Positions 1-64,000 of a stretch of 64,000 bases of DNA are shown one piece after another. The stretch is from Sinimarinibacterium arenosum (GTDB lineage: Bacteria; Pseudomonadota; Gammaproteobacteria; Nevskiales; Nevskiaceae): positions 124,001 to 188,000 of the forward strand of contig NZ_SUKF01000010.1 in assembly GCF_005047655.1 (NCBI RefSeq), written 5' to 3'. Each line of letters opens with the position of its first letter. Position 1 is the stretch's first letter. The notes below the pieces were generated by a model. That model was not told the DNA's origin. It worked only from the letters and a program-made list of their open reading frames with translations, and searched no databases. The translations under genes were made by a program, and so were the position numbers.

Positions 1-228
1 GCACTGATCGCCGGCCTGTGGTTCCGCAGTGGGCTGCTGGCACTGGTGATTGCATTGGCGCTGGTGATCAATCAGGTCATTGCCGCCGCCGCTGGCGTCT
101 TCATTCCGCTGCTGCTCAAACGCATCGGCATCGACCCTGCCCTCGCCGGTTCGGTGGTCCTGACCACCGTCACCGACGTGATCGGTTTCTTTGCGCTGCT
201 GGGACTGGGAAGCCTGATCCTGACTTGA
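1..228 (+). CDS. mgtE: Magnesium transporter MgtE, C-terminal fragment
   Basis: The frame is open from the first base and gives the last 75 residues of a membrane protein. Two hydrophobic helices surround a segment reading IDPALAGSVVLTTVTDVIG, followed by a third helix and the stop. The DPA...TTVTD pattern in the last helices is typical of the MgtE membrane domain, which forms the dimeric Mg2+ channel of the inner membrane; the cytoplasmic N and CBS domains would lie upstream of the window. It runs convergently to pmbA with a gap of 17 bases. Family assignment is good; the 5' end is missing only because the window starts here. Confidence 0.8.
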   Translation, partial: ALIAGLWFRSGLLALVIALALVINQVIAAAAGVFIPLLLKRIGIDPALAGSVVLTTVTDVIGFFALLGLGSLILT

Positions 229-245
229 GCGGCGCGTCGCCGGCT

Positions 246-1592
246 TCAGTGCCCCGCCAGCGTCATCTGCTCGATCAGCACCGATCCGGTCCGCACATTC
301 GAAAAGGGTTCGATATCGTTGCCGATCGCGACGATGCCGCGATACATGTCAGCCAGGTTGGCCGCGATCGTGATTTCCTCGACGGGATGCACGATTTCAC
401 CGTTCTCGACCCAGAAACCGGCAGCACCGCGCGAATAGTCGCCGGTGATCAGATTGACGCCATGGCCCAGCAACTCGCTGACGATCAGTCCGCGGTGCAT
501 GCGGCGCACCAGCGCCTCGAAATCGTCGGTTCCCGGCGTCACCAGCAGATTGAACACGCCGCCGGCGTTGCCGGTGGTCTGCAGGCCGAGCTTGCGCGCG
601 GAGTAGCTGCCCAGGAGCCAGCCTTTGAGCACTCCGGCATCGACCAGCGTGCGCTCGCGCGTGGCCACGCCCTCGCTGTCGAATGCAGCACTGCCGGCGC
701 CGATCGGGATCAGCGGACGCTGTTCCAGAGTCACGCAGTCGGCACAAACCGGCTGGTCCAGCTTGTCCAGCAGAAAGCTGGCCTTGCGATACAGCGCACT
801 GCCGGAAATTGCCTGCAGCAAATGCCCCCAGAATCCTCGTGCCAGCTCGGCCGGAAACAGCACCGGCGCCTGACAGGTTGCCATCCGCTGCGCACCCAGG
901 CGTGCCAGCGCGCGGCGTCCGGCCTTGGCTCCCAGCGCATCCGCAGCCATCAAATCCTGCGGGCGGCGCGTGCTGCTGTACCAGTAGTCACGCTGCATGC
1001 CGTTGGCATCACTGGCGATGACGGCGCAGCTGAGACTGTGATGCGTGCCCTGACGATAGCCAACAAATCCATTGCTGTTGGCGTAGATCGAGGTGCCACG
1101 GTGGGTGTTGACGGACGCCCCCTCACTGCCGGTGATGCGCGGATCCACCGCCAGTGCGGCGGCCTCGCATTCGATGGCCAGATCAACGGCCTGATCGGCA
1201 TTGATCGTCCAAGGGTGGTCCAGATCCAGGTCCGGAAATGGGCCGCGCGCAAGCAATGACGGATCAGCCAGTCCGTTGTACGGATCCTCGCCGGTAAAGC
1301 GCGCAATCGCCATCGCGGCGTCAATCGCAGAGCGGATGCCGGCATCGCTGAGATCACCCGTGGTGGCGTTGCCTTTGCGCCGACCGACATAAACGGTCAC
1401 CCCCAGATCACGGTCCTGCTGGAATTCAAGGCTTTCGACCTCGCCCTTGCGCACACTGACGGTCAGCCCGCGGCTGGCCGATATGCTGGCCTCGGCTTCG
1501 GTGGCGCCGGCAACGCGAGCGGCGTCAAGCGCCAGGGCGACGCGGGTCTGGAGTTCGGATTCGCTGGGCAGGGCGACGGCGGAGTCGTTCAT
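246..1592 (-). CDS. pmbA: Metalloprotease subunit PmbA/TldE
   Basis: The protein has 448 residues if started at the ATG at 1592, close to the 450 of E. coli PmbA. The N-terminal part (EASISASRGLTVSVRKGEVE) and the C-terminal glycine-rich part (ITGDYSRGAAGFWVENGEI) match the TldD/PmbA modulator-of-gyrase fold. PmbA (TldE) pairs with the zinc-bearing TldD to degrade unfolded peptides and mature some RiPPs such as microcin B17. As expected for the E subunit, no HExxxH motif is seen. TldD is not in this window. An upstream in-frame start at 1628 is possible, but the family alignment favours MNDSAVAL. It follows murU on the same strand. Confidence 0.9.
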   Translation of the reverse strand: MNDSAVALPSESELQTRVALALDAARVAGATEAEASISASRGLTVSVRKGEVESLEFQQDRDLGVTVYVGRRKGNATTGDLSDAGIRSAIDAAMAIARFTGEDPYNGLADPSLLARGPFPDLDLDHPWTINADQAVDLAIECEAAALAVDPRITGSEGASVNTHRGTSIYANSNGFVGYRQGTHHSLSCAVIASDANGMQRDYWYSSTRRPQDLMAADALGAKAGRRALARLGAQRMATCQAPVLFPAELARGFWGHLLQAISGSALYRKASFLLDKLDQPVCADCVTLEQRPLIPIGAGSAAFDSEGVATRERTLVDAGVLKGWLLGSYSARKLGLQTTGNAGGVFNLLVTPGTDDFEALVRRMHRGLIVSELLGHGVNLITGDYSRGAAGFWVENGEIVHPVEEITIAANLADMYRGIVAIGNDIEPFSNVRTGSVLIEQMTLAGH

Positions 1593-1653
1593 GTCGGATC
1601 GTTGGCGGAGGAGCGCGCAGGTTAGCATCCTGCGCGGCAGCGCCCGCTTCGAA

Positions 1654-3362
<1,709 letters not shown>

Positions 3363-3442
3363 GCAATGAATCGGGTCAGTGGTCGCAGCGGCGGCAGCTT
3401 AGTGCTTCGGGGCGCCAGACGCACGCGCTGGCCATTCGAAGA

Positions 3443-3472
3443 TTGCGTCGAGGCGCGGCCTGCACCGATACT
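3443..3472 (+). promoter_or_regulatory. Possible sigma70 promoter for lptD-surA
   Basis: TTGCGT (3443-3448) and GATACT (3467-3472) are separated by 18 bases in the amgK-lptD divergent region, and a start near 3479 would leave a leader of about 23 bases before the lptD ATG. Both boxes are imperfect. No clear sigmaE-type element was recognised, although E. coli lptD/surA have one. Confidence 0.3.
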
Positions 3473-3501
3473 TGCCGGCTACCGCCATCGTCCCCCGCCC
3501 G

Positions 3502-5667
3502 ATGTCAGCCGTGCGCAGGTCCTTGCCGTTTGCACTCAGCATCTGTCTGCTCGCCGCGCCCAAGGCGCATGGCGACACGGGCGTGTGTGCACAGCTGACC
3601 GACACCCTGCCAGCACTGGAGTTGAGCTCCGATCCGCAACTTGAGCTGACCGCGGACTCCGTCGACGCCTCCGCGGACGGCCTGTCGCGGCTGCTAGGAT
3701 CAGTCCGCCTGCGCCAGGGTGACAAGGAATTGACCGCCGATCAGCTCGACTTCGACGAAATCGAACGCGTCGTTCAGATTCACGCGGAGTCGTTGTTCCG
3801 CAACCGCGAGCTGACGATCCGTTCCAGTAGCGCGGAGTTCGATCTGGACGACGAAACCGGCCTGTTCAGTGGCACCGAGTTCGTGCTGCCGCAGCGTGCG
3901 GCCCGCGGCGACTCTAGGGAAATTCGCCTGTCACGCGCAGGCACAGCAGAACTGGATGGCGTGCGCTACACGACCTGCGCGCCGGGCTCCAACGCGTGGT
4001 ACCTGGAGGCCGGCACCATTCATCTCGATCACGAAGAGGGCCTGGGCACTGCACGCAATGCGCGCTTACGCCTGATGGGTGTGCCGATTTTCTACGCCCC
4101 CTGGTTCCAGTTTCCGATCGATGATCGCCGCCGCACCGGACTGCTGTTTCCGACTATCGGCCGCTCCGATCGCACCGGCTGGGACTACCGCCAACCGGTG
4201 TACCTGAATCTGGCACCCAACTATGACGCCACGCTGACCCCGCGCTACATGAGTGATCGTGGCTTGCAGCTCAACGGCGAAGGTCGTTATCTGATGCCGC
4301 GCGCCGAAGGCTCCATGGGCTACGAGTACCTGGAAAGCGACAATCAGAACGGTGAAACCCGAGCCTACGGCTACTTCAATCACCGGGGTCTGATCAGCCG
4401 CAGGCTGGGTGCCGATATCCGCTTCGCCGAAGCCAGCGATCGCAGGTATTTTGAGGATTTCGGCGGCAATATCGATCTCAGCGCGATCACCCACCTGGAG
4501 CGCAGTGCACGCTTCACCTACGCTGCACCGGCCGCCTACACGGTGCAGATGCTGTTCCAGGACTATCAGACCATCGCCAGTAATCTGGCCACGACGGACG
4601 ATCCGTACCAACGCCTGCCGCAGGTGCGCTTCGACGCGATCACGCGCAATGCCCTGTGGGACACGCGAGCAGGCGTCGAGGGCGAGTACGTCAACTTTGC
4701 GCGTGACAATTCGACCGAAGGTCAACGTGTCGACTTGCATCCGTTCCTGCGCATGGAAAAGGACTGGCTGGCATGGTTCATCAAAAGCCAGATCGACTTC
4801 CGTTACACCGCCTACCAGCTCGCCAACGAATCAGCGCTGCAATCGCAGAATCCCGATCGCGCGCTGTACAGCTATAGCGCGGAATACGGCCTGCGCTTTG
4901 AACGCATTACGGACGGCGGTGCGGTCCAGACACTGGAGCCGCACGTGTTCTACCTGTACACCCCCTACGCGAACCAGGACGATCTGCCGATCTTCGACAG
5001 CGGCGAACCCGATTTCGACTACACCCAGCTGTTCGCACGCAACCGCTTTTCTGGTGCTGACCGCATTTCTGATGCCAACCACATGGCCATTGCCGTCACC
5101 GGCAGACATCTGGACTCGCAGACCGGAGCGGAGCTCGTCAGCGGCAGCATTGGGCAGCTGTTCCGGTTTACAGCACCCCGGGTGCAGCTGCCGGACGACA
5201 GCAGCCCACAGCAGGGCGCAACCGATTTCATCGGCAGCCTGGACTACCATCTGTCCGAGACGCTGAGCGTGGGGCTGGATACGCAGTGGTCGCCGGAAAA
5301 CGCGGAATTCAGCCGCAGCAGCGTCGCCATGCGCTATCACTCCGACCTGCGCACGCTGCAGCTGGCCTACCGCTATCGTGCAGGTCTGCTCGAACAGACC
5401 GATGTCCTGCTGGCAACCCCGCTGTACAACGGCGTCAGCATGCTTGGCCGCTGGCGCTATTCGCTGTCGGATCGCCAGTCGCTGGATACAGTCGCCGGAC
5501 TCCAGTACGAAACCTGCTGCTGGGGCGTCCAGGCGGCCTATCGGCGCTATGTCAGCAACACCGCAGGCGATTTCAATTCCGGCGTCTATCTGCAACTGGA
5601 GCTCAAGGGCCTGGCCCGCGTCGGCACCGGCCTGCAGAACCTTCTGCCGCATAGTGCTGTCGAATGA
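3502..5667 (+). CDS. lptD: LPS-assembly outer-membrane protein LptD
   Basis: The protein has 721 residues from the ATG at 3502; a TTG at 3472 would add ten residues before the signal peptide and is less likely. A Sec signal (RRSLPFALSICLLAAPKAHG) is followed by an OstA/LptA-like jellyroll (about residues 45-190) and then the C-terminal beta-barrel with many alternating aromatic strands. The disulfide cysteines are all there: one just after the signal (GVCAQ), one in the jellyroll/barrel junction (TTCAPGS) and an adjacent pair near the C-terminus (ETCCWG), matching the C31/C173/C724/C725 pattern of E. coli. With LptE it inserts LPS into the outer leaflet. SurA, its chaperone, is encoded 99 bases downstream. 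Confidence 0.95.
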   Translation: MSAVRRSLPFALSICLLAAPKAHGDTGVCAQLTDTLPALELSSDPQLELTADSVDASADGLSRLLGSVRLRQGDKELTADQLDFDEIERVVQIHAESLFRNRELTIRSSSAEFDLDDETGLFSGTEFVLPQRAARGDSREIRLSRAGTAELDGVRYTTCAPGSNAWYLEAGTIHLDHEEGLGTARNARLRLMGVPIFYAPWFQFPIDDRRRTGLLFPTIGRSDRTGWDYRQPVYLNLAPNYDATLTPRYMSDRGLQLNGEGRYLMPRAEGSMGYEYLESDNQNGETRAYGYFNHRGLISRRLGADIRFAEASDRRYFEDFGGNIDLSAITHLERSARFTYAAPAAYTVQMLFQDYQTIASNLATTDDPYQRLPQVRFDAITRNALWDTRAGVEGEYVNFARDNSTEGQRVDLHPFLRMEKDWLAWFIKSQIDFRYTAYQLANESALQSQNPDRALYSYSAEYGLRFERITDGGAVQTLEPHVFYLYTPYANQDDLPIFDSGEPDFDYTQLFARNRFSGADRISDANHMAIAVTGRHLDSQTGAELVSGSIGQLFRFTAPRVQLPDDSSPQQGATDFIGSLDYHLSETLSVGLDTQWSPENAEFSRSSVAMRYHSDLRTLQLAYRYRAGLLEQTDVLLATPLYNGVSMLGRWRYSLSDRQSLDTVAGLQYETCCWGVQAAYRRYVSNTAGDFNSGVYLQLELKGLARVGTGLQNLLPHSAVE

Positions 5668-5766
5668 ACCCCAAGCCCTGGACCCAGCAGGATCCACCCA
5701 CTCCCGGCAACCTCGCCCAATAGGCGATAATGCCGGCTTCAACGCATTCTCGAGACTCGCGCCCCT

Positions 5767-7101
5767 ATGAAGCTGCTGTCCCTCCGACCCCTGCTCGCTG
5801 CCGCCCTGGCTGCGCTCGCACTCAGCTTCAGCGCCGTTGCGGGTGCCGCCGCCCAGCCGCTGGATCGCATCATCGTCGTCGTCAACGACGGTGTCATCCT
5901 GCAAAGCGAGCTGGATCGCGCGCTGGATGATGCGCGATTGCAGATCCGCAATCGTGGGATTGCCGCGCCGCCGGAAGACGCGTTGCGTGCCCAGGTTCTG
6001 GAACGCCTGATCCTGAACACCGTGCAAACCCAGCGCGCGATGCAGGCCGGCATCCGCGTGGACGACCGTGAGCTCAACGAGGTGATGACCAACCTCGCCA
6101 AACAGAACGGCATGAACCTGTCCGAGTTCGCCGATGCCATTCGTGGCGACGGCCTCGACTACCTCGCCGTGCGCGAACAGATTCGCGACGAGGTCATGAT
6201 CCAGCGTCTGCGTACCCGAGAAGTCGAGAGTCGCGTCACCGTCACCGACCAGGATGTCGACAATCTGCTGAGCACCCAGGGCGCCAATGCAGACATCGAA
6301 TATCACCTGTCGCACATTCTGGTGTCCCTGCCTGACGGTGCCAGCGCCGAGGCCCGGGAGCAGGCGCGCAAGAAGGCTGACACGCTGCTGCAGCGTCTGA
6401 AGTCGGGCGAAGACTTCGCCGAAGTCGCCATTTCGCATTCTGACGGCCAACAGGCGTTGCAGGGCGGTGATCTCGGCTGGCGGCGCAGCGCCGACCTGCC
6501 GCAGCTGTTTTCTCAGACCGCAGCCAAGCTCACCGCCGGACAGCTCAGCGACATTCTGGAAACTTCCGGCGGCTACCACATCATCAAGCTCGATGAAGTG
6601 CGCGGTGGCGAAGAGCGCAAGACTGTGACGGAAACCCATGCACGCCACATTCTGATCACCACCAACGCCGTCCGCACCGACGAACAGGCCCGCGTGCTTG
6701 CGCGCGAAATCTACGACCGCCTTGCGGGTGGCGATGATTTTGCGGCGCTGGCAAAGCAGTATTCCGACGATCCAGGCTCGAAGAACAGCGGCGGCGACCT
6801 GGGCTTCCAGCCACCAGGCGTGTTCGCGCCGGAATTCCAGGTCCGCATCGATCAGCTGAAGCCGGGCGAACTGTCGCCTCCGTTTCGTACGCAGTTCGGC
6901 TGGCATGTCGCGGGGGTAATCGACCGCCGCACCCGTGACACCACCGACGAAACCCGCCGCGCTCGTGCGCGTGCCGCGATCGGAAATCGCAAAGCAGCCG
7001 AGGAATATGACATCTGGCTGCGCCGCCTGCGCAACGAAGCCTATGTCGAATACCGTCTGCCGACCGACGCGTCCGCTGCAGAAGCGTCCAAGGACGGCTG
7101 A
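5767..7101 (+). CDS. surA: Periplasmic chaperone and peptidyl-prolyl isomerase SurA
   Basis: This 444-residue protein has a signal peptide ending in AGAAAQP near residue 30, a SurA N domain (VVNDGVILQSELDRAL) and two parvulin rotamase domains, at roughly 175-275 (YHLSHILVSLP... GGDLGW) and 285-385 (HARHILITTN... GGDLGFQPPG). A short C-terminal helix completes the chaperone core. SurA escorts unfolded outer-membrane proteins, LptD among them, across the periplasm. The order lptD-surA-pdxA-rsmA is the classical one in gammaproteobacteria. No convincing Shine-Dalgarno lies before the ATG, so translation may depend on the lptD transcript context. Confidence 0.96.
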   Translation: MKLLSLRPLLAAALAALALSFSAVAGAAAQPLDRIIVVVNDGVILQSELDRALDDARLQIRNRGIAAPPEDALRAQVLERLILNTVQTQRAMQAGIRVDDRELNEVMTNLAKQNGMNLSEFADAIRGDGLDYLAVREQIRDEVMIQRLRTREVESRVTVTDQDVDNLLSTQGANADIEYHLSHILVSLPDGASAEAREQARKKADTLLQRLKSGEDFAEVAISHSDGQQALQGGDLGWRRSADLPQLFSQTAAKLTAGQLSDILETSGGYHIIKLDEVRGGEERKTVTETHARHILITTNAVRTDEQARVLAREIYDRLAGGDDFAALAKQYSDDPGSKNSGGDLGFQPPGVFAPEFQVRIDQLKPGELSPPFRTQFGWHVAGVIDRRTRDTTDETRRARARAAIGNRKAAEEYDIWLRRLRNEAYVEYRLPTDASAAEASKDG

Positions 7102-7162
7102 GCGGAGCATTCTGTGAGCGCGGCGCATCGAGTCGTCGCGTCCCACAGTCGGACGCTGCCGA

Positions 7163-8197
7163 ATGCCGCCTGAACCTCACGTCACTGCACGCGTCCTGGT
7201 CACGCCAGGAGAGCCCGCCGGCGTCGGCCCCGATCTGGTCTGCGCGTTGGCCATGAAAGACTGGCCCGCGCAGCTGATCGCGGTAGCCGATCCCGAGCTG
7301 ATGCGCGAACGTGCGCGTCAGCTCGGCCTGCCGCTGGAAGTCGTTGCCGTCGACGATGCGCTCGAGCGACAGCCCCATCGCGCGGGTCAACTTCCAGTAC
7401 TCCCGGTGGTCCTGAAACGGCCTGCAACACCGGGGCATCTTGATCCTGGCAACGCTGGCTACGTGCTGGAAACCCTGAGACAGGCCTGCGATCGCTGTCT
7501 GGATCAGCGTGCCGATGCCCTGGTCACCGGTCCGGTGCAGAAAAGCGTCATCAACGACGCCGGCGTCGATCCATCCGGCCATTTCTCCGGTCACACCGAA
7601 TTTCTGGCGCAACGCTGCGGCAACGTGCAGCCGGTGATGATGCTGGTCGCCGGAGATCTGCGGGTTGCGCTGGTGACCACGCACCTGCCGCTTCGCGCCG
7701 TGGCCGATGCAATCAACGCCGAAGTGCTCGACTACTGTCTGCGCACGCTCGATCACTCACTACGCGCACGGTTCGGCATCACGCAACCGCGCATCCTGGT
7801 GTGTGGACTCAACCCGCATGCCGGCGAAGGCGGGCACCTGGGACGCGAAGAAATCGACATCATCATTCCGGTCCTCGACCGTCTGCGCAGCGAGGGCCTG
7901 CAACTCGAAGGCCCACTCCCGGCAGACACGCTGTTCGTGCCCTCACGTCTGCGCCAGGCTGATGCCGTGCTGGCGATGTATCACGACCAAGGCCTGCCGG
8001 TGCTCAAACACGCAGGATTCGGGTCCGCCGTGAACGTCACCCTGGGCTTGCCCATCATCCGCACCTCGGTCGATCACGGCACGGCACTGGATCTGGCCGG
8101 CACCGGTCGCGCCGACAGCGGCAGCCTGTGTGCCGCATTGGAACTGGCGATGAATCTTGCGGCCAAACGCAGCGACCGGACGGCATATGAAATCTGA
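7163..8197 (+). CDS. pdxA: 4-hydroxythreonine-4-phosphate dehydrogenase PdxA
   Basis: The 344-residue protein begins with the PdxA hallmark [12 protein letters not shown]. Three metal-binding histidine regions are visible: [26 protein letters not shown] and [12 protein letters not shown]. PdxA is the NAD-dependent enzyme that oxidises 4-phosphohydroxy-L-threonine in the DXP-dependent pyridoxal phosphate pathway, in the cytoplasm. The C-terminus carries the usual [14 protein letters not shown] segment. The stop overlaps the rsmA start by 11 bases, so the two are translationally linked. The start at 7163 is the first ATG; an internal GTG start is not excluded. Confidence 0.95.
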
Positions 8198-8984
8198 TAT
8201 CCATGTCGAGGGGCACACCGCCAAGAAGCGCTTCGGCCAGAATTTTCTGCATGATCCCGATGTGATCGAACGCATCATTCGTGCGATTGCACCGAAGCCA
8301 GGGCAGACGCTGGTCGAGATCGGCCCCGGGATGGGCGCACTGACCGTCCCTCTACTGGCCCGCTGCGGGCAGCTGGATGTCGTCGAGATCGATCGCGACG
8401 TGATCCCGCATCTGCGTGCAATCTGTGGCGATCATCCGGGCCTGCGCATCACCCAGGCCGACGCACTCAAACTGGACTATCGCCGCTTCGTCGTCGACGG
8501 CGCGCCGCTGCGACTTGTCGGTAACCTGCCGTACAACATCTCAACACCGCTGCTGTTTCACCTGCTGAATCAAGCCGATGTAATCCGCGACATGCACTTC
8601 ATGCTGCAGAAAGAGGTGGTTGATCGCATGTGTGCTACGCCGGAAGACGACGCCTACGGGCGCCTCAGCGTGGCCCTCGCCGCACGCTGCGAAGTGGCCC
8701 ACTTGATTGATGTCGGCCCCGGCGCATTCAAGCCAGCGCCCAAGGTTCACTCTGCAGTCGTCAGGCTCACGCCGCGCCCACCGGCGTTCGAAGTGCGCGA
8801 CTGGGGCAGCTTCGATCGACTCGTCGCGCAGGCGTTTTCGCAGCGGCGCAAGACACTGTCCAACTCGCTCAAAGGCACCGCAACCCCGGAAGACTTTGCA
8901 GCCGCAGGCATCGATCCGAAGCTGCGCGCCGAAAAACTGTACGCCGCGGACTTTGCGCGCCTGGCCAATCAGATCAGCCGTTGA
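8187..8984 (+). CDS. rsmA: 16S rRNA dimethyladenosine transferase RsmA (KsgA)
   Basis: The protein has 265 residues starting from MKSDIHVEG. It has the KsgA opening [11 protein letters not shown], the SAM-binding [11 protein letters not shown] and the catalytic motif IV NLPYNIS. RsmA dimethylates two adjacent adenines in helix 45 of 16S rRNA during late 30S assembly. The ATG lies inside the 3' end of pdxA. The usual follow-on genes apaG and apaH do not come next; apaH is found 14 kb away at 23346, so the common rsmA-apaG-apaH arrangement is broken up here. Confidence 0.96.
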
Positions 8985-9038
8985 CGTCAACGCTGCGCCA
9001 TGGATACTGCAGCTGTATTCACGCTGCGGAGCCCCTCG

Positions 9039-9470
9039 ATGTCAGCCTATCAACACCTGCTTGCGGCGATCTCGCTGGACGAACTCGGTGAACGCGTGCT
9101 GCTGCGCGCCGGCGATCTGGCGCGACAGTTCGGAGCGCGCTTGTCCGTGATCCACATCGTCGAATATATCCCGCTGGAAACCGGCGAAGCCCTGATGGCG
9201 GCGCCTCCCGATCTGGCTACACAGCTACAGTCGCAGGCCCAGTCGCGGCTGATGGATTTGTGCGAGCGCTGCAATCTTGCCGTCGATCAGCAACGCATCG
9301 TCAGTGGCGGCGTCGCCGCCGAAGTCCATCGCGCCGCCGCCGATCTCCAGATCGATCTGATCGTTGTGGGTCATCACCCACGTCACGGTCTGGCGGCACT
9401 GTTCAGTCACACCGAGGAAGACATCGTCCAGCGCGCGCGTTGTGACGTCCTGGCAGTTCACTTGTCCTGA
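9039..9470 (+). CDS. Universal stress protein, UspA-like
   Basis: This is a 143-residue single Usp domain: YQHLLAAISLDE at the N-terminus, a central helix-strand pattern, and VVGHHPRHGLAALFS...CDVLAVHL at the end. The last block resembles E. coli UspA (GHHQ...) rather than the ATP-binding G-x2-G-x9-G-S/T loop, so nucleotide binding is doubtful. Such proteins are cytoplasmic and induced by stress or growth arrest; no specific substrate can be given. The ATG at 9039 was chosen over 9000 because the conserved domain starts immediately. It converges on the minus-strand PAS-GGDEF-EAL gene with 85 bases between the stops. Confidence 0.85.
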   Translation: MSAYQHLLAAISLDELGERVLLRAGDLARQFGARLSVIHIVEYIPLETGEALMAAPPDLATQLQSQAQSRLMDLCERCNLAVDQQRIVSGGVAAEVHRAAADLQIDLIVVGHHPRHGLAALFSHTEEDIVQRARCDVLAVHLS

Positions 9471-9555
9471 TGGGCTGCGCGGCACCTCGTCCACCTTGTA
9501 CTCATGCGCAGCAGCGTCACAGCACAGCACTGAAATACGTGCCTCTCTGCCGGCT

Positions 9556-12500
9556 TCAGTCCGGCTTGCGTGTCTCAAGCCATGCCTCAAGCGCTGAAGC
9601 ACCGCGCACACCGGCCACCGCAGAACCCGAGCAGGCATCGATTCCTGCGGCATAAGCCCGCCTTTTCGCGCTCTCACTTGCGATGCCGTAGGTAATCCAG
9701 CGCACTGCGCCGGTCGACTCGGCGCGCCGGTGGGACAGCGATTCGAGTACCTCAGGGTCGGCCGCATTGACCAGCGCAAACGTCAGCGGAATCTGTCCTT
9801 TCGCTTCCGGGACCGCATTGAAATCCCGCAGCGCGAAACGGATACCCCGTGCGATCAAGGCACGCGGATCCGCTGGTGCAGTCTGCGCTTCGGCCAGACC
9901 GTCCGGACTGAGCGCAAGAATCAACCGCTCTCCGGAGATCGAGTAGCGCTGCAACAGGTCGATTACATGACGGCTGAATTCAGGATCACGCAATTGCCAA
10001 CCCGAAACCGCCACGACACATGGCAGCGACAGCGGTCGCAGATTCGGGGCATTGAGCACCTCACAGACCTGGCAGATCTGCCATAGCTCCAGATCGGCGA
10101 CCAAACCCGCGCGCCCAGCCGCCTGCATCACTTCATCGTGCCCAACATCACCATAGCGCGGGTGATTCCAGTGCAGTCCAGAGAGTACCGCCAGAACCTG
10201 ACCATCGGCCGCCAAAGCCGGCGACAGCAGCAAGTCGAACTGGTTGAGCGCGACGGCAACATGGATCTCGCGTTCAAGTTCGAGCCGGCGCCGACGCTGC
10301 GGATCGATCTCGCTGTTGAACATGCGAAAACAGCCGCGGCCAGCCTGCTTGGCATCGTACATCGCGCTGTCGGCGTGTCGCAGCAGACCCTCGATGTCAC
10401 TGTCGTCAAGCGGATACAGCGTGATGCCGATACTGGCACGGGTCGTCAGCGACAGGCCCGGAAGATCCAGCGGCTGATCAAACCGGGCGAGCAGCTTCTG
10501 CGCCAGGAAGCGCGCATCGTCTGCCGACCGTAAGCCGGGCGCAATGATGACAAACTCATCGCCAGCCAGGCGCGCGACCGTGTCAGTGGGACGCACGGTC
10601 GATTGCATGCGTTCGGCCGCCGTCTTCAACACCTGATCGCCCATCTCATGCCCGTGCTCATCGTTGATCGCCTTGAAACGATCAAGATCTAGAAAGAACA
10701 CGCCGAGCACGCGTGGATCGCGCTGCGCTGCAAGCATTGCCTGCTGCAAACGGTCGTACAGGGTGATGCGGTTAGGCAGCCCGGTCAAAGCGTCGTAGTG
10801 TGCCAACTGGTTGAGCCGTTCCTCTGCGGCAAGCCGATCGCTGATGTCCACCGCAATCGCCATAAATACCGGCGGCTCCTCTTCACGCGAAAAATTGAGA
10901 CGCACCTCAACCGGATAACTTTCACCATTGGCGCGTTTGTGCCGGCAACGATAGATCAGGTGATCCCGGTCTCCATCGCGCAGTCGCTCGATGTAACCGT
11001 TGAACGTTTCCTCGGAGAGATCGTCGCTGATATCCAGCGGGGTCATGCGCGCCAAAGCTTCAGCGGGATATTCGAGATTATTGCGCGCCCCGCGGTTGAC
11101 CTCGAGGAAGCGCAGGGTCTGGGCATCAAAGATGTAGACCTCCTCGACAGCACTGTCGAGCAAGCGACCCAAGCGTGTCGCCAGATTCTCGCCGCGCAAG
11201 CGCTCACTGATGTCGCGCACGATGACAACCAGTCCGTCGGCCTCATCGACGCGCATCGACTGCACCCACAGTTCGGCCGGAAATGTCGTTGCGTCCCGTC
11301 GCCAGCCCACGACCTTGGGCAACTTGCCGCTACTGCGTCCAACGACGTAGTCGGTAATGCGTACACCAGGGACATTCAGAAACGGCACCGGCATCAGCTT
11401 GGTGACAGTAAATCCGACCAGTTGATCACGGGAATAGCCGAACATGCGTTCGGCGCGCGCATTGGCAGAGCGCACGACGCCGGCTGTATCCGTCGTCAGC
11501 AAACCTTCTTCGAGATGGTCCACAACAGCCTGCGACAGGCGCGCTTCTCGTCGCAGCCCTTCTATCTCGCGCAACTTCACGCTGGCGTCGCGCAAGGCGA
11601 TGGCCCAGCCGTCAGTGTGTCCGCGCGTGCCGCGCAGCAGGCTCACGGTCACATCGACCGGACGCGATTCACCGTTGCGCCCGCGCAACTTGACCAGCGC
11701 GGAAAACTTGCGCCCCTGCTTCATCGCAGCCTCAACCGGGCCATCGCGAACCGCACCACCCTCCTCGACCACGTGCAGGATCGACGACAGCAGGCGCCCT
11801 GCAGCATCGGCTGATGGCCACCCCGTCAGACGTTCGGCGATGCCGTTGCAATACCGCACCTGCGTCTCGCGATCGGTCACAATCAAGCCGTAGTCCAGCG
11901 TCTGCATCAGCGCGCCACCACGCCCGCCGAGCTGCTCCAGCTCAATGCTGCGGCTTTCTTCCTCTTCGCGTCGTTGTGGATTCGCACGTCCGGCCCACTG
12001 CGGCTGCTGCTTGCGCAGACGTTGCCAGCCGATGAGCGCCATCACACCGAGCACCATCATGACACCAGCGGACATCCATCCCGCCAGTCGCAGTGCTGCT
12101 ACCGCTTCGACACGAACCCCCTGCACTTCACCGGGAGCGATACGGTATTCAACGCTGCCCAGCAATCGATTTTGCGCGGAAACGATACGGCGGCTACCGC
12201 CGCTGCCAACGATCTGATACAGCCGATCGCGCATCTGCCGCATCAGCGACTGCGGAAGCCGGGGCAACTGCCATGACTCGAAGATGCCCGCCCGGGTCAG
12301 CACGACGCCTTCTGCATCACGCACCGCCAGGAAGCGCAATCCCAGATCGCCACGTTGCATCAGGGAGTCCAGCAACGGCCGCAGGCTGCGCTCACCAGAA
12401 TCCTGCGCCAGTGCGTCTGCCAGACTGTGCTCAGCCGCAGCAGACACATACAGATGATCCAGATTCAGCTGCAACGCACGCGCCTGCCACAGACACAGCA

Positions 12501-12588
12501 ACGCCTGCATCGCCAGCAGGAGCGCGCACACGCCCGCCAAACCGGTAGCCCAGTAGCGCAAGTCTGCTTGACGGCCCTGAAGCCGCAT
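9556..12588 (-). CDS. Membrane PAS-GGDEF-EAL protein closing the tad operon; EAL degenerate
   Basis: The protein has about 1010 residues from the ATG at 12588. Two membrane helices (around residues 12-35 and 180-200) flank a periplasmic sensor segment. Three PAS-like modules follow, then a GGDEF domain whose active loop near residue 672 reads AGDEF, a conservative change often still active. The C-terminal 250 residues have the length and pattern of an EAL domain, but the EAL motif position reads VLSGLHW and the DDFG motif reads LRDFN, so c-di-GMP hydrolysis is unlikely. It begins 17 bases after the tadG stop. The placement suggests a c-di-GMP input coupled to pilus expression; that link is inference. 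Confidence 0.85.
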   Translation of the reverse strand: MRLQGRQADLRYWATGLAGVCALLLAMQALLCLWQARALQLNLDHLYVSAAAEHSLADALAQDSGERSLRPLLDSLMQRGDLGLRFLAVRDAEGVVLTRAGIFESWQLPRLPQSLMRQMRDRLYQIVGSGGSRRIVSAQNRLLGSVEYRIAPGEVQGVRVEAVAALRLAGWMSAGVMMVLGVMALIGWQRLRKQQPQWAGRANPQRREEEESRSIELEQLGGRGGALMQTLDYGLIVTDRETQVRYCNGIAERLTGWPSADAAGRLLSSILHVVEEGGAVRDGPVEAAMKQGRKFSALVKLRGRNGESRPVDVTVSLLRGTRGHTDGWAIALRDASVKLREIEGLRREARLSQAVVDHLEEGLLTTDTAGVVRSANARAERMFGYSRDQLVGFTVTKLMPVPFLNVPGVRITDYVVGRSSGKLPKVVGWRRDATTFPAELWVQSMRVDEADGLVVIVRDISERLRGENLATRLGRLLDSAVEEVYIFDAQTLRFLEVNRGARNNLEYPAEALARMTPLDISDDLSEETFNGYIERLRDGDRDHLIYRCRHKRANGESYPVEVRLNFSREEEPPVFMAIAVDISDRLAAEERLNQLAHYDALTGLPNRITLYDRLQQAMLAAQRDPRVLGVFFLDLDRFKAINDEHGHEMGDQVLKTAAERMQSTVRPTDTVARLAGDEFVIIAPGLRSADDARFLAQKLLARFDQPLDLPGLSLTTRASIGITLYPLDDSDIEGLLRHADSAMYDAKQAGRGCFRMFNSEIDPQRRRRLELEREIHVAVALNQFDLLLSPALAADGQVLAVLSGLHWNHPRYGDVGHDEVMQAAGRAGLVADLELWQICQVCEVLNAPNLRPLSLPCVVAVSGWQLRDPEFSRHVIDLLQRYSISGERLILALSPDGLAEAQTAPADPRALIARGIRFALRDFNAVPEAKGQIPLTFALVNAADPEVLESLSHRRAESTGAVRWITYGIASESAKRRAYAAGIDACSGSAVAGVRGASALEAWLETRKPD

Positions 12589-12605
12589 GCCGCCCCCTGT
12601 CGTCT

Positions 12606-14339
12606 TCAGTGCGTAAACAAGTATGGCTCTGTCACGTTGACGCCAAAGACCCACACGTCGGCGTTGCCTACGGAAAGGCCGGCGCCGCTCAGAATATTGC
12701 GCGACAGCGCATCGGCCATCGGCAGTGTCAATTCGGCCAGGCGATTGCGCAGGGCCGCCTCAATCGCACTCTTGGCCGATGCCAGCGCGGCATCCAGTGT
12801 GGGATCGACCACGCCTGACAGCAGTGGCAGGGCATTGCTGCCCAACGGCGTAATTTCCACGTTCAGATCGACAGCGCCGGGCAACTGCGCAATCGCATCC
12901 GCCAATTCCAGTGATCCTCCCGCCGTCTGCGGATCCTCGAATGGCGATTGAAACACCAGAGCATCCTGCCCGCTGGTGACAGCGTGAAGTGCCAGCGCAG
13001 TAATACGCACATGAACCGGCAGCGGAATGCCGAGCAGGCCAGCGCTGAAATCAGCGTCGACCAGTGCAGCCGGCCGAACCTTCGGCTCGGGTGCGTTGAT
13101 GTCGTCGAATTCGCCGATGCCGAGACGGCTCAGACTGGTGCGCGCAAGTACGGCGACCCGATCGTAAGCCACACCCTCGCGCGCGCATTCGATATTGGTG
13201 ACTTCTGCAGTCCCCTGCGCCAACTCAAACCACAGCGGCAGTTTTGCCGTGACGCCAAGAGGAGCGAAACTCACGCTCAGATTGGTCTGCACCAGACCTT
13301 GAGCGTTCGATACATATTCCGGCTCTGCATCCTCTCCGGGAAGCGCCGGAGCAATCGCCGGGCCCTGCTGCGCTGCCTGGAGGACCCGGATCAGGATGTC
13401 ACTGTCACCCAAGGGCGGCGGCAAGGCGTAGGCAAATCGCACCGCGGAAGACTGCGTCGCCACCTGCGCCGTAGCGAGCGTCAGCTCGCCAACGTCAATC
13501 AGGGACGAACCCACAGCCGCTGACAGGTCCCGCTCGAGCGAAACCAGTTCAGCGGGCACAACCGTGGCGCTGGTGGTCGCAACATCAGCCATCTGCTGCG
13601 CCGTGGCACTCGCCACGCTCTGCCCGCTTGCCGACAACGCATCGGCAGTCGCATGCAGAAGTCCATGGATACTGATGCGTTCGAACAAGACATTGCCCTG
13701 ACCTGCATCGTCGAGCTGATCGATCAGTTCGTCCAGCGGCAGCTTTGCGTCGATCAAGCTGGCATAGCCCACGGCGTCCAGCTTCACCGGGCCGCCCAGC
13801 GCTGCGCTTAGAAATTTGTTCAGGAAGTCAGGATCGACTTCAGCCAACCGGGTCCCTATTTTTACGCTAGCACTGGGCCGCGAATATGCCGCCGCACTCG
13901 CGCGCAACGTGCCGCCGCCGGCGCGGGCAAACGGCAACAGGGCGCGCGGTACCGGGCGCGACAGCTCGACACGCACCGCTTCATTGATTTTTCCCGGCTC
14001 TGTGATGACAAACCGTCGCACGCCATCCGGAGAATCGTACTGCCGCCCCAGCAGGACCGAATCGACCGTGATGACGCCTTTACGCGCACCATTGCGGACG
14101 ATGCTGTCGGACACTTCACTGAACGCCGCACCCTGCGGATTGCCGGGAACGCCCATGCATCCGCCCGCGATTCTCGCGGCATCCAGCGCGGACAGATTGG
14201 CCATGCGCTGCAGATCGCGTTGTGCGGAATACAAACGCCCGATATCGATCACCAGCGCGACCGCGATCAGACACGCGCCCGCCGCAATCGCAGCAAAAAT
14301 TGCCGCTGCGCCACGTTGTCGAGCGCGCCAGCGACGCAT
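12606..14339 (-). CDS. tadG: TadG-like pilus assembly protein (DUF2134 type)
   Basis: This is a 577-residue protein whose N-terminal 60 residues are the TadE/TadG class: a basic stretch, RGAAAIFAAIAAG, one transmembrane helix, then DIGRLYSAQRDLQRMANLSALDAA. The long C-terminal region is predicted periplasmic and carries no von Willebrand MIDAS motif that could be recognised. TadG-type pseudopilin-like proteins help anchor and assemble the Flp pilus. The ATG follows the DUF3613 stop by two bases. Subfamily naming is by position in the tad operon and by the N-terminal motif. Confidence 0.8.
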   Translation of the reverse strand: MRRWRARQRGAAAIFAAIAAGACLIAVALVIDIGRLYSAQRDLQRMANLSALDAARIAGGCMGVPGNPQGAAFSEVSDSIVRNGARKGVITVDSVLLGRQYDSPDGVRRFVITEPGKINEAVRVELSRPVPRALLPFARAGGGTLRASAAAYSRPSASVKIGTRLAEVDPDFLNKFLSAALGGPVKLDAVGYASLIDAKLPLDELIDQLDDAGQGNVLFERISIHGLLHATADALSASGQSVASATAQQMADVATTSATVVPAELVSLERDLSAAVGSSLIDVGELTLATAQVATQSSAVRFAYALPPPLGDSDILIRVLQAAQQGPAIAPALPGEDAEPEYVSNAQGLVQTNLSVSFAPLGVTAKLPLWFELAQGTAEVTNIECAREGVAYDRVAVLARTSLSRLGIGEFDDINAPEPKVRPAALVDADFSAGLLGIPLPVHVRITALALHAVTSGQDALVFQSPFEDPQTAGGSLELADAIAQLPGAVDLNVEITPLGSNALPLLSGVVDPTLDAALASAKSAIEAALRNRLAELTLPMADALSRNILSGAGLSVGNADVWVFGVNVTEPYLFTH

Positions 14340-14341
14340 GC

Positions 14342-14608
14342 TCAGGAACCGGAACTGGAGACAAACTGCTCGCGATCAAACTTATCCGGGATCTCTTTCT
14401 CGAAGCTCTTCAGATAGCGCTGATACACCTTCTCCGCCACCTCTCCCGGCATCGGTCTCACCGCACCCAGCGAAGCATTGCCGCTGGACTGCAGTTCCAG
14501 CCAAGCACGTGTGCTGTCGCCAATCTGCGGCAAGGCCTGTGCGTCATCTGCCGCCCAGGCTGTCGCGCTTGCCAATGCCAACGCCGCTGCAATTGCCCAT
14601 CTTTTCAT
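14342..14608 (-). CDS. Small periplasmic DUF3613-type protein of the tad locus
   Basis: An 88-residue protein with a clean Sec signal (MKRWAIAAALALASATAWA) and a mature part of about 69 residues containing GDSTRAWLELQSSG and a PGEVAEKVYQRYLKSFE helix. This matches the small DUF3613 proteins found inside tad loci of gammaproteobacteria; no biochemical role is known to me. The start overlaps the tadD stop by four bases (ATGA), so it is co-translated with the pilus genes. Confidence 0.75.
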   Translation of the reverse strand: MKRWAIAAALALASATAWAADDAQALPQIGDSTRAWLELQSSGNASLGAVRPMPGEVAEKVYQRYLKSFEKEIPDKFDREQFVSSSGS

Positions 14609-15312
14609 TGCACACCTCCAACGGCCCGTTGCGGGGCCATAAAACTGCTTGCCTGGCGTCGAAGACGCGCCACCGTATCTGACGAAATTCCAGCCTCACG
14701 AATCATCTTGCTGGCGGCCGCTTCATCACGGCGCGCCAACAGCAGCAGCAGCAGATTGTTACGCGCTCGCTCCAAACCGGGGGCCAGCTCTACCGCGGTC
14801 GAAAACTCCGGCAGTGCCTCGTCGTAACGCCGCATGCTCAGTAGCGCATAACCCAGATCGTTGCGAATTTCGGCATCGGTCGGTCGCCGCCGCGCAGCTT
14901 CCTGCAGATAGGCAACGGCCTGTGCGGGCCGCTGGCGCGCATGCAGCAGGCCAAGTCCGTGATAGGCCTCCGCCGCCATGTCGCTGCGCAACAACGAGCG
15001 ATACAGCGCATCAGCCTGTGCCACCTGACCCAGATTACGCCTCGCCTCGGCTTCAAGATATTTCAGCTCGGGCGTGTTGCCGCTCCGCTGTTGCTGTTGC
15101 TGCACATGCGCCAACGCGGCGTAGTACTGATGCTGATCCAGCATCGACCCAATCAGATCCCGGTAAACCGCACGATCCACCGAATCCTCTGCGCCCTTGG
15201 TCTTGCTCGCTTGCGAACCTGACGATGTCGAATCAAGCGGACGCGGCAAGGCGCAGGCACTGCAACCCAGTGCCGCGAAAAACATCAGCGTTATGACACG
15301 CTCATTTCGCAT
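14605..15312 (-). CDS. tadD: TPR lipoprotein TadD
   Basis: From the ATG at 15312 the protein has 235 residues. A short hydrophobic signal ends in cysteines (LGCSACALP) that could serve as the lipid attachment site. TPR-type repeats cover about residues 60-200 (AEAYHGLGLLHARQRPAQA, AEIRNDLGYALLSMRRYDEA). TadD is thought to act as a pilotin-like scaffold for the Tad secretin and assembly factors. The start overlaps tadC by 11 bases and the end overlaps the DUF3613 gene. Confidence 0.85.
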   Translation of the reverse strand: MRNERVITLMFFAALGCSACALPRPLDSTSSGSQASKTKGAEDSVDRAVYRDLIGSMLDQHQYYAALAHVQQQQQRSGNTPELKYLEAEARRNLGQVAQADALYRSLLRSDMAAEAYHGLGLLHARQRPAQAVAYLQEAARRRPTDAEIRNDLGYALLSMRRYDEALPEFSTAVELAPGLERARNNLLLLLLARRDEAAASKMIREAGISSDTVARLRRQASSFMAPQRAVGGVQ

Positions 15313-16240
15313 TGACTTCTGCCAGTGCACGAATGATCGACAGAAATGCCGGCCCGGCGACGAAGATCATCAAGGCCGGAAAGAAGAACAACACCATGAC
15401 GACCGTCATACGGCCGGACATGTGATTGACCCGCTCACGCAGATCCAGACTGCGCCGCTCCTCGATCACGTCCAGGACTTCAAGCAGCGGCTCACGGATT
15501 TCACCGCCGTAGCGGTCGACTTGGCGCAGGGTCGCAAGCACCGTGGTCAGATCCTCGACGGCCAGGACATCTGACAAGTTCTTCAGCGCTTCACTGGTTT
15601 CAGCGCCAGCGTCGAGTTGCCGTATGACAATCTCGACCTCACGACCCAGTTCGGGCAGCACCCCACCCCCTTCGCGGACCAGGCTCGACAGCGCTTGCCG
15701 AATGGACAAACCCGCCTCGAACAGCAGGACCAGCAGGTGGATCAACAGAGGCACTTCGGACTTGATACGCCGTTGGCGTGCCGCCGCAACGGCGCGAAGA
15801 ATCCAACGCGGCGCCAGAAACGACAATACCGCCGCCGATGCCAGCAACAGGATCAGAATCAGGCCCTTGTTCTGGATCTCGGCAAACAGCCAGTACGCCA
15901 GCACCAATCCAAACAGTGCGAATGGCAACACCGCCTGGAACACATACCACATCAGGCGACGCTCACCGCTGCGCCATCCCGCACGCAGCAGTAGCAAATT
16001 GCTTTCACCTTCGCTGTCGACCCAGGCTTCCATCGCCCGACCACCACGGGCCATGGCAGCAATGACCGGCGCCTGGTCGACGTCTTCAAAATCACTGACG
16101 TCGGCATCATCTGGTGTCAGCCGCCGCCGAATGCGCGCAGTACCACGTGCGCGCAAGCCCAAGGTCACAGCCGCCAGCACGCCGATGACGGCCACAAGAA
16201 CCGCCAGCGACACAATCAATGCGAAGACCGCGGGGCTCAT
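15302..16240 (-). CDS. tadC: Tad inner-membrane platform protein TadC
   Basis: This is a 312-residue protein of the GspF/T2SSF class: an N-terminal membrane helix, a further pair of helices near residues 105-155 (WYVFQAVLPFALFGLVLAYW), a cytoplasmic helical T2SSF domain (LLIHLLVLLFEAGLSIRQAL) and a C-terminal helix. With TadB it forms the inner-membrane platform on which the TadA ATPase works. The ATG overlaps the tadB stop (ATGA). The tadB-tadC order is canonical. Confidence 0.9.
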   Translation of the reverse strand: MSPAVFALIVSLAVLVAVIGVLAAVTLGLRARGTARIRRRLTPDDADVSDFEDVDQAPVIAAMARGGRAMEAWVDSEGESNLLLLRAGWRSGERRLMWYVFQAVLPFALFGLVLAYWLFAEIQNKGLILILLLASAAVLSFLAPRWILRAVAAARQRRIKSEVPLLIHLLVLLFEAGLSIRQALSSLVREGGGVLPELGREVEIVIRQLDAGAETSEALKNLSDVLAVEDLTTVLATLRQVDRYGGEIREPLLEVLDVIEERRSLDLRERVNHMSGRMTVVMVLFFFPALMIFVAGPAFLSIIRALAEVNAK

Positions 16241-17160
16241 GCGAACTCCTCTGTCGATCGCATCATCCTGTAGATCACCGCAGCGCCGCTGATCTGCAAC
16301 AGGATCGATACAACCAGCAGGATACGGCCGACGTTGTCCTGCCACATGTTGGTGTAGTAGTCCGGGTTCTGAACCAGGATGAACAGAGTCAGGGCCACCG
16401 GAATGACAGAAAGCACCACCGCTGAGAACCGGGTCTCTGCTGTCAACGCGCGCAGCTCGCGCGCGGCCGAATCGCGCGAACGCACCGCCTGGATCAGGCT
16501 GCGCAGAACGTTGCGCAGGCTGCCGCCGTACTTGCGGTTGATTGCTGACGCCAAGGCCATCACCTTGAGCTCGCGCAGCCGATGAATCTCGGCAGTCTCC
16601 AGCAAGACGGTCTCGACCGCTGCCCCCAGTCGCACCTGACGGCTGACACTGAGAAATAGTTGCTTGCTCGGATCTGGGCTTTCGCGTGCAGCTGACGCCA
16701 AGGCTTCATCGAGCGTATTGCCTGCAGCAAGAACCCGAATCACGGCATCGAGGAAATTTGGCAGCTGCTCGACAATGCGGGCTCGGCGCAAAGCCGCCAT
16801 CCGGTTCAGATAGGCCCACCCAATAACCAGCAGCAAGGCCACTGCCAGCATGCCGCCGAGCCAGCCGAGAATAAGCAGCGCGGCCGGAATCAGCAGCATC
16901 AACACCAGCAAAATACGCCCCACCGTTTGTGGCGTCAGTTCGGCACCCGTCCGCCAGACCAGGTGACAGGCCCAGCGTACCAGCGGATTTCCGATGCGAG
17001 CGCTCATCTGTACGCTCAGCGCGGCGTTCTCCTCGCTGCCCATCGCACGCAGACGCAGCAGCACCTCTTCCTCGCGCTCGCGCTGCCCTGCTCGAATGAA
17101 CAGCGCGATCGCCGCCCCGCCTGCCACCACTGCAACCAGGAACAGCAGCGCCAGCGCCAT
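16237..17160 (-). CDS. tadB: Tad inner-membrane platform protein TadB
   Basis: The 307-residue protein has a signal-anchor helix at the N-terminus, paired helices at about 85-125, a T2SSF domain including PNFLDAVIRVLAAGNTLDEAL, and C-terminal helices. It is paralogous to TadC downstream. Its ATG shares one base with the tadA stop (TAATG), a strong sign of translational coupling. Confidence 0.9.
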   Translation of the reverse strand: MALALLFLVAVVAGGAAIALFIRAGQREREEEVLLRLRAMGSEENAALSVQMSARIGNPLVRWACHLVWRTGAELTPQTVGRILLVLMLLIPAALLILGWLGGMLAVALLLVIGWAYLNRMAALRRARIVEQLPNFLDAVIRVLAAGNTLDEALASAARESPDPSKQLFLSVSRQVRLGAAVETVLLETAEIHRLRELKVMALASAINRKYGGSLRNVLRSLIQAVRSRDSAARELRALTAETRFSAVVLSVIPVALTLFILVQNPDYYTNMWQDNVGRILLVVSILLQISGAAVIYRMMRSTEEFA

Positions 17161-18380
17161 TACAGGTCTCCCCGGCAGTCGATGTGACTGCGCGTCTCGA
17201 TGTCATAGCGAAACAGATCGCGCATGATCAGCTCGTTGCCGCGCGACCCCAGCACTTCGGTGATCGCCATCACTCGCCGCTCGCCGCTTTTCAGGCGGCC
17301 AACATGGACCATAAGCTGAATTGCCGAAGCCACCTGTCCCAAAAACGTTGTTTCGCTGCCGGTATAGCCGGCGAAACCGGCGAGCAGTTCAAGCCGATGG
17401 ACAGCATCGCGACAACTATTGGCGTGCAGTGTGGTCATCGAGCCGTCGTGGCCCGTATTCATCGCCTGCAACATGTCCAGCACCTCATCGCCGCGAACCT
17501 CGCCGACGATGATGCGATCCGGTCGCATGCGCAATGCGTTACGGACCAGATCGCGTGCAGTGACTGCGCGCTGCCCCTCCAGATTCGGCGGACGCGTTTC
17601 CAGGCGGACGACGTGCCGATGATTCAATCGCAGCTCGGCAGCATCCTCGATTGTAACTACGCGCTCCTCTTCGGAAATCCAGGTCGACAGCAGATTCAGA
17701 AAGGTGGTCTTTCCAGTCCCGGTACCGCCAACGACGAGGAGATTGGTGCGCCGGTCGACACGATCGCGCAGATAGTCGAGCTCCGCCTGATTCAGCGTCC
17801 CGCTGCGCAACAAATCGTCCGCAGTCAGCGGTTGCTTGCGAAATTTGCGAATTGAAAGGCACGGACCATCCAGCGCAATCGGCGGAATGATCGCGTTGAC
17901 GCGCGAGCCATCGGCCAGACGTGCGTCTACCATCGGCGTCGACTCGTCAACGCGACGGCCGATTGGAGCCAGGATGCGCTGAATCACACGCACGACATGC
18001 GTATCGTTGAAGAACCTGACCGGCGCACTATAGAGGCGCCCTTCGCGCTCGACGAAGACGTTATTCGGACCATTGACGACGATGTCGTTGACACTATCGT
18101 CATCGACCAGCGACTGGATTGGACCGAAGCCCATCAGCTCGTCGCGTGCGTCCCGCGCCAGTGCCTCTGACTCGCGCTGGTTGACCGGCAGACGCTGATC
18201 GACGACGTAGCGCCGCATCTGCTCGGTGACGAAACGTTCAATCTTGGTTTCATCCCACTGATCGATGTCGAGATTGCGCTCCTCGATCTGCTGGATCAGA
18301 TGCCGATGAAAGTTGTTCTTCAGCTGCTGATACTGATCAGACAGGCGGAACCGGGTGATCTGCGGGTCTGAATTGCTCAC
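17160..18380 (-). CDS. tadA: Tad pilus assembly ATPase TadA (CpaF)
   Basis: This is a 406-residue secretion ATPase. It has a helical N-terminal region, then the core with Walker [10 protein letters not shown] near residues 218-226, an Asp box (EDAAEL), Walker B with [10 protein letters not shown] and the His box TTLHAN. CpaF/TadA hexamers power Flp pilus extension and retraction at the inner membrane. All catalytic motifs are intact. It sits between tadZ and tadB in the standard order, with 22 bases between the tadZ stop and the tadA start. Confidence 0.95.
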
Positions 18381-18402
18381 GGCAGCCTATAGCGAGATGG
18401 GC

Positions 18403-19593
18403 TCACCCGAACAGGCGGCTGAGGACGCCCTGACCGGGCTGCTCCATGCGCGGCTGTCCGGCCAGCAAAGCGGCAGCCAGACTGCGCGTACCCGCACAGA
18501 ATGGATCCTTGGGCGCAACGGTGTACATCGGCTCACCAGCATTCATCGCGTGAATGCGGCCGTTGCCGGGACTCGCCGGCAAGGTTCCGAGCAACGGGAT
18601 GTCGAGGATCTCTGCCAGATGCCCGGGCTCAAGTCCCAGCCGATGGCGATAGTTGTCCACCACCAGTGCGGCGCGATCCAGCGGGCAATCTTCCAGACGC
18701 AATGCCCGCAGCAGGTATTTGCTGTGCCGCGACTTGATAATCGACTGATCGGTCAGCAACACCGACCGATCCGCCTGCGTCACGATGCCTGCGATCGTAT
18801 CCAGCGGCAGATGTCCGTCGAATGCGACGACGATGCTGGTAAACAGGCCGCGCAATACTTGCAGCAGCTTGATGAATTCTTCGTAGTTCGCAGAGGGGCG
18901 CCCAACCAGATCCTCCGGCAGGCTCAACAAATAGACCCCGCTGGCGTGCTTGGCGAATGCGGTATCGATCAGTGTCTGATCACATCGATATACATCGTTG
19001 ATCGCATCCAGCACGCTGTACGACTGGTTGATGTTCAGGAAAATGGCCGCTGCACCGGGGGGGGTCGCGATGTCGACCAGCAGAACCGATTCCGGTTTGG
19101 GGGAGGCTTCGGCAATCGCCAACGCAATGTGTTCTGCAACAAATGCAATGGTATCGACCGGATTGGCTGCAAACACCGCAAACATCTGGCCCTGCTTCTG
19201 TGCCGCGCGTGCCATTGGCGTCGTTCGCCGCAGCAGCTTTGCCAGCAGCGCCGCAACATCGCCCTCATCCCGTCGCAACACCAGGAAGTCGCGCGCGCCG
19301 GCACGCATCGCCGACAACACAATGTCCGGATTGCTGTCTGCCCCAAGCCCAGCCACCGGCAAGTCCGGCATACGTTCGGCCAATCGCTCCATCATGCTGA
19401 TCCGAGCATCGAGATTGGCGCTCTCGAACTGGAAGAACGCAACATCGATGCGTCCCATCGACTGCACCCGCTCGATCAGGTCCTCAGCATCCAGCGGCCG
19501 GATCAATGAGAATTCGGCGGCATCGCCGGCAGAGTTTTCCAGCCAGCTCAGGTAGACCGGATCGTCAGCAATGACTATGGCCTGGGATTTCAT
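18403..19593 (-). CDS. tadZ: Tad localisation protein TadZ (CpaE-like) without Walker A
   Basis: The 396-residue protein has an atypical receiver-like N-terminal half (IVIADDPVYLSWLE, AMRAGARDFLVL) and a ParA/MinD-like C-terminal half (VLLVDIATPPG, VLLTDQSIIKSRHSKYLLRAL). At the place of the ParA P-loop the sequence reads VFAANPVDTIAF, so the deviant Walker A lysines are missing and ATP hydrolysis is doubtful. TadZ/CpaE proteins place the Tad machine at a pole. Assignment comes from the fold pattern and its position between rcpA and tadA. Confidence 0.85.
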   Translation of the reverse strand: MKSQAIVIADDPVYLSWLENSAGDAAEFSLIRPLDAEDLIERVQSMGRIDVAFFQFESANLDARISMMERLAERMPDLPVAGLGADSNPDIVLSAMRAGARDFLVLRRDEGDVAALLAKLLRRTTPMARAAQKQGQMFAVFAANPVDTIAFVAEHIALAIAEASPKPESVLLVDIATPPGAAAIFLNINQSYSVLDAINDVYRCDQTLIDTAFAKHASGVYLLSLPEDLVGRPSANYEEFIKLLQVLRGLFTSIVVAFDGHLPLDTIAGIVTQADRSVLLTDQSIIKSRHSKYLLRALRLEDCPLDRAALVVDNYRHRLGLEPGHLAEILDIPLLGTLPASPGNGRIHAMNAGEPMYTVAPKDPFCAGTRSLAAALLAGQPRMEQPGQGVLSRLFG

Positions 19594-19633
19594 GTGCGCA
19601 ATTCGCGTCCTGTCTGGGTTCTTTCAGAGAATT

Positions 19634-20968
19634 CTAACGACTGAACCCGGAGTCGAAGTCGCCGTTTTCAAGGAACACCGAACGTGCGGCGCTCGGCCGG
19701 TAGTTGTTGTATTCGGAACCGGGCAGCGCAGGCGGACGCACGCCCGCCGCCAACGGACGCACCAAGTGCGGCGTGACCACCATGATCAGTTCGCGATCCT
19801 CGCGCTGGATACTGGTGGACCGGAACAATGCGCCAAGTACCGGCACGTCGCCGAGCCAGGGCAATTTGTCGACATTGTTGATCAGACTGGAGCTGATCAA
19901 TCCGGAGATCACGAAGCTTTCATTGTCGCCGAGTTCGATCGTGGTATCGGTCCGGCGTACACGCAGCGCCGGCACTGAAACACCACCGACCTGAATGCCC
20001 GCCGAAAAATCGAGATCACTGACCTCCGGGGCCACCTTCAGAGCAATGCGATCGCGTGCCAGTACCGTCGGCGACAGCGTCAGGCGCACGCCGAATTCCT
20101 TGTACTGGATCGAGATTCCACCGGCAGTGGCGCCGCCCTGGCTCACAGGCACCGGAAACTCGCCACCCGCCAGATAGCTTGCTGTCTGTCCGCTCATGGC
20201 AACCAGACTCGGTTCAGCCAGGGTCCGCGCCAACCCCTTGCCTTCGAGCAGGCTCAGAATGCCCAGGATATTGCTGCTACCGTCGCCAACCACCAGATTG
20301 AAAGCGTCACTCAATGGCGCCGCGATCCCACTGGTGGGATTGATCGAAAACCCGTTCGATGTCGGCGCCGAGTTGTTGAAGCCGCCCGGCGCGAACACAC
20401 CGCCGGTAGTCCCTCGATTGACCAGTACGTTGAGTCCATATTTCTGCAACGTACTGCGGCTGACTTCGGCAATCTTGACCGAAGTCAGCACCTGGGTCTC
20501 AAGGTCGACCGCACTGCGGTCGGCGATCTGTCCATCCTTCGACGTTTGTGCCGAAAGCTGGGCACGACGATGCGCCAACAGATTCGGCAACTTGCCCGAC
20601 AGGCTGCTGCCCGTTTCGACTACTGCGCGGCTCAACTCGGGATCCGGTGTCGCCGCCTTGAGCGGATCCTGTACCGCCCCGACACGCACGCGATACTCGC
20701 GCGGAAAGTCCGACCCCTTGGTCCAGACCATCAGACTGGTGATCCCGAGCTTCTTGCCGGTAATCAATACCTCGCGGCGGTTGATTACGGAGACGTCGGC
20801 AATCAGAGGGTTCCCCACGGCGACTCGCGAAACTTCACCGGTCACGCGGTGAAGCCTGTGCGTATCCACTTCGACCAGAATCACGTCGTTGGCCGAAACT
20901 GCCAGCGACAACGGCGCATACAAGGCACACGCAACAAGGATGCAGAGACGGATCATGATCTGATTCAT
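19634..20968 (-). CDS. rcpA: Tad secretin RcpA (CpaC)
   Basis: A 444-residue outer-membrane secretin with a signal peptide (LVACALYAPLSLA), a pilus-assembly N-terminal domain containing VGNPLIADVSVINRREVLI, and a secretin domain over about residues 235-420 with EPSLVAMSGQTASYLAGGEF and the C-terminal WLGDVPVLGALFRS. It forms the outer-membrane pore for the Flp pilus. The rcpC gene lies eight bases upstream. No rcpB gene is seen next to it. Confidence 0.92.
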   Translation of the reverse strand: MNQIMIRLCILVACALYAPLSLAVSANDVILVEVDTHRLHRVTGEVSRVAVGNPLIADVSVINRREVLITGKKLGITSLMVWTKGSDFPREYRVRVGAVQDPLKAATPDPELSRAVVETGSSLSGKLPNLLAHRRAQLSAQTSKDGQIADRSAVDLETQVLTSVKIAEVSRSTLQKYGLNVLVNRGTTGGVFAPGGFNNSAPTSNGFSINPTSGIAAPLSDAFNLVVGDGSSNILGILSLLEGKGLARTLAEPSLVAMSGQTASYLAGGEFPVPVSQGGATAGGISIQYKEFGVRLTLSPTVLARDRIALKVAPEVSDLDFSAGIQVGGVSVPALRVRRTDTTIELGDNESFVISGLISSSLINNVDKLPWLGDVPVLGALFRSTSIQREDRELIMVVTPHLVRPLAAGVRPPALPGSEYNNYRPSAARSVFLENGDFDSGFSR

Positions 20969-20976
20969 AGCAAGCC

Positions 20977-21876
20977 TTATTTGGTGGTCACGACTTCACT
21001 GGCGGTGCCCCGCACAATCTCGACTCGCGGTCTTGGCGCTACGCGAGCACGGGACGGCGGCGGCTTGATCCGTCCAAGTTCCTCCAGACTGATCGCCTGT
21101 TCTGGCGCAACATTGTCCGTCTTGGCGGTCACTGCCTCCGGGGTCAGTGGCAATTCTGTCTTCTCGGACACAGGGGACTCGCCCGCTTCAGCCGCCTGAC
21201 CGTGCAAAGCCAGCCGCAACTCGCCTATGCTGGCGCCGAGCATCAATTTGGTGGTCTCCTTCTGGGGTACGGCCAGCACTGCAGTCCGCACCCTTGAAGG
21301 CTTCTTATCGTCGTCCTTGATCCCTTCCGGACGATCGATGATGCGTTCTTCGTACGCCAGCACCCGCGCCGCTTTCAGCAGCACTCGCGACTGCGGCGAA
21401 ACCCCCGCGGCGCCACCGCGCAGATACAGCAACACATCGACAATATCGCCCGGTCGCACAAATCCGCCGACCGCGATGACGTCATTGACCTCGACCGACA
21501 GCGCCAGATGATCGGGCGGAATGATCCGCGCCAGCACGTTGCCTTCCTTGAAATAGCGCTGGGTCACCGGCGCTCCGGCATCGATATCAACCAGCGGCAC
21601 TTTGTTTACGACATCGTCGAGATTGGTGTAGGGATCCGCCGGCGAGACCGAAACCGGCACCAGTGCCACATCATCCCGCGCAATCGCCCGATAGGCGGAC
21701 AAGGGTTTCAAAGCAACCACCGCAAGCACCTGCTGCGCCTGCTGCTGCTGAACCTGCACTTCAACCTGTTCGGCGCGCTCGGCGTACCCGCGACTGACCT
21801 TGTAGCCGATCGCCGCCAGGATGACAGCAAGCAGTACCGACACCACCGCGATGATTTTCAGAACTGTACTGCTCAT
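20977..21876 (-). CDS. rcpC: Flp pilus assembly protein RcpC/CpaB
   Basis: The protein has 299 residues from MSSTVLK. It has an N-terminal membrane anchor (IIAVVSVLLAVILAAIGY), a Gln-rich stretch, a SAF-like domain (YRAIARDDVALVPV) and the RcpC C domain (VNDVIAVGGFVRPGDIVDVLL). It is periplasmic and thought to contact the secretin and peptidoglycan. The ATG at 21876 was preferred over 21894 because the membrane anchor starts right after it. Confidence 0.9.
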   Translation of the reverse strand: MSSTVLKIIAVVSVLLAVILAAIGYKVSRGYAERAEQVEVQVQQQQAQQVLAVVALKPLSAYRAIARDDVALVPVSVSPADPYTNLDDVVNKVPLVDIDAGAPVTQRYFKEGNVLARIIPPDHLALSVEVNDVIAVGGFVRPGDIVDVLLYLRGGAAGVSPQSRVLLKAARVLAYEERIIDRPEGIKDDDKKPSRVRTAVLAVPQKETTKLMLGASIGELRLALHGQAAEAGESPVSEKTELPLTPEAVTAKTDNVAPEQAISLEELGRIKPPPSRARVAPRPRVEIVRGTASEVVTTK

Positions 21877-21928
21877 CTCGTGCGACTCCCGCAATGATGG
21901 TTTCAGTCCGAAACCGGCACGTCTTATT

Positions 21929-22441
21929 CTAGATCCTGACCACCGCCGAAGCGGTCAGCGTATCGGGCAGCGGTGGTATTTCCCCGACGAGGTAAAGATT
22001 GATCACCGGAAATAGCATCGTCGGCGTCTTCAAATTGAACTTTAGCGTCACCCGCAGCCCCTCGCTGTCGGATGGGCAGTTTTCAGCGCCGGCCGGACAG
22101 GGCTGAACCAGCACCGCACTGCCGGAATCACCTAGCACGCGCTGTCGCTGGCTTTGCGGCAGCCAGGACAGGGCTGCGACCGCAGTTGATCGTACCGCAG
22201 CCTCACGAAGTGTATTGGTGTTCTCGCGACCGGGAACAATCGCGACCGCCGCTTCGGCTGCTTCCTGTGCCGCATGTGTGATCGACTGCTGCAGCACAAA
22301 AACATAGGCGTAGACGATGGTGCCGTAGACCAGCAGGAACAGGATCGGAAAAATGAAAGCGAATTCCACCGCGACCGCGCCGCGTATCCGCCGCCAATTT
22401 CCGACCGACCGAATCCCGACTTGATGTCTGCTGCGACCCAT
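21929..22441 (-). CDS. tadE: TadE-like minor pseudopilin
   Basis: This is a 170-residue protein from the ATG at 22441. After a basic N-terminus comes the TadE signature RGAVAVEFAFIFPILFLLVY with the conserved Glu five residues after the cleavage Gly, one transmembrane helix, and a periplasmic domain with a CPAGAENC cysteine pair. TadE is processed by the prepilin peptidase TadV, whose gene ends five bases upstream. No separate tadF was found. Confidence 0.87.
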   Translation of the reverse strand: MGRSRHQVGIRSVGNWRRIRGAVAVEFAFIFPILFLLVYGTIVYAYVFVLQQSITHAAQEAAEAAVAIVPGRENTNTLREAAVRSTAVAALSWLPQSQRQRVLGDSGSAVLVQPCPAGAENCPSDSEGLRVTLKFNLKTPTMLFPVINLYLVGEIPPLPDTLTASAVVRI

Positions 22442-22446
22442 GGCTG

Positions 22447-22932
22447 CTATCCAGATAGCCCTGATCCGGCGAACGCCGGCCACCACATGACTGCGACGAA
22501 GGCCGGCATCATACAGGCTCCTGCCGGGATGACCCTGCCCGCTTGTGCGTCGCGCTGACGCAGACGCTGCGCCAGTCCCGGTGCCACTTTCACCACTATC
22601 GAGACGCAGCCCAGCAGCAACGAGCTCAGCAACAGCCAGACGACGGTCGGATAAGCCCCCAGTACAAGTCCGCAGCACGCGGCAAGCTTGACATCAGCGG
22701 CTCCGACCTGCCCCCACAGATACCCGGGAAGCCAGACCGTCACGCCAAGGCCGAAACCGATCAGGGAGGAGCGCCACGTCTGCCCCAATACGCCCTCCCC
22801 GGCCCATCCCCAGTACAGCACGACCCCACCGCAAACAGCCAGCAACAAGCCGTTCGGAATCCGTCGCGCATGCCAATCCGCAACGATCACGGCCACAGAC
22901 CACCCGCTCAGCAGCCACTGCGCAAGGATCAT
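22447..22932 (-). CDS. tadV: A24-family prepilin peptidase TadV (CpaA)
   Basis: A 161-residue polytopic protein. The two catalytic aspartates of the family are visible as ADWHARRIPN near residue 19 and GAADVKLAA near residue 78; the second replaces the common GxGD by GAAD. It lacks the N-methylase domain, as usual for TadV. It cleaves Flp, TadE and TadG after a glycine. Confidence 0.88.
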   Translation of the reverse strand: MILAQWLLSGWSVAVIVADWHARRIPNGLLLAVCGGVVLYWGWAGEGVLGQTWRSSLIGFGLGVTVWLPGYLWGQVGAADVKLAACCGLVLGAYPTVVWLLLSSLLLGCVSIVVKVAPGLAQRLRQRDAQAGRVIPAGACMMPAFVAVMWWPAFAGSGLSG

Positions 22933-22993
22933 CGGAAACGACGTTCCCGGACGGCGGTCGCAGCACGGAAATCATCGCTGCGCCATGTCATCG

Positions 22994-23191
22994 TTACGGC
23001 GTCGGTGTCTGCACCGTATCAACTGAGTCCTTGACTTGGGTAAACAGGCCTTTCAAGCCAGAAGTGCTCGTTCCACCCAGCGCCGTCAGAACCACAATCA
23101 GTGCGACTGCAATCAGACCCACAATGAGACCGTACTCGACCGCGCTTGCGCCCTCTTCATCCCGCAGAAACTTGTTGAATACCTTAACCAT
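22994..23191 (-). CDS. flp: Flp-type major pilin
   Basis: The prepilin has 65 residues from the ATG at 23191, with GGAG eight bases upstream; the in-frame GTG at 23200 overlaps that Shine-Dalgarno and is less likely. The processing site and motif are classical: DEEG then ASAVEYGLIVGLIAVALIVV, giving the Glu-Tyr pair at mature positions 5 and 6. It polymerises into the adhesive Flp pilus. It is the first gene of the tad operon. Confidence 0.95.
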   Translation of the reverse strand: MVKVFNKFLRDEEGASAVEYGLIVGLIAVALIVVLTALGGTSTSGLKGLFTQVKDSVDTVQTPTP

Positions 23192-23236
23192 CGAAATCAC
23201 TCCACTCGGAACACCGACACCACTCAGCCGGCGGTC

Positions 23237-23267
23237 ATACTATCGTGCCGAAGCGCAAAGGCGTCAA
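23237..23267 (-). promoter_or_regulatory. Possible sigma70 promoter for the flp-tad operon
   Basis: Reading the minus strand, TTGACG (23267-23262) is followed after 17 bases by GATAGT (23244-23239), or after 19 by TAGTAT (23242-23237). The -35 box is good and the -10 box is weak. A start near 23232 leaves a leader of about 40 bases to the flp ATG. Confidence 0.38.
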
Positions 23268-23345
23268 AGTTCTTGATTGGCAGCAACGCTACCGTTTGTC
23301 GGTAATCGTTAACATTTTCATGACATTCATCCCGAAGCTTTCCTG

Positions 23346-24161
23346 ATGTCCACTTATGTCATCGGCGATGTGCAAGGCTGCCTTGACGGATTGCGGCGCC
23401 TGCTGGAGCTTTGCGCGTTCGATCCTGGCTCCGATCGCTTGGTGCTCACCGGGGATCTGGTCGCACGCGGTTCGGCATCACTGGAGACGCTGCGCTTTGT
23501 CCGCGCTTTGGGGACTGCAGCCATTTCGGTTCTAGGCAACCATGATCTCCACCTGCTCGCGGCGCTGTACGGTCACGCTGACGCCGATGCCAGCCTGCAA
23601 GCCATCCTCGCTGCCGATGATCGCGACATCCTGCGTGACTGGCTGCGCAACCTGCCCTTGACCTGGCACGATCCGACTCACAATGTGCTGGTCATTCACG
23701 CCGGTCTGCCACCGCAATGGCATATCGCCGATGCGCAGCACGCCGCAAGCAGGGTTGAAGCCACCCTGCGGGACGTCGATGCGCTGCAGGCCTTCCTGCC
23801 GCAGATGTATGGCAACCAGCCCACACAATGGCGAGACGATCTCGATGCCGTCGAGGCACAGCGCTTCACGATCAATTGCCTGACCCGGGCACGCTACTGC
23901 AGCGCCGACGGCAGCTTTGAATTCCGCAGCAAGGGAACGCCAGGCACCCAGCCAGAAGTCTTATTGCCTTGGTTCTCCGCCCCAAATCGGTGCAGCATCG
24001 GCACTACCATCATCTTTGGGCATTGGTCCACGCTGGGCCAAATCACCTGGCCACAATGGAATGTCGTTGGCCTAGACACGGGTTATGTCTGGGGTGGCGC
24101 GATGACGGCCTTGCGTCTGGAGGATCGCTGCCTGTTTCAGGTGACTTCGCGTACGGAATGA
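23346..24161 (+). CDS. apaH: Symmetrical diadenosine tetraphosphatase ApaH
   Basis: The 271-residue protein carries the calcineurin-like phosphatase blocks GDVQGC (residues 7-12), LTGDLVARG, GNHDLH and a later IFGHWSTLGQ. ApaH splits Ap4A to two ADP and in proteobacteria also removes Np4 caps from RNA. Length and motifs are standard. It stands alone between the flp promoter region, from which it diverges, and the biosynthetic operon. Confidence 0.94.
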   Translation: MSTYVIGDVQGCLDGLRRLLELCAFDPGSDRLVLTGDLVARGSASLETLRFVRALGTAAISVLGNHDLHLLAALYGHADADASLQAILAADDRDILRDWLRNLPLTWHDPTHNVLVIHAGLPPQWHIADAQHAASRVEATLRDVDALQAFLPQMYGNQPTQWRDDLDAVEAQRFTINCLTRARYCSADGSFEFRSKGTPGTQPEVLLPWFSAPNRCSIGTTIIFGHWSTLGQITWPQWNVVGLDTGYVWGGAMTALRLEDRCLFQVTSRTE

Positions 24162-24438
24162 CATCTCGAGTCAGGCTCGAGTATGGAGATATTCCTACAG
24201 CATGCCCAGATTTGCCGGGGTTAATATTGCCATTGCTCCGACACGCGGCTGCTGCTAACGCCGTTATCGCATGCATTTGAACCCAATTTTTCATGAATGG
24301 CACGGCTCTGGCTTCAGAAAATCGTGACGCCATGCTCAATTTTTTTGGACGCTTTGGCCTAGCGTCGCATGCAGGTCATCAATTCGTCCTTTGCAGAGAC
24401 TACAGTCCGCAGCAGCCGCCCATCGCCACCGAAATGAT
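24162..24438. other. AT-richer intergenic region ahead of the biosynthetic operon
   Basis: This 277-base stretch is visibly richer in A/T than its flanks. Just after the apaH stop a 6-bp inverted repeat (CTCGAG at 24165-24170 and 24176-24181) could form a weak hairpin without a T-run. No ORF with a credible ribosome site is present. It is the only place for a promoter of the 20-kb plus-strand operon; several AT-rich hexamers exist, but no pair with good spacing convinced me. Confidence 0.4.
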
Positions 24439-25254
24439 ATGAGCAACAATCTGATTTTCATTGTCATGGATAGCTGCCGCTTCGACAGCTATGCCGCTGC
24501 GCGAACCCCCAACATGGACCGCATCGGAATCGGCGACCGCCGCTATGCCTATGCATCCTGGACCTCGCCGTCGCATTACACCTACCTGATGGGCATGATC
24601 CCGCACGACAGCCCCAAGGGCGTATTCGCTTCCGAGGTCTATAAGAAGGACTTCGTGCGCTGGGTCGATCGCCTCGGCGTCGACGACATGTCGTTTAAGA
24701 GCTTTGTGCCGACCTTGTCCCTGCCCAAGGTGCTGCAGGACGAGGGGTACCGCACGGTTGCACGTGTATCGCTGCCCGTACTCAACCCGATGAGTCACCT
24801 GAATCGTCATTTCGACGATTACAAGCTGATGTCCAATCACAATGACTTCGGCGGCATCATCAAGGAAGTCGAGTTCGACGAGGACGAACCCAGCTTCCAC
24901 TTTCTTAACCTGGGCGAGACGCATTATCCGTATATGTTGGATCCCGGTAGTCTGCCGCACATCTCGGGCGTGCATGGCGTGTTCAAGCGCATGGACGATG
25001 ACCTCGGAAAGCCGACAGAAGACGTGTTTTTCGACGACGATCAGATGAAGATGCTGCATCAACAGCAGATAAAGACGGTCGAACATGTCGACGGGCTGCT
25101 GGACGAACTGATCAGCAAGGCGCCGGTAGGCACCCATTTCATCATTACCGCCGACCATGGCGAATGTTTCGGCGAGGGTGGCTATTTCGGCCACGGACCG
25201 ATCGTTCACGAAAAGGTACTGGAAGTACCGTTCCTGGAAGGCAAGAAACGATAG
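24439..25254 (+). CDS. Compact alkaline-phosphatase/sulfatase superfamily hydrolase
   Basis: This is a 271-residue protein from MSNNLIF. It shows the metal-binding start LIFIVMDSCRFDS, a nucleophile region WTSPSH where Thr42 occupies the place of the sulfatase Cys/Ser (C-x-P-S-R), the metal motif TADHGE and a last histidine motif FGHG...HE. With Thr and no Cys it should not be a formylglycine sulfatase; a phospho-ester hydrolase or transferase is more likely. It is short for the family (commonly 400-500) yet all metal motifs are present. It is the first gene of the biosynthetic operon, 63 bases before the first megasynthase. The substrate is unknown. Confidence 0.75.
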   Translation: MSNNLIFIVMDSCRFDSYAAARTPNMDRIGIGDRRYAYASWTSPSHYTYLMGMIPHDSPKGVFASEVYKKDFVRWVDRLGVDDMSFKSFVPTLSLPKVLQDEGYRTVARVSLPVLNPMSHLNRHFDDYKLMSNHNDFGGIIKEVEFDEDEPSFHFLNLGETHYPYMLDPGSLPHISGVHGVFKRMDDDLGKPTEDVFFDDDQMKMLHQQQIKTVEHVDGLLDELISKAPVGTHFIITADHGECFGEGGYFGHGPIVHEKVLEVPFLEGKKR

Positions 25255-25317
25255 TCAGGGCACGAGTGCCGACGTTAGAGCGGCACAGAGCCGTAAGCAG
25301 TACACGGAGCGGGGAAG

Positions 25318-28300
25318 ATGACAGACAAGACGTTCGAGATTGCGGGCATTGTTCCCGCAGATATGGCTCATCCGGGCTTGGCGCTGGCACTGGCGCGGTC
25401 GGGTGCCACCGGTCTGCTCGACCTGGAATTCGTGACAGATACCGGCCAGGCGCGGAACAACCTGCGGCGACTGTTCGAGGCCACTGATGCCCGCATTGGT
25501 CTGCGCGTCGTTGCAGCGCAGGCGTCGCTCGCGGCTGAAATCATTGCCACCGCCGGTGCACGCGCGTTGACTGTTGTGCTGGCAGGAGCGGCAACCGAGC
25601 TTCCGGCGCTGCGCAAGAAACTCCAACTTCGGGATCAGGATTTCTGCCTCGCGGAGATCACCTCGGCCGACGATGTCGATACCGTGACACCCCATTGCGC
25701 AGCGCTGCTGCTGCGCGGTCACGAATCCGGTGGCTGGGTCGGCGACGACACCAGCTACATCCTGCTGCAGAAGGTGCGCCGTCGCACACAACGGCCGATT
25801 TACGTCCAGGGCGGCATTGGCGTGCGCGCCGCAGCCGCATGCCGCGTTGCCGGCGCGGCAGGTGTCGTCCTCGACGATACCCTGTTGTTGCTGGCCGAGT
25901 CTCCGCTGACTGAGACGCAGAAAAGCGAACTGGGCCGTCTCAACGGCGCCGAGACCCGCCTGCTTGGCGAGCTACTCGGCCGCCCGTGCCGGGTCTATGG
26001 TCGCCCGAACAGCCCTGCACTGAAAGCGGCGGAGGAACTCACCCGCACCGCCGAAGGCGGCAGCCTGACGGTCGAAGAGTGGACGCATCGGCTCAGCGAA
26101 AGCCTGGGCTGGAGCGCCGACTCCAGCCGCGTTCTGCCGCTGGGCCAGGGCATCGGTCTGGCCGCACAGTACCGCAAGCAGTACCGCAGCGTCGCACGCC
26201 TGGTGCAGGCCATGCGCCGCGCGTCGCGCCAGCAGGCGGAACAGGCTGCAGAATTGGGTTTCATAGGCGAAGACGGCCCACTGGCGCGTTCACACGGCAC
26301 CCGCTTCCCGCTGTGCCAGGGGCCGATGACCCGTGTATCGGACAGCCCTGAATTCGCGGTCGACGTCGCCAAGGGCGGCGCACTGCCGTTTCTTGCGCTG
26401 GCGCTGATGCGCGGACCGCAGGTTGCGCAGATGCTAGAGCAGACGCGCGCGCAGATCGGCGATCGCCCCTGGGGCGTCGGCATGCTTGGCTTTGTTCCTC
26501 ACGCCCTGCGCGAAGAGCAATGCGCCGAAATCTGGAAATGCAAACCGCCGTTTGCGCTGATCGCCGGCGGTCGCCCCGATCAGGCGGCTGAATTTGAGAA
26601 GCGCGGCATCGCAACCTACATCCACGCACCGGCACCGGCGCTGCTGAAGATGTATCTCGAACAGGGCGCGCGCCGCTTCGTGTTCGAAGGCCGCGAATGC
26701 GGCGGTCATATTGGTCCGCTGGCCAGCTTCCCGTTGTGGGAGCAGATGATCGAAGTGCTGCTGACCGATGTGCCGGCCGGCGAAGAATCGAAGGTCCACG
26801 TCCTGTTTGCAGGCGGCATTCACGACGCCACTTCCGGCGCGATGATCGCGGCCATGGCCGCGCCGCTGGCTGCGCGCGGCATGAAGGTCGGCGCCCTGAT
26901 GGGCACGGCCTATCTGTTCACCCAGGAAATCGTGCAATCGGGCGCTGTGGTCGAGGGATTCCAGGCCGAAGCCCTGAAGTGTCATCGCACAATGAGCCTG
27001 GAAACCGGACCGGGACACGCGACCCGCTGCGTCGACACCAAGTTTGCCCACGACTTCTATGAAACCCGCAAGCGCCTGATTGGCGAAGGAAAGAGCGCCG
27101 AGGAAATCCGCGACATCCTCGAGGATCTCAATCTGGGCCGCCTGCGCATTGCGTCCAAGGGCGTGGACCGCAGTGGCGACGGCAAGATCGTGCCAATCGA
27201 TCCGCAGCAGCAGCTGACGGATGGCATGTACATGATCGGTCAGGTCGCCACCCTGCGCGATCACGTGTTGAGCGTCGAAGCGCTGCACACCGAAGTCAGT
27301 CACGACGGTCAGGCCATGCTCGAAACGCTGGCTGCCGCGCACAAGATGCGGGTCCAGGCGGCACAGCCGTCGGACGTGGCCATCGTCGGTATCGGCGTGC
27401 TGCTGCCCAAGGCGGACTCGCCGCAGGACTACTGGGATCACATCGTTCACAAGATCGGCGGAATCGGCGAAGTGCCGAGTTCACGCTGGGACTGGAAGCA
27501 GTACTTCGACGCCGACCGCAAGGCGCGGGACAAGGTCTATTCGCGCTGGGGCGGCTTCATCGACGAGGTCGCCTTCGATCCGATGCGCTTCGGCATTCCG
27601 CCCAAGTCGATGAAATCCATCGACCCGATGCAGCTGTTGACGCTGGAAGTGGCCAGTCGCGCGCTGGACGACGCCGGTTATCGCGACGGCGGCTTTGCAC
27701 GTGAAACCACCTCGATCATCCTCGGTGCGGGCGGCGGCCTGGGCGACCTCGGCCTGCAATACGGCGTCCGTGCTGAACTGCCCCGCTTCGTCGACAACAT
27801 TTCCGACGAAACCTGGGACCGGCTGCCCGAGTGGACCGAAGAATCCTTCGCCGGCACCCTGCTGAACGTCGCTGCGGGCCGCGTCGCCAACCGCCTCGAT
27901 TTTGGCGGCGTGAACTTCACCGTCGATGCCGCGTGCGCGTCATCACTGGCAGCCATCAGTCTGGCGGTGGGTGAACTCGAATCGGGTCGCAGCTCGATGG
28001 TGCTGGCTGGCGGCATCGATACGGTGCAGTCGCCGTTCGGTTACCTGTGTTTTTCGAAAACCCAGGCGCTGTCCCCAAGCGGCCAGCCGAAGACTTTTGA
28101 CAAGAACGCCGACGGCATTGCGATCAGCGAAGGCCTCGCGGTCGTGGCCCTGAAGCGTCTGGCCGATGCCGAGCGTGACGGCGACCGCATCTACGCGGTG
28201 ATCAAGGCAGTTTCCGGCTCCAGCGACGGCAAGGCACTCGGCCTGACCGCGCCGCGCCCGGAAGGCCAGGTGCGGGCACTGCATCGCGCCTACGCCAAGG

Positions 28301-31300
28301 CAGGTTTCTCTCCTTCGACCTTGAGCCTGATCGAAGCGCACGGCACCGGCACCGCTGTCGGCGATCGCGCCGAGGCGCAGACGATTACCAGCGCCTTGAT
28401 CGCCGAATCCGCTGCGCCCAAGAGCGTCGCACTGGGTTCGGTCAAGACGCTGATCGGCCACACCAAGGCCAGCGCCGGTGTCGCCGGACTGATCAAGGTC
28501 ACGCTGTCGCTGTATCACCGCGTCCTGCCGGCGCATCACGGCGTCAGTCAGCCGATCGACACCATCGCCGACCCCGCCTCGCCCGCCTACCTGCTGAAGG
28601 ATGCGCGGCCGTGGCTGGCGCATCCGGACCACCCGCGCCGCGGTGGCGTGTCCGCGTTCGGCTTCGGCGGCACCAATTTCCATGCGGTGCTTGAGGAGTA
28701 CGCGTCAACCGCGCCGGTCATCGGTCAGGGCCGCTGGCCGGCCGAACTGCTGCTGCTGCGAGCCGCCGACAGCGCCAGCCTGGCGCGGGACCTCGAAAAA
28801 CTGCGCGGAATGCTGCAGCCCGGAAGTCGTGTGGTCCTGGGCGAACTCGCGTTTGCGCTGGCTCGCGCGGCCGAAGCACGCCGCGGCGCAGCACTGACGC
28901 TGTGCCTGGTCGCGACTCAGGCCAGCGCGCTGCTGTCCGAGATCGACGCGGTGGTGGCGCATCTGCATGACGCCAGCAAACCCTTGCCTCCGACCGCGCG
29001 GCTGAACCGGCAAACCCCGGCGCAGTCGCCCGACGTCGCGTTCCTGTTCCCCGGCCAGGGGGCTCAGTACGTCAACATGGGCCGCGAATCGGCGCTCTAT
29101 CTGGACGATCTGCGCAGCGCACTGGAACTGGCTGATCGCAGTCTGCGCAGCGAGTTCCCCGAGCGGTTGTCGTCTTACGTGATGCCCCCGGCAGCGTTCG
29201 ACCCGGCCGCAGAGACTGCTCAGCAGCAGGCGCTGACCGATACCCGCGTTGCGCAGCCGGCCATCGGTGCGCTGGCATTGGGCTATCTGCGCTTGGCGCA
29301 TCGCCTGGGGCTGAACCCGGTGGCGACCGCCGGGCACAGCTACGGCGAATACGCGGCGCTGCACGCCGCCGGCGTGTTCGACGCCGAAAGCCTGCTGTAT
29401 CTGTCCGCCGTTCGCGGCCGCGCCATGGCAGAGGCCGCAACCACCTCGGCACCCGGCACCATGGCCGCGGTGCAGGCAAAGCGCGAACGCATCGCCGAGC
29501 TGATTGAAGGCATCGACGGCGTCCGTATTGCCAATCACAACGCACCCGAACAAAGCGTGATTTCGGGCGCACGCGCAGGCGTTGAGCAGGCGGTCGCAAA
29601 ACTGGCGGAAGCCGGGATTCGCGCAGTCATGCTGCCGGTATCCGGCGCGTTTCATACCGAGCTGGTCGCCGCGGCACGCACACCGCTGTCTACCGCAATC
29701 CGTGCAACGCAATTTGCGCCGGCGCAGTGCCCGGTCTACTCGAACAGCCGCGGTGCCCCCTACCCGGAAGCTCCGGATGCGATCCAGGCACTGCTGGATG
29801 ACCATCTGCTCAACAGCGTCGAGTTCGTCAGCGAAATCGAGGCGATGTATGCCGCCGGCTGTCGTGTGTTCCTGGAACTGGGCCCCAAGAGCATCTGCAG
29901 CAACATGGTGCGGCAGATTCTCGGAGGGCGTGAGGCTTTGGCGGTATCGCTGGACGCCGGCGGCAGCCTGCGTGGAACCCTGCAGGGGATCGCCGATCTG
30001 TGCGCAGCCGGCGTGCAACTCGACATCCTGAATCTGTTCGATGGACGTGATCTGGCACTGCTGGATCTGAACGAGCTGGCGCAGATGGCGCAGCCGTTGT
30101 CGCTGCCGCAGCATACCTGGATGGTCAGCGGAGGTTGCGCACGCCAGATCACCGACCCGCAGATTCGCACCGGCCGTCAGCCCGCGCTGAACAAGGCCAC
30201 TGCAGAAGCCGCCCAGGCCAAGCGCGCAGCCGAGCTCCAGGCCGCGGCGCAGTCCGCCGCTGCGGCAGCGCCTGCAAGCGCTGCGTCTCCGATGCCGTCC
30301 AGCACTGTGGCGCCCGTTAACGCAGCCCTGAACAGTGAAGCCGTGGTTGCCTATCAGCAGACCATGCGCCAATTCCTGCAGCTGCAGGAACGCGTGGTCC
30401 AGCAGTTCCTGGGCGGTGGGGCCCCTTCCACGTCGGCAGCCCTGCCTCAGATCTCGGCACCATTGCCGATCGCCAACACCACGCCGTCCGCAGTCGCAGC
30501 ACCAGCGACTTCACGATCTGCGGTCGCGCCTGCGCCTGCGCCTGCGCCTGCTGCAGTGTCTCCGTCACCGGCCATCGTCAAGCCGGTACCGAGCCACAGC
30601 AGCGCGCCACGCGTTGATTTCAAGGCTGTACTGCTCGGCATTGTCGCCGAACGCACCGGCTACCCCGAAGACATGCTCGGGCTCGACGCCGATCTCGAAG
30701 CCGATCTCGGCATCGACTCGATCAAGCGCGTCGAAATCCTCGGCGCGTTCCAGAAAGCCCTGCCCGGTGACTTTGGCGGCAACATCCAGACGGCGATGGA
30801 ACGCTTCACCCGCGCCAAGACACTCAACACCATCCTGAACGAAGTTCGGGCCCTGGCGCCTGAAACCGGCGGTGCTGAGATCGTTGAGCCCGCAGCTACG
30901 GCGGCAGACGCACGCGTCACCACGATTGACTACAAGTCGATCCTGCTCGGCATCGTCGCCGAACGCACCGGCTATCCGGAAGACATGCTCGGGCTGGACG
31001 CTGATCTCGAAGCCGATCTCGGCATCGACTCGATCAAGCGCGTCGAAATCCTTGGCGCATTCCAGAAAGCCCTGCCCGGTGAACTCGGCGGCAACGTCCA
31101 GGCGGCGATGGAACGTTTCACCCGCGCCAAGACCCTGAACGCCATCCTCGCCGAGATTCAGGCGCTGGCACCCGCGGTTGCGGCGCCGGTTGCTGTTGCG
31201 GCAGCTGCCGCAGTGGCGGCAACGCCGGCAATCGACTTCAAGGCGCTGCTGCTCGGCATCGTCGCCGAACGCACCGGCTATCCGGAAGACATGCTCGGGC

Positions 31301-34272
31301 TCGACGCCGATCTCGAAGCCGATCTCGGCATCGACTCGATCAAGCGCGTCGAAATCCTTGGTGCATTCCAGAAGGCCCTGCCCGGCGAACTCGGCGGCAA
31401 CGTCCAGGCGGCGATGGAACGTTTCACCCGCGCCAAGACCCTGAACGCCATCCTCGCCGAGATCCAGGCGCTGGCACCCGCGGTTGCGGCGCCGGTTGCT
31501 GTTGCGGCAGCTGCCGCAGTGGCTGCAACGCCGGCAATCGACTTCAAGGCGCTGCTGCTCGGCATCGTCGCCGAACGCACCGGCTATCCGGACGACATGC
31601 TCGGGCTCGACGCCGATCTCGAAGCCGATCTCGGCATCGACTCGATCAAGCGTGTCGAAATCCTCGGCGCGTTCCAGAAGGCCCTTCCTGGTGAACTCGG
31701 TGGCAACGTCCAGGCGGCGATGGAACGTTTCACCCGCGCCAAGACCCTGAACGCCATCCTCGCCGAGATCCAGGCGCTGACTCCTTCGCCGTCGACGCCG
31801 CAGCCGGCAATGACGTCAGCGGCAATGACGTCGGCAACGACCGGCGCCGCGGCCTCAACGACGATCCCGCGCTATGTTTTGAAGCCGACGCCAGCGCCGT
31901 TGAGCGGCGACAGCACGCCGCTGTCGGGGCTGGTGTTGTTGCTGGGTGATTCCACCGCGATCAGCAGCACGCTGATCGCAGCAATCAAGGCCGAGGGCGC
32001 AACCCCGGTCATGATTGCAGCCACCGAACCGGAACGGGTGCGCGACGCCATCACCGAAGCTCGTGCCCGTCACGGCGCGGTCCAGGCGATGCTGTACCTG
32101 CATGGCCTGAGCCCCCAGGTAGCCGAGTCGCTGGCGCAGTGGCGCGAAAAGTATCAGCGCAATCTGCTGACACTGTTCCATGCGGCGCAGGCCCTGGGTG
32201 ACGACATCCGGACCGTGCATCTGATCGCCGCAACCCGGCTCGGCGGCACTTTCGGCCGCGACACCATGGGCAGCGGATCGATCACTGCCGGCGGACTGGT
32301 GGGCATGACCAACTGCCTGCGTCACGAATTCCCCAACGCGACAATGCGCACGGTCGATTTTGACGGGCAATCCGACGATGACATTGCGACGCTGCTGCTG
32401 ACGGAACTGCGCAGCAACGACGCGCAACCCGAAGCCGGTTATGTCGGACTGGAGCGCCTGGGTGCTGCGACCGTCGAAAAGCCACTCGCTGACAGTGCCT
32501 TTGCTCCGCATCTGGAGCCCAAGGGTGAATGGGTCGTGCTGGCCACCGGCGGCGCCCGCGGCATCACTGCGGAAATTCTTGAAGGGCTGGTGCGACCCGG
32601 CATGCGCCTGGTGCTGCTGGGCCGTTCCAGCGAACCGGCACCTGAAGATGCCTCCACCCGGAACGCCAGCGATCCGCAGGCACTGCGCAAGATTCTGATC
32701 AATGCGCAGATCGCTCGCGGCGAGAAACCCAAGCCGGCCGATATCGATCGCACCCTGTCACGGCTGCTGGCCGATCGCGAAATTCGCGCGAATATCCAGC
32801 GACTGCGCACGGCGGGGGCGACGGTTGAATATCTCGCCTGTGACGTTCGCGATGAAAAGGCCTTCAGCGCGCTGATCGACGATGTCTACGCTCGCGCTGG
32901 CCGTATCGACGTTGCAATTCACGGCGCGGGCGTCATCGAAGACCGACTGCTGGCCGACAAGACCGCAGAGTCGTTCGAACGCGTGTTGTCGACGAAGCTC
33001 GACGCCGCCTTTGTGCTCAGCCGCAAGCTGCGCCCGGATTCGCTGAAATGTCTGGCCCTGTTCACCTCGGTCGCCGGACGTTATGGCAACCGTGGACAGA
33101 CCGACTATGCCGCGGCCAATGAAACACTCAACCGCATGGCCTGGGATCTACAGCGTCGCTGGCCCGAGACCCGGGTCATTGCGATCAACTGGGGTCCGTG
33201 GGATGCGGGCATGGCCAGCGAAGGCGTCAAGCAGGCGTTCCGCGACCAGGGCATCGAACCGATTCCGGTCGCGGCCGGTCGCCGCATGTTCCGCGAAGAA
33301 CTGGCGCTCGGACCGCGGCATGAAGTCGAACTGGTCGCGGGCCGTGGTACCTGGGGCACAACCCTGACGTCACCGCCGGTCAATCCGACTCAGGCCTCCG
33401 ACTTGCCGCTGATCCGCGCGACCTCGCGCATCGGCCCCGGCGGCAGCATGACGCTGGACCACCGCCTCAGTCTGCAAGCCGACCCGTATCTGGACGACCA
33501 CCGCCTCGACGGCAAACCGGTCATGCCCGCTGCGGGTGCGGTCGAGTGGATCGCGCAATTTGCCACCAGCGCCTGGCCGGGCTGGATGGTCAGCGAGGTG
33601 CGCGATCTGCGCATGTTCAACGGCATCGTCATCGACACCGAGAGCGGCCGCGATGTGCAGTTGCGCGCGCGCGCATCGAGTCATTCCGATCCGGGCAGTC
33701 AGGCGGTCACGGTTGAAATCGTCGATGCCGCGCGCAAGCTGCCGGCGTACCGTGCGACGGTGGTGCTGGTGCAGCAGCTGCCCGAAGCGCCGCTGGCACC
33801 GAATCTGGCGGCACTGGACGGCGCCGAACCGTTTTCGCCGCAACGCGCCTACGCCGAGTATCTGTTCCACGGCGACCGCTTCCGGCTGGTCGATGCGATT
33901 GACGCACTTGCACCGGCTGGCGTTGATGCTGCCGTGCATCGGTCATCGGTCGCACATTGGCTGGGAACCGACGGCGGCGACTGGCTGTTCGATCCGGGTT
34001 TGATGGATGTGCCGCCACAGTTGGCGATTGTGTGGTCCCGCAAGCATCACGAAATGACCGCGTTGCCCTCTGCATTCGGTTCGATCCGCCGTTATCGCGG
34101 CAGTGCCGCCGGTCCGCTGCGGCTACTGATGCGCATGCGGCCGGCCCCGCACGAACATGCGGTGATCTATGACGCCTGGTTCGTCGATGCAGACGGTCGC
34201 GTGGTGCTGGAGATGCTGCAGCTCGAAGGCACCATGAGCGCCGCGCTGAACCGACTCGCCGGACAACAGTGA
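25318..34272 (+). CDS. Iterative type I PKS/FAS-like megasynthase, NPD-NPD-KS-AT-ACPx4-KR-DH
   Basis: A 2984-residue cytoplasmic synthase. Domains as read: a first nitronate-monooxygenase-like TIM barrel (about 1-230, with GHESGGWVGDDTSYILLQ), a second one (about 328-640, QGPMTRVSD and GRECGGHIGP with His464), probably the FMN enoyl reductase; KS (about 685-1130) with Cys873, His1008, His1048; AT (about 1240-1550) with GHSYGE, Ser1341; a Pro/Ala linker; four ACPs with phosphopantetheine serines 1801, 1905, 2007 and 2109; KR (about 2150-2650) with TGGARGI, Ser2584 and Tyr2597; and a DH/hotdog (about 2710-2970) with His2728. Tandem ACPs and an NPD-type ER recall PUFA and secondary-lipid synthases. 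The order differs from PfaA, so no symbol is given. The ATG is preceded by GGAG...GGGGAAG. Its stop overlaps the second synthase. Confidence 0.88.
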   Translation: MTDKTFEIAGIVPADMAHPGLALALARSGATGLLDLEFVTDTGQARNNLRRLFEATDARIGLRVVAAQASLAAEIIATAGARALTVVLAGAATELPALRKKLQLRDQDFCLAEITSADDVDTVTPHCAALLLRGHESGGWVGDDTSYILLQKVRRRTQRPIYVQGGIGVRAAAACRVAGAAGVVLDDTLLLLAESPLTETQKSELGRLNGAETRLLGELLGRPCRVYGRPNSPALKAAEELTRTAEGGSLTVEEWTHRLSESLGWSADSSRVLPLGQGIGLAAQYRKQYRSVARLVQAMRRASRQQAEQAAELGFIGEDGPLARSHGTRFPLCQGPMTRVSDSPEFAVDVAKGGALPFLALALMRGPQVAQMLEQTRAQIGDRPWGVGMLGFVPHALREEQCAEIWKCKPPFALIAGGRPDQAAEFEKRGIATYIHAPAPALLKMYLEQGARRFVFEGRECGGHIGPLASFPLWEQMIEVLLTDVPAGEESKVHVLFAGGIHDATSGAMIAAMAAPLAARGMKVGALMGTAYLFTQEIVQSGAVVEGFQAEALKCHRTMSLETGPGHATRCVDTKFAHDFYETRKRLIGEGKSAEEIRDILEDLNLGRLRIASKGVDRSGDGKIVPIDPQQQLTDGMYMIGQVATLRDHVLSVEALHTEVSHDGQAMLETLAAAHKMRVQAAQPSDVAIVGIGVLLPKADSPQDYWDHIVHKIGGIGEVPSSRWDWKQYFDADRKARDKVYSRWGGFIDEVAFDPMRFGIPPKSMKSIDPMQLLTLEVASRALDDAGYRDGGFARETTSIILGAGGGLGDLGLQYGVRAELPRFVDNISDETWDRLPEWTEESFAGTLLNVAAGRVANRLDFGGVNFTVDAACASSLAAISLAVGELESGRSSMVLAGGIDTVQSPFGYLCFSKTQALSPSGQPKTFDKNADGIAISEGLAVVALKRLADAERDGDRIYAVIKAVSGSSDGKALGLTAPRPEGQVRALHRAYAKAGFSPSTLSLIEAHGTGTAVGDRAEAQTITSALIAESAAPKSVALGSVKTLIGHTKASAGVAGLIKVTLSLYHRVLPAHHGVSQPIDTIADPASPAYLLKDARPWLAHPDHPRRGGVSAFGFGGTNFHAVLEEYASTAPVIGQGRWPAELLLLRAADSASLARDLEKLRGMLQPGSRVVLGELAFALARAAEARRGAALTLCLVATQASALLSEIDAVVAHLHDASKPLPPTARLNRQTPAQSPDVAFLFPGQGAQYVNMGRESALYLDDLRSALELADRSLRSEFPERLSSYVMPPAAFDPAAETAQQQALTDTRVAQPAIGALALGYLRLAHRLGLNPVATAGHSYGEYAALHAAGVFDAESLLYLSAVRGRAMAEAATTSAPGTMAAVQAKRERIAELIEGIDGVRIANHNAPEQSVISGARAGVEQAVAKLAEAGIRAVMLPVSGAFHTELVAAARTPLSTAIRATQFAPAQCPVYSNSRGAPYPEAPDAIQALLDDHLLNSVEFVSEIEAMYAAGCRVFLELGPKSICSNMVRQILGGREALAVSLDAGGSLRGTLQGIADLCAAGVQLDILNLFDGRDLALLDLNELAQMAQPLSLPQHTWMVSGGCARQITDPQIRTGRQPALNKATAEAAQAKRAAELQAAAQSAAAAAPASAASPMPSSTVAPVNAALNSEAVVAYQQTMRQFLQLQERVVQQFLGGGAPSTSAALPQISAPLPIANTTPSAVAAPATSRSAVAPAPAPAPAAVSPSPAIVKPVPSHSSAPRVDFKAVLLGIVAERTGYPEDMLGLDADLEADLGIDSIKRVEILGAFQKALPGDFGGNIQTAMERFTRAKTLNTILNEVRALAPETGGAEIVEPAATAADARVTTIDYKSILLGIVAERTGYPEDMLGLDADLEADLGIDSIKRVEILGAFQKALPGELGGNVQAAMERFTRAKTLNAILAEIQALAPAVAAPVAVAAAAAVAATPAIDFKALLLGIVAERTGYPEDMLGLDADLEADLGIDSIKRVEILGAFQKALPGELGGNVQAAMERFTRAKTLNAILAEIQALAPAVAAPVAVAAAAAVAATPAIDFKALLLGIVAERTGYPDDMLGLDADLEADLGIDSIKRVEILGAFQKALPGELGGNVQAAMERFTRAKTLNAILAEIQALTPSPSTPQPAMTSAAMTSATTGAAASTTIPRYVLKPTPAPLSGDSTPLSGLVLLLGDSTAISSTLIAAIKAEGATPVMIAATEPERVRDAITEARARHGAVQAMLYLHGLSPQVAESLAQWREKYQRNLLTLFHAAQALGDDIRTVHLIAATRLGGTFGRDTMGSGSITAGGLVGMTNCLRHEFPNATMRTVDFDGQSDDDIATLLLTELRSNDAQPEAGYVGLERLGAATVEKPLADSAFAPHLEPKGEWVVLATGGARGITAEILEGLVRPGMRLVLLGRSSEPAPEDASTRNASDPQALRKILINAQIARGEKPKPADIDRTLSRLLADREIRANIQRLRTAGATVEYLACDVRDEKAFSALIDDVYARAGRIDVAIHGAGVIEDRLLADKTAESFERVLSTKLDAAFVLSRKLRPDSLKCLALFTSVAGRYGNRGQTDYAAANETLNRMAWDLQRRWPETRVIAINWGPWDAGMASEGVKQAFRDQGIEPIPVAAGRRMFREELALGPRHEVELVAGRGTWGTTLTSPPVNPTQASDLPLIRATSRIGPGGSMTLDHRLSLQADPYLDDHRLDGKPVMPAAGAVEWIAQFATSAWPGWMVSEVRDLRMFNGIVIDTESGRDVQLRARASSHSDPGSQAVTVEIVDAARKLPAYRATVVLVQQLPEAPLAPNLAALDGAEPFSPQRAYAEYLFHGDRFRLVDAIDALAPAGVDAAVHRSSVAHWLGTDGGDWLFDPGLMDVPPQLAIVWSRKHHEMTALPSAFGSIRRYRGSAAGPLRLLMRMRPAPHEHAVIYDAWFVDADGRVVLEMLQLEGTMSAALNRLAGQQ
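30613..31783 (+). repeat. Tandem ACP-coding repeat, four units, three nearly identical
   Basis: The serine codons of the four ACPs lie at 30718, 31030, 31336 and 31642, so spacings are 312, 306 and 306 bases. Units two to four (from about 30940) are nearly identical at the DNA level. The 90-base linker between ACP2 and ACP3 differs from that between ACP3 and ACP4 by one base position in what I compared (GGCG versus GCTG). Unit one is more divergent. This indicates recent duplication or gene conversion. Confidence 0.9.
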
Positions 34273-37200
34273 CGTCCATGGACTCGAAACCGCTCGATAT
34301 TGCCATCATCGGTATGGCCGGCCGCTATGCCGGTGCACGCAACGTCACGACCTTTTGGCAGAACATCCTCAACAAGGTGTATTCGGTCACCGATGCGTCG
34401 CCGGACTGGGCGCAGCCGTACCTGGATCCGGACTCCACGGCATCCAACCGCATCTACACCTCACAAGGTGGCTGGCTGCATGACCTCGCCGAATTCGACC
34501 CGCGCGAATTCGGCGTCATGCCCAACGCGGTCGACGGCCGCGAACCCGACCATTTTCTGGCATTGCAGAACGCGCGCGATGCCCTGGCGGACTCGGGATA
34601 CCTGGACAAGCCGTTCAATCACGAGCGCGCCGGCATCGTGCTCGGTCGCGGCAACAACACCAATCGCGGTCAGGCTACTCTGCTGGCCCACGGCAGCCTG
34701 CTTGATCAGGTGGTCGAACTGGTGGCGACGGTTCGCCCCGACTTCAGTGCCGACGAAATCGACGCGCTGCGTGAAGGCCTCCGCGCCCAATTGCCTCCGT
34801 TCAATCCGGAAATGCTGCCGGGCCTGATCCCGAACATCACGACCGGCATCATCGCCAACCGGCTCGACCTGATGGGGCCGAACTACATCGTCGACGCCGC
34901 CTGTGCGTCGTCGCTGGTAGCGATCGAACACGCCGCACGCGAACTGCGTTCAGGCCGCTGCGACCTGATGCTGTCCGGCGGCGTACACGCGCAGACGCCA
35001 CCGCAGACCTACATGATCTTTTCGCAGATCAACGCATTGGCACGCGATCAGATCCGGCCGTTCCAGAAAGGCGCCAACGGCACGCTGCTCGGCGAAGGCT
35101 GCGGCGTACTGGTGCTGAAGCGCCTCGAAGACGCCGAGCGCGACGGTGACCGCATCTATGCAGTGATCAAGGGCATCGGCGTCGCCAGCGACGGCAAGGC
35201 CAAGGGCCTGTTCGCGCCGCGTCAGGAAGGCCAGGTCGTGGCACTGCGTCGCGCTTATGAATCCTGCGGCATTGACCCTGCAACGATCGGCCTGATCGAA
35301 GCGCATGCCACCGGCATCGCGCTGGGCGATCGCACTGAAGTGCGCTCGCTGTCGACCCAGTTTGGCGCACGTGACGGCGCACTGCCGCGGATCGCACTGG
35401 GCTCGGTCAAATCGATGATCAGCCACGCAATTCCAGCATCGGGCGCGGCCAGCATGATCAAGATGGCCTTGTCGCTGTACCAGAAGGTGCTGCCGCCGAC
35501 GCTGTGCGACGAGCCGGCGCCGGAACTGGAACTCGAGAAAACGCCGTTCTACATCAACAACGAGACGCGGCCGTGGATCCACGATGACCGCACGCCGCGC
35601 CGTGCCGGAGTCGACGCCTTTGGCTTCGGCGGCATCAATGCGCACGTGATTCTTGAGGAATACCGGCCAAGCAACGGCACCGCGGTACAGGTGCCGGTGA
35701 TGCACGCGCCGTCAGAGTCCGAGCTGGTCGTGCTGGGTGCAGCGTCGCGCTCCGATCTGCTGGCCGCGGTCGGTGCGCTGCGTGAAACCCTGCAGCGTTC
35801 ACCGCTGGCATCGCTGCCGTCGCTGGCCAAAGCCTGCGCCGAGCGCTCCGAAGGCGAGCACCGCCTTGCGATCGTCGCAGCCGACAAGGCCGAACTGCTG
35901 AAGCGTCTCGAACAGGCTGCGGACAAGCTGCACGATCCTGCGGTCGGTCCGTTCAAGACCCGTGGCGGTCTGTACTACGGCATCGGCAATGCGCCTGGCA
36001 AAGTCTGCGTTTTGTTCCCCGGTGAAGGCGCGCAGTACACCAACATGCTGGCAGACGTCTGCGTGCATTTCCCGCAGGCGCGCAGCTGGTTTGATTTTCT
36101 GGAGAGCACCACAGAAGGCCGCGGTGCGCGCGCACCCGTGATCTTTCCGGTTCCGACCACGATCGACGAGCAGACCCGTGCCGGGCTGGAAGCTCAGCTG
36201 CACGAAATGGATTACGGCGCGGAATCCGTATTCACCGCGAGCATGGCGCTGTACGAGATTCTCAGCACACTGGGTCTGCAACCGGACGCGATGCTCGGCC
36301 ACTCCACCGGCGAGAACACCGCGCTGACGGCATCGCGGGTGCGACGCTTCGAGAACCGCAGCGAGATCGCAGATACCGTGCGTGATCTCAACCGCATCTA
36401 TCGCGACCTCGACGAACAGGGTGCGATCGTCGAAGGCGCACTGCTGACGGTCGGCGCGCTCAAGCCGCCTCAGCGTGAAGCCCTGCTGGCCCGCGCCGAC
36501 GGCAAGCTGCAGGTGGCGATGGACAACTGCCCGAACCAGTTGGTGCTGTTCGGCAGTCGCGAGGATATCCACGCGCTGAAGACCGAGCTGTCCGGCGAAG
36601 GCGCGATCTGCGTCGAATTGCCGTTCGGTCGCGCGTATCACACCGAGTTGTTCAAGCCGATTGGCGACGCCTACCGGCGCTATTTTGCATCCATCGGCTT
36701 CGGACCCGGCGTTGCGACGCTGTACAGCGCCTGCAGTGTCGGTCCATTTCCTGACGACGCCGACGCAATCCGTGAGCTGGTCGCCAGTCAATGGGAAAGC
36801 CGGGTGCGGTTCACCGAAACGGTTCAGCGCCTCTACGACGATGGCTATCGCGTGTTTGTCGAGGCCGGCCCCAGCGGCAACCTGACATCCTTTGTTTCCG
36901 ACATCCTGCGTGGCCGCGACGATGTCATCGCAATTGCCAGCAACAGCCGCCGTAAATCCGGCATCAGCCAGTTGCAGCACGCACTGGCTCAGCTGTACAC
37001 AACCGGCGTAGCGATTGATCCGCGCCAGCTGTTTGCGTTCCGCAACATCGATCCAATGGATCTTGAAGCAACGCCGCCTGCGGTCAAACGGCGTCCGAGC
37101 TTGAACCTGATGATGCCGAAGTTGCACTGGCCCGAGTCAATCCCGGTGCCGCCGTTGCCGATCCTGGGCACGGTCGTTGCGCCGTCGTCGTCTCCAGCGC

Positions 37201-39140
37201 AAGTGGCGCCGGCAATCCCCGTGGCAGCCGCCAGCAACGACCCGCGCTCGACGTTCCTGCAAACGCACTTCGCACTGATGCAGGAATTTCTCGACAGTCA
37301 GGCTCGCGTGCTCGGACTTGCAGGCGCCCCCCCCGCAGCACCAGACGCTGCCGCAGTGCCGGCAGCGGCGGCGGCGGCGGCGACCAGCCCGCCCCCGGTG
37401 CAAACCCGGCGCCAGGACGACTTCCCGATGCTGGGAACCATCGTCGAACAGGAGCCGACGCGCCTGGTCATCGAGCGTGAATTCTCGCTGTCCCGCGATC
37501 TGTTTCTGCGCGACCACACCATCGGTGGAGCGCCGTCGCTGCGTGATCCGGACCTGCTGCCGATCGCCGTGATTCCGTTCACTTTCAGCATGGAAATCCT
37601 GGCCGAAGCGGCGATGCGTCTGATCGGGCGCGACGACCGGGTTGTCGTGGCGATCGAACAGTCCCGCGGCAATCGCTGGCTGTCACTGGATGACGACTCG
37701 GTACGACTGCGCATCGTCGCAGTCCGCGACGCCACCAGCACCGCCGATGAGCGCGTCAACGTGCGCATCTTCATGCTCGGCAAAGGACCGCAAGGTGGCA
37801 TGCTGGTGTTTGAAGGCACGGTATTGCTGGCGGAGCAGTACCCACCCGCTCCTGCCGCACGCCCGTGGTCGTCCTCCGACGAGTTTGCACCGGCCAACAA
37901 TCCGGATGGCGAGCTGTACAGCCACGGCATGTTTCACGGCCCGCGCCTGCAGGGTGTCAAACATGTGCGACGCTGGGGCTCCGACTCGATCGAAGCCGAC
38001 CTCGAAGCCATCCCGACCCACGACTATTTCTCGTTCACCCAGGCGCCGCACTTCCAGTTCGACGCCGCGATGCTCGACGCTGCCGGCCAGCTCGCGGGCT
38101 ATTGGCTGACCGAAAAGCACACCTGGGGCTTCAACTGCTTCCCGTTCCGGCTCGGTCGTTTCAGCCTGTACGGCCCGCCGCCTGCGGCGGGAACGCGCGT
38201 AATCTGCCGCGGTGACGTCCGCTTCACCGACGAAACCATTCTGGAAGCCCAGTTCGACATGATCGGCGCCGATGGTGCGGTGATCATGCGCGCTGACGGC
38301 TGGGAAGACCGCAAGTTCGCCGTGCCGCAGCGGCTTTACGAATTCCGCATCCGTCCGGATCGCGAGTTCATGACGCAGCCTTATCTCTCCGCTGAATTGC
38401 CGCCAGAGATCCTGATGCGGCAGATGGAACCGTTTCCGCAGCACTTTCTCGACGAGGGTGGTGCAATCTGGAAACGCATGCTGGCGCACATGCTGCTGAG
38501 CCACGCCGAGCGCCGCAGTTTCTATGCGCTGCCGCAGACCGGTCCACGCCGCGAGGAATGGCTGATGGGCCGCGCCGCGGCCAAGGACGTCGTCCGCGAC
38601 TGGGCCGCGAGCCTCGGTGTTTCGTTGTGCGCTGCTGATATCGAAATCGCCAACGACGCGGACGGCGCACCCCGCATCGTCTGCCCGGCGCTGCATGGCC
38701 ACGCACTGCCGACGCTGTCGATCAGTCACAGCCGCTATTGGGCGGTGGCTGCTCTGGCACCGGCGGGCACGATGCTCGGTCTGGACTATCAGCGCCTCGA
38801 AGGGATCGACGTCGGCCACCTTTCCACCGGTGGACTGTCCGAAGCCGAGCGACCGCTGGCCGCACATGCCGACCATGGCGAGCACCTGCGTCGCACAGCC
38901 GCGTTGTGGTGCGCCAAGGAAGCGGCCGCCAAGGCGGTCGGAACCGGCCTGCAAGGCCGGCCGTTGGACTGGACCGTCACCCACGCACGCTTCGACAGTG
39001 CGCGGGCATCGATACAGATCGAGTATCAGGGTCAGACTTTCGACATCGACGTCCGTTTCCCTGGCCCCCATGAAGTCGTTGCGGTCTGCCGTGTCGGGCA
39101 GTCCGTGCTGCAGCGTCCCCGGGCGGAGACTGCGGCCTAG
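34269..39140 (+). CDS. Second megasynthase subunit, KS-AT-DH-PPTase
   Basis: This is a 1623-residue protein without an ACP, so it must act on the ACP array of the preceding subunit. KS (about 5-450) has Cys212 in DAACASS, His346 in EAHATG and His386 in an unusual SHAIPASG in place of GHxxAAAG. AT (about 577-900) has GHSTGE, Ser679 and a YHTEL motif at His791. A double-hotdog DH (about 1065-1400) has His1083 in RDHTIGG and Asp1270 in FDAAMLDAAGQ. The C-terminus (about 1415-1600) is a Sfp-type phosphopantetheinyl transferase (GRAAAKDVV, GLDYQ with Asp1506, WCAKEAAAKAVG with Glu1551), which could activate the ACPs. The GTG at 34269 overlaps the upstream TGA; the ATG at 34278 is the alternative start. 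No thioesterase domain is seen. Confidence 0.87.
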   Translation: MTSMDSKPLDIAIIGMAGRYAGARNVTTFWQNILNKVYSVTDASPDWAQPYLDPDSTASNRIYTSQGGWLHDLAEFDPREFGVMPNAVDGREPDHFLALQNARDALADSGYLDKPFNHERAGIVLGRGNNTNRGQATLLAHGSLLDQVVELVATVRPDFSADEIDALREGLRAQLPPFNPEMLPGLIPNITTGIIANRLDLMGPNYIVDAACASSLVAIEHAARELRSGRCDLMLSGGVHAQTPPQTYMIFSQINALARDQIRPFQKGANGTLLGEGCGVLVLKRLEDAERDGDRIYAVIKGIGVASDGKAKGLFAPRQEGQVVALRRAYESCGIDPATIGLIEAHATGIALGDRTEVRSLSTQFGARDGALPRIALGSVKSMISHAIPASGAASMIKMALSLYQKVLPPTLCDEPAPELELEKTPFYINNETRPWIHDDRTPRRAGVDAFGFGGINAHVILEEYRPSNGTAVQVPVMHAPSESELVVLGAASRSDLLAAVGALRETLQRSPLASLPSLAKACAERSEGEHRLAIVAADKAELLKRLEQAADKLHDPAVGPFKTRGGLYYGIGNAPGKVCVLFPGEGAQYTNMLADVCVHFPQARSWFDFLESTTEGRGARAPVIFPVPTTIDEQTRAGLEAQLHEMDYGAESVFTASMALYEILSTLGLQPDAMLGHSTGENTALTASRVRRFENRSEIADTVRDLNRIYRDLDEQGAIVEGALLTVGALKPPQREALLARADGKLQVAMDNCPNQLVLFGSREDIHALKTELSGEGAICVELPFGRAYHTELFKPIGDAYRRYFASIGFGPGVATLYSACSVGPFPDDADAIRELVASQWESRVRFTETVQRLYDDGYRVFVEAGPSGNLTSFVSDILRGRDDVIAIASNSRRKSGISQLQHALAQLYTTGVAIDPRQLFAFRNIDPMDLEATPPAVKRRPSLNLMMPKLHWPESIPVPPLPILGTVVAPSSSPAQVAPAIPVAAASNDPRSTFLQTHFALMQEFLDSQARVLGLAGAPPAAPDAAAVPAAAAAAATSPPPVQTRRQDDFPMLGTIVEQEPTRLVIEREFSLSRDLFLRDHTIGGAPSLRDPDLLPIAVIPFTFSMEILAEAAMRLIGRDDRVVVAIEQSRGNRWLSLDDDSVRLRIVAVRDATSTADERVNVRIFMLGKGPQGGMLVFEGTVLLAEQYPPAPAARPWSSSDEFAPANNPDGELYSHGMFHGPRLQGVKHVRRWGSDSIEADLEAIPTHDYFSFTQAPHFQFDAAMLDAAGQLAGYWLTEKHTWGFNCFPFRLGRFSLYGPPPAAGTRVICRGDVRFTDETILEAQFDMIGADGAVIMRADGWEDRKFAVPQRLYEFRIRPDREFMTQPYLSAELPPEILMRQMEPFPQHFLDEGGAIWKRMLAHMLLSHAERRSFYALPQTGPRREEWLMGRAAAKDVVRDWAASLGVSLCAADIEIANDADGAPRIVCPALHGHALPTLSISHSRYWAVAALAPAGTMLGLDYQRLEGIDVGHLSTGGLSEAERPLAAHADHGEHLRRTAALWCAKEAAAKAVGTGLQGRPLDWTVTHARFDSARASIQIEYQGQTFDIDVRFPGPHEVVAVCRVGQSVLQRPRAETAA

Positions 39141-39196
39141 AAGCCGTCGATCGTCCGACTCCATTCGAGCTCCGTTATACCCAAGGATCACCCCCC

Positions 39197-40801
39197 ATGA
39201 CCCGCACCCTGTTCATCGGCCTCGACGGCTGCACTTTCACCGTTCTCGATCAGATGATTCGCGACCTGCCCGGTGAAGGCGTGACGATGCCTTTCATGAA
39301 ACGCGTCGTCGAAGGCGGCGTCCGCGCGAAGCTGCGCTCGACCCCCAATCCCTTGACTCCCCCGGCATGGACCAGCATCCAGACTGGCAAGGGCCCTGGC
39401 CAGCACGGCGTGTTCGACTTCATCCGTGCCGAGGATAAAGGCGGCGAAGTGTTCTGGACGTTGTATGACGCGCGCGATGTCGATTCGGAAACGATCTGGT
39501 CGGTCGCCAGCCGCAAGAAAAAGCGCATTGCCGCACTGAATTTCCCGCTGACGGCGCCGCCCCCGGGCAACATCAACGGCTTCATTGTGCCGGGCTTCAT
39601 TCCGGCCAAGCACTTGCGTCGCAATACGCATCCGCGCGAACTGTTCGAGCGCATGAAGCAGAACATTCCCGGCTTCGATCCCAAGGAACTGGCGTGGGAT
39701 TTCGACAACGAAAAGCAGGCGCTGGAAGTGCTGTCGCCGGAGGACACCGAAAACTGGGTGCGCTATCACCTGCCGCGCGAAGAACAGTGGTTCAAGATTG
39801 CCGAGTACATCCTCGACAGCGAACGTCCCGACCTGATGGCCGTGATGTTCGATGGCACTGACAAGATCCAGCATCAAGCCTGGCAGTTCCTCGATCCCGC
39901 ACTGGTTCCGGCTAACCCGCAGGGCTGGGAAGCCCGCATGCGCGCGGTGTGCCTGGAATACTTCCGCAATCTCGACCGCTACATCGAGCGCCTGGTGACC
40001 CTGGCCGGCCCTGAAGCGCAGGTGTTCTTCGCCTCGGATCACGGGTTCACCGCATCGAACTTCGTGCTGCGCATCAACAGCCTGCTGGAAGACCTGGGCT
40101 ATCTGAAGTGGGCCGAGAGCGACGGCAGCGAGCAGGCGCTGCGCCGTGAAGCCAGCGACTTCGCCAATCTCGATTGGTCGAAGACCACGGCCTATTGCCG
40201 CACGCCGTCATCCAACGGCATCCACATCCGCGTCGCCGAAAATCCCGGCGATCCGGGCATCAAGCCGGAAGACTATGTCGCCTTCCGCGACAAGCTGATT
40301 GCCGACCTGATGTCGCTGAAGGACCCTGAAACGGGCAAGCAAATCATTGTCGACGTGCTCAAGCGCGAAGAATGGTTCCCGGGTCCGCACATGAAGGAGG
40401 CCTGCGACTTGACCTTGGTGCTGAGCGACAACGGCTTCGTTTCGATACGCAACTACAAGCCGGCCGTCGTCCAGCGCCCCAATGCCGCCGGGACACATCA
40501 CCCCGACGGAATCTTCATGGCGTACGGCAAGGGCATCGACGCAACCGGCCAGGAAGTCGAACTGCGCCAGATCGTCGACGTCGCTTCGACGCTGCTGTAT
40601 AGCCTCGGTCTTTCGGTACCATCGGACCTCGAGGGCGAAGTTCCAACCAGTTTCTTTGCTGCGGAATACATGGCTGAGAACCCGGTCAAGCAAGGCGCCA
40701 AGACGCGCCTGGAGCGCAGCGGTGAAGCCCGTGAAGAGATGGATGAAGAGGAAAAGAAAAAGATGATCGAGCAGCTGCAGATGCTCGGCTACATGGAATA
40801 A
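39197..40801 (+). CDS. Alkaline-phosphatase-superfamily phosphodiesterase-like enzyme
   Basis: The 534-residue protein opens with TLFIGLDGCTFTVLD (metal Asp10) and has PPAWTSIQTGKGPGQHG with the probable nucleophile Thr59, then FDGTDKIQHQ, and FASDHGFTAS with metal Asp/His. This is the type I phosphodiesterase/nucleotide pyrophosphatase layout. The C-terminus is a charged helix (EEMDEEEKKKMIEQLQ). No signal peptide is evident, so a cytoplasmic role is likely. It begins 56 bases after the second synthase and is the second enzyme of this superfamily in the operon. Transfer or removal of a phospho-headgroup on the lipid product is a guess. Confidence 0.8.
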   Translation: MTRTLFIGLDGCTFTVLDQMIRDLPGEGVTMPFMKRVVEGGVRAKLRSTPNPLTPPAWTSIQTGKGPGQHGVFDFIRAEDKGGEVFWTLYDARDVDSETIWSVASRKKKRIAALNFPLTAPPPGNINGFIVPGFIPAKHLRRNTHPRELFERMKQNIPGFDPKELAWDFDNEKQALEVLSPEDTENWVRYHLPREEQWFKIAEYILDSERPDLMAVMFDGTDKIQHQAWQFLDPALVPANPQGWEARMRAVCLEYFRNLDRYIERLVTLAGPEAQVFFASDHGFTASNFVLRINSLLEDLGYLKWAESDGSEQALRREASDFANLDWSKTTAYCRTPSSNGIHIRVAENPGDPGIKPEDYVAFRDKLIADLMSLKDPETGKQIIVDVLKREEWFPGPHMKEACDLTLVLSDNGFVSIRNYKPAVVQRPNAAGTHHPDGIFMAYGKGIDATGQEVELRQIVDVASTLLYSLGLSVPSDLEGEVPTSFFAAEYMAENPVKQGAKTRLERSGEAREEMDEEEKKKMIEQLQMLGYME

Positions 40802-40879
40802 CGACTCCGGGATGTTGGCAGAACCGGGGGGAGCCCGGGTCATGTCCGGACGTTAACGCGTCCGTCAAGGAGTCTTGTG

Positions 40880-41716
40880 ATGGGTGATATGCAGTTGGTG
40901 CCGTTGACCGAGTTGTCGGCGCGAGGCCTGTTGGCCGGTGACGGCCGCATGATTCACGGCGAACTGAGTTACGAACGGCCGGCGTACATTTATCGGCATC
41001 GGCTGAAGAACTGTACTGTCGGTGCGTTCGCGTATTTCAACGCGGCCGGCTCCACCAGCGCCTATCGCGTGACGTTTGGACGCTACTCGCAGATCGGCGA
41101 ATCGTCGATCATCGGTCCACCGGAGCATCCGATGGACTGGTTCAGCTCGCATCCGTTCGCATTCACTCGGCCGGAGCACATGCCGAACATCTATTCGACG
41201 CCGGATTTTGTGCGGCTCGGACCGGAAGCTAGCGACGAATCCGCCTGGGCCGACCAGCAACCCAACGATACCTACATTGGGCACGAGGCTTATGTGGGCG
41301 CTGGATCCTTTATCAAACGCGGCGTCAGTATCGGCCATGGCGCCTGTATCGGCGCACGCAGCGTGGTTACCCGCAACATCCCGCCCTACGCGATCGCAGT
41401 TGGCAGCCCGGCGCGGGTGATCCGACTGCGTTTCGACGAGCGCATCGTCGAGCGCCTGCTGCAATTGCAGTGGTGGCGCTATGATCTTGCTCCGTTCAAG
41501 CATCAGGTCGATTTCTCGCAGGTCGAGGCGACCCTGGAATTTTTCGAACAGCGCCTCGCGGACAACGACCTTGCCGAACTGATGCCGGACACCTATCGTG
41601 TGACGCCCGCTGGCGAAGCCCTGCGCTTCGAGCGATTGTCAAAGCCGCTGTTCTGCAGCGACACCGACCCATTTCCATTCCCCCCTCCAAGACTTGACCA
41701 TGCCTCTAGACCGTGA
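40880..41716 (+). CDS. Hexapeptide-repeat acyltransferase (CatB/xenobiotic type)
   Basis: The protein has 278 residues from the ATG at 40880, which has AAGGAG seven bases upstream. Left-handed beta-helix repeats are visible ([33 protein letters not shown]), followed by the typical [18 protein letters not shown] and a WWRYD end motif of CatB-like O-acetyltransferases. An N-terminal part with [14 protein letters not shown] precedes the helix. These enzymes move acetyl or acyl groups from CoA or ACP to hydroxyl or amino groups. The next gene, an ACP, overlaps its 3' end by 17 bases, so an acyl-ACP donor is plausible. Confidence 0.85.
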
Positions 41717-41987
41717 CGCCATCGTCGGCAAACTGATCGTCCTGCTTGAGGACTTTACCCAGGACTGGGACAACGACCTCGACGCCGCCATGAGCGCCGA
41801 CAGTCGCCTGCTCGCCGATCTCGGTTTCGAATCGGTGGACATCATCCAGCTGACGGTCGCCATCGAAGAAGACTTCGGCCTGTCGAAAACACCGTTCGAC
41901 AAGCTGCTGATGAAGGACGGCCGCTATGTCGACGACCTCAGCATTGGCCAGATCGCAGATTTTCTCAGCGCCTTCGTTCGCGGCTGA
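41700..41987 (+). CDS. Free-standing acyl carrier protein
   Basis: A 95-residue ACP with the phosphopantetheine motif [17 protein letters not shown] (Ser45). It starts inside the acyltransferase gene and ends eight bases before the hydrolase gene. It is unrelated in sequence to the four ACPs of the synthase, whose motif is LGIDSIKRVEIL, so it probably serves a separate acyl-loading or transfer step. Its size and acidity are standard for the family. Confidence 0.9.
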
Positions 41988-41995
41988 AATCAGGC

Positions 41996-42853
41996 ATGGC
42001 CCAGGCCGACATCAACGGCGCACAGCTGGCCTGGCAACAGCTTGGCGACGGGCCGGATCTGATCCTGGTCCATGGCCTCGCGGCCAACCGCGCATTCTGG
42101 TTTGCGGCTGCGACCGCGCTGGCGCCGCGCTTTCGCGTGACCCTGTATGACCTGCGCGGGCACGGCTACAGCAGTCGCGCTGCCGACGGCTACTCCGCTA
42201 GCGCCATGGCAGGCGATCTGCTGCAGCTGATGGATGCCTTGGATATCGACGCCGCAGTGCTCGCCGGTCACAGCTATGGCGGCGCCATCGCACTGGAAGC
42301 TGCTGCTCAGGCACCGCAGCGGTGTACCCGCCTGGCATTGTTCGACTCGCGGATACAGCGCCTGCAGCCGCAGATGCGCATGCATGATCTGCCCCTAAGT
42401 GCCTACGAGCGTGCCGTTGCCGACGCCAGCACCCGTGCGTACGGCTATGACTGGGATGCTGAGACTCAGGTCGGCTTCCGCTTTCTCGAGGCGACCGCGC
42501 GCCTGCGGGCCGATGCGCTCGACGCCGATCTGCGTGATAGCTTCACGCCGTTCGGCGAAGGCCGCGGCGCCGTGCGCGCCGCACGCCAGTGGTTACGTCT
42601 ACTCGACGAAACGCGGGCACGTGATGAATTCGCCGAGCCCGGCGCCGAGACCGAAGTCCTGCGCCGGCTGACGATGCCGAGTCTGTTGATGTATGCGCAG
42701 GGCTCACGCTGCCTGCCGTCGGCCGCAGCCCTGAAGGAGCTGCTCCCTGCCCCGCGGTATCAGGAATTGGCTGGCGCCGGCCACTTCTTCCCGGTCAGCC
42801 ACGCCGCCACCGTCGCGGCCGTGTTGCAGGACTTCGCTGGCGATGCATCGTAG
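41996..42853 (+). CDS. Alpha/beta hydrolase, possible trans-acting thioesterase
   Basis: This 285-residue protein has the alpha/beta-hydrolase pattern LILVHGLAANRAFW (oxyanion region), GHSYGG with Ser93, a lid region and a late GAGHFFPVSH supplying the histidine. No signal peptide is seen. As neither megasynthase carries a thioesterase, this enzyme next to the ACP is the best candidate for product release, but an esterase or lipase role is equally compatible. It overlaps the next gene by 11 bases. Confidence 0.82.
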   Translation: MAQADINGAQLAWQQLGDGPDLILVHGLAANRAFWFAAATALAPRFRVTLYDLRGHGYSSRAADGYSASAMAGDLLQLMDALDIDAAVLAGHSYGGAIALEAAAQAPQRCTRLALFDSRIQRLQPQMRMHDLPLSAYERAVADASTRAYGYDWDAETQVGFRFLEATARLRADALDADLRDSFTPFGEGRGAVRAARQWLRLLDETRARDEFAEPGAETEVLRRLTMPSLLMYAQGSRCLPSAAALKELLPAPRYQELAGAGHFFPVSHAATVAAVLQDFAGDAS

Positions 42854-43775
42854 TCGTTTCTGCCGTCGCATCGGCCTGCTGACGGCGGTGCTTCTGATGC
42901 TCTGCGCGTGCAGTGTTCCACGCGCACCCACCGCCACACCCGCGGACAGCGCGATGCGCTCAAGCACGTTATCGACAGCGGATGGCGTTCGCAGCTACCG
43001 GATATTCATCCCTCCTGGCTATTCGGCGCAGCGACCGATGCCACTGGTCGTCGCGCTGCATGGCGGTCTGGGCAGCGGCGAAATCATGGCGGAGCAGACC
43101 GGCTTCAATCGTGTTGCCGAGGCGCGTGGATTTTTGGTCGCGTATCCGGATGGAATCGGGCGCACCTGGAACGCCGGGCGCTGTTGTGGGCCGGCGATGG
43201 AGAAGCGGATCGACGATGTCGGCTTCGTCCGCGCGGTGATCGCGCAGGTTCGACGGGACTATGCCGTCGATACCGCGCATATTTTCGGCACCGGATTTTC
43301 CAACGGGGCGATGCTGCTGCACCGCATCGCCTGCGAGGCCCCCGACACCTTCAGCGCGATCGCACCGGTCTCCGGCGGCATCATGCTCAGCCCCTGCGCC
43401 GCACGCAGCGGTGTCTCCGCGCTGCTGATCCAAGGCCGCGACGACCCGCGAATTCCGTGGAACGGCGGCGTGTTCGATGACAGCTACCGGCCATCAATGG
43501 CGGATGTGGTGAACTCGCTGGCGCAGCGCAATGGCTGTGGCGCCGGCGAACAGGTCATTGAGCAGAAAGGCGCTGTCAGCTGCAGTGCACGCAGTAGCTG
43601 CCGAGAAACGCTGCAGTGGTGCGGACTGGCAGGCGTCGGTCACCAGTGGCCCGGCGGCGCCACTTACCTGCCCCGATTGCTTGGTCAAAATACCGCAACA
43701 TGGGACGCCAGCCGAGCCATCGGCCAGTTCTTTGGCACCCAGATTGCCCGATCCGCGACACCAGCCGCCCGTTGA
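42843..43775 (+). CDS. Lipoprotein esterase of the LpqC/PHB-depolymerase family
   Basis: The 310-residue protein has a signal ending in a lipobox LCAC (Cys23), so it is likely a lipoprotein of the periplasm or outer membrane. The catalytic core shows VVALHGGLGSGEIM, the nucleophile elbow GFSNGA, RDDPRIPWNGG and HQWPGG with the histidine. These are features of poly(3-hydroxybutyrate) depolymerase/feruloyl-esterase-like proteins. Its overlap with the preceding hydrolase puts it in the biosynthetic operon, suggesting that it trims an exported ester; the true substrate is unknown. Confidence 0.83.
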   Translation: MHRSRFCRRIGLLTAVLLMLCACSVPRAPTATPADSAMRSSTLSTADGVRSYRIFIPPGYSAQRPMPLVVALHGGLGSGEIMAEQTGFNRVAEARGFLVAYPDGIGRTWNAGRCCGPAMEKRIDDVGFVRAVIAQVRRDYAVDTAHIFGTGFSNGAMLLHRIACEAPDTFSAIAPVSGGIMLSPCAARSGVSALLIQGRDDPRIPWNGGVFDDSYRPSMADVVNSLAQRNGCGAGEQVIEQKGAVSCSARSSCRETLQWCGLAGVGHQWPGGATYLPRLLGQNTATWDASRAIGQFFGTQIARSATPAAR

Positions 43776-43916
43776 ATTCCGGACCCCACCGGGGATAATT
43801 CTCCTATTGCGTAAGCGATCGACTACGCGCAGCATCACCATAGGACTGCATTGAACCGCCGCCAGGCGACGATGCAGGAGACCCCGACATGGGGCGCCGC
43901 GATGGGGGAATCTGCG

Positions 43917-44672
43917 ATGGTTGGGGAATCAGCGCCGGTGGTGCTTGTCACCGGTTCATGCGGGGGCATCGGCAAGGTCACTGCCGATCTCTTTGCGAAA
44001 CATCACTACCGCTTGGCACTCACGGATCTGGATCTGGATCAGGTCAGCGAGCAGGCGTCACGCCTAGCCGAGCAAGGCGTCGATGTCGAGGGCTTTGCCT
44101 GCGATATCACCGACGCGCACTCGGTCGGACGCTTGTTCGATCGGGTGATCGACCGCTTCGGACGCATCGACGCCGCATTCAACAACGCCGGACGGGGTGG
44201 TGGTGCGGTACCGCTGACTGAAACCGAGGATGATCTGTGGCATGCCTGCATTCAGGTCAATCTGACGGGCACCTTCCTGTGCATGAAGCAGGAATTGAAG
44301 ATCATGTCGGCGCAAGGCTACGGCAGCATCGTCAACAACTGCTCGATTCTCGGCCTGCATGGCGGCGCCAGCGCACCGTATACCGCCAGCAAACACGGTA
44401 TCGCCGGACTGACCAAGACCGGAGCGCTGAGCTATGCCTCGAAAGGCATTCGCGTCAACGCGGTATGCCCGGGTCTGATTGACGCCGGCCTGGGGCTGAA
44501 AGTCTTGTCACGCCCACCGGAAGTGGTCCGGAGCCTGATTGATATGCACCCGATGGCGCGCCCGGGTACTGCAGCAGAGGTGGCCTCAGCGGTGGTCTGG
44601 CTGAGCTCACCGGAAGCCTCCTTCATCAATGGCCACATGCTGTCCATCGACGGCGGCTACGGTTGCCACTAA
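43917..44672 (+). CDS. Short-chain dehydrogenase/reductase
   Basis: A 251-residue classical SDR: cofactor motif TGSCGGIG (residues 12-19), NNAG, and the catalytic triad Ser143, Tyr155, Lys159 in NCSILG...PYTASKHG, ending with SIDGGYG. The ATG at 43917 is preceded by GGGGGA at about seven bases and leaves nine residues before beta-1; in-frame starts at 43851 (TTG), 43872 and 43902 are possible. It lies 141 bases after the esterase (fewer with the upstream starts), so it may have its own promoter. A beta-ketoacyl or secondary-alcohol reduction fits the context but is not proved. Confidence 0.85.
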   Translation: MVGESAPVVLVTGSCGGIGKVTADLFAKHHYRLALTDLDLDQVSEQASRLAEQGVDVEGFACDITDAHSVGRLFDRVIDRFGRIDAAFNNAGRGGGAVPLTETEDDLWHACIQVNLTGTFLCMKQELKIMSAQGYGSIVNNCSILGLHGGASAPYTASKHGIAGLTKTGALSYASKGIRVNAVCPGLIDAGLGLKVLSRPPEVVRSLIDMHPMARPGTAAEVASAVVWLSSPEASFINGHMLSIDGGYGCH

Positions 44673-44684
44673 GCCCTCAGGGTT

Positions 44685-45590
44685 TCAGGCATAACCGAGA
44701 TCGCGCGCAAGCTCGACCAGATCCGGAGAAAATGCGCAGCCGTCGTCGCGCCACGGCAACACTCCCTCGAGCCTTGGCGTCTGATCCCAACGCCGCGGCA
44801 GCGTGATCGATTCGAGCACATCCGCCTCGAGACCATAAGGCGCCGACGGCGGGCCAAACCCGGCAAACGACCAGTCGTCGGGCTGCGCCATCGCGGCCAG
44901 CGCCACGTCTTCCGCCGGAAGGCCAAGCGCAGTGCACAGTGCATGCAGCGACGCCACTGAAGCCACATCAATGTCTTCAATGCGCTGACGCACAATCCGA
45001 ATCTGAGCCTCGTGCGCGAGCAAACGCTCAATGTTGTGGTGAACCCGGAACCAGCCGAGCTGGGGATCAATCACCGGCGGCTGTCTGGAGTGATCCTTGA
45101 AATCAGCCGGAACAAACAGTCGCTCACGCAGCCACGCCGCCTGCACCAATCCCTGTGCATACGGATGTCGCAGCAGCTGCAGAATTTCTGCTCTTGGCGC
45201 GGCAGTCCGCAGGCGCAGCAGATCAGAGGTTCGCAGCGGCGTCTCGACATCCGGCACCACCAACCGACGCGGTGCAGCCATCGTCGCCAGCGTATGCAGA
45301 ATTTCTGCCGTCGAAACATCGGCACGCGATTGCAGCCACCGGCGCGCCCGTTCGATGTGGTCATCGTCCTGACCGCCGAATTCTAGAACCGCCAGAGCCC
45401 GCATCAATCCATCGCCGTGTGCGCCCTGCCCGATATCGACAATCTCCAGCAGCTCGCCAACGTAATCGGCCATGAACAGGTCCAGCTGCGGCACTGCGAA
45501 GAGTGACGGATGCTGTCCCAGGATCGCGGCGGCAAAAGACGCGCCGGAAAATGGCGCCGCCAGAATGAAGATGGGATCAACGGGTCTCAT
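44685..45590 (-). CDS. Sulfotransferase-like protein
   Basis: The protein has 301 residues from MRPVDP. The N-terminal PIFILAAPFSGASFAAAILG resembles the 5'-phosphosulfate-binding loop of PAPS sulfotransferases (usually PRSGTT/S), and LLRHPYAQGL resembles the 3'-phosphate-binding RDPR region. The loop is divergent: PFSGAS. It may transfer a sulfate from PAPS, or be a non-catalytic relative. It overlaps the beta-propeller gene by 14 bases and is the last gene of the minus-strand set, ending 12 bases from the convergent SDR stop. Confidence 0.65.
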   Translation of the reverse strand: MRPVDPIFILAAPFSGASFAAAILGQHPSLFAVPQLDLFMADYVGELLEIVDIGQGAHGDGLMRALAVLEFGGQDDDHIERARRWLQSRADVSTAEILHTLATMAAPRRLVVPDVETPLRTSDLLRLRTAAPRAEILQLLRHPYAQGLVQAAWLRERLFVPADFKDHSRQPPVIDPQLGWFRVHHNIERLLAHEAQIRIVRQRIEDIDVASVASLHALCTALGLPAEDVALAAMAQPDDWSFAGFGPPSAPYGLEADVLESITLPRRWDQTPRLEGVLPWRDDGCAFSPDLVELARDLGYA

Positions 45591-47064
45591 GCGAACTCGG
45601 GTTGGTGTCCTTGGCCAGCCAGACTTCGCAGCCACCGCGCGGGTTCGGCACATATTCCCACTCGCCGTTGGCCTGACGCTGCGCGATCGTCGGCCCAAAC
45701 GGATTCGCCGTGGCCACAAACAGGCCGTGCGGCGTCGACTGGATATTGCGCACACCCCAGTTGTAGACGTTGCCGAAGCCGGAACGCGTCACCGGCTCCC
45801 AGCGGATGCCGTCCGGGCTGCGCCACAACTCGCAGCCGCCGTGGTAACGCACCAGCTTGTCGACGCCCCAGCGATCTATCAGTGCCAGCACGTCTTCCGG
45901 CCACACCTGCATCGGCAGATACGGCAGGGAATTGGCCCAGCAGAAGGTTCCGGCATAGAGATAGCCCTGATGCACGCCCATACGCCAGACATAGCCATTG
46001 AACAGCTGGTCGAATCCGGACGAATACCCGGAAAGCGGATATCGAATGCCGTCGGGCGTCAGCCGCGGATCCCCCATCAGCAGTTCCCAGGAATCATCCG
46101 GCCAGACGCGAATCAACTCCGCCGCCGCCGGCCCAAGATCGAACGCGCGGTGGTAGCCGCCATTGAGAATGCCCGTGCCTATATACAACGCACCGTTGAA
46201 CTCGCACAGGCTGACGCCGACTTCGTTGAACGGCCCGCGCCAGGCGCCGTGCTGCAGTACCCGCGTCCATTGATACGGCAACTCGCCGCCGCGGGTTTTC
46301 CACAGTTCAAAGCCGTTCTTGCCGTTGACCGTGGCCCCGTACAGATGACCGTCAAAGACGTGCATCTCGAAAACGGTCAGGTTGTTGGGGTCACCGAAGC
46401 CTTCCTCGCTCGCGGCTTTCCAGTCCGCACTCTGCAGATCATCCGTGGCATAGATCGTCGCTTCCGAACCAAGGCTGTCCGAAGCACGGCGAGCGCCGGC
46501 GGTCGAACTGGTCGGGGTCGTATGCACGCGTCCGTTGAATACCTGCAAGGTACGGAACGAACGCACGGCGGGCGAAAACGGGGGGCGCGGAACCGGCTCG
46601 AACGTGATGCCATCCTCGCAACGCAGCACATCCGGCGGCTCCGCCAGCATCGGCGCCCAGGTCGACACATACAGGCATGGCTTTGTATCCGACGCACCCT
46701 GGAATACCGTCATGCCCCGAAACCCGATGTAGCGCGGCACCGGATGACTGCTGCGCTTGGACGCAACCATCGGCGCCTGATAAAGGCGCTCCCACTGATC
46801 GATCTCGGGCGTATAGGCCCAGATCTCGGCCTGGCGCGGCACATCGTAGATGTATTCGGCGCTGTCGACCGGCCAGGGGTGCCACGCCGGTCGCGGCACA
46901 TTCCACTTGTTCGCGGCCATGGTCGCGCGCGTGGTGCCCACGTAAATGCGCCCCTCGAACCACGCCATGCTGTGAGCATAGTGGTTCCAGCCGTCGCCGA
47001 ACCCGCTCTCGCAGATCAGACGAAAGTCAGCTTCGCTCAGGCGATGCTCGGCACCTACGGTCAT
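45577..47064 (-). CDS. Orphan beta-propeller-like protein of unknown function
   Basis: This is a 495-residue protein without signal peptide or membrane helix. It is built from repeating blocks of the kind SGFGD..N....MAWFEGRIYVGT, EGFGDPNNLTVFEMHVFDGHLYGAT and SGFGNVYNWGVRNIQSTPHGLFVAT, each followed by a G(C/F)E(V/L)W strand, about five in all. This indicates a beta-propeller. I do not recognise a named family. It lies between the HlyD-like fusion (two bases away) and the sulfotransferase-like gene, so it probably serves the same pathway, perhaps as a scaffold or substrate-binding protein. Confidence 0.6.
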   Translation of the reverse strand: MTVGAEHRLSEADFRLICESGFGDGWNHYAHSMAWFEGRIYVGTTRATMAANKWNVPRPAWHPWPVDSAEYIYDVPRQAEIWAYTPEIDQWERLYQAPMVASKRSSHPVPRYIGFRGMTVFQGASDTKPCLYVSTWAPMLAEPPDVLRCEDGITFEPVPRPPFSPAVRSFRTLQVFNGRVHTTPTSSTAGARRASDSLGSEATIYATDDLQSADWKAASEEGFGDPNNLTVFEMHVFDGHLYGATVNGKNGFELWKTRGGELPYQWTRVLQHGAWRGPFNEVGVSLCEFNGALYIGTGILNGGYHRAFDLGPAAAELIRVWPDDSWELLMGDPRLTPDGIRYPLSGYSSGFDQLFNGYVWRMGVHQGYLYAGTFCWANSLPYLPMQVWPEDVLALIDRWGVDKLVRYHGGCELWRSPDGIRWEPVTRSGFGNVYNWGVRNIQSTPHGLFVATANPFGPTIAQRQANGEWEYVPNPRGGCEVWLAKDTNPSSHETR

Positions 47065-47066
47065 GC

Positions 47067-49397
47067 TCAGGGCAGCCAGGACCAGACCTCAACGAACAGG
47101 AAGCGCATCAGTGCGCGCGTGAACACCACGATCGCCAGGTGCCATTCACCCTGAACCTTGGCGTTGCCGGTCATCCCCGACTTCAGGACATCGTCCGGAT
47201 CCTCGACAACGGCATAGACACGCACTACCTTGCCGTACTTCCCGTCTTCAGCCGCTGGCGAAATGCTGGTGACGCTGCCGCGAAAGGTCGTCCCCGGAAA
47301 CGCCCAGACTTTGGCGTAGCTGCGGCTGTCCAGCTTCACCTCACCGATACCGGCTTCAGGCAACTTGATCTCGACCTGACGCTTGGCGCTGTCTTCAACC
47401 ACCGCCAGCAGTTCACCGCGGTTCAGATAGTTTCCGACCGAGAACAGCAAGGCCCGCGACACCACACGTCCACTGATCGGCGCCGTGACCCGCGTGTTCT
47501 TCAGTTCCTGTTCGTTATAGGCCAGAGTCGCCCCAGCCTCCTCGATCTGAGCCTCGATCGCCTGGATGCGTTCCGACGCTGCGGGGCTCGACACCAGATC
47601 CCGCGAACGTTCGGCTTCAACCAATTCCTGCGCCGCGACATCGGCGGCGCCGCGCGCATGCTCGTATTCCTGCGCGGTCACCGCGCGACGGCTGTAAGCC
47701 TGCGACAGGCGATCCGCGTTGGTACGAGCAACCTCGGCACGCTTGCGGGCGGTCTCCACCCGTTGCCGCGCAACCTCGACTTCCTCAGGTTTGCCGCCGC
47801 TGCGCGCCAGGGCAAGGTCGGCGCGCAGCTGCGCCAGCTGGGCTTTGCTGGCGGCCACTTTCGCGCGTTGCTCGTCATCGCTGAGGCGCGCGATGACGTC
47901 GCCCGCCTTGACCGTGCTGCCCTCTTCCACGAGGACCTCGCGGACGTCGCCCGGAACCAGCGCCCGAACATCGGCTCGCGCCTGCGGCAGCACCACAAAC
48001 TCGCCGCTGGGCTCATAGCGATATGGAATCAGGCATAGCAGCAGGATGCCACCGGCAATCAGCAGGCTGCGCCGAGACGGCATCCAGTTGCGCTTCCAGC
48101 CGAGATTGCTGCGCGTCCCCGCTGCCTTGTTGAACTGCCTGTACATGTATGCCCCCATCACCATCATCAAAAGCAGAAAGCCGCTGCCGCGGAAGTGATC
48201 AGCAAGCCAGCTGCCGATTCCCGCCACCACCCAGCTCACGACAAAAATCCAGTAAGCCCCAATGGCAATACCGTAGGTACGCAGAACGCGTCTCGGCAAC
48301 TTCCTGGCCTGATTGAACCACGGCCGATCGAAACCGAACACACCGGTCAACGCCTGCTCACGCAAGTCAGGTGCGTTCAGCCAATGGGCCAGCAGGAAAT
48401 AGCCATCTCGCTTGGTCAGCGGATTGAGCTGAATGAGGAGAACCCCCAAACAGACCGCCATCACCGCGAGCGCAGCGGTCGCAACCAGCGGTCGTACCGA
48501 CGCATCCAGAAACCAGACCAGCATGCACAAACCAAGCAGCGCGGCCATACCGACCAGTCCGGCGCCAATGATGCGCAGGCGATCGATGCGCCCGCTGTGC
48601 TCGGCTGCGCCGCCGCTGTAGACAAACAGCCGAGGAATCCACAGGAATCCGAAAACCACCCCGGACTGCACGCGCTCGGGCGTGTAGCGATCGATCGCTG
48701 CCGCCCGGGCTGCGCTGGCGAACAGGTTGACCAGCATGAATCCGAGCAGGCCGCCAAGCAGCGGTCGATACCCCGTCAGCAGATCAGTGACATGACCAAT
48801 TGCTTCATGCCGATTGCCATACAGCCCGAATCCCCCCGCCACCAGCAGCAGCACGAACAGACCCAGCGCCCAGCGTGATGCCAGTGGCCAGATCAGAACC
48901 CGGCCGATCAAGATCAGCGGCCACGCATTCAGTGGGATATCGATTCGATTCGCCACACCGCGCTGTTTCCCGAGCAGCCCCGTCAGTCCGCCGAGCAGTG
49001 CAGGTGCCGCCAGCGAGCCCGGAACCGTCGACGGTGGCTGCACGGTGGTTGCCGCAAAGGCCGGCTCGCGCCCGGTCCAGCCCAAGGCGTGGGCCTGCTC
49101 CAGCGTGTGCACCGGAATGGGCAGCGGATCGTGCGTGCCGGCGGCGAGCAGACGATAACGGCACAGCTCGGCAGCGAAGCCTTCAAGTTCCTCCGCGCTC
49201 AGCACACGTCCCAGTTGCTCGCGTGCAATCTGCCTGATCGTGGTGGCATTCCGCTGACCGTCAAACAGTTGCGCCAGTGCCAGATCGTCAGCGTCCAGCC
49301 GCACCGGCTCGGTTTCACCCTCCGCCAAGAGCTCGACACCGTGCGTCAACGGTGTCTGGCTGATCGGGACAAAGCGTCGGTAACGGCTGCCGAACAT
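47067..49397 (-). CDS. PqqD-like / degenerate M50 / HlyD adaptor fusion protein
   Basis: A 776-residue protein with three parts. Residues about 10-100 look like a PqqD/RRE winged-helix domain (LDADDLALAQLFDGQRN). Residues about 150-440 are polytopic and resemble the M50 site-2-protease part of PqqD-M50-HlyD proteins: LNPLTKRDGYFLLAHWL keeps the second metal-site motif, but where HExxH is expected (about residue 222) it reads NLFASAARAA. Residues about 450-776 are a HlyD-type membrane-fusion adaptor with two lipoyl halves and a long coiled coil (about 520-640). The tolC gene starts upstream with 19 bases between. Such fusions accompany type I-like export; no ABC ATPase is nearby. Confidence 0.8.
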   Translation of the reverse strand: MFGSRYRRFVPISQTPLTHGVELLAEGETEPVRLDADDLALAQLFDGQRNATTIRQIAREQLGRVLSAEELEGFAAELCRYRLLAAGTHDPLPIPVHTLEQAHALGWTGREPAFAATTVQPPSTVPGSLAAPALLGGLTGLLGKQRGVANRIDIPLNAWPLILIGRVLIWPLASRWALGLFVLLLVAGGFGLYGNRHEAIGHVTDLLTGYRPLLGGLLGFMLVNLFASAARAAAIDRYTPERVQSGVVFGFLWIPRLFVYSGGAAEHSGRIDRLRIIGAGLVGMAALLGLCMLVWFLDASVRPLVATAALAVMAVCLGVLLIQLNPLTKRDGYFLLAHWLNAPDLREQALTGVFGFDRPWFNQARKLPRRVLRTYGIAIGAYWIFVVSWVVAGIGSWLADHFRGSGFLLLMMVMGAYMYRQFNKAAGTRSNLGWKRNWMPSRRSLLIAGGILLLCLIPYRYEPSGEFVVLPQARADVRALVPGDVREVLVEEGSTVKAGDVIARLSDDEQRAKVAASKAQLAQLRADLALARSGGKPEEVEVARQRVETARKRAEVARTNADRLSQAYSRRAVTAQEYEHARGAADVAAQELVEAERSRDLVSSPAASERIQAIEAQIEEAGATLAYNEQELKNTRVTAPISGRVVSRALLFSVGNYLNRGELLAVVEDSAKRQVEIKLPEAGIGEVKLDSRSYAKVWAFPGTTFRGSVTSISPAAEDGKYGKVVRVYAVVEDPDDVLKSGMTGNAKVQGEWHLAIVVFTRALMRFLFVEVWSWLP

Positions 49398-49416
49398 GAC
49401 TGATTGATGCTACGGC

Positions 49417-50790
49417 TCAGGGGGCTTGCAGCAGGCGATTGATCTGCGCAAGGTCGGCCACCAGCAGATTGCCGGACACCTGTTTCAACCGCAGAGAGTT
49501 GACCAGAAACTTGTAGCGCGCGGCAGCGTAGTCACGCTCGGCCGCATAGCGCCGCTCCACTGCCGCCAGCACATCGGCTGTGGTCCGTGTTCCAGCATCG
49601 AACCCGGCACGCATGGCATCCTCTGACGCAATGGTGGCGTCAACCGCACGCTTCAGAGCTTCCACTCGCTGCAGCCCCGAAGCGCTGTTGCGATAGGCAA
49701 TCCGCGTATCGCGCACCGCTGAAACGACAGCGTTGTCGTACAGCGCCTGCGCGCGTTCCTGCATCGCAAGCGTCTGGCGTTTGGTCGCACTGATCTGCCC
49801 GCCGGTATACAGCGGCATATTCATCATGACGCCGATCCGTTCCTGATCCTCGTCGCGCTCCCCTGAGATGCCGCCGGAGGAATCAAGCCCGAATGCGGCA
49901 CCGACCAGATCAACTTTCGGCCAAGCCATCTTGCGAGCCTTTTCATGGTCGAGGTCCGCGATCTGCAGTGTGACTTTCTGCAACAGCACCGCAACACTGA
50001 CCTGCTCGGCGCGCGCGGTCCACACGGTTTCATCCAGAGGCTGCGGCGGCACCAGCTTCAATGTTGCCGGAAGACGTTTGACGTGCGCGTAGCTGCGCCC
50101 GGTCAGCGCCTCAAGGCGCGCAATCGCATTGGCCTGCGCATTCTGGGCGTCAGTCTGGCTGGCATTGGCCAGCTCGAACTGGGCCAGGGCGTCCTTGACG
50201 TCAGCGTCGGTGGCCAGCCCCGAGCTCGCACGCACCCGTACCTGATCCAGCTGCTCCCCCACCGCCCGCAATTCGGCATCGGCAAAACGCACTGCATCAT
50301 CCGCAGCGAGCAAACCGAAATAGGCATCCGAGACACCAATCAGCAGCGCGTCCTGCGCCGCCTGCAGCTTGTACCCTGCCTGCTGCAGCTTGAGGTCAGC
50401 CTGATCAAGGCCGATCGTCAATTCAGGGTGATACAACGCCTGCTGCAGTTGCGCACCATAGGTCCAGCGATGGTAATCGTCGTCACGATCAATATCGACG
50501 ACGCCGTAGTAGTCCCCGGAAACCGACTCGTGTACGAAGTCATATTGGGATTTCAATCCCAGCTGGGGCAGAAGCTTGCCCTTGGCCTGCGGCACCAGTT
50601 CACGCGCTGCGACGAACTCGGCCCGGGCAGCGACGTACTCGGGGTTGTACTGCAACGCGTCATTACTGGCCGTCAGCAAGTCAGCCAGATCGTTCGCAGT
50701 TGGCGACGCGGCGACAGCGGCCGTAGTGACGCAAACGGATGCGAGCGCTGCAGTACAGAATCCGAGAATTCGGACTCCCATCATTGACAT
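49417..50790 (-). CDS. TolC-family outer-membrane efflux protein
   Basis: The 457-residue protein has a signal peptide (ALASVCVTTAAVAAS) and the repeated TolC layout: LKSQYDFVHES strands and long helical hairpins with QADLKLQQAGYKLQAAQDAL in the first half and YRNSASGLQRVEALKRAVDA in the second. TolC trimers form the outer-membrane duct for HlyD/RND adaptors. The ATG at 50790 follows GAGGAA at five bases. It is the first gene of the operon that continues with the HlyD-like fusion, so the two probably assemble together. Confidence 0.9.
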   Translation of the reverse strand: MSMMGVRILGFCTAALASVCVTTAAVAASPTANDLADLLTASNDALQYNPEYVAARAEFVAARELVPQAKGKLLPQLGLKSQYDFVHESVSGDYYGVVDIDRDDDYHRWTYGAQLQQALYHPELTIGLDQADLKLQQAGYKLQAAQDALLIGVSDAYFGLLAADDAVRFADAELRAVGEQLDQVRVRASSGLATDADVKDALAQFELANASQTDAQNAQANAIARLEALTGRSYAHVKRLPATLKLVPPQPLDETVWTARAEQVSVAVLLQKVTLQIADLDHEKARKMAWPKVDLVGAAFGLDSSGGISGERDEDQERIGVMMNMPLYTGGQISATKRQTLAMQERAQALYDNAVVSAVRDTRIAYRNSASGLQRVEALKRAVDATIASEDAMRAGFDAGTRTTADVLAAVERRYAAERDYAAARYKFLVNSLRLKQVSGNLLVADLAQINRLLQAP

Positions 50791-50873
50791 CGGTGTTCCT
50801 CGTTGATTCTTCGCGCGTAACGCGCACCGTCCCCTTGAACCCCACTGCAGGCGTTCCCCTGCATCACGGGCAC

Positions 50874-50902
50874 ATTATGGATAAATCATCCTGCAGTGTC
50901 GT
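50874..50902 (-). promoter_or_regulatory. Probable sigma70 promoter of the tolC operon
   Basis: On the minus strand ACGACA (50902-50897) and CATAAT (50879-50874) are separated by exactly 17 bases; the predicted start near 50867 gives a leader of about 76 bases before the tolC ATG. It lies just downstream of the RND-operon terminator, as an independent promoter should. Confidence 0.45.
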
Positions 50903-50911
50903 GTCGGCCAT

Positions 50912-50939
50912 TCCCCCGCCATGCCGATGATGCGGGGGA
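50912..50939 (-). other. GC-rich hairpin next to the RND-operon terminator
   Basis: TCCCCCGC (50912-50919) and GCGGGGGA (50932-50939) form an 8-bp stem with a 12-base loop, directly behind the terminator at 50947-50976 in the direction of transcription. It lacks a T-run and may back up termination or protect the transcript end. Confidence 0.5.
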
Positions 50940-50946
50940 GCGCCAG

Positions 50947-50976
50947 AAAAAACCCCGCGTTGCCGCGGGGTTTTTT
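50947..50976 (-). terminator. Rho-independent terminator after the RND gene
   Basis: A perfect 13-bp inverted repeat (AAAAAACCCCGCG and CGCGGGGTTTTTT) with a 4-base loop lies 14 bases past the RND stop. On the minus strand it ends in a run of six T, so it is a classical intrinsic terminator for the DUF1302-DUF1329-YCF48-RND operon. Its symmetry would also let it work on the plus strand. Confidence 0.9.
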
Positions 50977-50990
50977 CATCGCAGGGCACA

Positions 50991-53564
50991 TCAGCCATGC
51001 GGGAGTTTCATCAGGTAACGGCAAATCGCCGGGCAGATCACCACCGCACCGATCATGTTGGCGAAGAACGCGAAGGTCAGCAGCAGACCCATATCCGCCT
51101 GGAACTGCAGGCCGGACCACAGCCACGTCGCAACCGACCCCGACAGCACCAGCCCGGTGAACATCACCGGTTTTCCGGTCATGCGCAAAGTCTCGAAGTA
51201 GGCATCCGTCAGACTCATGCCCTTCTTCACGAACTCCTCGATCGTTGAGTAGATGTAAATCCCGTAGTCGACGCCGATACCCACAGCGAGCGCCGCGACC
51301 GGCAAGGTGGCCACCTTCATGCCGATGCCTTTGATCGTCATCATCGCCAGAATCAGCGAGGACACCGTATACAAGGGCAGCAGAATCGAAAACACGCCGG
51401 CCGCGTTGCGGAACGACAGCCACAGGAAAATGATGATGACCGCGTAGACGTAGTAGACAATCGGCTTGTCCTTGGCGTGCACAACCTCGTTGGACGCCGC
51501 CATTACGCCAACATTGGCCGACGCCAAGGCGAAATTGACCGGACAGGGCTTGCTGAAACCGTCGAGCTTGACCTTGGCCTCGTCGATCCGCTTGCGGATA
51601 TCGAGCACAGAAGGATCCGCATCCACCTCAAGATCAGTGAAGTTCTGCGCCTTCAAAGAAGTCTGTCGCGTCTTCATTGCGACCCGCGCGTCACCCCATT
51701 CACGCCGAGCTGCCAGCTTGTCGGCGCAGTACGCGGCGTCCACACCCGGGTGGGTTGAGAACCAGGTCTCGGCATTGGTCGCATTGAACTCCTTGACCTT
51801 GTCGGTCAGGTGGTCAATCGTCACCGCCTTATGGTCCTCGGTGAACAGGAACAGCGCCATGGCCGAACAGTTCGGATTGAGCAAGCCGGAGGAGGTCGGC
51901 ACCGGCGTGATCGCCTGCACCATCACATACTGATTGCGCGGCAGCACGCGAAACTTGGGCACCGCCTCAGAAAATGCCGAGTTGACCTGCTTGGCGATGC
52001 CGGGCAGCGACAACGTCGACTGAATGCCCGGTTCGTTTTCCATGTGCCAGGTAAAGCGATCAATCTGCTCCATCACGTCGTACTTGATGCACGACTCCGG
52101 ATCGGTCTCGGCGATCACCTTGAGAATATCGGTCCCGATCGCAAAGTTGTTGACCACCGCCTCGGTGTCCTTGTTGTAGCGCGAATCCGGACGCAGCTCC
52201 GGCACACCGGCCTGTGAATCGCCGTACAGCATGCCTTCGCTCTTCCAGGTCGCCCATCCGTACACCACCGCCGTCGCCACAATGATCACCGCCGCAGGAA
52301 TCGGCTTGGTCACGATCGTCATTGCACGGAACACCGGATTGAGCGCCGCTTCGCGCCGCTCCTGCTTCTTGACGAACTCCTCGACGTTCTTGACCTTGGT
52401 ATAGGTCAACCAGATCGGCATCAGGATCTTGTTGGTGATGATGATCGCAGCCATGCCGAACGAGGCATTGATCGCCATCTCCCGAATGATGTCGATCGGA
52501 ATCAGCAGGATCGTCAGAAAGCCGGCCAAGTCGGTGATCAGCGCGGTAGTGCCTGGAATGGCCAGTCGCCGGAAAGTTTCAAGCGAGGCGTCGTAGCTGT
52601 TCTTTCCGGCCGCCAGCTCGTGCACCCACGAACTGGTGTACTGCACGCCGTGCGACACGGACACCGACAGGATCAGGAATGGCACCAGGATCGCAAACGG
52701 ATCAAGTCCGTAGCCTGATGCCGTGAGCAGGCCGAATTCCCAGATCACTGCGATGAACGAACATACCAATGGCATGATCGCGAGCTTGAGGCTGCCGAGA
52801 TACAGCACCAGCAGGACAAAAGTCATCGCCAGTGCAACGAAGAAATACATCACCACTTCGTTGGCCGCATCGGTCACGTCACCGATGACCTTGGCGAATC
52901 CCAGAATGTGAATATCAATCTGGTCATCCTGATACTTCTGCCGGATTTTTTCTTCCAGCTGCTTGGCCACATCCCGGTAGTCGAGCTTCTTGCCCGTGAT
53001 CGGATCGACTTCGAGCAGCTCGGCGAACACCATTGCGCCGCGCTGATCCTTGGTCGTGTAGCGCCCGACATGGCCGCCCTTGCCGACATTGCCGCGGACC
53101 AGGTTGAAGTAGTAGTCGGTGGGCTGGTATTCGGCGGGAATCACGTTGCCGCCAGCGAAGCCGCCTTCGACCACCTCGATGTAGCGCACATCCGGGGTGA
53201 ACAGCGATGACACACGTGAACGGTCAATGCCCGGCAGGAAGAAAATCTCGTCCGTGACCTGCTTGAGCTTGCTCAGGAAGTGCTCGTTGTACATGTCATG
53301 GGACTTGTCCTTCTGGATCAAGGCCACCAGCACTGTATTGGCACCGCCAAAATCATCTTCGTACTGCTTGAGCACTTGCATGTACGGATGATCCAGCGGA
53401 ATCGACTTATCGAAACCGGCGTCGACATGCGTGCCCGCCGCGAACCATGCAAAAACCATGGTCAGCAGCCCGAGCAGCACCAGCATCAGCACGCGCTTGC
53501 CGTAAACCACAGGTTCGACGACTGCGAGGATCCTTTCCTGCGAAAACATTGCTTTGCCAGCCAT
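50991..53564 (-). CDS. RND/MMPL-family hydrophobe transporter
   Basis: An 857-residue inner-membrane protein with two RND halves, each one N-terminal helix, a periplasmic domain and five helices (about 12 in total). The membrane parts (LVLLVLYLGSLKLAIMPLV, IIIFLWLSFRNAAGVFSILLPLY) place it in the MmpL/HAE3-like group, which moves lipids and hydrophobic molecules. In the second half the proton-relay pair is kept in GIGVDYGIYIYS (about 760), while the first half has SVSVSHGVQYTSS (about 300). It needs no TolC by family habit. It is the last gene of the operon, 43 bases after the YCF48-like gene, and is followed by a terminator. Confidence 0.88.
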   Translation of the reverse strand: MAGKAMFSQERILAVVEPVVYGKRVLMLVLLGLLTMVFAWFAAGTHVDAGFDKSIPLDHPYMQVLKQYEDDFGGANTVLVALIQKDKSHDMYNEHFLSKLKQVTDEIFFLPGIDRSRVSSLFTPDVRYIEVVEGGFAGGNVIPAEYQPTDYYFNLVRGNVGKGGHVGRYTTKDQRGAMVFAELLEVDPITGKKLDYRDVAKQLEEKIRQKYQDDQIDIHILGFAKVIGDVTDAANEVVMYFFVALAMTFVLLVLYLGSLKLAIMPLVCSFIAVIWEFGLLTASGYGLDPFAILVPFLILSVSVSHGVQYTSSWVHELAAGKNSYDASLETFRRLAIPGTTALITDLAGFLTILLIPIDIIREMAINASFGMAAIIITNKILMPIWLTYTKVKNVEEFVKKQERREAALNPVFRAMTIVTKPIPAAVIIVATAVVYGWATWKSEGMLYGDSQAGVPELRPDSRYNKDTEAVVNNFAIGTDILKVIAETDPESCIKYDVMEQIDRFTWHMENEPGIQSTLSLPGIAKQVNSAFSEAVPKFRVLPRNQYVMVQAITPVPTSSGLLNPNCSAMALFLFTEDHKAVTIDHLTDKVKEFNATNAETWFSTHPGVDAAYCADKLAARREWGDARVAMKTRQTSLKAQNFTDLEVDADPSVLDIRKRIDEAKVKLDGFSKPCPVNFALASANVGVMAASNEVVHAKDKPIVYYVYAVIIIFLWLSFRNAAGVFSILLPLYTVSSLILAMMTIKGIGMKVATLPVAALAVGIGVDYGIYIYSTIEEFVKKGMSLTDAYFETLRMTGKPVMFTGLVLSGSVATWLWSGLQFQADMGLLLTFAFFANMIGAVVICPAICRYLMKLPHG

Positions 53565-53607
53565 AAGCTGTGCCCCCTAAATCGAATGCGAGAAAAAGTG
53601 CCGCGGC

Positions 53608-54612
53608 TTACTGCAAGCCGATGTGCTGCACGCCGGATTCACCCACAGCGAGCAGTTCCCCTCCGAACACGATCGCCGACGAAAGCGGCGTTCCCGCCTT
53701 GGATTTGACCACGCGCACGTCCTGCGCAGTTCCGTCCATGTCCAGCACATTTCCATTGAGTCCGACCAGCACAATCTTGCCGTCATCGGTACGCGCAGAC
53801 CCGAACATCGAGGCCACTGACTCGGTCGTCACCTCGGTCCAATTTCCGGCAGCGACGTCATCCGCCACAAACATGTTGCCGCGCAGGCCATAAATCAATG
53901 CGCCCTTTTCGCCCAGCGGAACTGCGCCGAACAACGAGCTGTCATAGGGCGACTCGAGCTTGCTCCAGGTTTGTCCCTGATCGGTCGAAAGCGCCAAAGT
54001 GCCGGACTCGCCGACAATCATCAGCGTGCCGTTACCAAGCGCGGTGATGGCATTGAAATGCCACTCGTCCTCACGGATTGGAGACTCAACCTCGGTCCAG
54101 TTCTGTCCGCCGTCCGTGGTCTCATAGAACAGCGAGTAAGCACCAACAGCAAAGCCGCGCTGATCGTCGAGGAAAAGGACATCCAGGAACGGCTTCTCCA
54201 GTTCCGGAGCGAAATTCTGCAGAGTCCAGCTCTGCCCGCCATCAGTGGTATGCAGGATCACTGCATCATGCCCGACTGCCCAGCCATTGTCGGCGTCAAC
54301 AAATGTCACCGAGGTCAGCGGCGAACGCGTTGGAACCTGGACCTGCGCCCAATTTCGTCCGTCGTTTGAAACGATGACGGCACCGCGATCACCCACTGCA
54401 ACCAGATGCTCCCCGGTGTTGACGATGTCGAGCAGCAGACTGCCGGAAGTCAATGGCATGACTTCAGACGGCAGGGACTTGACGATTTCCTGTACAGGCT
54501 CGCTCGAATCAGGTGGCGTGTCCTGTGCTTCGTCCTGTGCACTGGCCCAGCTGCTCAGAGCGAGCACCGCAGCTCCGGCAACAGCAAGCCACGTTCTCCG
54601 ATAGATGCTCAT
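53608..54612 (-). CDS. YCF48/BNR-repeat periplasmic protein
   Basis: The 334-residue protein has a Sec signal cut after SSWASA. At least four Asp-box/BNR turns are visible: SNDGRNWAQV, TTDGGQSWTLQ, TTDGGQNWTEVE and STDQGQTWSKLE. It should fold as a beta-propeller like the photosystem II assembly factor Ycf48. Non-photosynthetic bacteria often encode such a protein beside an RND transporter with DUF1329 and DUF1302, as here. It may be a periplasmic assembly factor or partner of the transporter; this is inference. GAGGGG lies six bases before the ATG. Confidence 0.85.
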   Translation of the reverse strand: MSIYRRTWLAVAGAAVLALSSWASAQDEAQDTPPDSSEPVQEIVKSLPSEVMPLTSGSLLLDIVNTGEHLVAVGDRGAVIVSNDGRNWAQVQVPTRSPLTSVTFVDADNGWAVGHDAVILHTTDGGQSWTLQNFAPELEKPFLDVLFLDDQRGFAVGAYSLFYETTDGGQNWTEVESPIREDEWHFNAITALGNGTLMIVGESGTLALSTDQGQTWSKLESPYDSSLFGAVPLGEKGALIYGLRGNMFVADDVAAGNWTEVTTESVASMFGSARTDDGKIVLVGLNGNVLDMDGTAQDVRVVKSKAGTPLSSAIVFGGELLAVGESGVQHIGLQ

Positions 54613-54627
54613 AAGATCCCCTCAACG

Positions 54628-54646
54628 TTCGCGCGATCAGCGCGAA
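54628..54646 (-). other. Small hairpin upstream of the YCF48-like gene
   Basis: TTCGCGC (54628-54634) and GCGCGAA (54640-54646) form a perfect 7-bp stem with a 5-base loop in the 106-base gap between DUF1329 and the YCF48-like gene, just upstream of the ribosome site. It has no T-run; an mRNA processing or stabilising role is possible. Confidence 0.4.
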
Positions 54647-54718
54647 AACAACAACAGTGATTTCTCTCCACCCGATCGAGGCTGGCCCGCCACCGCGTCG
54701 GCCCGACTGCTTTTCTGC

Positions 54719-56107
54719 TCAGTTTTTCGCCAACCTTGAAACACTACCGGGCGCGAAATGGTCCACATCGAATGGCATCGCGACCGTCTCCGGATCTTCG
54801 TTGTTGAGCGCTTGCACAAGATAACGATTGCTCTGGAGATCGTACACTGTTTCACAAATCGGGAGCTCGTAAGGCACATCGTAAGCGATCACGGTATGTG
54901 CCTCCTGCACGCGCCAAAGGTGATCGCGCCCATCAAAGACGTCGACTACCCTGATCTGCCAACCGTCTTCATCGACATAGAAGCGACGCTTGCGGTACTG
55001 ATGAATCGTATTAGGTCGCAGCGTGGCTTCGACCACCCAGACCCGACGCAGTTCGTAGCGCGTCAGATCCTGCGCCAGATGATTACGCTGGACGATGTCG
55101 GGGTACCGTCGGCGATCGTCATGCAGGCGGTAGCTGTTGGCCGGCACATACAGAGTCTGTTTTCCGATCAATTTCCATTCATAGCGATCCATCGCGCCAT
55201 TGAACATGTCGTTCTGATCGGTGGTGCCCAATCCGTCGGCCCCCACCAAGGGATTGTCGTAGGCGAGATTCGGCGCACGCCGCAGACGTCGCTGGCCCGG
55301 GCTGTACTGCCACGCGCGCCGCTCCTGATCGAGAGGATTCATGGTTTCATGGATCAGGACCACCGATCCCGCAAGACGTTCGGGGTCGGTCACGACCTGA
55401 AGCAAGTACAGCAGAACATCGCCCCGATCGGCCGGCTCGATGTCGCTACGGCTATAGTTGAACAACACATCCTCACGCAGGCGCGTCCGGTTGTAGTCTC
55501 CCGATGCCGCAACAGCAAACTGGTTGCGCCAGCGCTGAACCGAGACATCGCGGAATCGAGTCTTGTGATTCCAGATCACCTCGTGGCCGTTTGATGGGAT
55601 CGGAAACGGCACCCCCAGTGACGCACCGGCTATCGCTTCGCCATTGGCCAGCAACTCCGCGTTCAGCGCATTGGTCCGGCTCGCCGCATACTCCGCCGGA
55701 GGATTGGCAAAACTGCGCCGCGTCGAATAGACCGGCATCCGGTAGGTGTCTGGATTGCGCTGAAGCAGCGCCAACTGCCCGGCACTCAGATGCTCACGGT
55801 ATTGCTCAGCATTCTTCGCGGTGATGACGAACAGAGGGAGATCGTCCGGATACGGATCGCAGTACCGCCCTCCGGTCCCGGTGAAGCACGCCGGTGGCCG
55901 CGTCACGCCTCCATTCCAGGCTGGAATCACGCCATCTGCACTGGGCCCGGCTTCAGCCCCGACCGGAGTCAATTCCACCCCCAGTCGCGCCGCCTGATCC
56001 TCAGGCACTTTCGCTACGGCGGCCGACGATATGATGGCCAAGACCGCGACCGCGGCCCAACGGGGGTAACGCATTCCGCGGAGTCCCCGAACAACAGGCT
56101 TGTGCAT
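54719..56107 (-). CDS. DUF1329 family periplasmic protein (LolB-like fold)
   Basis: A 462-residue protein with a signal peptide ending in SSAAVA and the family landmarks GVIPAWNGGVTRPP, PLDQERRAWQYSPGQRRLRRAPN, WVVEATLR and KRRFYVDEDGWQ. DUF1329 proteins are described as outer-membrane or periplasmic with a LolA/LolB-like lipid-binding fold and are genetically linked to DUF1302 and RND genes. The start shares one base with the DUF1302 stop (TGATG), so the two are translated together. A role in carrying a hydrophobic molecule between RND pump and outer membrane is inferred. Confidence 0.87.
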   Translation of the reverse strand: MHKPVVRGLRGMRYPRWAAVAVLAIISSAAVAKVPEDQAARLGVELTPVGAEAGPSADGVIPAWNGGVTRPPACFTGTGGRYCDPYPDDLPLFVITAKNAEQYREHLSAGQLALLQRNPDTYRMPVYSTRRSFANPPAEYAASRTNALNAELLANGEAIAGASLGVPFPIPSNGHEVIWNHKTRFRDVSVQRWRNQFAVAASGDYNRTRLREDVLFNYSRSDIEPADRGDVLLYLLQVVTDPERLAGSVVLIHETMNPLDQERRAWQYSPGQRRLRRAPNLAYDNPLVGADGLGTTDQNDMFNGAMDRYEWKLIGKQTLYVPANSYRLHDDRRRYPDIVQRNHLAQDLTRYELRRVWVVEATLRPNTIHQYRKRRFYVDEDGWQIRVVDVFDGRDHLWRVQEAHTVIAYDVPYELPICETVYDLQSNRYLVQALNNEDPETVAMPFDVDHFAPGSVSRLAKN

Positions 56108-58452
56108 CAGAACTGATAACCTAGGTAGAGCAGCAGATAATCGCGATCATGCAATGAGTCGCGCCGGTGATTACCGGTGTACCAGGTATACCGGATCTCG
56201 CCGTTGTATTTTGACAGGTAGTCCCAGCGAATGCCCGACAAAATCTGCTTGCGTCCCTCAACAAAGTTCTGCCCCAGGCCCGGCGCCACACCCTCGACGT
56301 CGTGGAAAAACGCGTTCAGCAGTTCCAGGTTGACGCCGAAGAACGCGTCGTCATAGCGCGTCAGCGTGACGAATCGATAACCATAGGAGATGGCCGTGCC
56401 GAATCCAGCCAGATCCGGATGTGCCGTCGGGTTCTGCCGAAGATTCGGATCCGATCGGTTGGTGCTTGGGTCGTTCGGGTCGGTACGGACATCGATCGGA
56501 TTGATGCCCGCGCTGCCATCGGCTCCGCTGGACACATGTGTATTGACGCCAGCGCCCTGAAACTGAAGCTTGTCGATCGAAGGCATGCCAAACACCTGGG
56601 TCATGCCCATTTCCAGCAAGGCGACAATCTGCGTTGCGCCGATTGGATTGGTGCCGCCGAAAGTCTTCAGAAAAGTTGTCCCGAGCTGACCGACCTTCAT
56701 GCGCTCATAGCCGGCAATATAGTCTCCGGGGCCGTATTCGACGCCTCGATACACCGAAGTGAAGTCCGGCACTGCAGTGCGCCGGCCAGGCAAGGTTGCC
56801 AGCGGCTCGAGACTGAAGTCCTGCGCCGGAAATGCCGGCTGCAACCCTGCGAATACCAGATCGGTGATGTGGATCTGTACCGGCAAGTTGTCACGAAACG
56901 CGTATTCGCCGGACCACGCAACGTCACCCAGCGTCGTGTTGAACGACAACCCATAGACGTGGATGTCTTCCGGATACTCAGCGAAGTACTGGATCGTACC
57001 GACCGGCAGCGGGTCCTTATAGGCAGGGTCGTCAAAAGAACCCGTTGGTGACAGACTCGCGCCTGGCACCCCCGCCGCCGCCAGCAAATTGCCGACCGGC
57101 AGGCCGCAACCTCCAGCGGCCTGCGGCGTCAGCAGGCTCACGACATTCAACGCCGTTCCGGTTGGCAGCGCAGAGAGCAACCCATCCAGCGCATTGCCGA
57201 ATACCGGAACCTGGCTGACGATGCTGCCGTCCGGAATGCACGTCGCCTCCGCAGCGATGATCGAGATCGACGGAATCCGCGAATGGTAATTGGCAAAGTA
57301 CAGACCGATCTCGGTGCCGTTGTTGATCTGGTCGAAATACATCTTCAGCGATGCGCCGTACTGACCGCCATCATCCGGTCGGCGCTTATGCTCCTCATCG
57401 AAGGCACGGGTCATCGTTCGATCGGACACCGAGCCCAGCAATGAGGCTGGATCATCCGGATTACGCCACGGCTGATACAACTCCAGCGGATCTTCCGGCG
57501 CCTTTCCGAACGACAGCATCGCGTAACTTGCTCCAGCCCCGAGCAGATCCGCAGACGAGAAGTAGCTGCCCGCCGGGTCGACCACGAACGGCTGCCAGTC
57601 GTACTGATAGAACACTTCGGCATTGAGTCCATCCATGATTTCGGCGTTCAGCGAAACCATGCCGACCGGCTGGAACAGCTCCTTGATATCGAATCCGGGC
57701 AGGCGCAATAACGCCTGATTCAAGGGATTCACGGTATTGAGGCTGTTCAGCGCCAGGAAGCCGCTCTCGCCCCAGTTGAGCACGTGATTGCCGAGTTTGA
57801 AGCTCGCCAGACGGTCGCCAACCTCGAAGGTCCGACTGACGAAATAGTCCAGCATCTCGAACCCGTTACCGTTGGTGCCCACCGCCGAATTCGGGTAGTC
57901 GGTGCGTGAGGGTTGCATCGTCGTGTCCGGATGGCGTTCCTCGAAATCGGAATACCGCCCGTCGTAGAAATACAGCCCGCGCGCAAAGACGTTGAAGCCG
58001 AACAGATCAATCGTCAGATCCGTGGTCAGCTTGGCCGTCGCGTGAACGATGTCGTACTGATCGAAATTGAGGTTGCCGTTATCGCCGTTCGGCTGGTAAC
58101 TGCCGGGCTGAGCAACAAAGTAGTTGTTGCGATTGCCATATTCCGCATCGTCAACCGTTCCGGAGCAGGTATCGCCGGAGAACGTATTGTTCCCGCCTGG
58201 ATCTGGCGAATCTCCGGCAGGTGTAACGCGCGCGACGCAAAGCCCCGGATTCAAATTGGACTTGCCGACGAGCCCGGAATCCCGCTCCTGCATGCGCATC
58301 GACGCGCCGATCGACACCAGGTTTTCGATCCGAACCGTGGTATCGGCGATGGTCAGTTCCATCGCTGCTGCGGCTCCGGAAACCAACAACGTCGCTGCAG
58401 CTAAGTAACGAGCGCAATACCCCAGACGTCCAACACCGCTGACCGATTTCAT
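56107..58452 (-). CDS. DUF1302 family outer-membrane beta-barrel protein
   Basis: The protein has 781 residues from the ATG at 58452, which has GGGGGAG five bases upstream; earlier in-frame starts would precede the signal peptide. The signal is cut near LLVSGAAAA. The body is made of alternating strands (ARGLYFYDGRYSD, FKLGNHVLNWGESGF) and ends with Phe in LLLYLGYQF, as expected for a BAM substrate. DUF1302 proteins are predicted outer-membrane porins or cargo acceptors. It is the first gene of the DUF1302-DUF1329-YCF48-RND operon. Confidence 0.88.
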   Translation of the reverse strand: MKSVSGVGRLGYCARYLAAATLLVSGAAAAMELTIADTTVRIENLVSIGASMRMQERDSGLVGKSNLNPGLCVARVTPAGDSPDPGGNNTFSGDTCSGTVDDAEYGNRNNYFVAQPGSYQPNGDNGNLNFDQYDIVHATAKLTTDLTIDLFGFNVFARGLYFYDGRYSDFEERHPDTTMQPSRTDYPNSAVGTNGNGFEMLDYFVSRTFEVGDRLASFKLGNHVLNWGESGFLALNSLNTVNPLNQALLRLPGFDIKELFQPVGMVSLNAEIMDGLNAEVFYQYDWQPFVVDPAGSYFSSADLLGAGASYAMLSFGKAPEDPLELYQPWRNPDDPASLLGSVSDRTMTRAFDEEHKRRPDDGGQYGASLKMYFDQINNGTEIGLYFANYHSRIPSISIIAAEATCIPDGSIVSQVPVFGNALDGLLSALPTGTALNVVSLLTPQAAGGCGLPVGNLLAAAGVPGASLSPTGSFDDPAYKDPLPVGTIQYFAEYPEDIHVYGLSFNTTLGDVAWSGEYAFRDNLPVQIHITDLVFAGLQPAFPAQDFSLEPLATLPGRRTAVPDFTSVYRGVEYGPGDYIAGYERMKVGQLGTTFLKTFGGTNPIGATQIVALLEMGMTQVFGMPSIDKLQFQGAGVNTHVSSGADGSAGINPIDVRTDPNDPSTNRSDPNLRQNPTAHPDLAGFGTAISYGYRFVTLTRYDDAFFGVNLELLNAFFHDVEGVAPGLGQNFVEGRKQILSGIRWDYLSKYNGEIRYTWYTGNHRRDSLHDRDYLLLYLGYQF

Positions 58453-58632
58453 CCCCGCTCCCCCTGCTTTCGTTGTCTGCACTGACCCGCAACGGCCCGC
58501 ATCGAACAGGAAGGAGCGCTCACCGGCACAGGCCCCTGCACCGGACACTCCTCCGTTCACACTAGAAGCCGACTTGTGGACTTCCTACTTTGCTTTTTGT
58601 ATGAAGCGCTTACACCGCGCTGTCGAGTTGAA

Positions 58633-58662
58633 AGTGTACGCAGACGGTTTATCCCGACGCAA
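58633..58662 (-). promoter_or_regulatory. Weak promoter candidate for the DUF1302 operon
   Basis: Minus-strand TTGCGT (58662-58657) and TACACT (58638-58633) are 18 bases apart, four of six matches each. A second overlapping pair (TTGGTA and GATAAA) is equally weak, so only the general location is supported. Confidence 0.25.
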
Positions 58663-58733
58663 CCGAACCGCTACCAATAGCCAACATTGCGCTGCACCCC
58701 TCCCAAACCCGGAGATTCACGTCAGCCAGACTC

Positions 58734-58762
58734 TTGTGAAGCCATCGCCCCCCCCGTACAAT
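58734..58762 (+). promoter_or_regulatory. Sigma70 promoter of the infC operon
   Basis: TTGTGA (58734-58739) and TACAAT (58757-58762) are spaced by 17 bases, with five of six matches at the -10 box. Transcription would begin near 58769 and leave a leader of about 130 bases before infC. Confidence 0.62.
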
Positions 58763-58887
58763 GCGCGGCCCTGCCCGACTGCCCGGTCGCGCGGGACATC
58801 CCTCTTATGCGACATGTTGGCAATATGCGCTGCACGCGGCATGGGGTGAACCGGACCAGGTTCTGGACCGGAGATCGGGTTTGACTC

Positions 58888-58902
58888 AGGAGATTTCGCA
58901 TC
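58888..58902 (+). promoter_or_regulatory. Ribosome site and ATC start of infC
   Basis: AGGAGA at 58888-58893 lies six bases before ATC (58900-58902). The reading frame from this ATC gives ALEREDRRNHQISAPRVRVI, the conserved IF3 N-terminus; no ATG, GTG or TTG lies in frame before the TTG at 58963, which would remove that region. IF3 itself discriminates against non-standard starts, so this is the site of its autoregulation. Confidence 0.88.
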
Positions 58903-59418
58903 GCTTTAGAACGTGAAGACCGGCGCAATCATCAGATCTCGGCGCCGCGCGTACGTGTCATCTTGGACGACGGCACCCAGATGGGGATCATGCTGACGCG
59001 CGATGCTTTGGCGCGCGCGGAAGAAGAAGGGATGGATTTGGTCGAGGTATCGCCCAACGCCGAACCGCCCGTCTGCAAGGTCATGGATTACGGCAAGTAC
59101 CTTTACCAGAAGGACAAAGCCGCCCACGCCGCTAAGAAGAAGCAGAAGCAGATCCAGGTCAAGGAGATCAAGTTCCGCCCCTCCACAGAGGAAGCGGACT
59201 TCCAGACCAAGTTCCGCTCGATCACCCGCTTCCTGGAGGAAGGTGACAAGGTCAAGATCGTCGTCCGCTTCCGCGGCCGCGAAATGGCCCACCAGGAACT
59301 CGGCATGCAAGTGATGGAGCGCCTGCGCAACGAACTGGGCGAGACGGTCCAGATCGAGCAGTGGCCGAAGATGGAAGGCCGCCAGTCGGTGATGGTGATT
59401 TCGCCGAAACGCAAGTAG
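58900..59418 (+). CDS. infC: Translation initiation factor IF-3
   Basis: From the ATC start the protein has 172 residues. The N-terminal domain carries VRVILDDGTQMGIM and VEVSPNAEPPVCKVMDYGKY; a lysine-rich linker helix (HAAKKKQKQIQVKEIKFRP) joins it to the C-terminal domain (KVKIVVRFRGREMAHQELG). IF-3 binds the 30S subunit, checks the start codon and prevents premature subunit joining. It heads infC-rpmI-rplT. The unusual start codon, ATT in E. coli and ATC here, makes translation self-limited when IF-3 is abundant. A shorter TTG start at 58963 is rejected because it deletes conserved sequence. Confidence 0.95.
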   Translation: MALEREDRRNHQISAPRVRVILDDGTQMGIMLTRDALARAEEEGMDLVEVSPNAEPPVCKVMDYGKYLYQKDKAAHAAKKKQKQIQVKEIKFRPSTEEADFQTKFRSITRFLEEGDKVKIVVRFRGREMAHQELGMQVMERLRNELGETVQIEQWPKMEGRQSVMVISPKRK

Positions 59419-59457
59419 AATTCGCGGCTTGGCTTCGATTTGAGGCCAGATCGCATC

Positions 59458-59550
59458 TCCGCAGGGACACCTTTTTTGTCCCTGCGGAAGCGGTGAAGCG
59501 ATTCCAGAATCGCATCCCCGCAATGGAAGCCCCCTCTGCTGCATGAGGGG
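59458..59550 (+). promoter_or_regulatory. Structured leader before rpmI (possible L20 operator)
   Basis: Three hairpins lie in the 193-base infC-rpmI gap: a perfect 12-bp stem (59458-59469 with 59477-59488, loop containing five T), a 6-bp stem with CCAG loop (59498-59503 with 59508-59513) and CCCCTC/GAGGGG (59531-59536 with 59545-59550). In E. coli ribosomal protein L20 represses rpmI-rplT translation by binding RNA in this region. That this leader does the same is inference; the first hairpin lacks a trailing T-run, so it is not an obvious terminator. Confidence 0.5.
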
Positions 59551-59611
59551 CCCGGTCAGCTCCGTGGCAAGGATGCGCAGCCGGCACTGGACCTAACTTA
59601 GGAGTATAGAA

Positions 59612-59809
59612 ATGCCAAAGATGAAGACGGTAAAAGGCGCAGCGAAGCGCTTTGCCAAGACTGGCAAAGGCGGCTTCAAGCGCGGACACTCTCACAAGCG
59701 CCACATCCTGACCAAGATGTCTGGCAAGCGTATCCGCCAGCTGCGCGGCGAAGCCCAGGTTAACGGCTCCGACGTGCGCGAAGTGCGGCACATGCTGCCC
59801 TACGCCTAA
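59612..59809 (+). CDS. rpmI: 50S ribosomal protein L35
   Basis: This 65-residue basic protein has the L35 pattern [18 protein letters not shown]...[27 protein letters not shown] lies seven bases before the ATG. It is followed by rplT after 19 bases, the standard pairing. Residues and length are normal for the family. Confidence 0.97.
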
Positions 59810-59828
59810 TCAGATCAGGAGACTATAG

Positions 59829-60191
59829 ATGGCACGTGTCAAGAGAGGCGTCACCGCGCACGCCAAGCACAAGAAGGTTCTGAAGAAGGCCAAGGGTTAT
59901 TACGGCGCCAAGTCACGCGTGTTCCGCGTGGCCAAGCAGCAGGTGATGAAGTCCGGCCAGTACGCTTATCGCGATCGCCGGGTCAAGAAGCGCGAATTCC
60001 GCGCGCTGTGGATCATCCGCATCGGCGCCGCGAGCAACGAACTCGGCCTGTCGTACAGCCGATTTATCAACGGGCTCGCCAAGGCCGGCGTTGCCCTCGA
60101 TCGCAAGGTTCTCGCGGATCTCGCGGTTCACGACAAGGCAGCGTTCAGCGCCCTGGTGGCCCAGGCCAAGGCCCAGCTCGGCATCGCCTAA
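59829..60191 (+). CDS. rplT: 50S ribosomal protein L20
   Basis: The 120-residue protein starts [26 protein letters not shown] and has the [20 protein letters not shown] core of L20, with the final GIA typical of gammaproteobacteria. L20 is needed for early 50S assembly and in E. coli represses its own operon. AGGAG lies ten bases before the ATG. Confidence 0.97.
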
Positions 60192-60211
60192 GCGTCACCC
60201 TGTCGTATTGA

Positions 60212-61264
<1,053 letters not shown>

Positions 61265-61311
61265 ACCGTTCGCTGCGCACATAAAACCGAAGAACACAGG
61301 AATCTCACAAC

Positions 61312-63681
61312 ATGAAACTCAGCGAAAACTGGTTGCGCGAGTGGGCCAGCCCGAACGCAACGATCCATGAAATTGCCGACCGCCTGATCATGGGCGGTCT
61401 GGAACTGGAAATCGAACCCGCGATCGACACGCTGCCCGAAGGCGTGGTCGTCGGCTGCATCGTCAGCACCGAAAAGCATCCCCAAGCGGACCGGCTGCAG
61501 GTTTGCGGCGTTGACGTCGGAACCGGTGAAACCCTGCAGATCGTCTGCGGCGCGCCCAACGCCCGCCCCGGCATCAAGGTGCCTTGCGCGCGCGTCGGCG
61601 CGCGCCTGCCAGGCGGATTGGAGATCACCCAAGCCAAGCTGCGCGGAGTCGACAGCGCCGGGATGCTGTGCTCGGCCAAGGAACTGTCGCTGTCAGACAA
61701 ATCCGACGGACTGCTCGAACTGGACCTCAATGCCAAGCCAGGTCAGCCGATCACTGACTACCTGAACCTCCAGGACAACGTACTGAACCTGGAAATCACG
61801 CCCAATCGCGGCGATTGCCTGTCGGTCCTGGGCCTGGCACGGGACGTCGCCGCATTGTTCGACGTCAACCTCAAGCGCCCGAATCTGCCGGCTGCGGTGG
61901 TCGTCGGCGACCAACGCCTGCGTGTTGAGGTCGAAGATGTCGAAACCTGCCCAACCTACTCGGGTCGCATCATCTCGAAGATCAAAACAACAGCGCGTAC
62001 GCCGGACTGGATGCGCGAGCGCTTGCGCCGCTCCGGCCTGCGCTGCATCAACCCGGTGGTCGACACCACCAACTACGTGATGCTGGAACTGGGTCAGCCG
62101 CTGCATGCTTTCGACCGTGACAAACTGCGCGGCAGCATCAGCGTCCGCCGTGCGCGCGCCGGCGAGCAGATCACCGTGTTGACCGGCGAGGCGCTGACCC
62201 TGAATCACGGCGAACTGCTCATTACCGACGACAGCGGACCGATCGCGCTGGCGGGCGTCATGGGCGGCATGGATTCCGGCGTAACCGAAGTCACGACAAC
62301 AATCTTCCTCGAGTCCGCCTGCTTCGCACCAACCGCGATCACTGGTACCGCTCGACGTCACAAACTGACCTCAGATGCAGCTTACCGCTACGAGCGCGGC
62401 GTCGACCCAGCTCTCCATCGCACGGCGATCGACCGCGCATCGCAGTTGATCGCCGACATCTGCGGCGGCGAAGTCCATCCGATCGCTCAAGCCGGCCGCA
62501 CGCAACCCGACCCGATCAGCATTCGCCTGCGCCATTCACGCCTGAACGAGCTGCTGGGACACGAGATTCCCGCCAAGACCGTCGAAGCACTGCTTGCACG
62601 CCTGAACATCGTTACCCGCAACGAAGTCGGCGGCGTCTGGCTGGCACGCATCCCCAGCTATCGCTACGACCTGCGCATCGAAGTCGATCTGATCGAGGAA
62701 GTGGCTCGCCTGTACGGCTATGACGACATTCCTGCACGTCCTTATGCAGCGGCCTTGGCGCCATCACGCCCGCCCGAAGCACGACGCACACTGGACAATG
62801 CCCGCGCGACGCTGTGCGCTCGTGGCTGGCAGGAGACGATCTCACTGGCATTCGTTGATCCGTCGATGCAGACCCTGCTCGCCCCCGACACCGCGTCGGT
62901 CAAACTGGACAACCCGATTGCCGAAAACTTGTCGGCAATGCGCACAACCCTGTGGCCCGGCCTTATCCAGTCTTGGCTGCACAATCGCCAGCGACAGATC
63001 GGCCGCATGCGCCTGTTTGAAACCGGCGTGTGCTTCGCTGACCAGAATGGCACTGTCCACGAAACCAGCCGCATCAGCGGCCTCGCCGTCGGCACCGCCG
63101 TACCCGAACAGTGGGGTGCACCGGAACGCCCTGTCGACTTCTACGACGTCAAGGCAGAGCTGACCGCCCTCTTTGCGCCGGATGACGCCGAATTCCGCTT
63201 CGAGGCCGCTTCCAACCCTGCACTGCATCCGGGACGCTGCGCGCGCATCCTGCGTGGCGAGCAGGTCGTCGGCTGGCTCGGCGAACTGCACCCTCGTGTC
63301 GTCCAGCAGCTGGACGTACCGCAGGTTCCGGTCCTGTTTGAAATCGACTGGGCAGCGGTCGCCACAACCCGTGTGCCGGTCGCACAGGCACTCTCCGAAT
63401 TTCCGTCATCGCGCCGCGACCTTGCGGTCGTGGTCGACGAAGCCATTACGGCAGATCAGCTGCTGGACTGTGTCCGCGCTGCCGGCGGAGCCCTGCTCCG
63501 GCGCGCGTTCGTATTCGACATTTACCGCGGCGAAGCTGTAGGAAATGCCTGCAAAAGCGTAGCTTTGGGCTTGATTTTCAATGACTATTCGCGCACGCTT
63601 ACAGTCGAGGACATTGATGCAGCAACGGCAGATGTCGTTGAGTCTTTGACTCAGCAGTTGCGCGCTGTCATCAGACAATAA
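61312..63681 (+). CDS. pheT: Phenylalanyl-tRNA synthetase beta subunit
   Basis: A 789-residue protein with the EMAP-like tRNA-binding domain (about 40-150, HPQADRLQVCGVDVG), B3/B4 editing domain (about 210-390, RYERGVDP at its end), B5 domain (about 400-475), a catalytic-like core and a C-terminal FDX-ACB anticodon-binding domain (FPSSRRDLAVVVDE, from about 695). It follows pheS by 47 bases and precedes ihfA by 19, the standard order in gammaproteobacteria. Confidence 0.97.
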   Translation: MKLSENWLREWASPNATIHEIADRLIMGGLELEIEPAIDTLPEGVVVGCIVSTEKHPQADRLQVCGVDVGTGETLQIVCGAPNARPGIKVPCARVGARLPGGLEITQAKLRGVDSAGMLCSAKELSLSDKSDGLLELDLNAKPGQPITDYLNLQDNVLNLEITPNRGDCLSVLGLARDVAALFDVNLKRPNLPAAVVVGDQRLRVEVEDVETCPTYSGRIISKIKTTARTPDWMRERLRRSGLRCINPVVDTTNYVMLELGQPLHAFDRDKLRGSISVRRARAGEQITVLTGEALTLNHGELLITDDSGPIALAGVMGGMDSGVTEVTTTIFLESACFAPTAITGTARRHKLTSDAAYRYERGVDPALHRTAIDRASQLIADICGGEVHPIAQAGRTQPDPISIRLRHSRLNELLGHEIPAKTVEALLARLNIVTRNEVGGVWLARIPSYRYDLRIEVDLIEEVARLYGYDDIPARPYAAALAPSRPPEARRTLDNARATLCARGWQETISLAFVDPSMQTLLAPDTASVKLDNPIAENLSAMRTTLWPGLIQSWLHNRQRQIGRMRLFETGVCFADQNGTVHETSRISGLAVGTAVPEQWGAPERPVDFYDVKAELTALFAPDDAEFRFEAASNPALHPGRCARILRGEQVVGWLGELHPRVVQQLDVPQVPVLFEIDWAAVATTRVPVAQALSEFPSSRRDLAVVVDEAITADQLLDCVRAAGGALLRRAFVFDIYRGEAVGNACKSVALGLIFNDYSRTLTVEDIDAATADVVESLTQQLRAVIRQ

Positions 63682-63700
63682 TCGCTCCTGGGGACGTTGA

Positions 63701-63997
63701 GTGGCATTGACCAAGGCCGAGCTGGCCGAAGCGCTGTTCGATGAGTTGGGTCTGAACAAGCGCGAGGCCAAGGAGTTTGTCGATCTCTTCTTCGAGGAGA
63801 TTCGCAGGCGCTTGGAAACTGGCGAAGAGGTCAAGCTGTCCGGATTCGGAAATTTCGAGTTGCGCTCGAAAAATCAACGCCCCGGACGTAATCCAAAAAC
63901 CGGCGAAGAGATTCCGATTTCGGCACGTCGCGTGGTCACGTTCCGTCCCGGCCAGAAACTTCGTCTGAGGGTAGAAACCGATGTCGCCCGCCGATAA
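63701..63997 (+). CDS. ihfA: Integration host factor alpha subunit
   Basis: The 98-residue HU/IHF protein starts at a [29 protein letters not shown], with the conserved GFGNFELR and DNA-arm [14 protein letters not shown]. It forms a heterodimer with IhfB that bends DNA at specific sites. The start is GTG; GGGGACG lies upstream. The reading frame is complete within the window. Confidence 0.96.
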
Positions 63998-64000
63998 GGC

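Follow-up and report, generated by a model that had tools for sequence, protein, structure and literature searches.

The 64,000-nucleotide stretch of Sinimarinibacterium arenosum DNA analysed here (the window) carries two adjacent megasynthase genes, which lie with a set of accessory genes within 24439-44672, all of them on the plus strand. The first (25318..34272, 2984 aa, hereafter protein 1) has the domain order NPD-NPD-KS-AT-ACPx4-KR-DH and the second (34269..39140, 1623 aa, protein 2) the order KS-AT-DH-PPTase, and the two ORFs overlap by four bases. This architecture, proposed earlier from the letters and ORFs alone, was confirmed by the ORFs and by Pfam, which matched KS, AT, four PP-binding stretches, KR and DH in protein 1, and KS, AT, DH and ACPS/PPTase in protein 2. 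The NMO (NPD) model is absent from the Pfam listing of the whole of protein 1 at E 0.01 and was found when segments were searched singly, with 31.7 bits for residues 1-310 and 51.4 bits for residues 311-671 (gathering score 28). Protein 1 also matches the NCBIfam model omega_3_PfaA (TIGR02813) with 1367 bits against a cut-off of 1010, which upholds the former suggestion of a secondary-lipid (Pfa-like) synthase.

Catalytic residues were counted over 52 rows, namely the window and 51 of the 80 family loci. The Cys-His-His triad is kept by the KS of both proteins in 52/52 rows each, the window among them, as counted by alignment column; strict KS motif patterns had matched only 33 to 52 of the 52. 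Its presence in the KS of protein 2 argues that this domain is not a chain-length factor, and a KS-CLF identity for protein 2 was ruled out by the full triad and the lack of a second KS-like domain. The ER motif is present in 51 of the 52 protein 1 rows, while the AT Arg is found in 30/30 rows of protein 1 and is not conserved across 30 rows of protein 2. The PPTase of the window has the motifs DGAP (P1a) and LSISH (P1b'), the latter fitting hShxH, a pattern found in its strict form in 39/52 family rows; of the 13 rows that miss it, seven are short (1029-1315 residues, some without a PPTase match) and the other six are long. Protein 2 varies: the Frigidibacter, Marinicaulis and Rubellimicrobium loci have a version of 1298-1357 aa that matches PPTase but not DH, and five Competibacteraceae-type loci one of 1050-1085 aa with KS-AT only.

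The accessory genes named by the sequence-only reading (two AlkP enzymes, a hexapeptide acyltransferase, an ACP, a hydrolase, a lipoprotein esterase and an SDR, in one direction) were all recovered by Pfam. Upstream of protein 1 lies a small AlkP-superfamily (sulfatase/STM4013-like) hydrolase (24439..25254, 271 aa), whose match to PF00884 is weak (25 bits) and whose score against the NCBIfam STM4013 family (66 bits) falls below the cut-off of 250; its residues D11, T42, D239, H240 and H252 are invariant in 14 sequences, and its predicted structure, with a pLDDT of 61, was set aside. Downstream of protein 2 is a larger AlkP-superfamily enzyme resembling type I phosphodiesterases and phosphonoacetate hydrolases (39197..40801; PF01663, 138.6 bits), which keeps D10, T54, D219, H226, D281, H282 and H434 in all 23 sequences aligned and is distant from the phosphonoacetate hydrolase and NPP structures in the PDB. 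There follow a hexapeptide acyltransferase of the CatB/Vat type (40880..41716; Pfam and NCBIfam; H83 in 37/37 aligned rows), a discrete acyl carrier protein (41700..41987; PF00550; Ser45 in 41/41), an alpha/beta hydrolase that is a candidate thioesterase or acyltransferase (41996..42853; PF00561; H92-S93 and H263 in 41/41), a putative lipoprotein esterase of the PHB-depolymerase type (42843..43775; PF10503; lipobox recognised by eye) and a short-chain dehydrogenase/reductase (43851..44672; PF13561).

That list of accessory genes was, however, short of four genes on the opposite strand (44685-50790) that form part of the same conserved block. The nearest (44685..45590, minus strand) encodes a Sulfotransfer_3-like protein (PF13469) with a degenerate PAPS-binding motif: in the window lineage the P-loop Arg is lost in the alignment, and PFSGAS, PFCGAS, PPGAHA or similar sequences replace the RS-x-[TS]-S that cyanobacterial and Competibacteraceae copies retain. 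A plain sulfotransferase was rejected for the window gene on account of this motif. Next to it (45577..47064, minus strand) is a gene for a beta-propeller protein that matches nothing in Pfam or NCBIfam; its model has a pLDDT of 91.7, and Foldseek returned only general propellers, with a query TM-score of at most 0.45 among the best 50 matches listed. This protein is closely tied to the synthase, occurring in 51/52 synthase-positive and 0/48 synthase-negative relatives, with G041 as the single positive genome that lacks it, and in 3/3 positive and 0/273 negative genomes of a class-wide sample of 276. (The 52 are genomes positive for protein 2; 11 of the 63 matching genomes were scored negative, having matched only via other KS proteins at <46% identity.) In that class-wide sample, both AlkP enzymes occurred in two of the three synthase-positive genomes and nowhere else. 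A tightly linked protein without a Pfam or NCBIfam model, the propeller could serve as a marker for the pathway. The remaining two genes, also on the minus strand, encode a periplasmic adaptor of the HlyD/RND type whose N-terminal region is long and hydrophobic (47067..49397; TIGR01730, 118.6 bits, above cut-off), in which an HExxH motif was sought and is absent, and a TolC-type outer membrane channel (49417..50790; TIGR01844, 252 bits).

The gene order is largely kept across the 10 relatives whose neighbourhoods were compared, which indicates that the arrangement is not due to chance. In all 10, protein 2 directly adjoins protein 1 and the hydrolase follows downstream, and the series small AlkP enzyme, protein 1, protein 2, large AlkP enzyme, hexapeptide transferase and ACP is kept in eight, where the small AlkP enzyme has 77-86% identity. 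The propeller and sulfotransferase-like genes are syntenic in 9/10 and HlyD and TolC in 8/10. Two relatives, G060 and G064, keep both synthases, the hydrolase, the esterase, the propeller, the sulfotransferase-like gene, HlyD and TolC; the AlkP enzymes, hexapeptide transferase and discrete ACP were not found in their neighbourhoods at E 1e-6, nor was either AlkP enzyme in the G060 genome, and these enzymes therefore appear dispensable in some genomes. The synthase occurs in 46/58 sampled genomes of the window's family, its own included, a distribution to be expected of a house-keeping lipid more than of a strain-specific metabolite. The same gene set is present in Solimonas relatives, Cyanobacteria, Acidobacteriota and other groups, the synthase also in Alphaproteobacteria, and the block is conserved in part across phyla, the sulfotransferase-like gene and alpha/beta hydrolase lying near the synthase in several of them; the Salinisphaerales-type kin loci (L062, L064 and L095) were in neither group of this cross-phylum comparison. 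In the Frigidibacter family the synthase is sporadic (4/149 genomes, two of them already known), and a search of plasmid records gave none covering 80% of protein 2.

A KS phylogeny had been called for by the sequence-only reading, and in it the window KSs are not nested within the clade of any characterised system having this operon. The KSs of both proteins form supported clades of their own, outside both PfaA and HglE. The protein 1 KS groups with the Type P ArsA-like KS and a Streptomyces/Solimonas pair (support 100/98), beside the Type P clade and not inside it, and its precise sister group has weak support (80/52). The tree relied on has 58 rows, without FabF, and is rooted on PfaC/HglC KSs; rows identical to or contained in another had been removed from its input, which reduced 203 rows to 168, and its family rows (20 + 20), selected by us, stand for 19 of the 80 loci plus the window. 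The PfaA references are the two top-scoring TIGR02813 matches, and the HglE rows, taken from Fischerella and Westiellopsis genomes, were assigned by gene context. An earlier tree of 91 rows was not relied on, for one outgroup row was non-coding at its N-terminal end and sat on a very long branch, and in a quick tree rooted on FabF, whose rows occupied 13-27% of the columns, the protein 1 rows did not fall on one side of a branch.

Among the closest systems of known product is the Ars (Type P) system, which makes phenolic-lipid chains in Azotobacter vinelandii (arsABCD) and for which a Beijerinckia homologue (WP_012382816) was used as comparator. This ArsA-like protein has two NMO stretches, KS, AT, ACPs and KR, shares the order NPD-NPD-KS-AT-ACP-KR with protein 1 and is 40% identical to it over 2143 positions, both NPD domains included, although it has no DH match, whereas protein 1 has a DH besides. 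The claim that domain order and accessory set match no pathway thus failed for the order and held for the accessory set, to which we could assign no product. An Ars-type pathway, in which the chain would prime an aromatic or pyrone head group, could also draw on the KS kinship and on a Beijerinckia DH-PPTase protein resembling the C-terminus of protein 2. Nevertheless, protein 2 carries a KS of apparently active type and an AT in addition to that Ars-like portion. Moreover, the ArsA-like protein adjoins two Beijerinckia genes whose annotation, 3-oxoacyl-ACP synthase III C-terminal domain protein, we take to mean type III PKSs of the ArsB/ArsC type, and no such gene was found among the window genes scanned. 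The AlkP, propeller, hexapeptide transferase and export genes of the window are additions relative to Ars, AlkP and propeller genes not being annotated at the Beijerinckia cluster. Membership of Type P was rejected because the KS lies beside the clade and type III PKS genes are missing among the window genes scanned, and we hold an Ars-type product to be improbable.

A polyunsaturated or polyene acid is likewise unlikely, despite the features that the window has in common with the Pfa (PUFA) synthases of Types A/B: the TIGR02813 score above cut-off, an NPD-type ER, two DH domains and tandem ACPs followed by KR. Here the ER is fused to protein 1, the KSs lie outside the PfaA/HglE branch, no pfaC-type KS-CLF-DH2 protein is present (protein 2 having one KS only), and the PPTase reads LSISH and not FNxSH, the Pfa motif (P1b) given by Shulse and Allen (2011; PMC3098273), who define P1a as x(G/D)xP and P1b' as hShxH. 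For the reasons of KS placement, missing KS-CLF protein and PPTase motif, Pfa membership was rejected. The polyene-type product suggested from the letters alone is unsupported: a complement of ER, KR and two DH domains suits a fully reduced chain, and the KSs fall outside the PfaA branch. The heterocyst glycolipid synthase HglE/HglC is also a type I long-chain lipid synthase, and Fischerella genomes carry both systems, but HglC-like proteins have two KS-like domains and the window KS is in a clade other than HglE, on which ground membership was rejected. Two Streptomyces plasmid clusters (L202 and L204) and a second cluster of a same-genus genome (L194) likewise have two megasynthases, the first of which is NPD-NPD in L194 and L204, as in protein 1; the KSs from L202 and L194 (first) and from L204 and L194 (second) adjoin those of proteins 1 and 2. 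In the Streptomyces clusters an ACP and an alpha/beta hydrolase come next, as in the window, but then a glycosyltransferase and a methyltransferase, and neither AlkP nor propeller genes are annotated.

The HlyD-TolC pair in the block and the sporadic occurrence in the Frigidibacter family could also be read as signs of an exported bioactive polyketide instead of a structural lipid; yet most sampled genomes of the window's own family carry the synthase, and the window genes scanned include no partner of NRPS or modular PKS type, which leaves us with little expectation of such a product. In the olefin synthase/curacin route, sulfation followed by hydrolysis yields a terminal alkene, and the recurrence of the sulfotransferase-like gene and the alpha/beta hydrolase near the synthase in several phyla, with RS-x-[TS]-S kept in the cyanobacterial and Competibacteraceae copies, would suit a comparable reaction. 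Against this, the window-lineage copies have lost that motif, and in the neighbourhoods of the 10 relatives the sulfotransferase-like gene sits with the propeller gene, apart from the hydrolase, so that we consider a terminal alkene very improbable.

From the domain content, catalytic residues, conserved block, co-occurrence and KS phylogeny, we infer the reaction steps, product class and export, and think it rather probable that the locus combines an iterative reducing type I synthase for a very long acyl chain with dedicated genes for modifying and exporting that chain. Points against this reading are the variable protein 2, the loci in which no AlkP enzyme, hexapeptide transferase or discrete ACP was found, the P-loop Arg lost from the sulfotransferase-like protein of the window lineage and the single synthase-positive genome that lacks the propeller. 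The PPTase at the C-terminus of protein 2 would activate the discrete ACP as well as the four in tandem, and extender units would be loaded by the malonyl-type AT of protein 1. Elongation may then proceed through the two competent KSs, the KR, the two DHs and the second NPD domain, a FabK/PfaD-type enoyl reductase, while the AT of protein 2, which is without the conserved Arg of malonyl ATs, might load the starter or move the finished chain. By analogy with Ars, a chain of C22-C26 would be expected. It would pass to the discrete ACP and alpha/beta hydrolase, and the SDR, the hexapeptide acyltransferase and the AlkP-type enzymes would modify it; head-group modification, as first proposed, may plausibly occur. 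The propeller/sulfotransferase-like pair could act on the chain or hold it, and the chain may leave through HlyD and TolC for the cell surface. More tentatively, and with rather less than even confidence, we envisage an undescribed class, an exported very-long-chain envelope lipid made by a synthase with two active KSs and a dedicated propeller partner that finishes the chain or passes it to HlyD-TolC and is in many cases coupled to a sulfotransferase fold put to a new use. If true, this lipid would define the cell surface of the Solimonas/Nevskia family, in which most sampled genomes carry the genes, and would have spread to cyanobacteria, acidobacteria and others.

Literature searches for hglE-KS with Solimonas and for a cyanobacterial cluster with a sulfotransferase gave no matching paper, and a 2026 paper on PUFA-synthase hybrids (PMC13291983) concerns, in the portion consulted, PKS-NRPS hybrids and not this cassette. 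For Dinoroseobacter, the only match that seemed relevant by its listing was the 2011 survey, which describes an uncharacterised Type O cluster in Dinoroseobacter, Gloeobacter and Parvularcula, its product then open, and places Types P and O in the same half (M-T) (Shulse and Allen 2011). Roseobacteraceae, Gloeobacterales and Parvularculaceae, the lineages of these genera, all contain cassette members, the Type O PPTase motifs P1a and P1b' are both present in the window, and the protein 1 KS is next to Type P, itself in Type O's half according to that survey; a shorter protein 2 in some Alphaproteobacterial members is a difference. As compared by lineage, PPTase motif and KS position, the cassette is probably Type O. 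Secondary-lipid synthases of known product are few, and this one recurs in several phyla and in most sampled genomes of one bacterial family; the product of one member would reveal that of the group, and probably that of the Type O clusters of the 2011 survey as well.

The cassette at 24439-44672 of the window is real: a conserved secondary-lipid system, functionally uncharacterised, that is wider and more complete than the sequence-only reading had proposed. That reading's account of the operon itself holds, both for the domain content of the megasynthases and for the flanking genes on the same strand. In this 4.54-Mb draft genome, protein 1 (25318-34272, plus strand; 2984 aa) is organized as NPD-NPD-KS-AT-ACPx4-KR-DH and protein 2 (34269-39140, plus strand; 1623 aa) as KS-AT-DH-PPTase; their genes overlap by four bases. 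Two AlkP genes flank them, one for a small enzyme and one for a larger phosphodiesterase, as do genes encoding a hexapeptide acyltransferase, an ACP, an alpha/beta hydrolase, an esterase and an SDR. The accessory genes it named are all present, but the system exceeds the span it gave: directly downstream, on the minus strand, lie genes for a Sulfotransfer_3-like protein (44685-45590), a 495-aa protein with no match in Pfam or NCBIfam (45577-47064), a HlyD-type adaptor (47067-49397) and a TolC-type channel (49417-50790), which are linked to the operon in relatives. In one compared genome (G024) all four follow the operon on its own strand, while in two genomes of another family (G060 and G064) the sulfotransferase-like, 495-aa and HlyD genes adjoin protein 1 and the TolC gene lies on the opposite side, past the esterase. 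At least one homologue of the sulfotransferase-like, 495-aa or HlyD protein is also encoded close to the synthase in cyanobacteria, Competibacteraceae, Desulfobulbaceae and Alphaproteobacteria. Three Competibacteraceae-type and Rubellimicrobium loci (L124, L127 and L136) have two or more sulfotransferase-like genes each, and at L127 and L136 a second, divergent propeller gene adjoins the synthase.

Immediately ahead of the operon is a Tad/Flp pilus cluster (12606-22678, minus strand; Tad, TPR, two T2SSF, T2SSE, TadZ, secretin, RcpC and TadE), and a calcineurin-like phosphoesterase gene (23346-24161) also precedes it, a position kept in four of ten relatives (G001, G004, G006 and G009). Beyond the TolC gene (50991-58560, minus strand) are genes for an MMPL/RND-type transporter, a Ycf48-like protein, DUF1329 and DUF1302; the transporter adjoins TolC also in G001, G004 and G006.

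Among 100 relatives, the window's own genome included, the 495-aa protein was present in 51 of the 52 carriers of protein 2 and in none of the 48 genomes without it. The only exception, Hydrocarboniphaga effusa (G041), has protein 2 twice on one contig (C1, 27002-31870 and 230534-235402) with identical scores, reflecting either a duplication or an assembly artefact. Across a class-wide sample of 276 genomes, the 495-aa protein occurred only in G000, G060 and G364, precisely those with protein 1 as assigned by the KS tree (G000, G364) or by 49% identity (G060) (Fisher p = 3e-7, kinship ignored); nine further genomes had a PfaA-model match, eight falling elsewhere in the KS tree and G299 having no tree placement. 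The small and large AlkP enzymes were each found in two of these three synthase-positive genomes (G060 has neither) and in none of the remaining 273. The 495-aa protein was modelled confidently as a beta-propeller (pLDDT 91.7) with no close structural match in the PDB, and two Actibacterium strains carry it as a fusion with an extended SDR (L115:17645-20230, L116:17768-20317), which suggests that its role may lie in enzymology rather than signalling.

Since the KS Cys-His-His triad of protein 2 is kept in 52/52 aligned domains, as is that of protein 1 (52/52), protein 2 is ruled out as a chain-length factor. In the second NPD domain, EGxECGGHxGP is kept in 51 of 52 rows. The AT arginine, which binds the malonyl group, is present in protein 1 in 30/30 rows; in protein 2 the AT has retained its Ser and His, but that column lacks a conserved Arg. 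The aligned rows show no variation at the AlkP metal sites, at the serine of the ACP, at the Ser and His of the hydrolase or at the hexapeptide His. The cyanobacterial and Competibacteraceae copies of the sulfotransferase-like protein carry RS-x-[TS]-S, and in Nevskiales copies this motif is replaced by PFSGAS, PFCGAS, PPGAHA or similar, so that activity of the window's copy is doubtful. Anatomy, residues, conservation, co-occurrence and phylogeny of the cassette were observed directly; as to its working, the synthase would elongate a very long, largely reduced chain, which would be transferred to the discrete ACP, modified and exported.

Within the window's family, protein 2 is present in 46 of 58 genomes, the window's own included. 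Among the best 80 loci of 138 relatives in a scan of species genomes, many of them metagenome-assembled, were members from Nevskiales and their kin, Competibacteraceae, Chromatiales, Acidiferrobacterales, Rhodobacterales, Parvularculaceae, Cyanobacteria and Acidobacteriota, together with single loci from Chloroflexi, Desulfobulbaceae and a Deltaproteobacterium bin, and with a few further bins. The synthase is rare in the Frigidibacter family (4/149 at E 1e-130, two of the four known beforehand). Counting loci with at least 10.5 kb beyond the protein-2 KS-AT at E 1e-5, where low counts partly reflect short flanks, the 31 Nevskiales loci have the large AlkP in 31, ACP in 31, hydrolase in 29, propeller in 15 and sulfotransferase-like gene in 17, and the 21 loci from lineages other than Nevskiales and their near kin in 19, 18, 15, 8 and 7, respectively. 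The architecture also varies: several cyanobacteria have a split protein 1, with an ORF of about 1890-2190 aa ending in ACPs followed by a separate KR-DH; Frigidibacter, Marinicaulis and Rubellimicrobium (L131, L135, L136) have a shorter protein 2, in which KS-AT is combined with a PPTase and no DH match was obtained; and five loci of Competibacteraceae type (L124, L125, L127, L130, L134) have a protein 2 with KS-AT only. ACPs number 1 to 6 by motif across 52 rows (four in the window), the low counts being lower bounds because some ORFs are split or broken.

The cassette probably corresponds to Type O, to which an earlier survey assigns Dinoroseobacter shibae, Gloeobacter violaceus and Parvularcula bermudensis, without a known product (Shulse and Allen 2011; PMC3098273). 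This judgement draws on kin of these genomes rather than on the three themselves, as members are present in Roseobacteraceae (Actibacterium, Rubellimicrobium), Gloeobacterales (Candidatus Cyanaurora) and Parvularculaceae (Marinicaulis), and on the window's PPTase motif, which is of the M-T kind as defined in PMC3098273. For Type O, the portions of its text that were consulted do not mention any AlkP, propeller or export gene, the word 'sulfotransferase' does not occur in the main text, and beyond this survey we found no description of the cassette in openly licensed papers. The Ars phenolic-lipid synthases (Type P) are related. Protein 1 matches a plasmid protein from the Beijerinckia strain that PMC3098273 lists as Type P, at 40% over 2143 positions, starting at residue 8. 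The Beijerinckia protein matches NMO and ACP in two stretches each, as well as KS, AT and KR, but, unlike protein 1, has no DH match; adjoining it are two genes whose annotation reads 3-oxoacyl-ACP synthase III C-terminal domain protein, and a neighbouring DH-PPTase protein matches protein 2 from residue 1031 onward (29%). Azotobacter ArsA is described as making fatty acids of C23-C25 that serve alkylresorcinol and alkylpyrone synthesis (PMC4824345), and Ars fatty acids are given as C22 to C26 (PMC3098273).

In the KS phylogeny that the sequence-only reading had suggested, PfaA, HglE and a further cyanobacterial synthase fell outside the clades of both proteins. The protein-1 KSs of 20 rows form a single clade (99/95) that joins Type P and the KSs of Streptomyces clusters and of a second cluster in the window's genus (100/98). 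The protein-2 KSs form a separate clade (98/81), whose sister group is the second KS of these Streptomyces and same-genus clusters (100/100). The same-genus cluster (genome G010, contig C14; L194:1894-13644) is a second, different two-megasynthase system, encoding a 2465-aa NPD-NPD-KS-AT-ACP-KR protein together with a KS protein of 1451 aa. The KSs of this cluster pair with those of two Streptomyces plasmid clusters (L202, L204), downstream of which lie genes for an ACP, a hydrolase, a glycosyltransferase and a methyltransferase.
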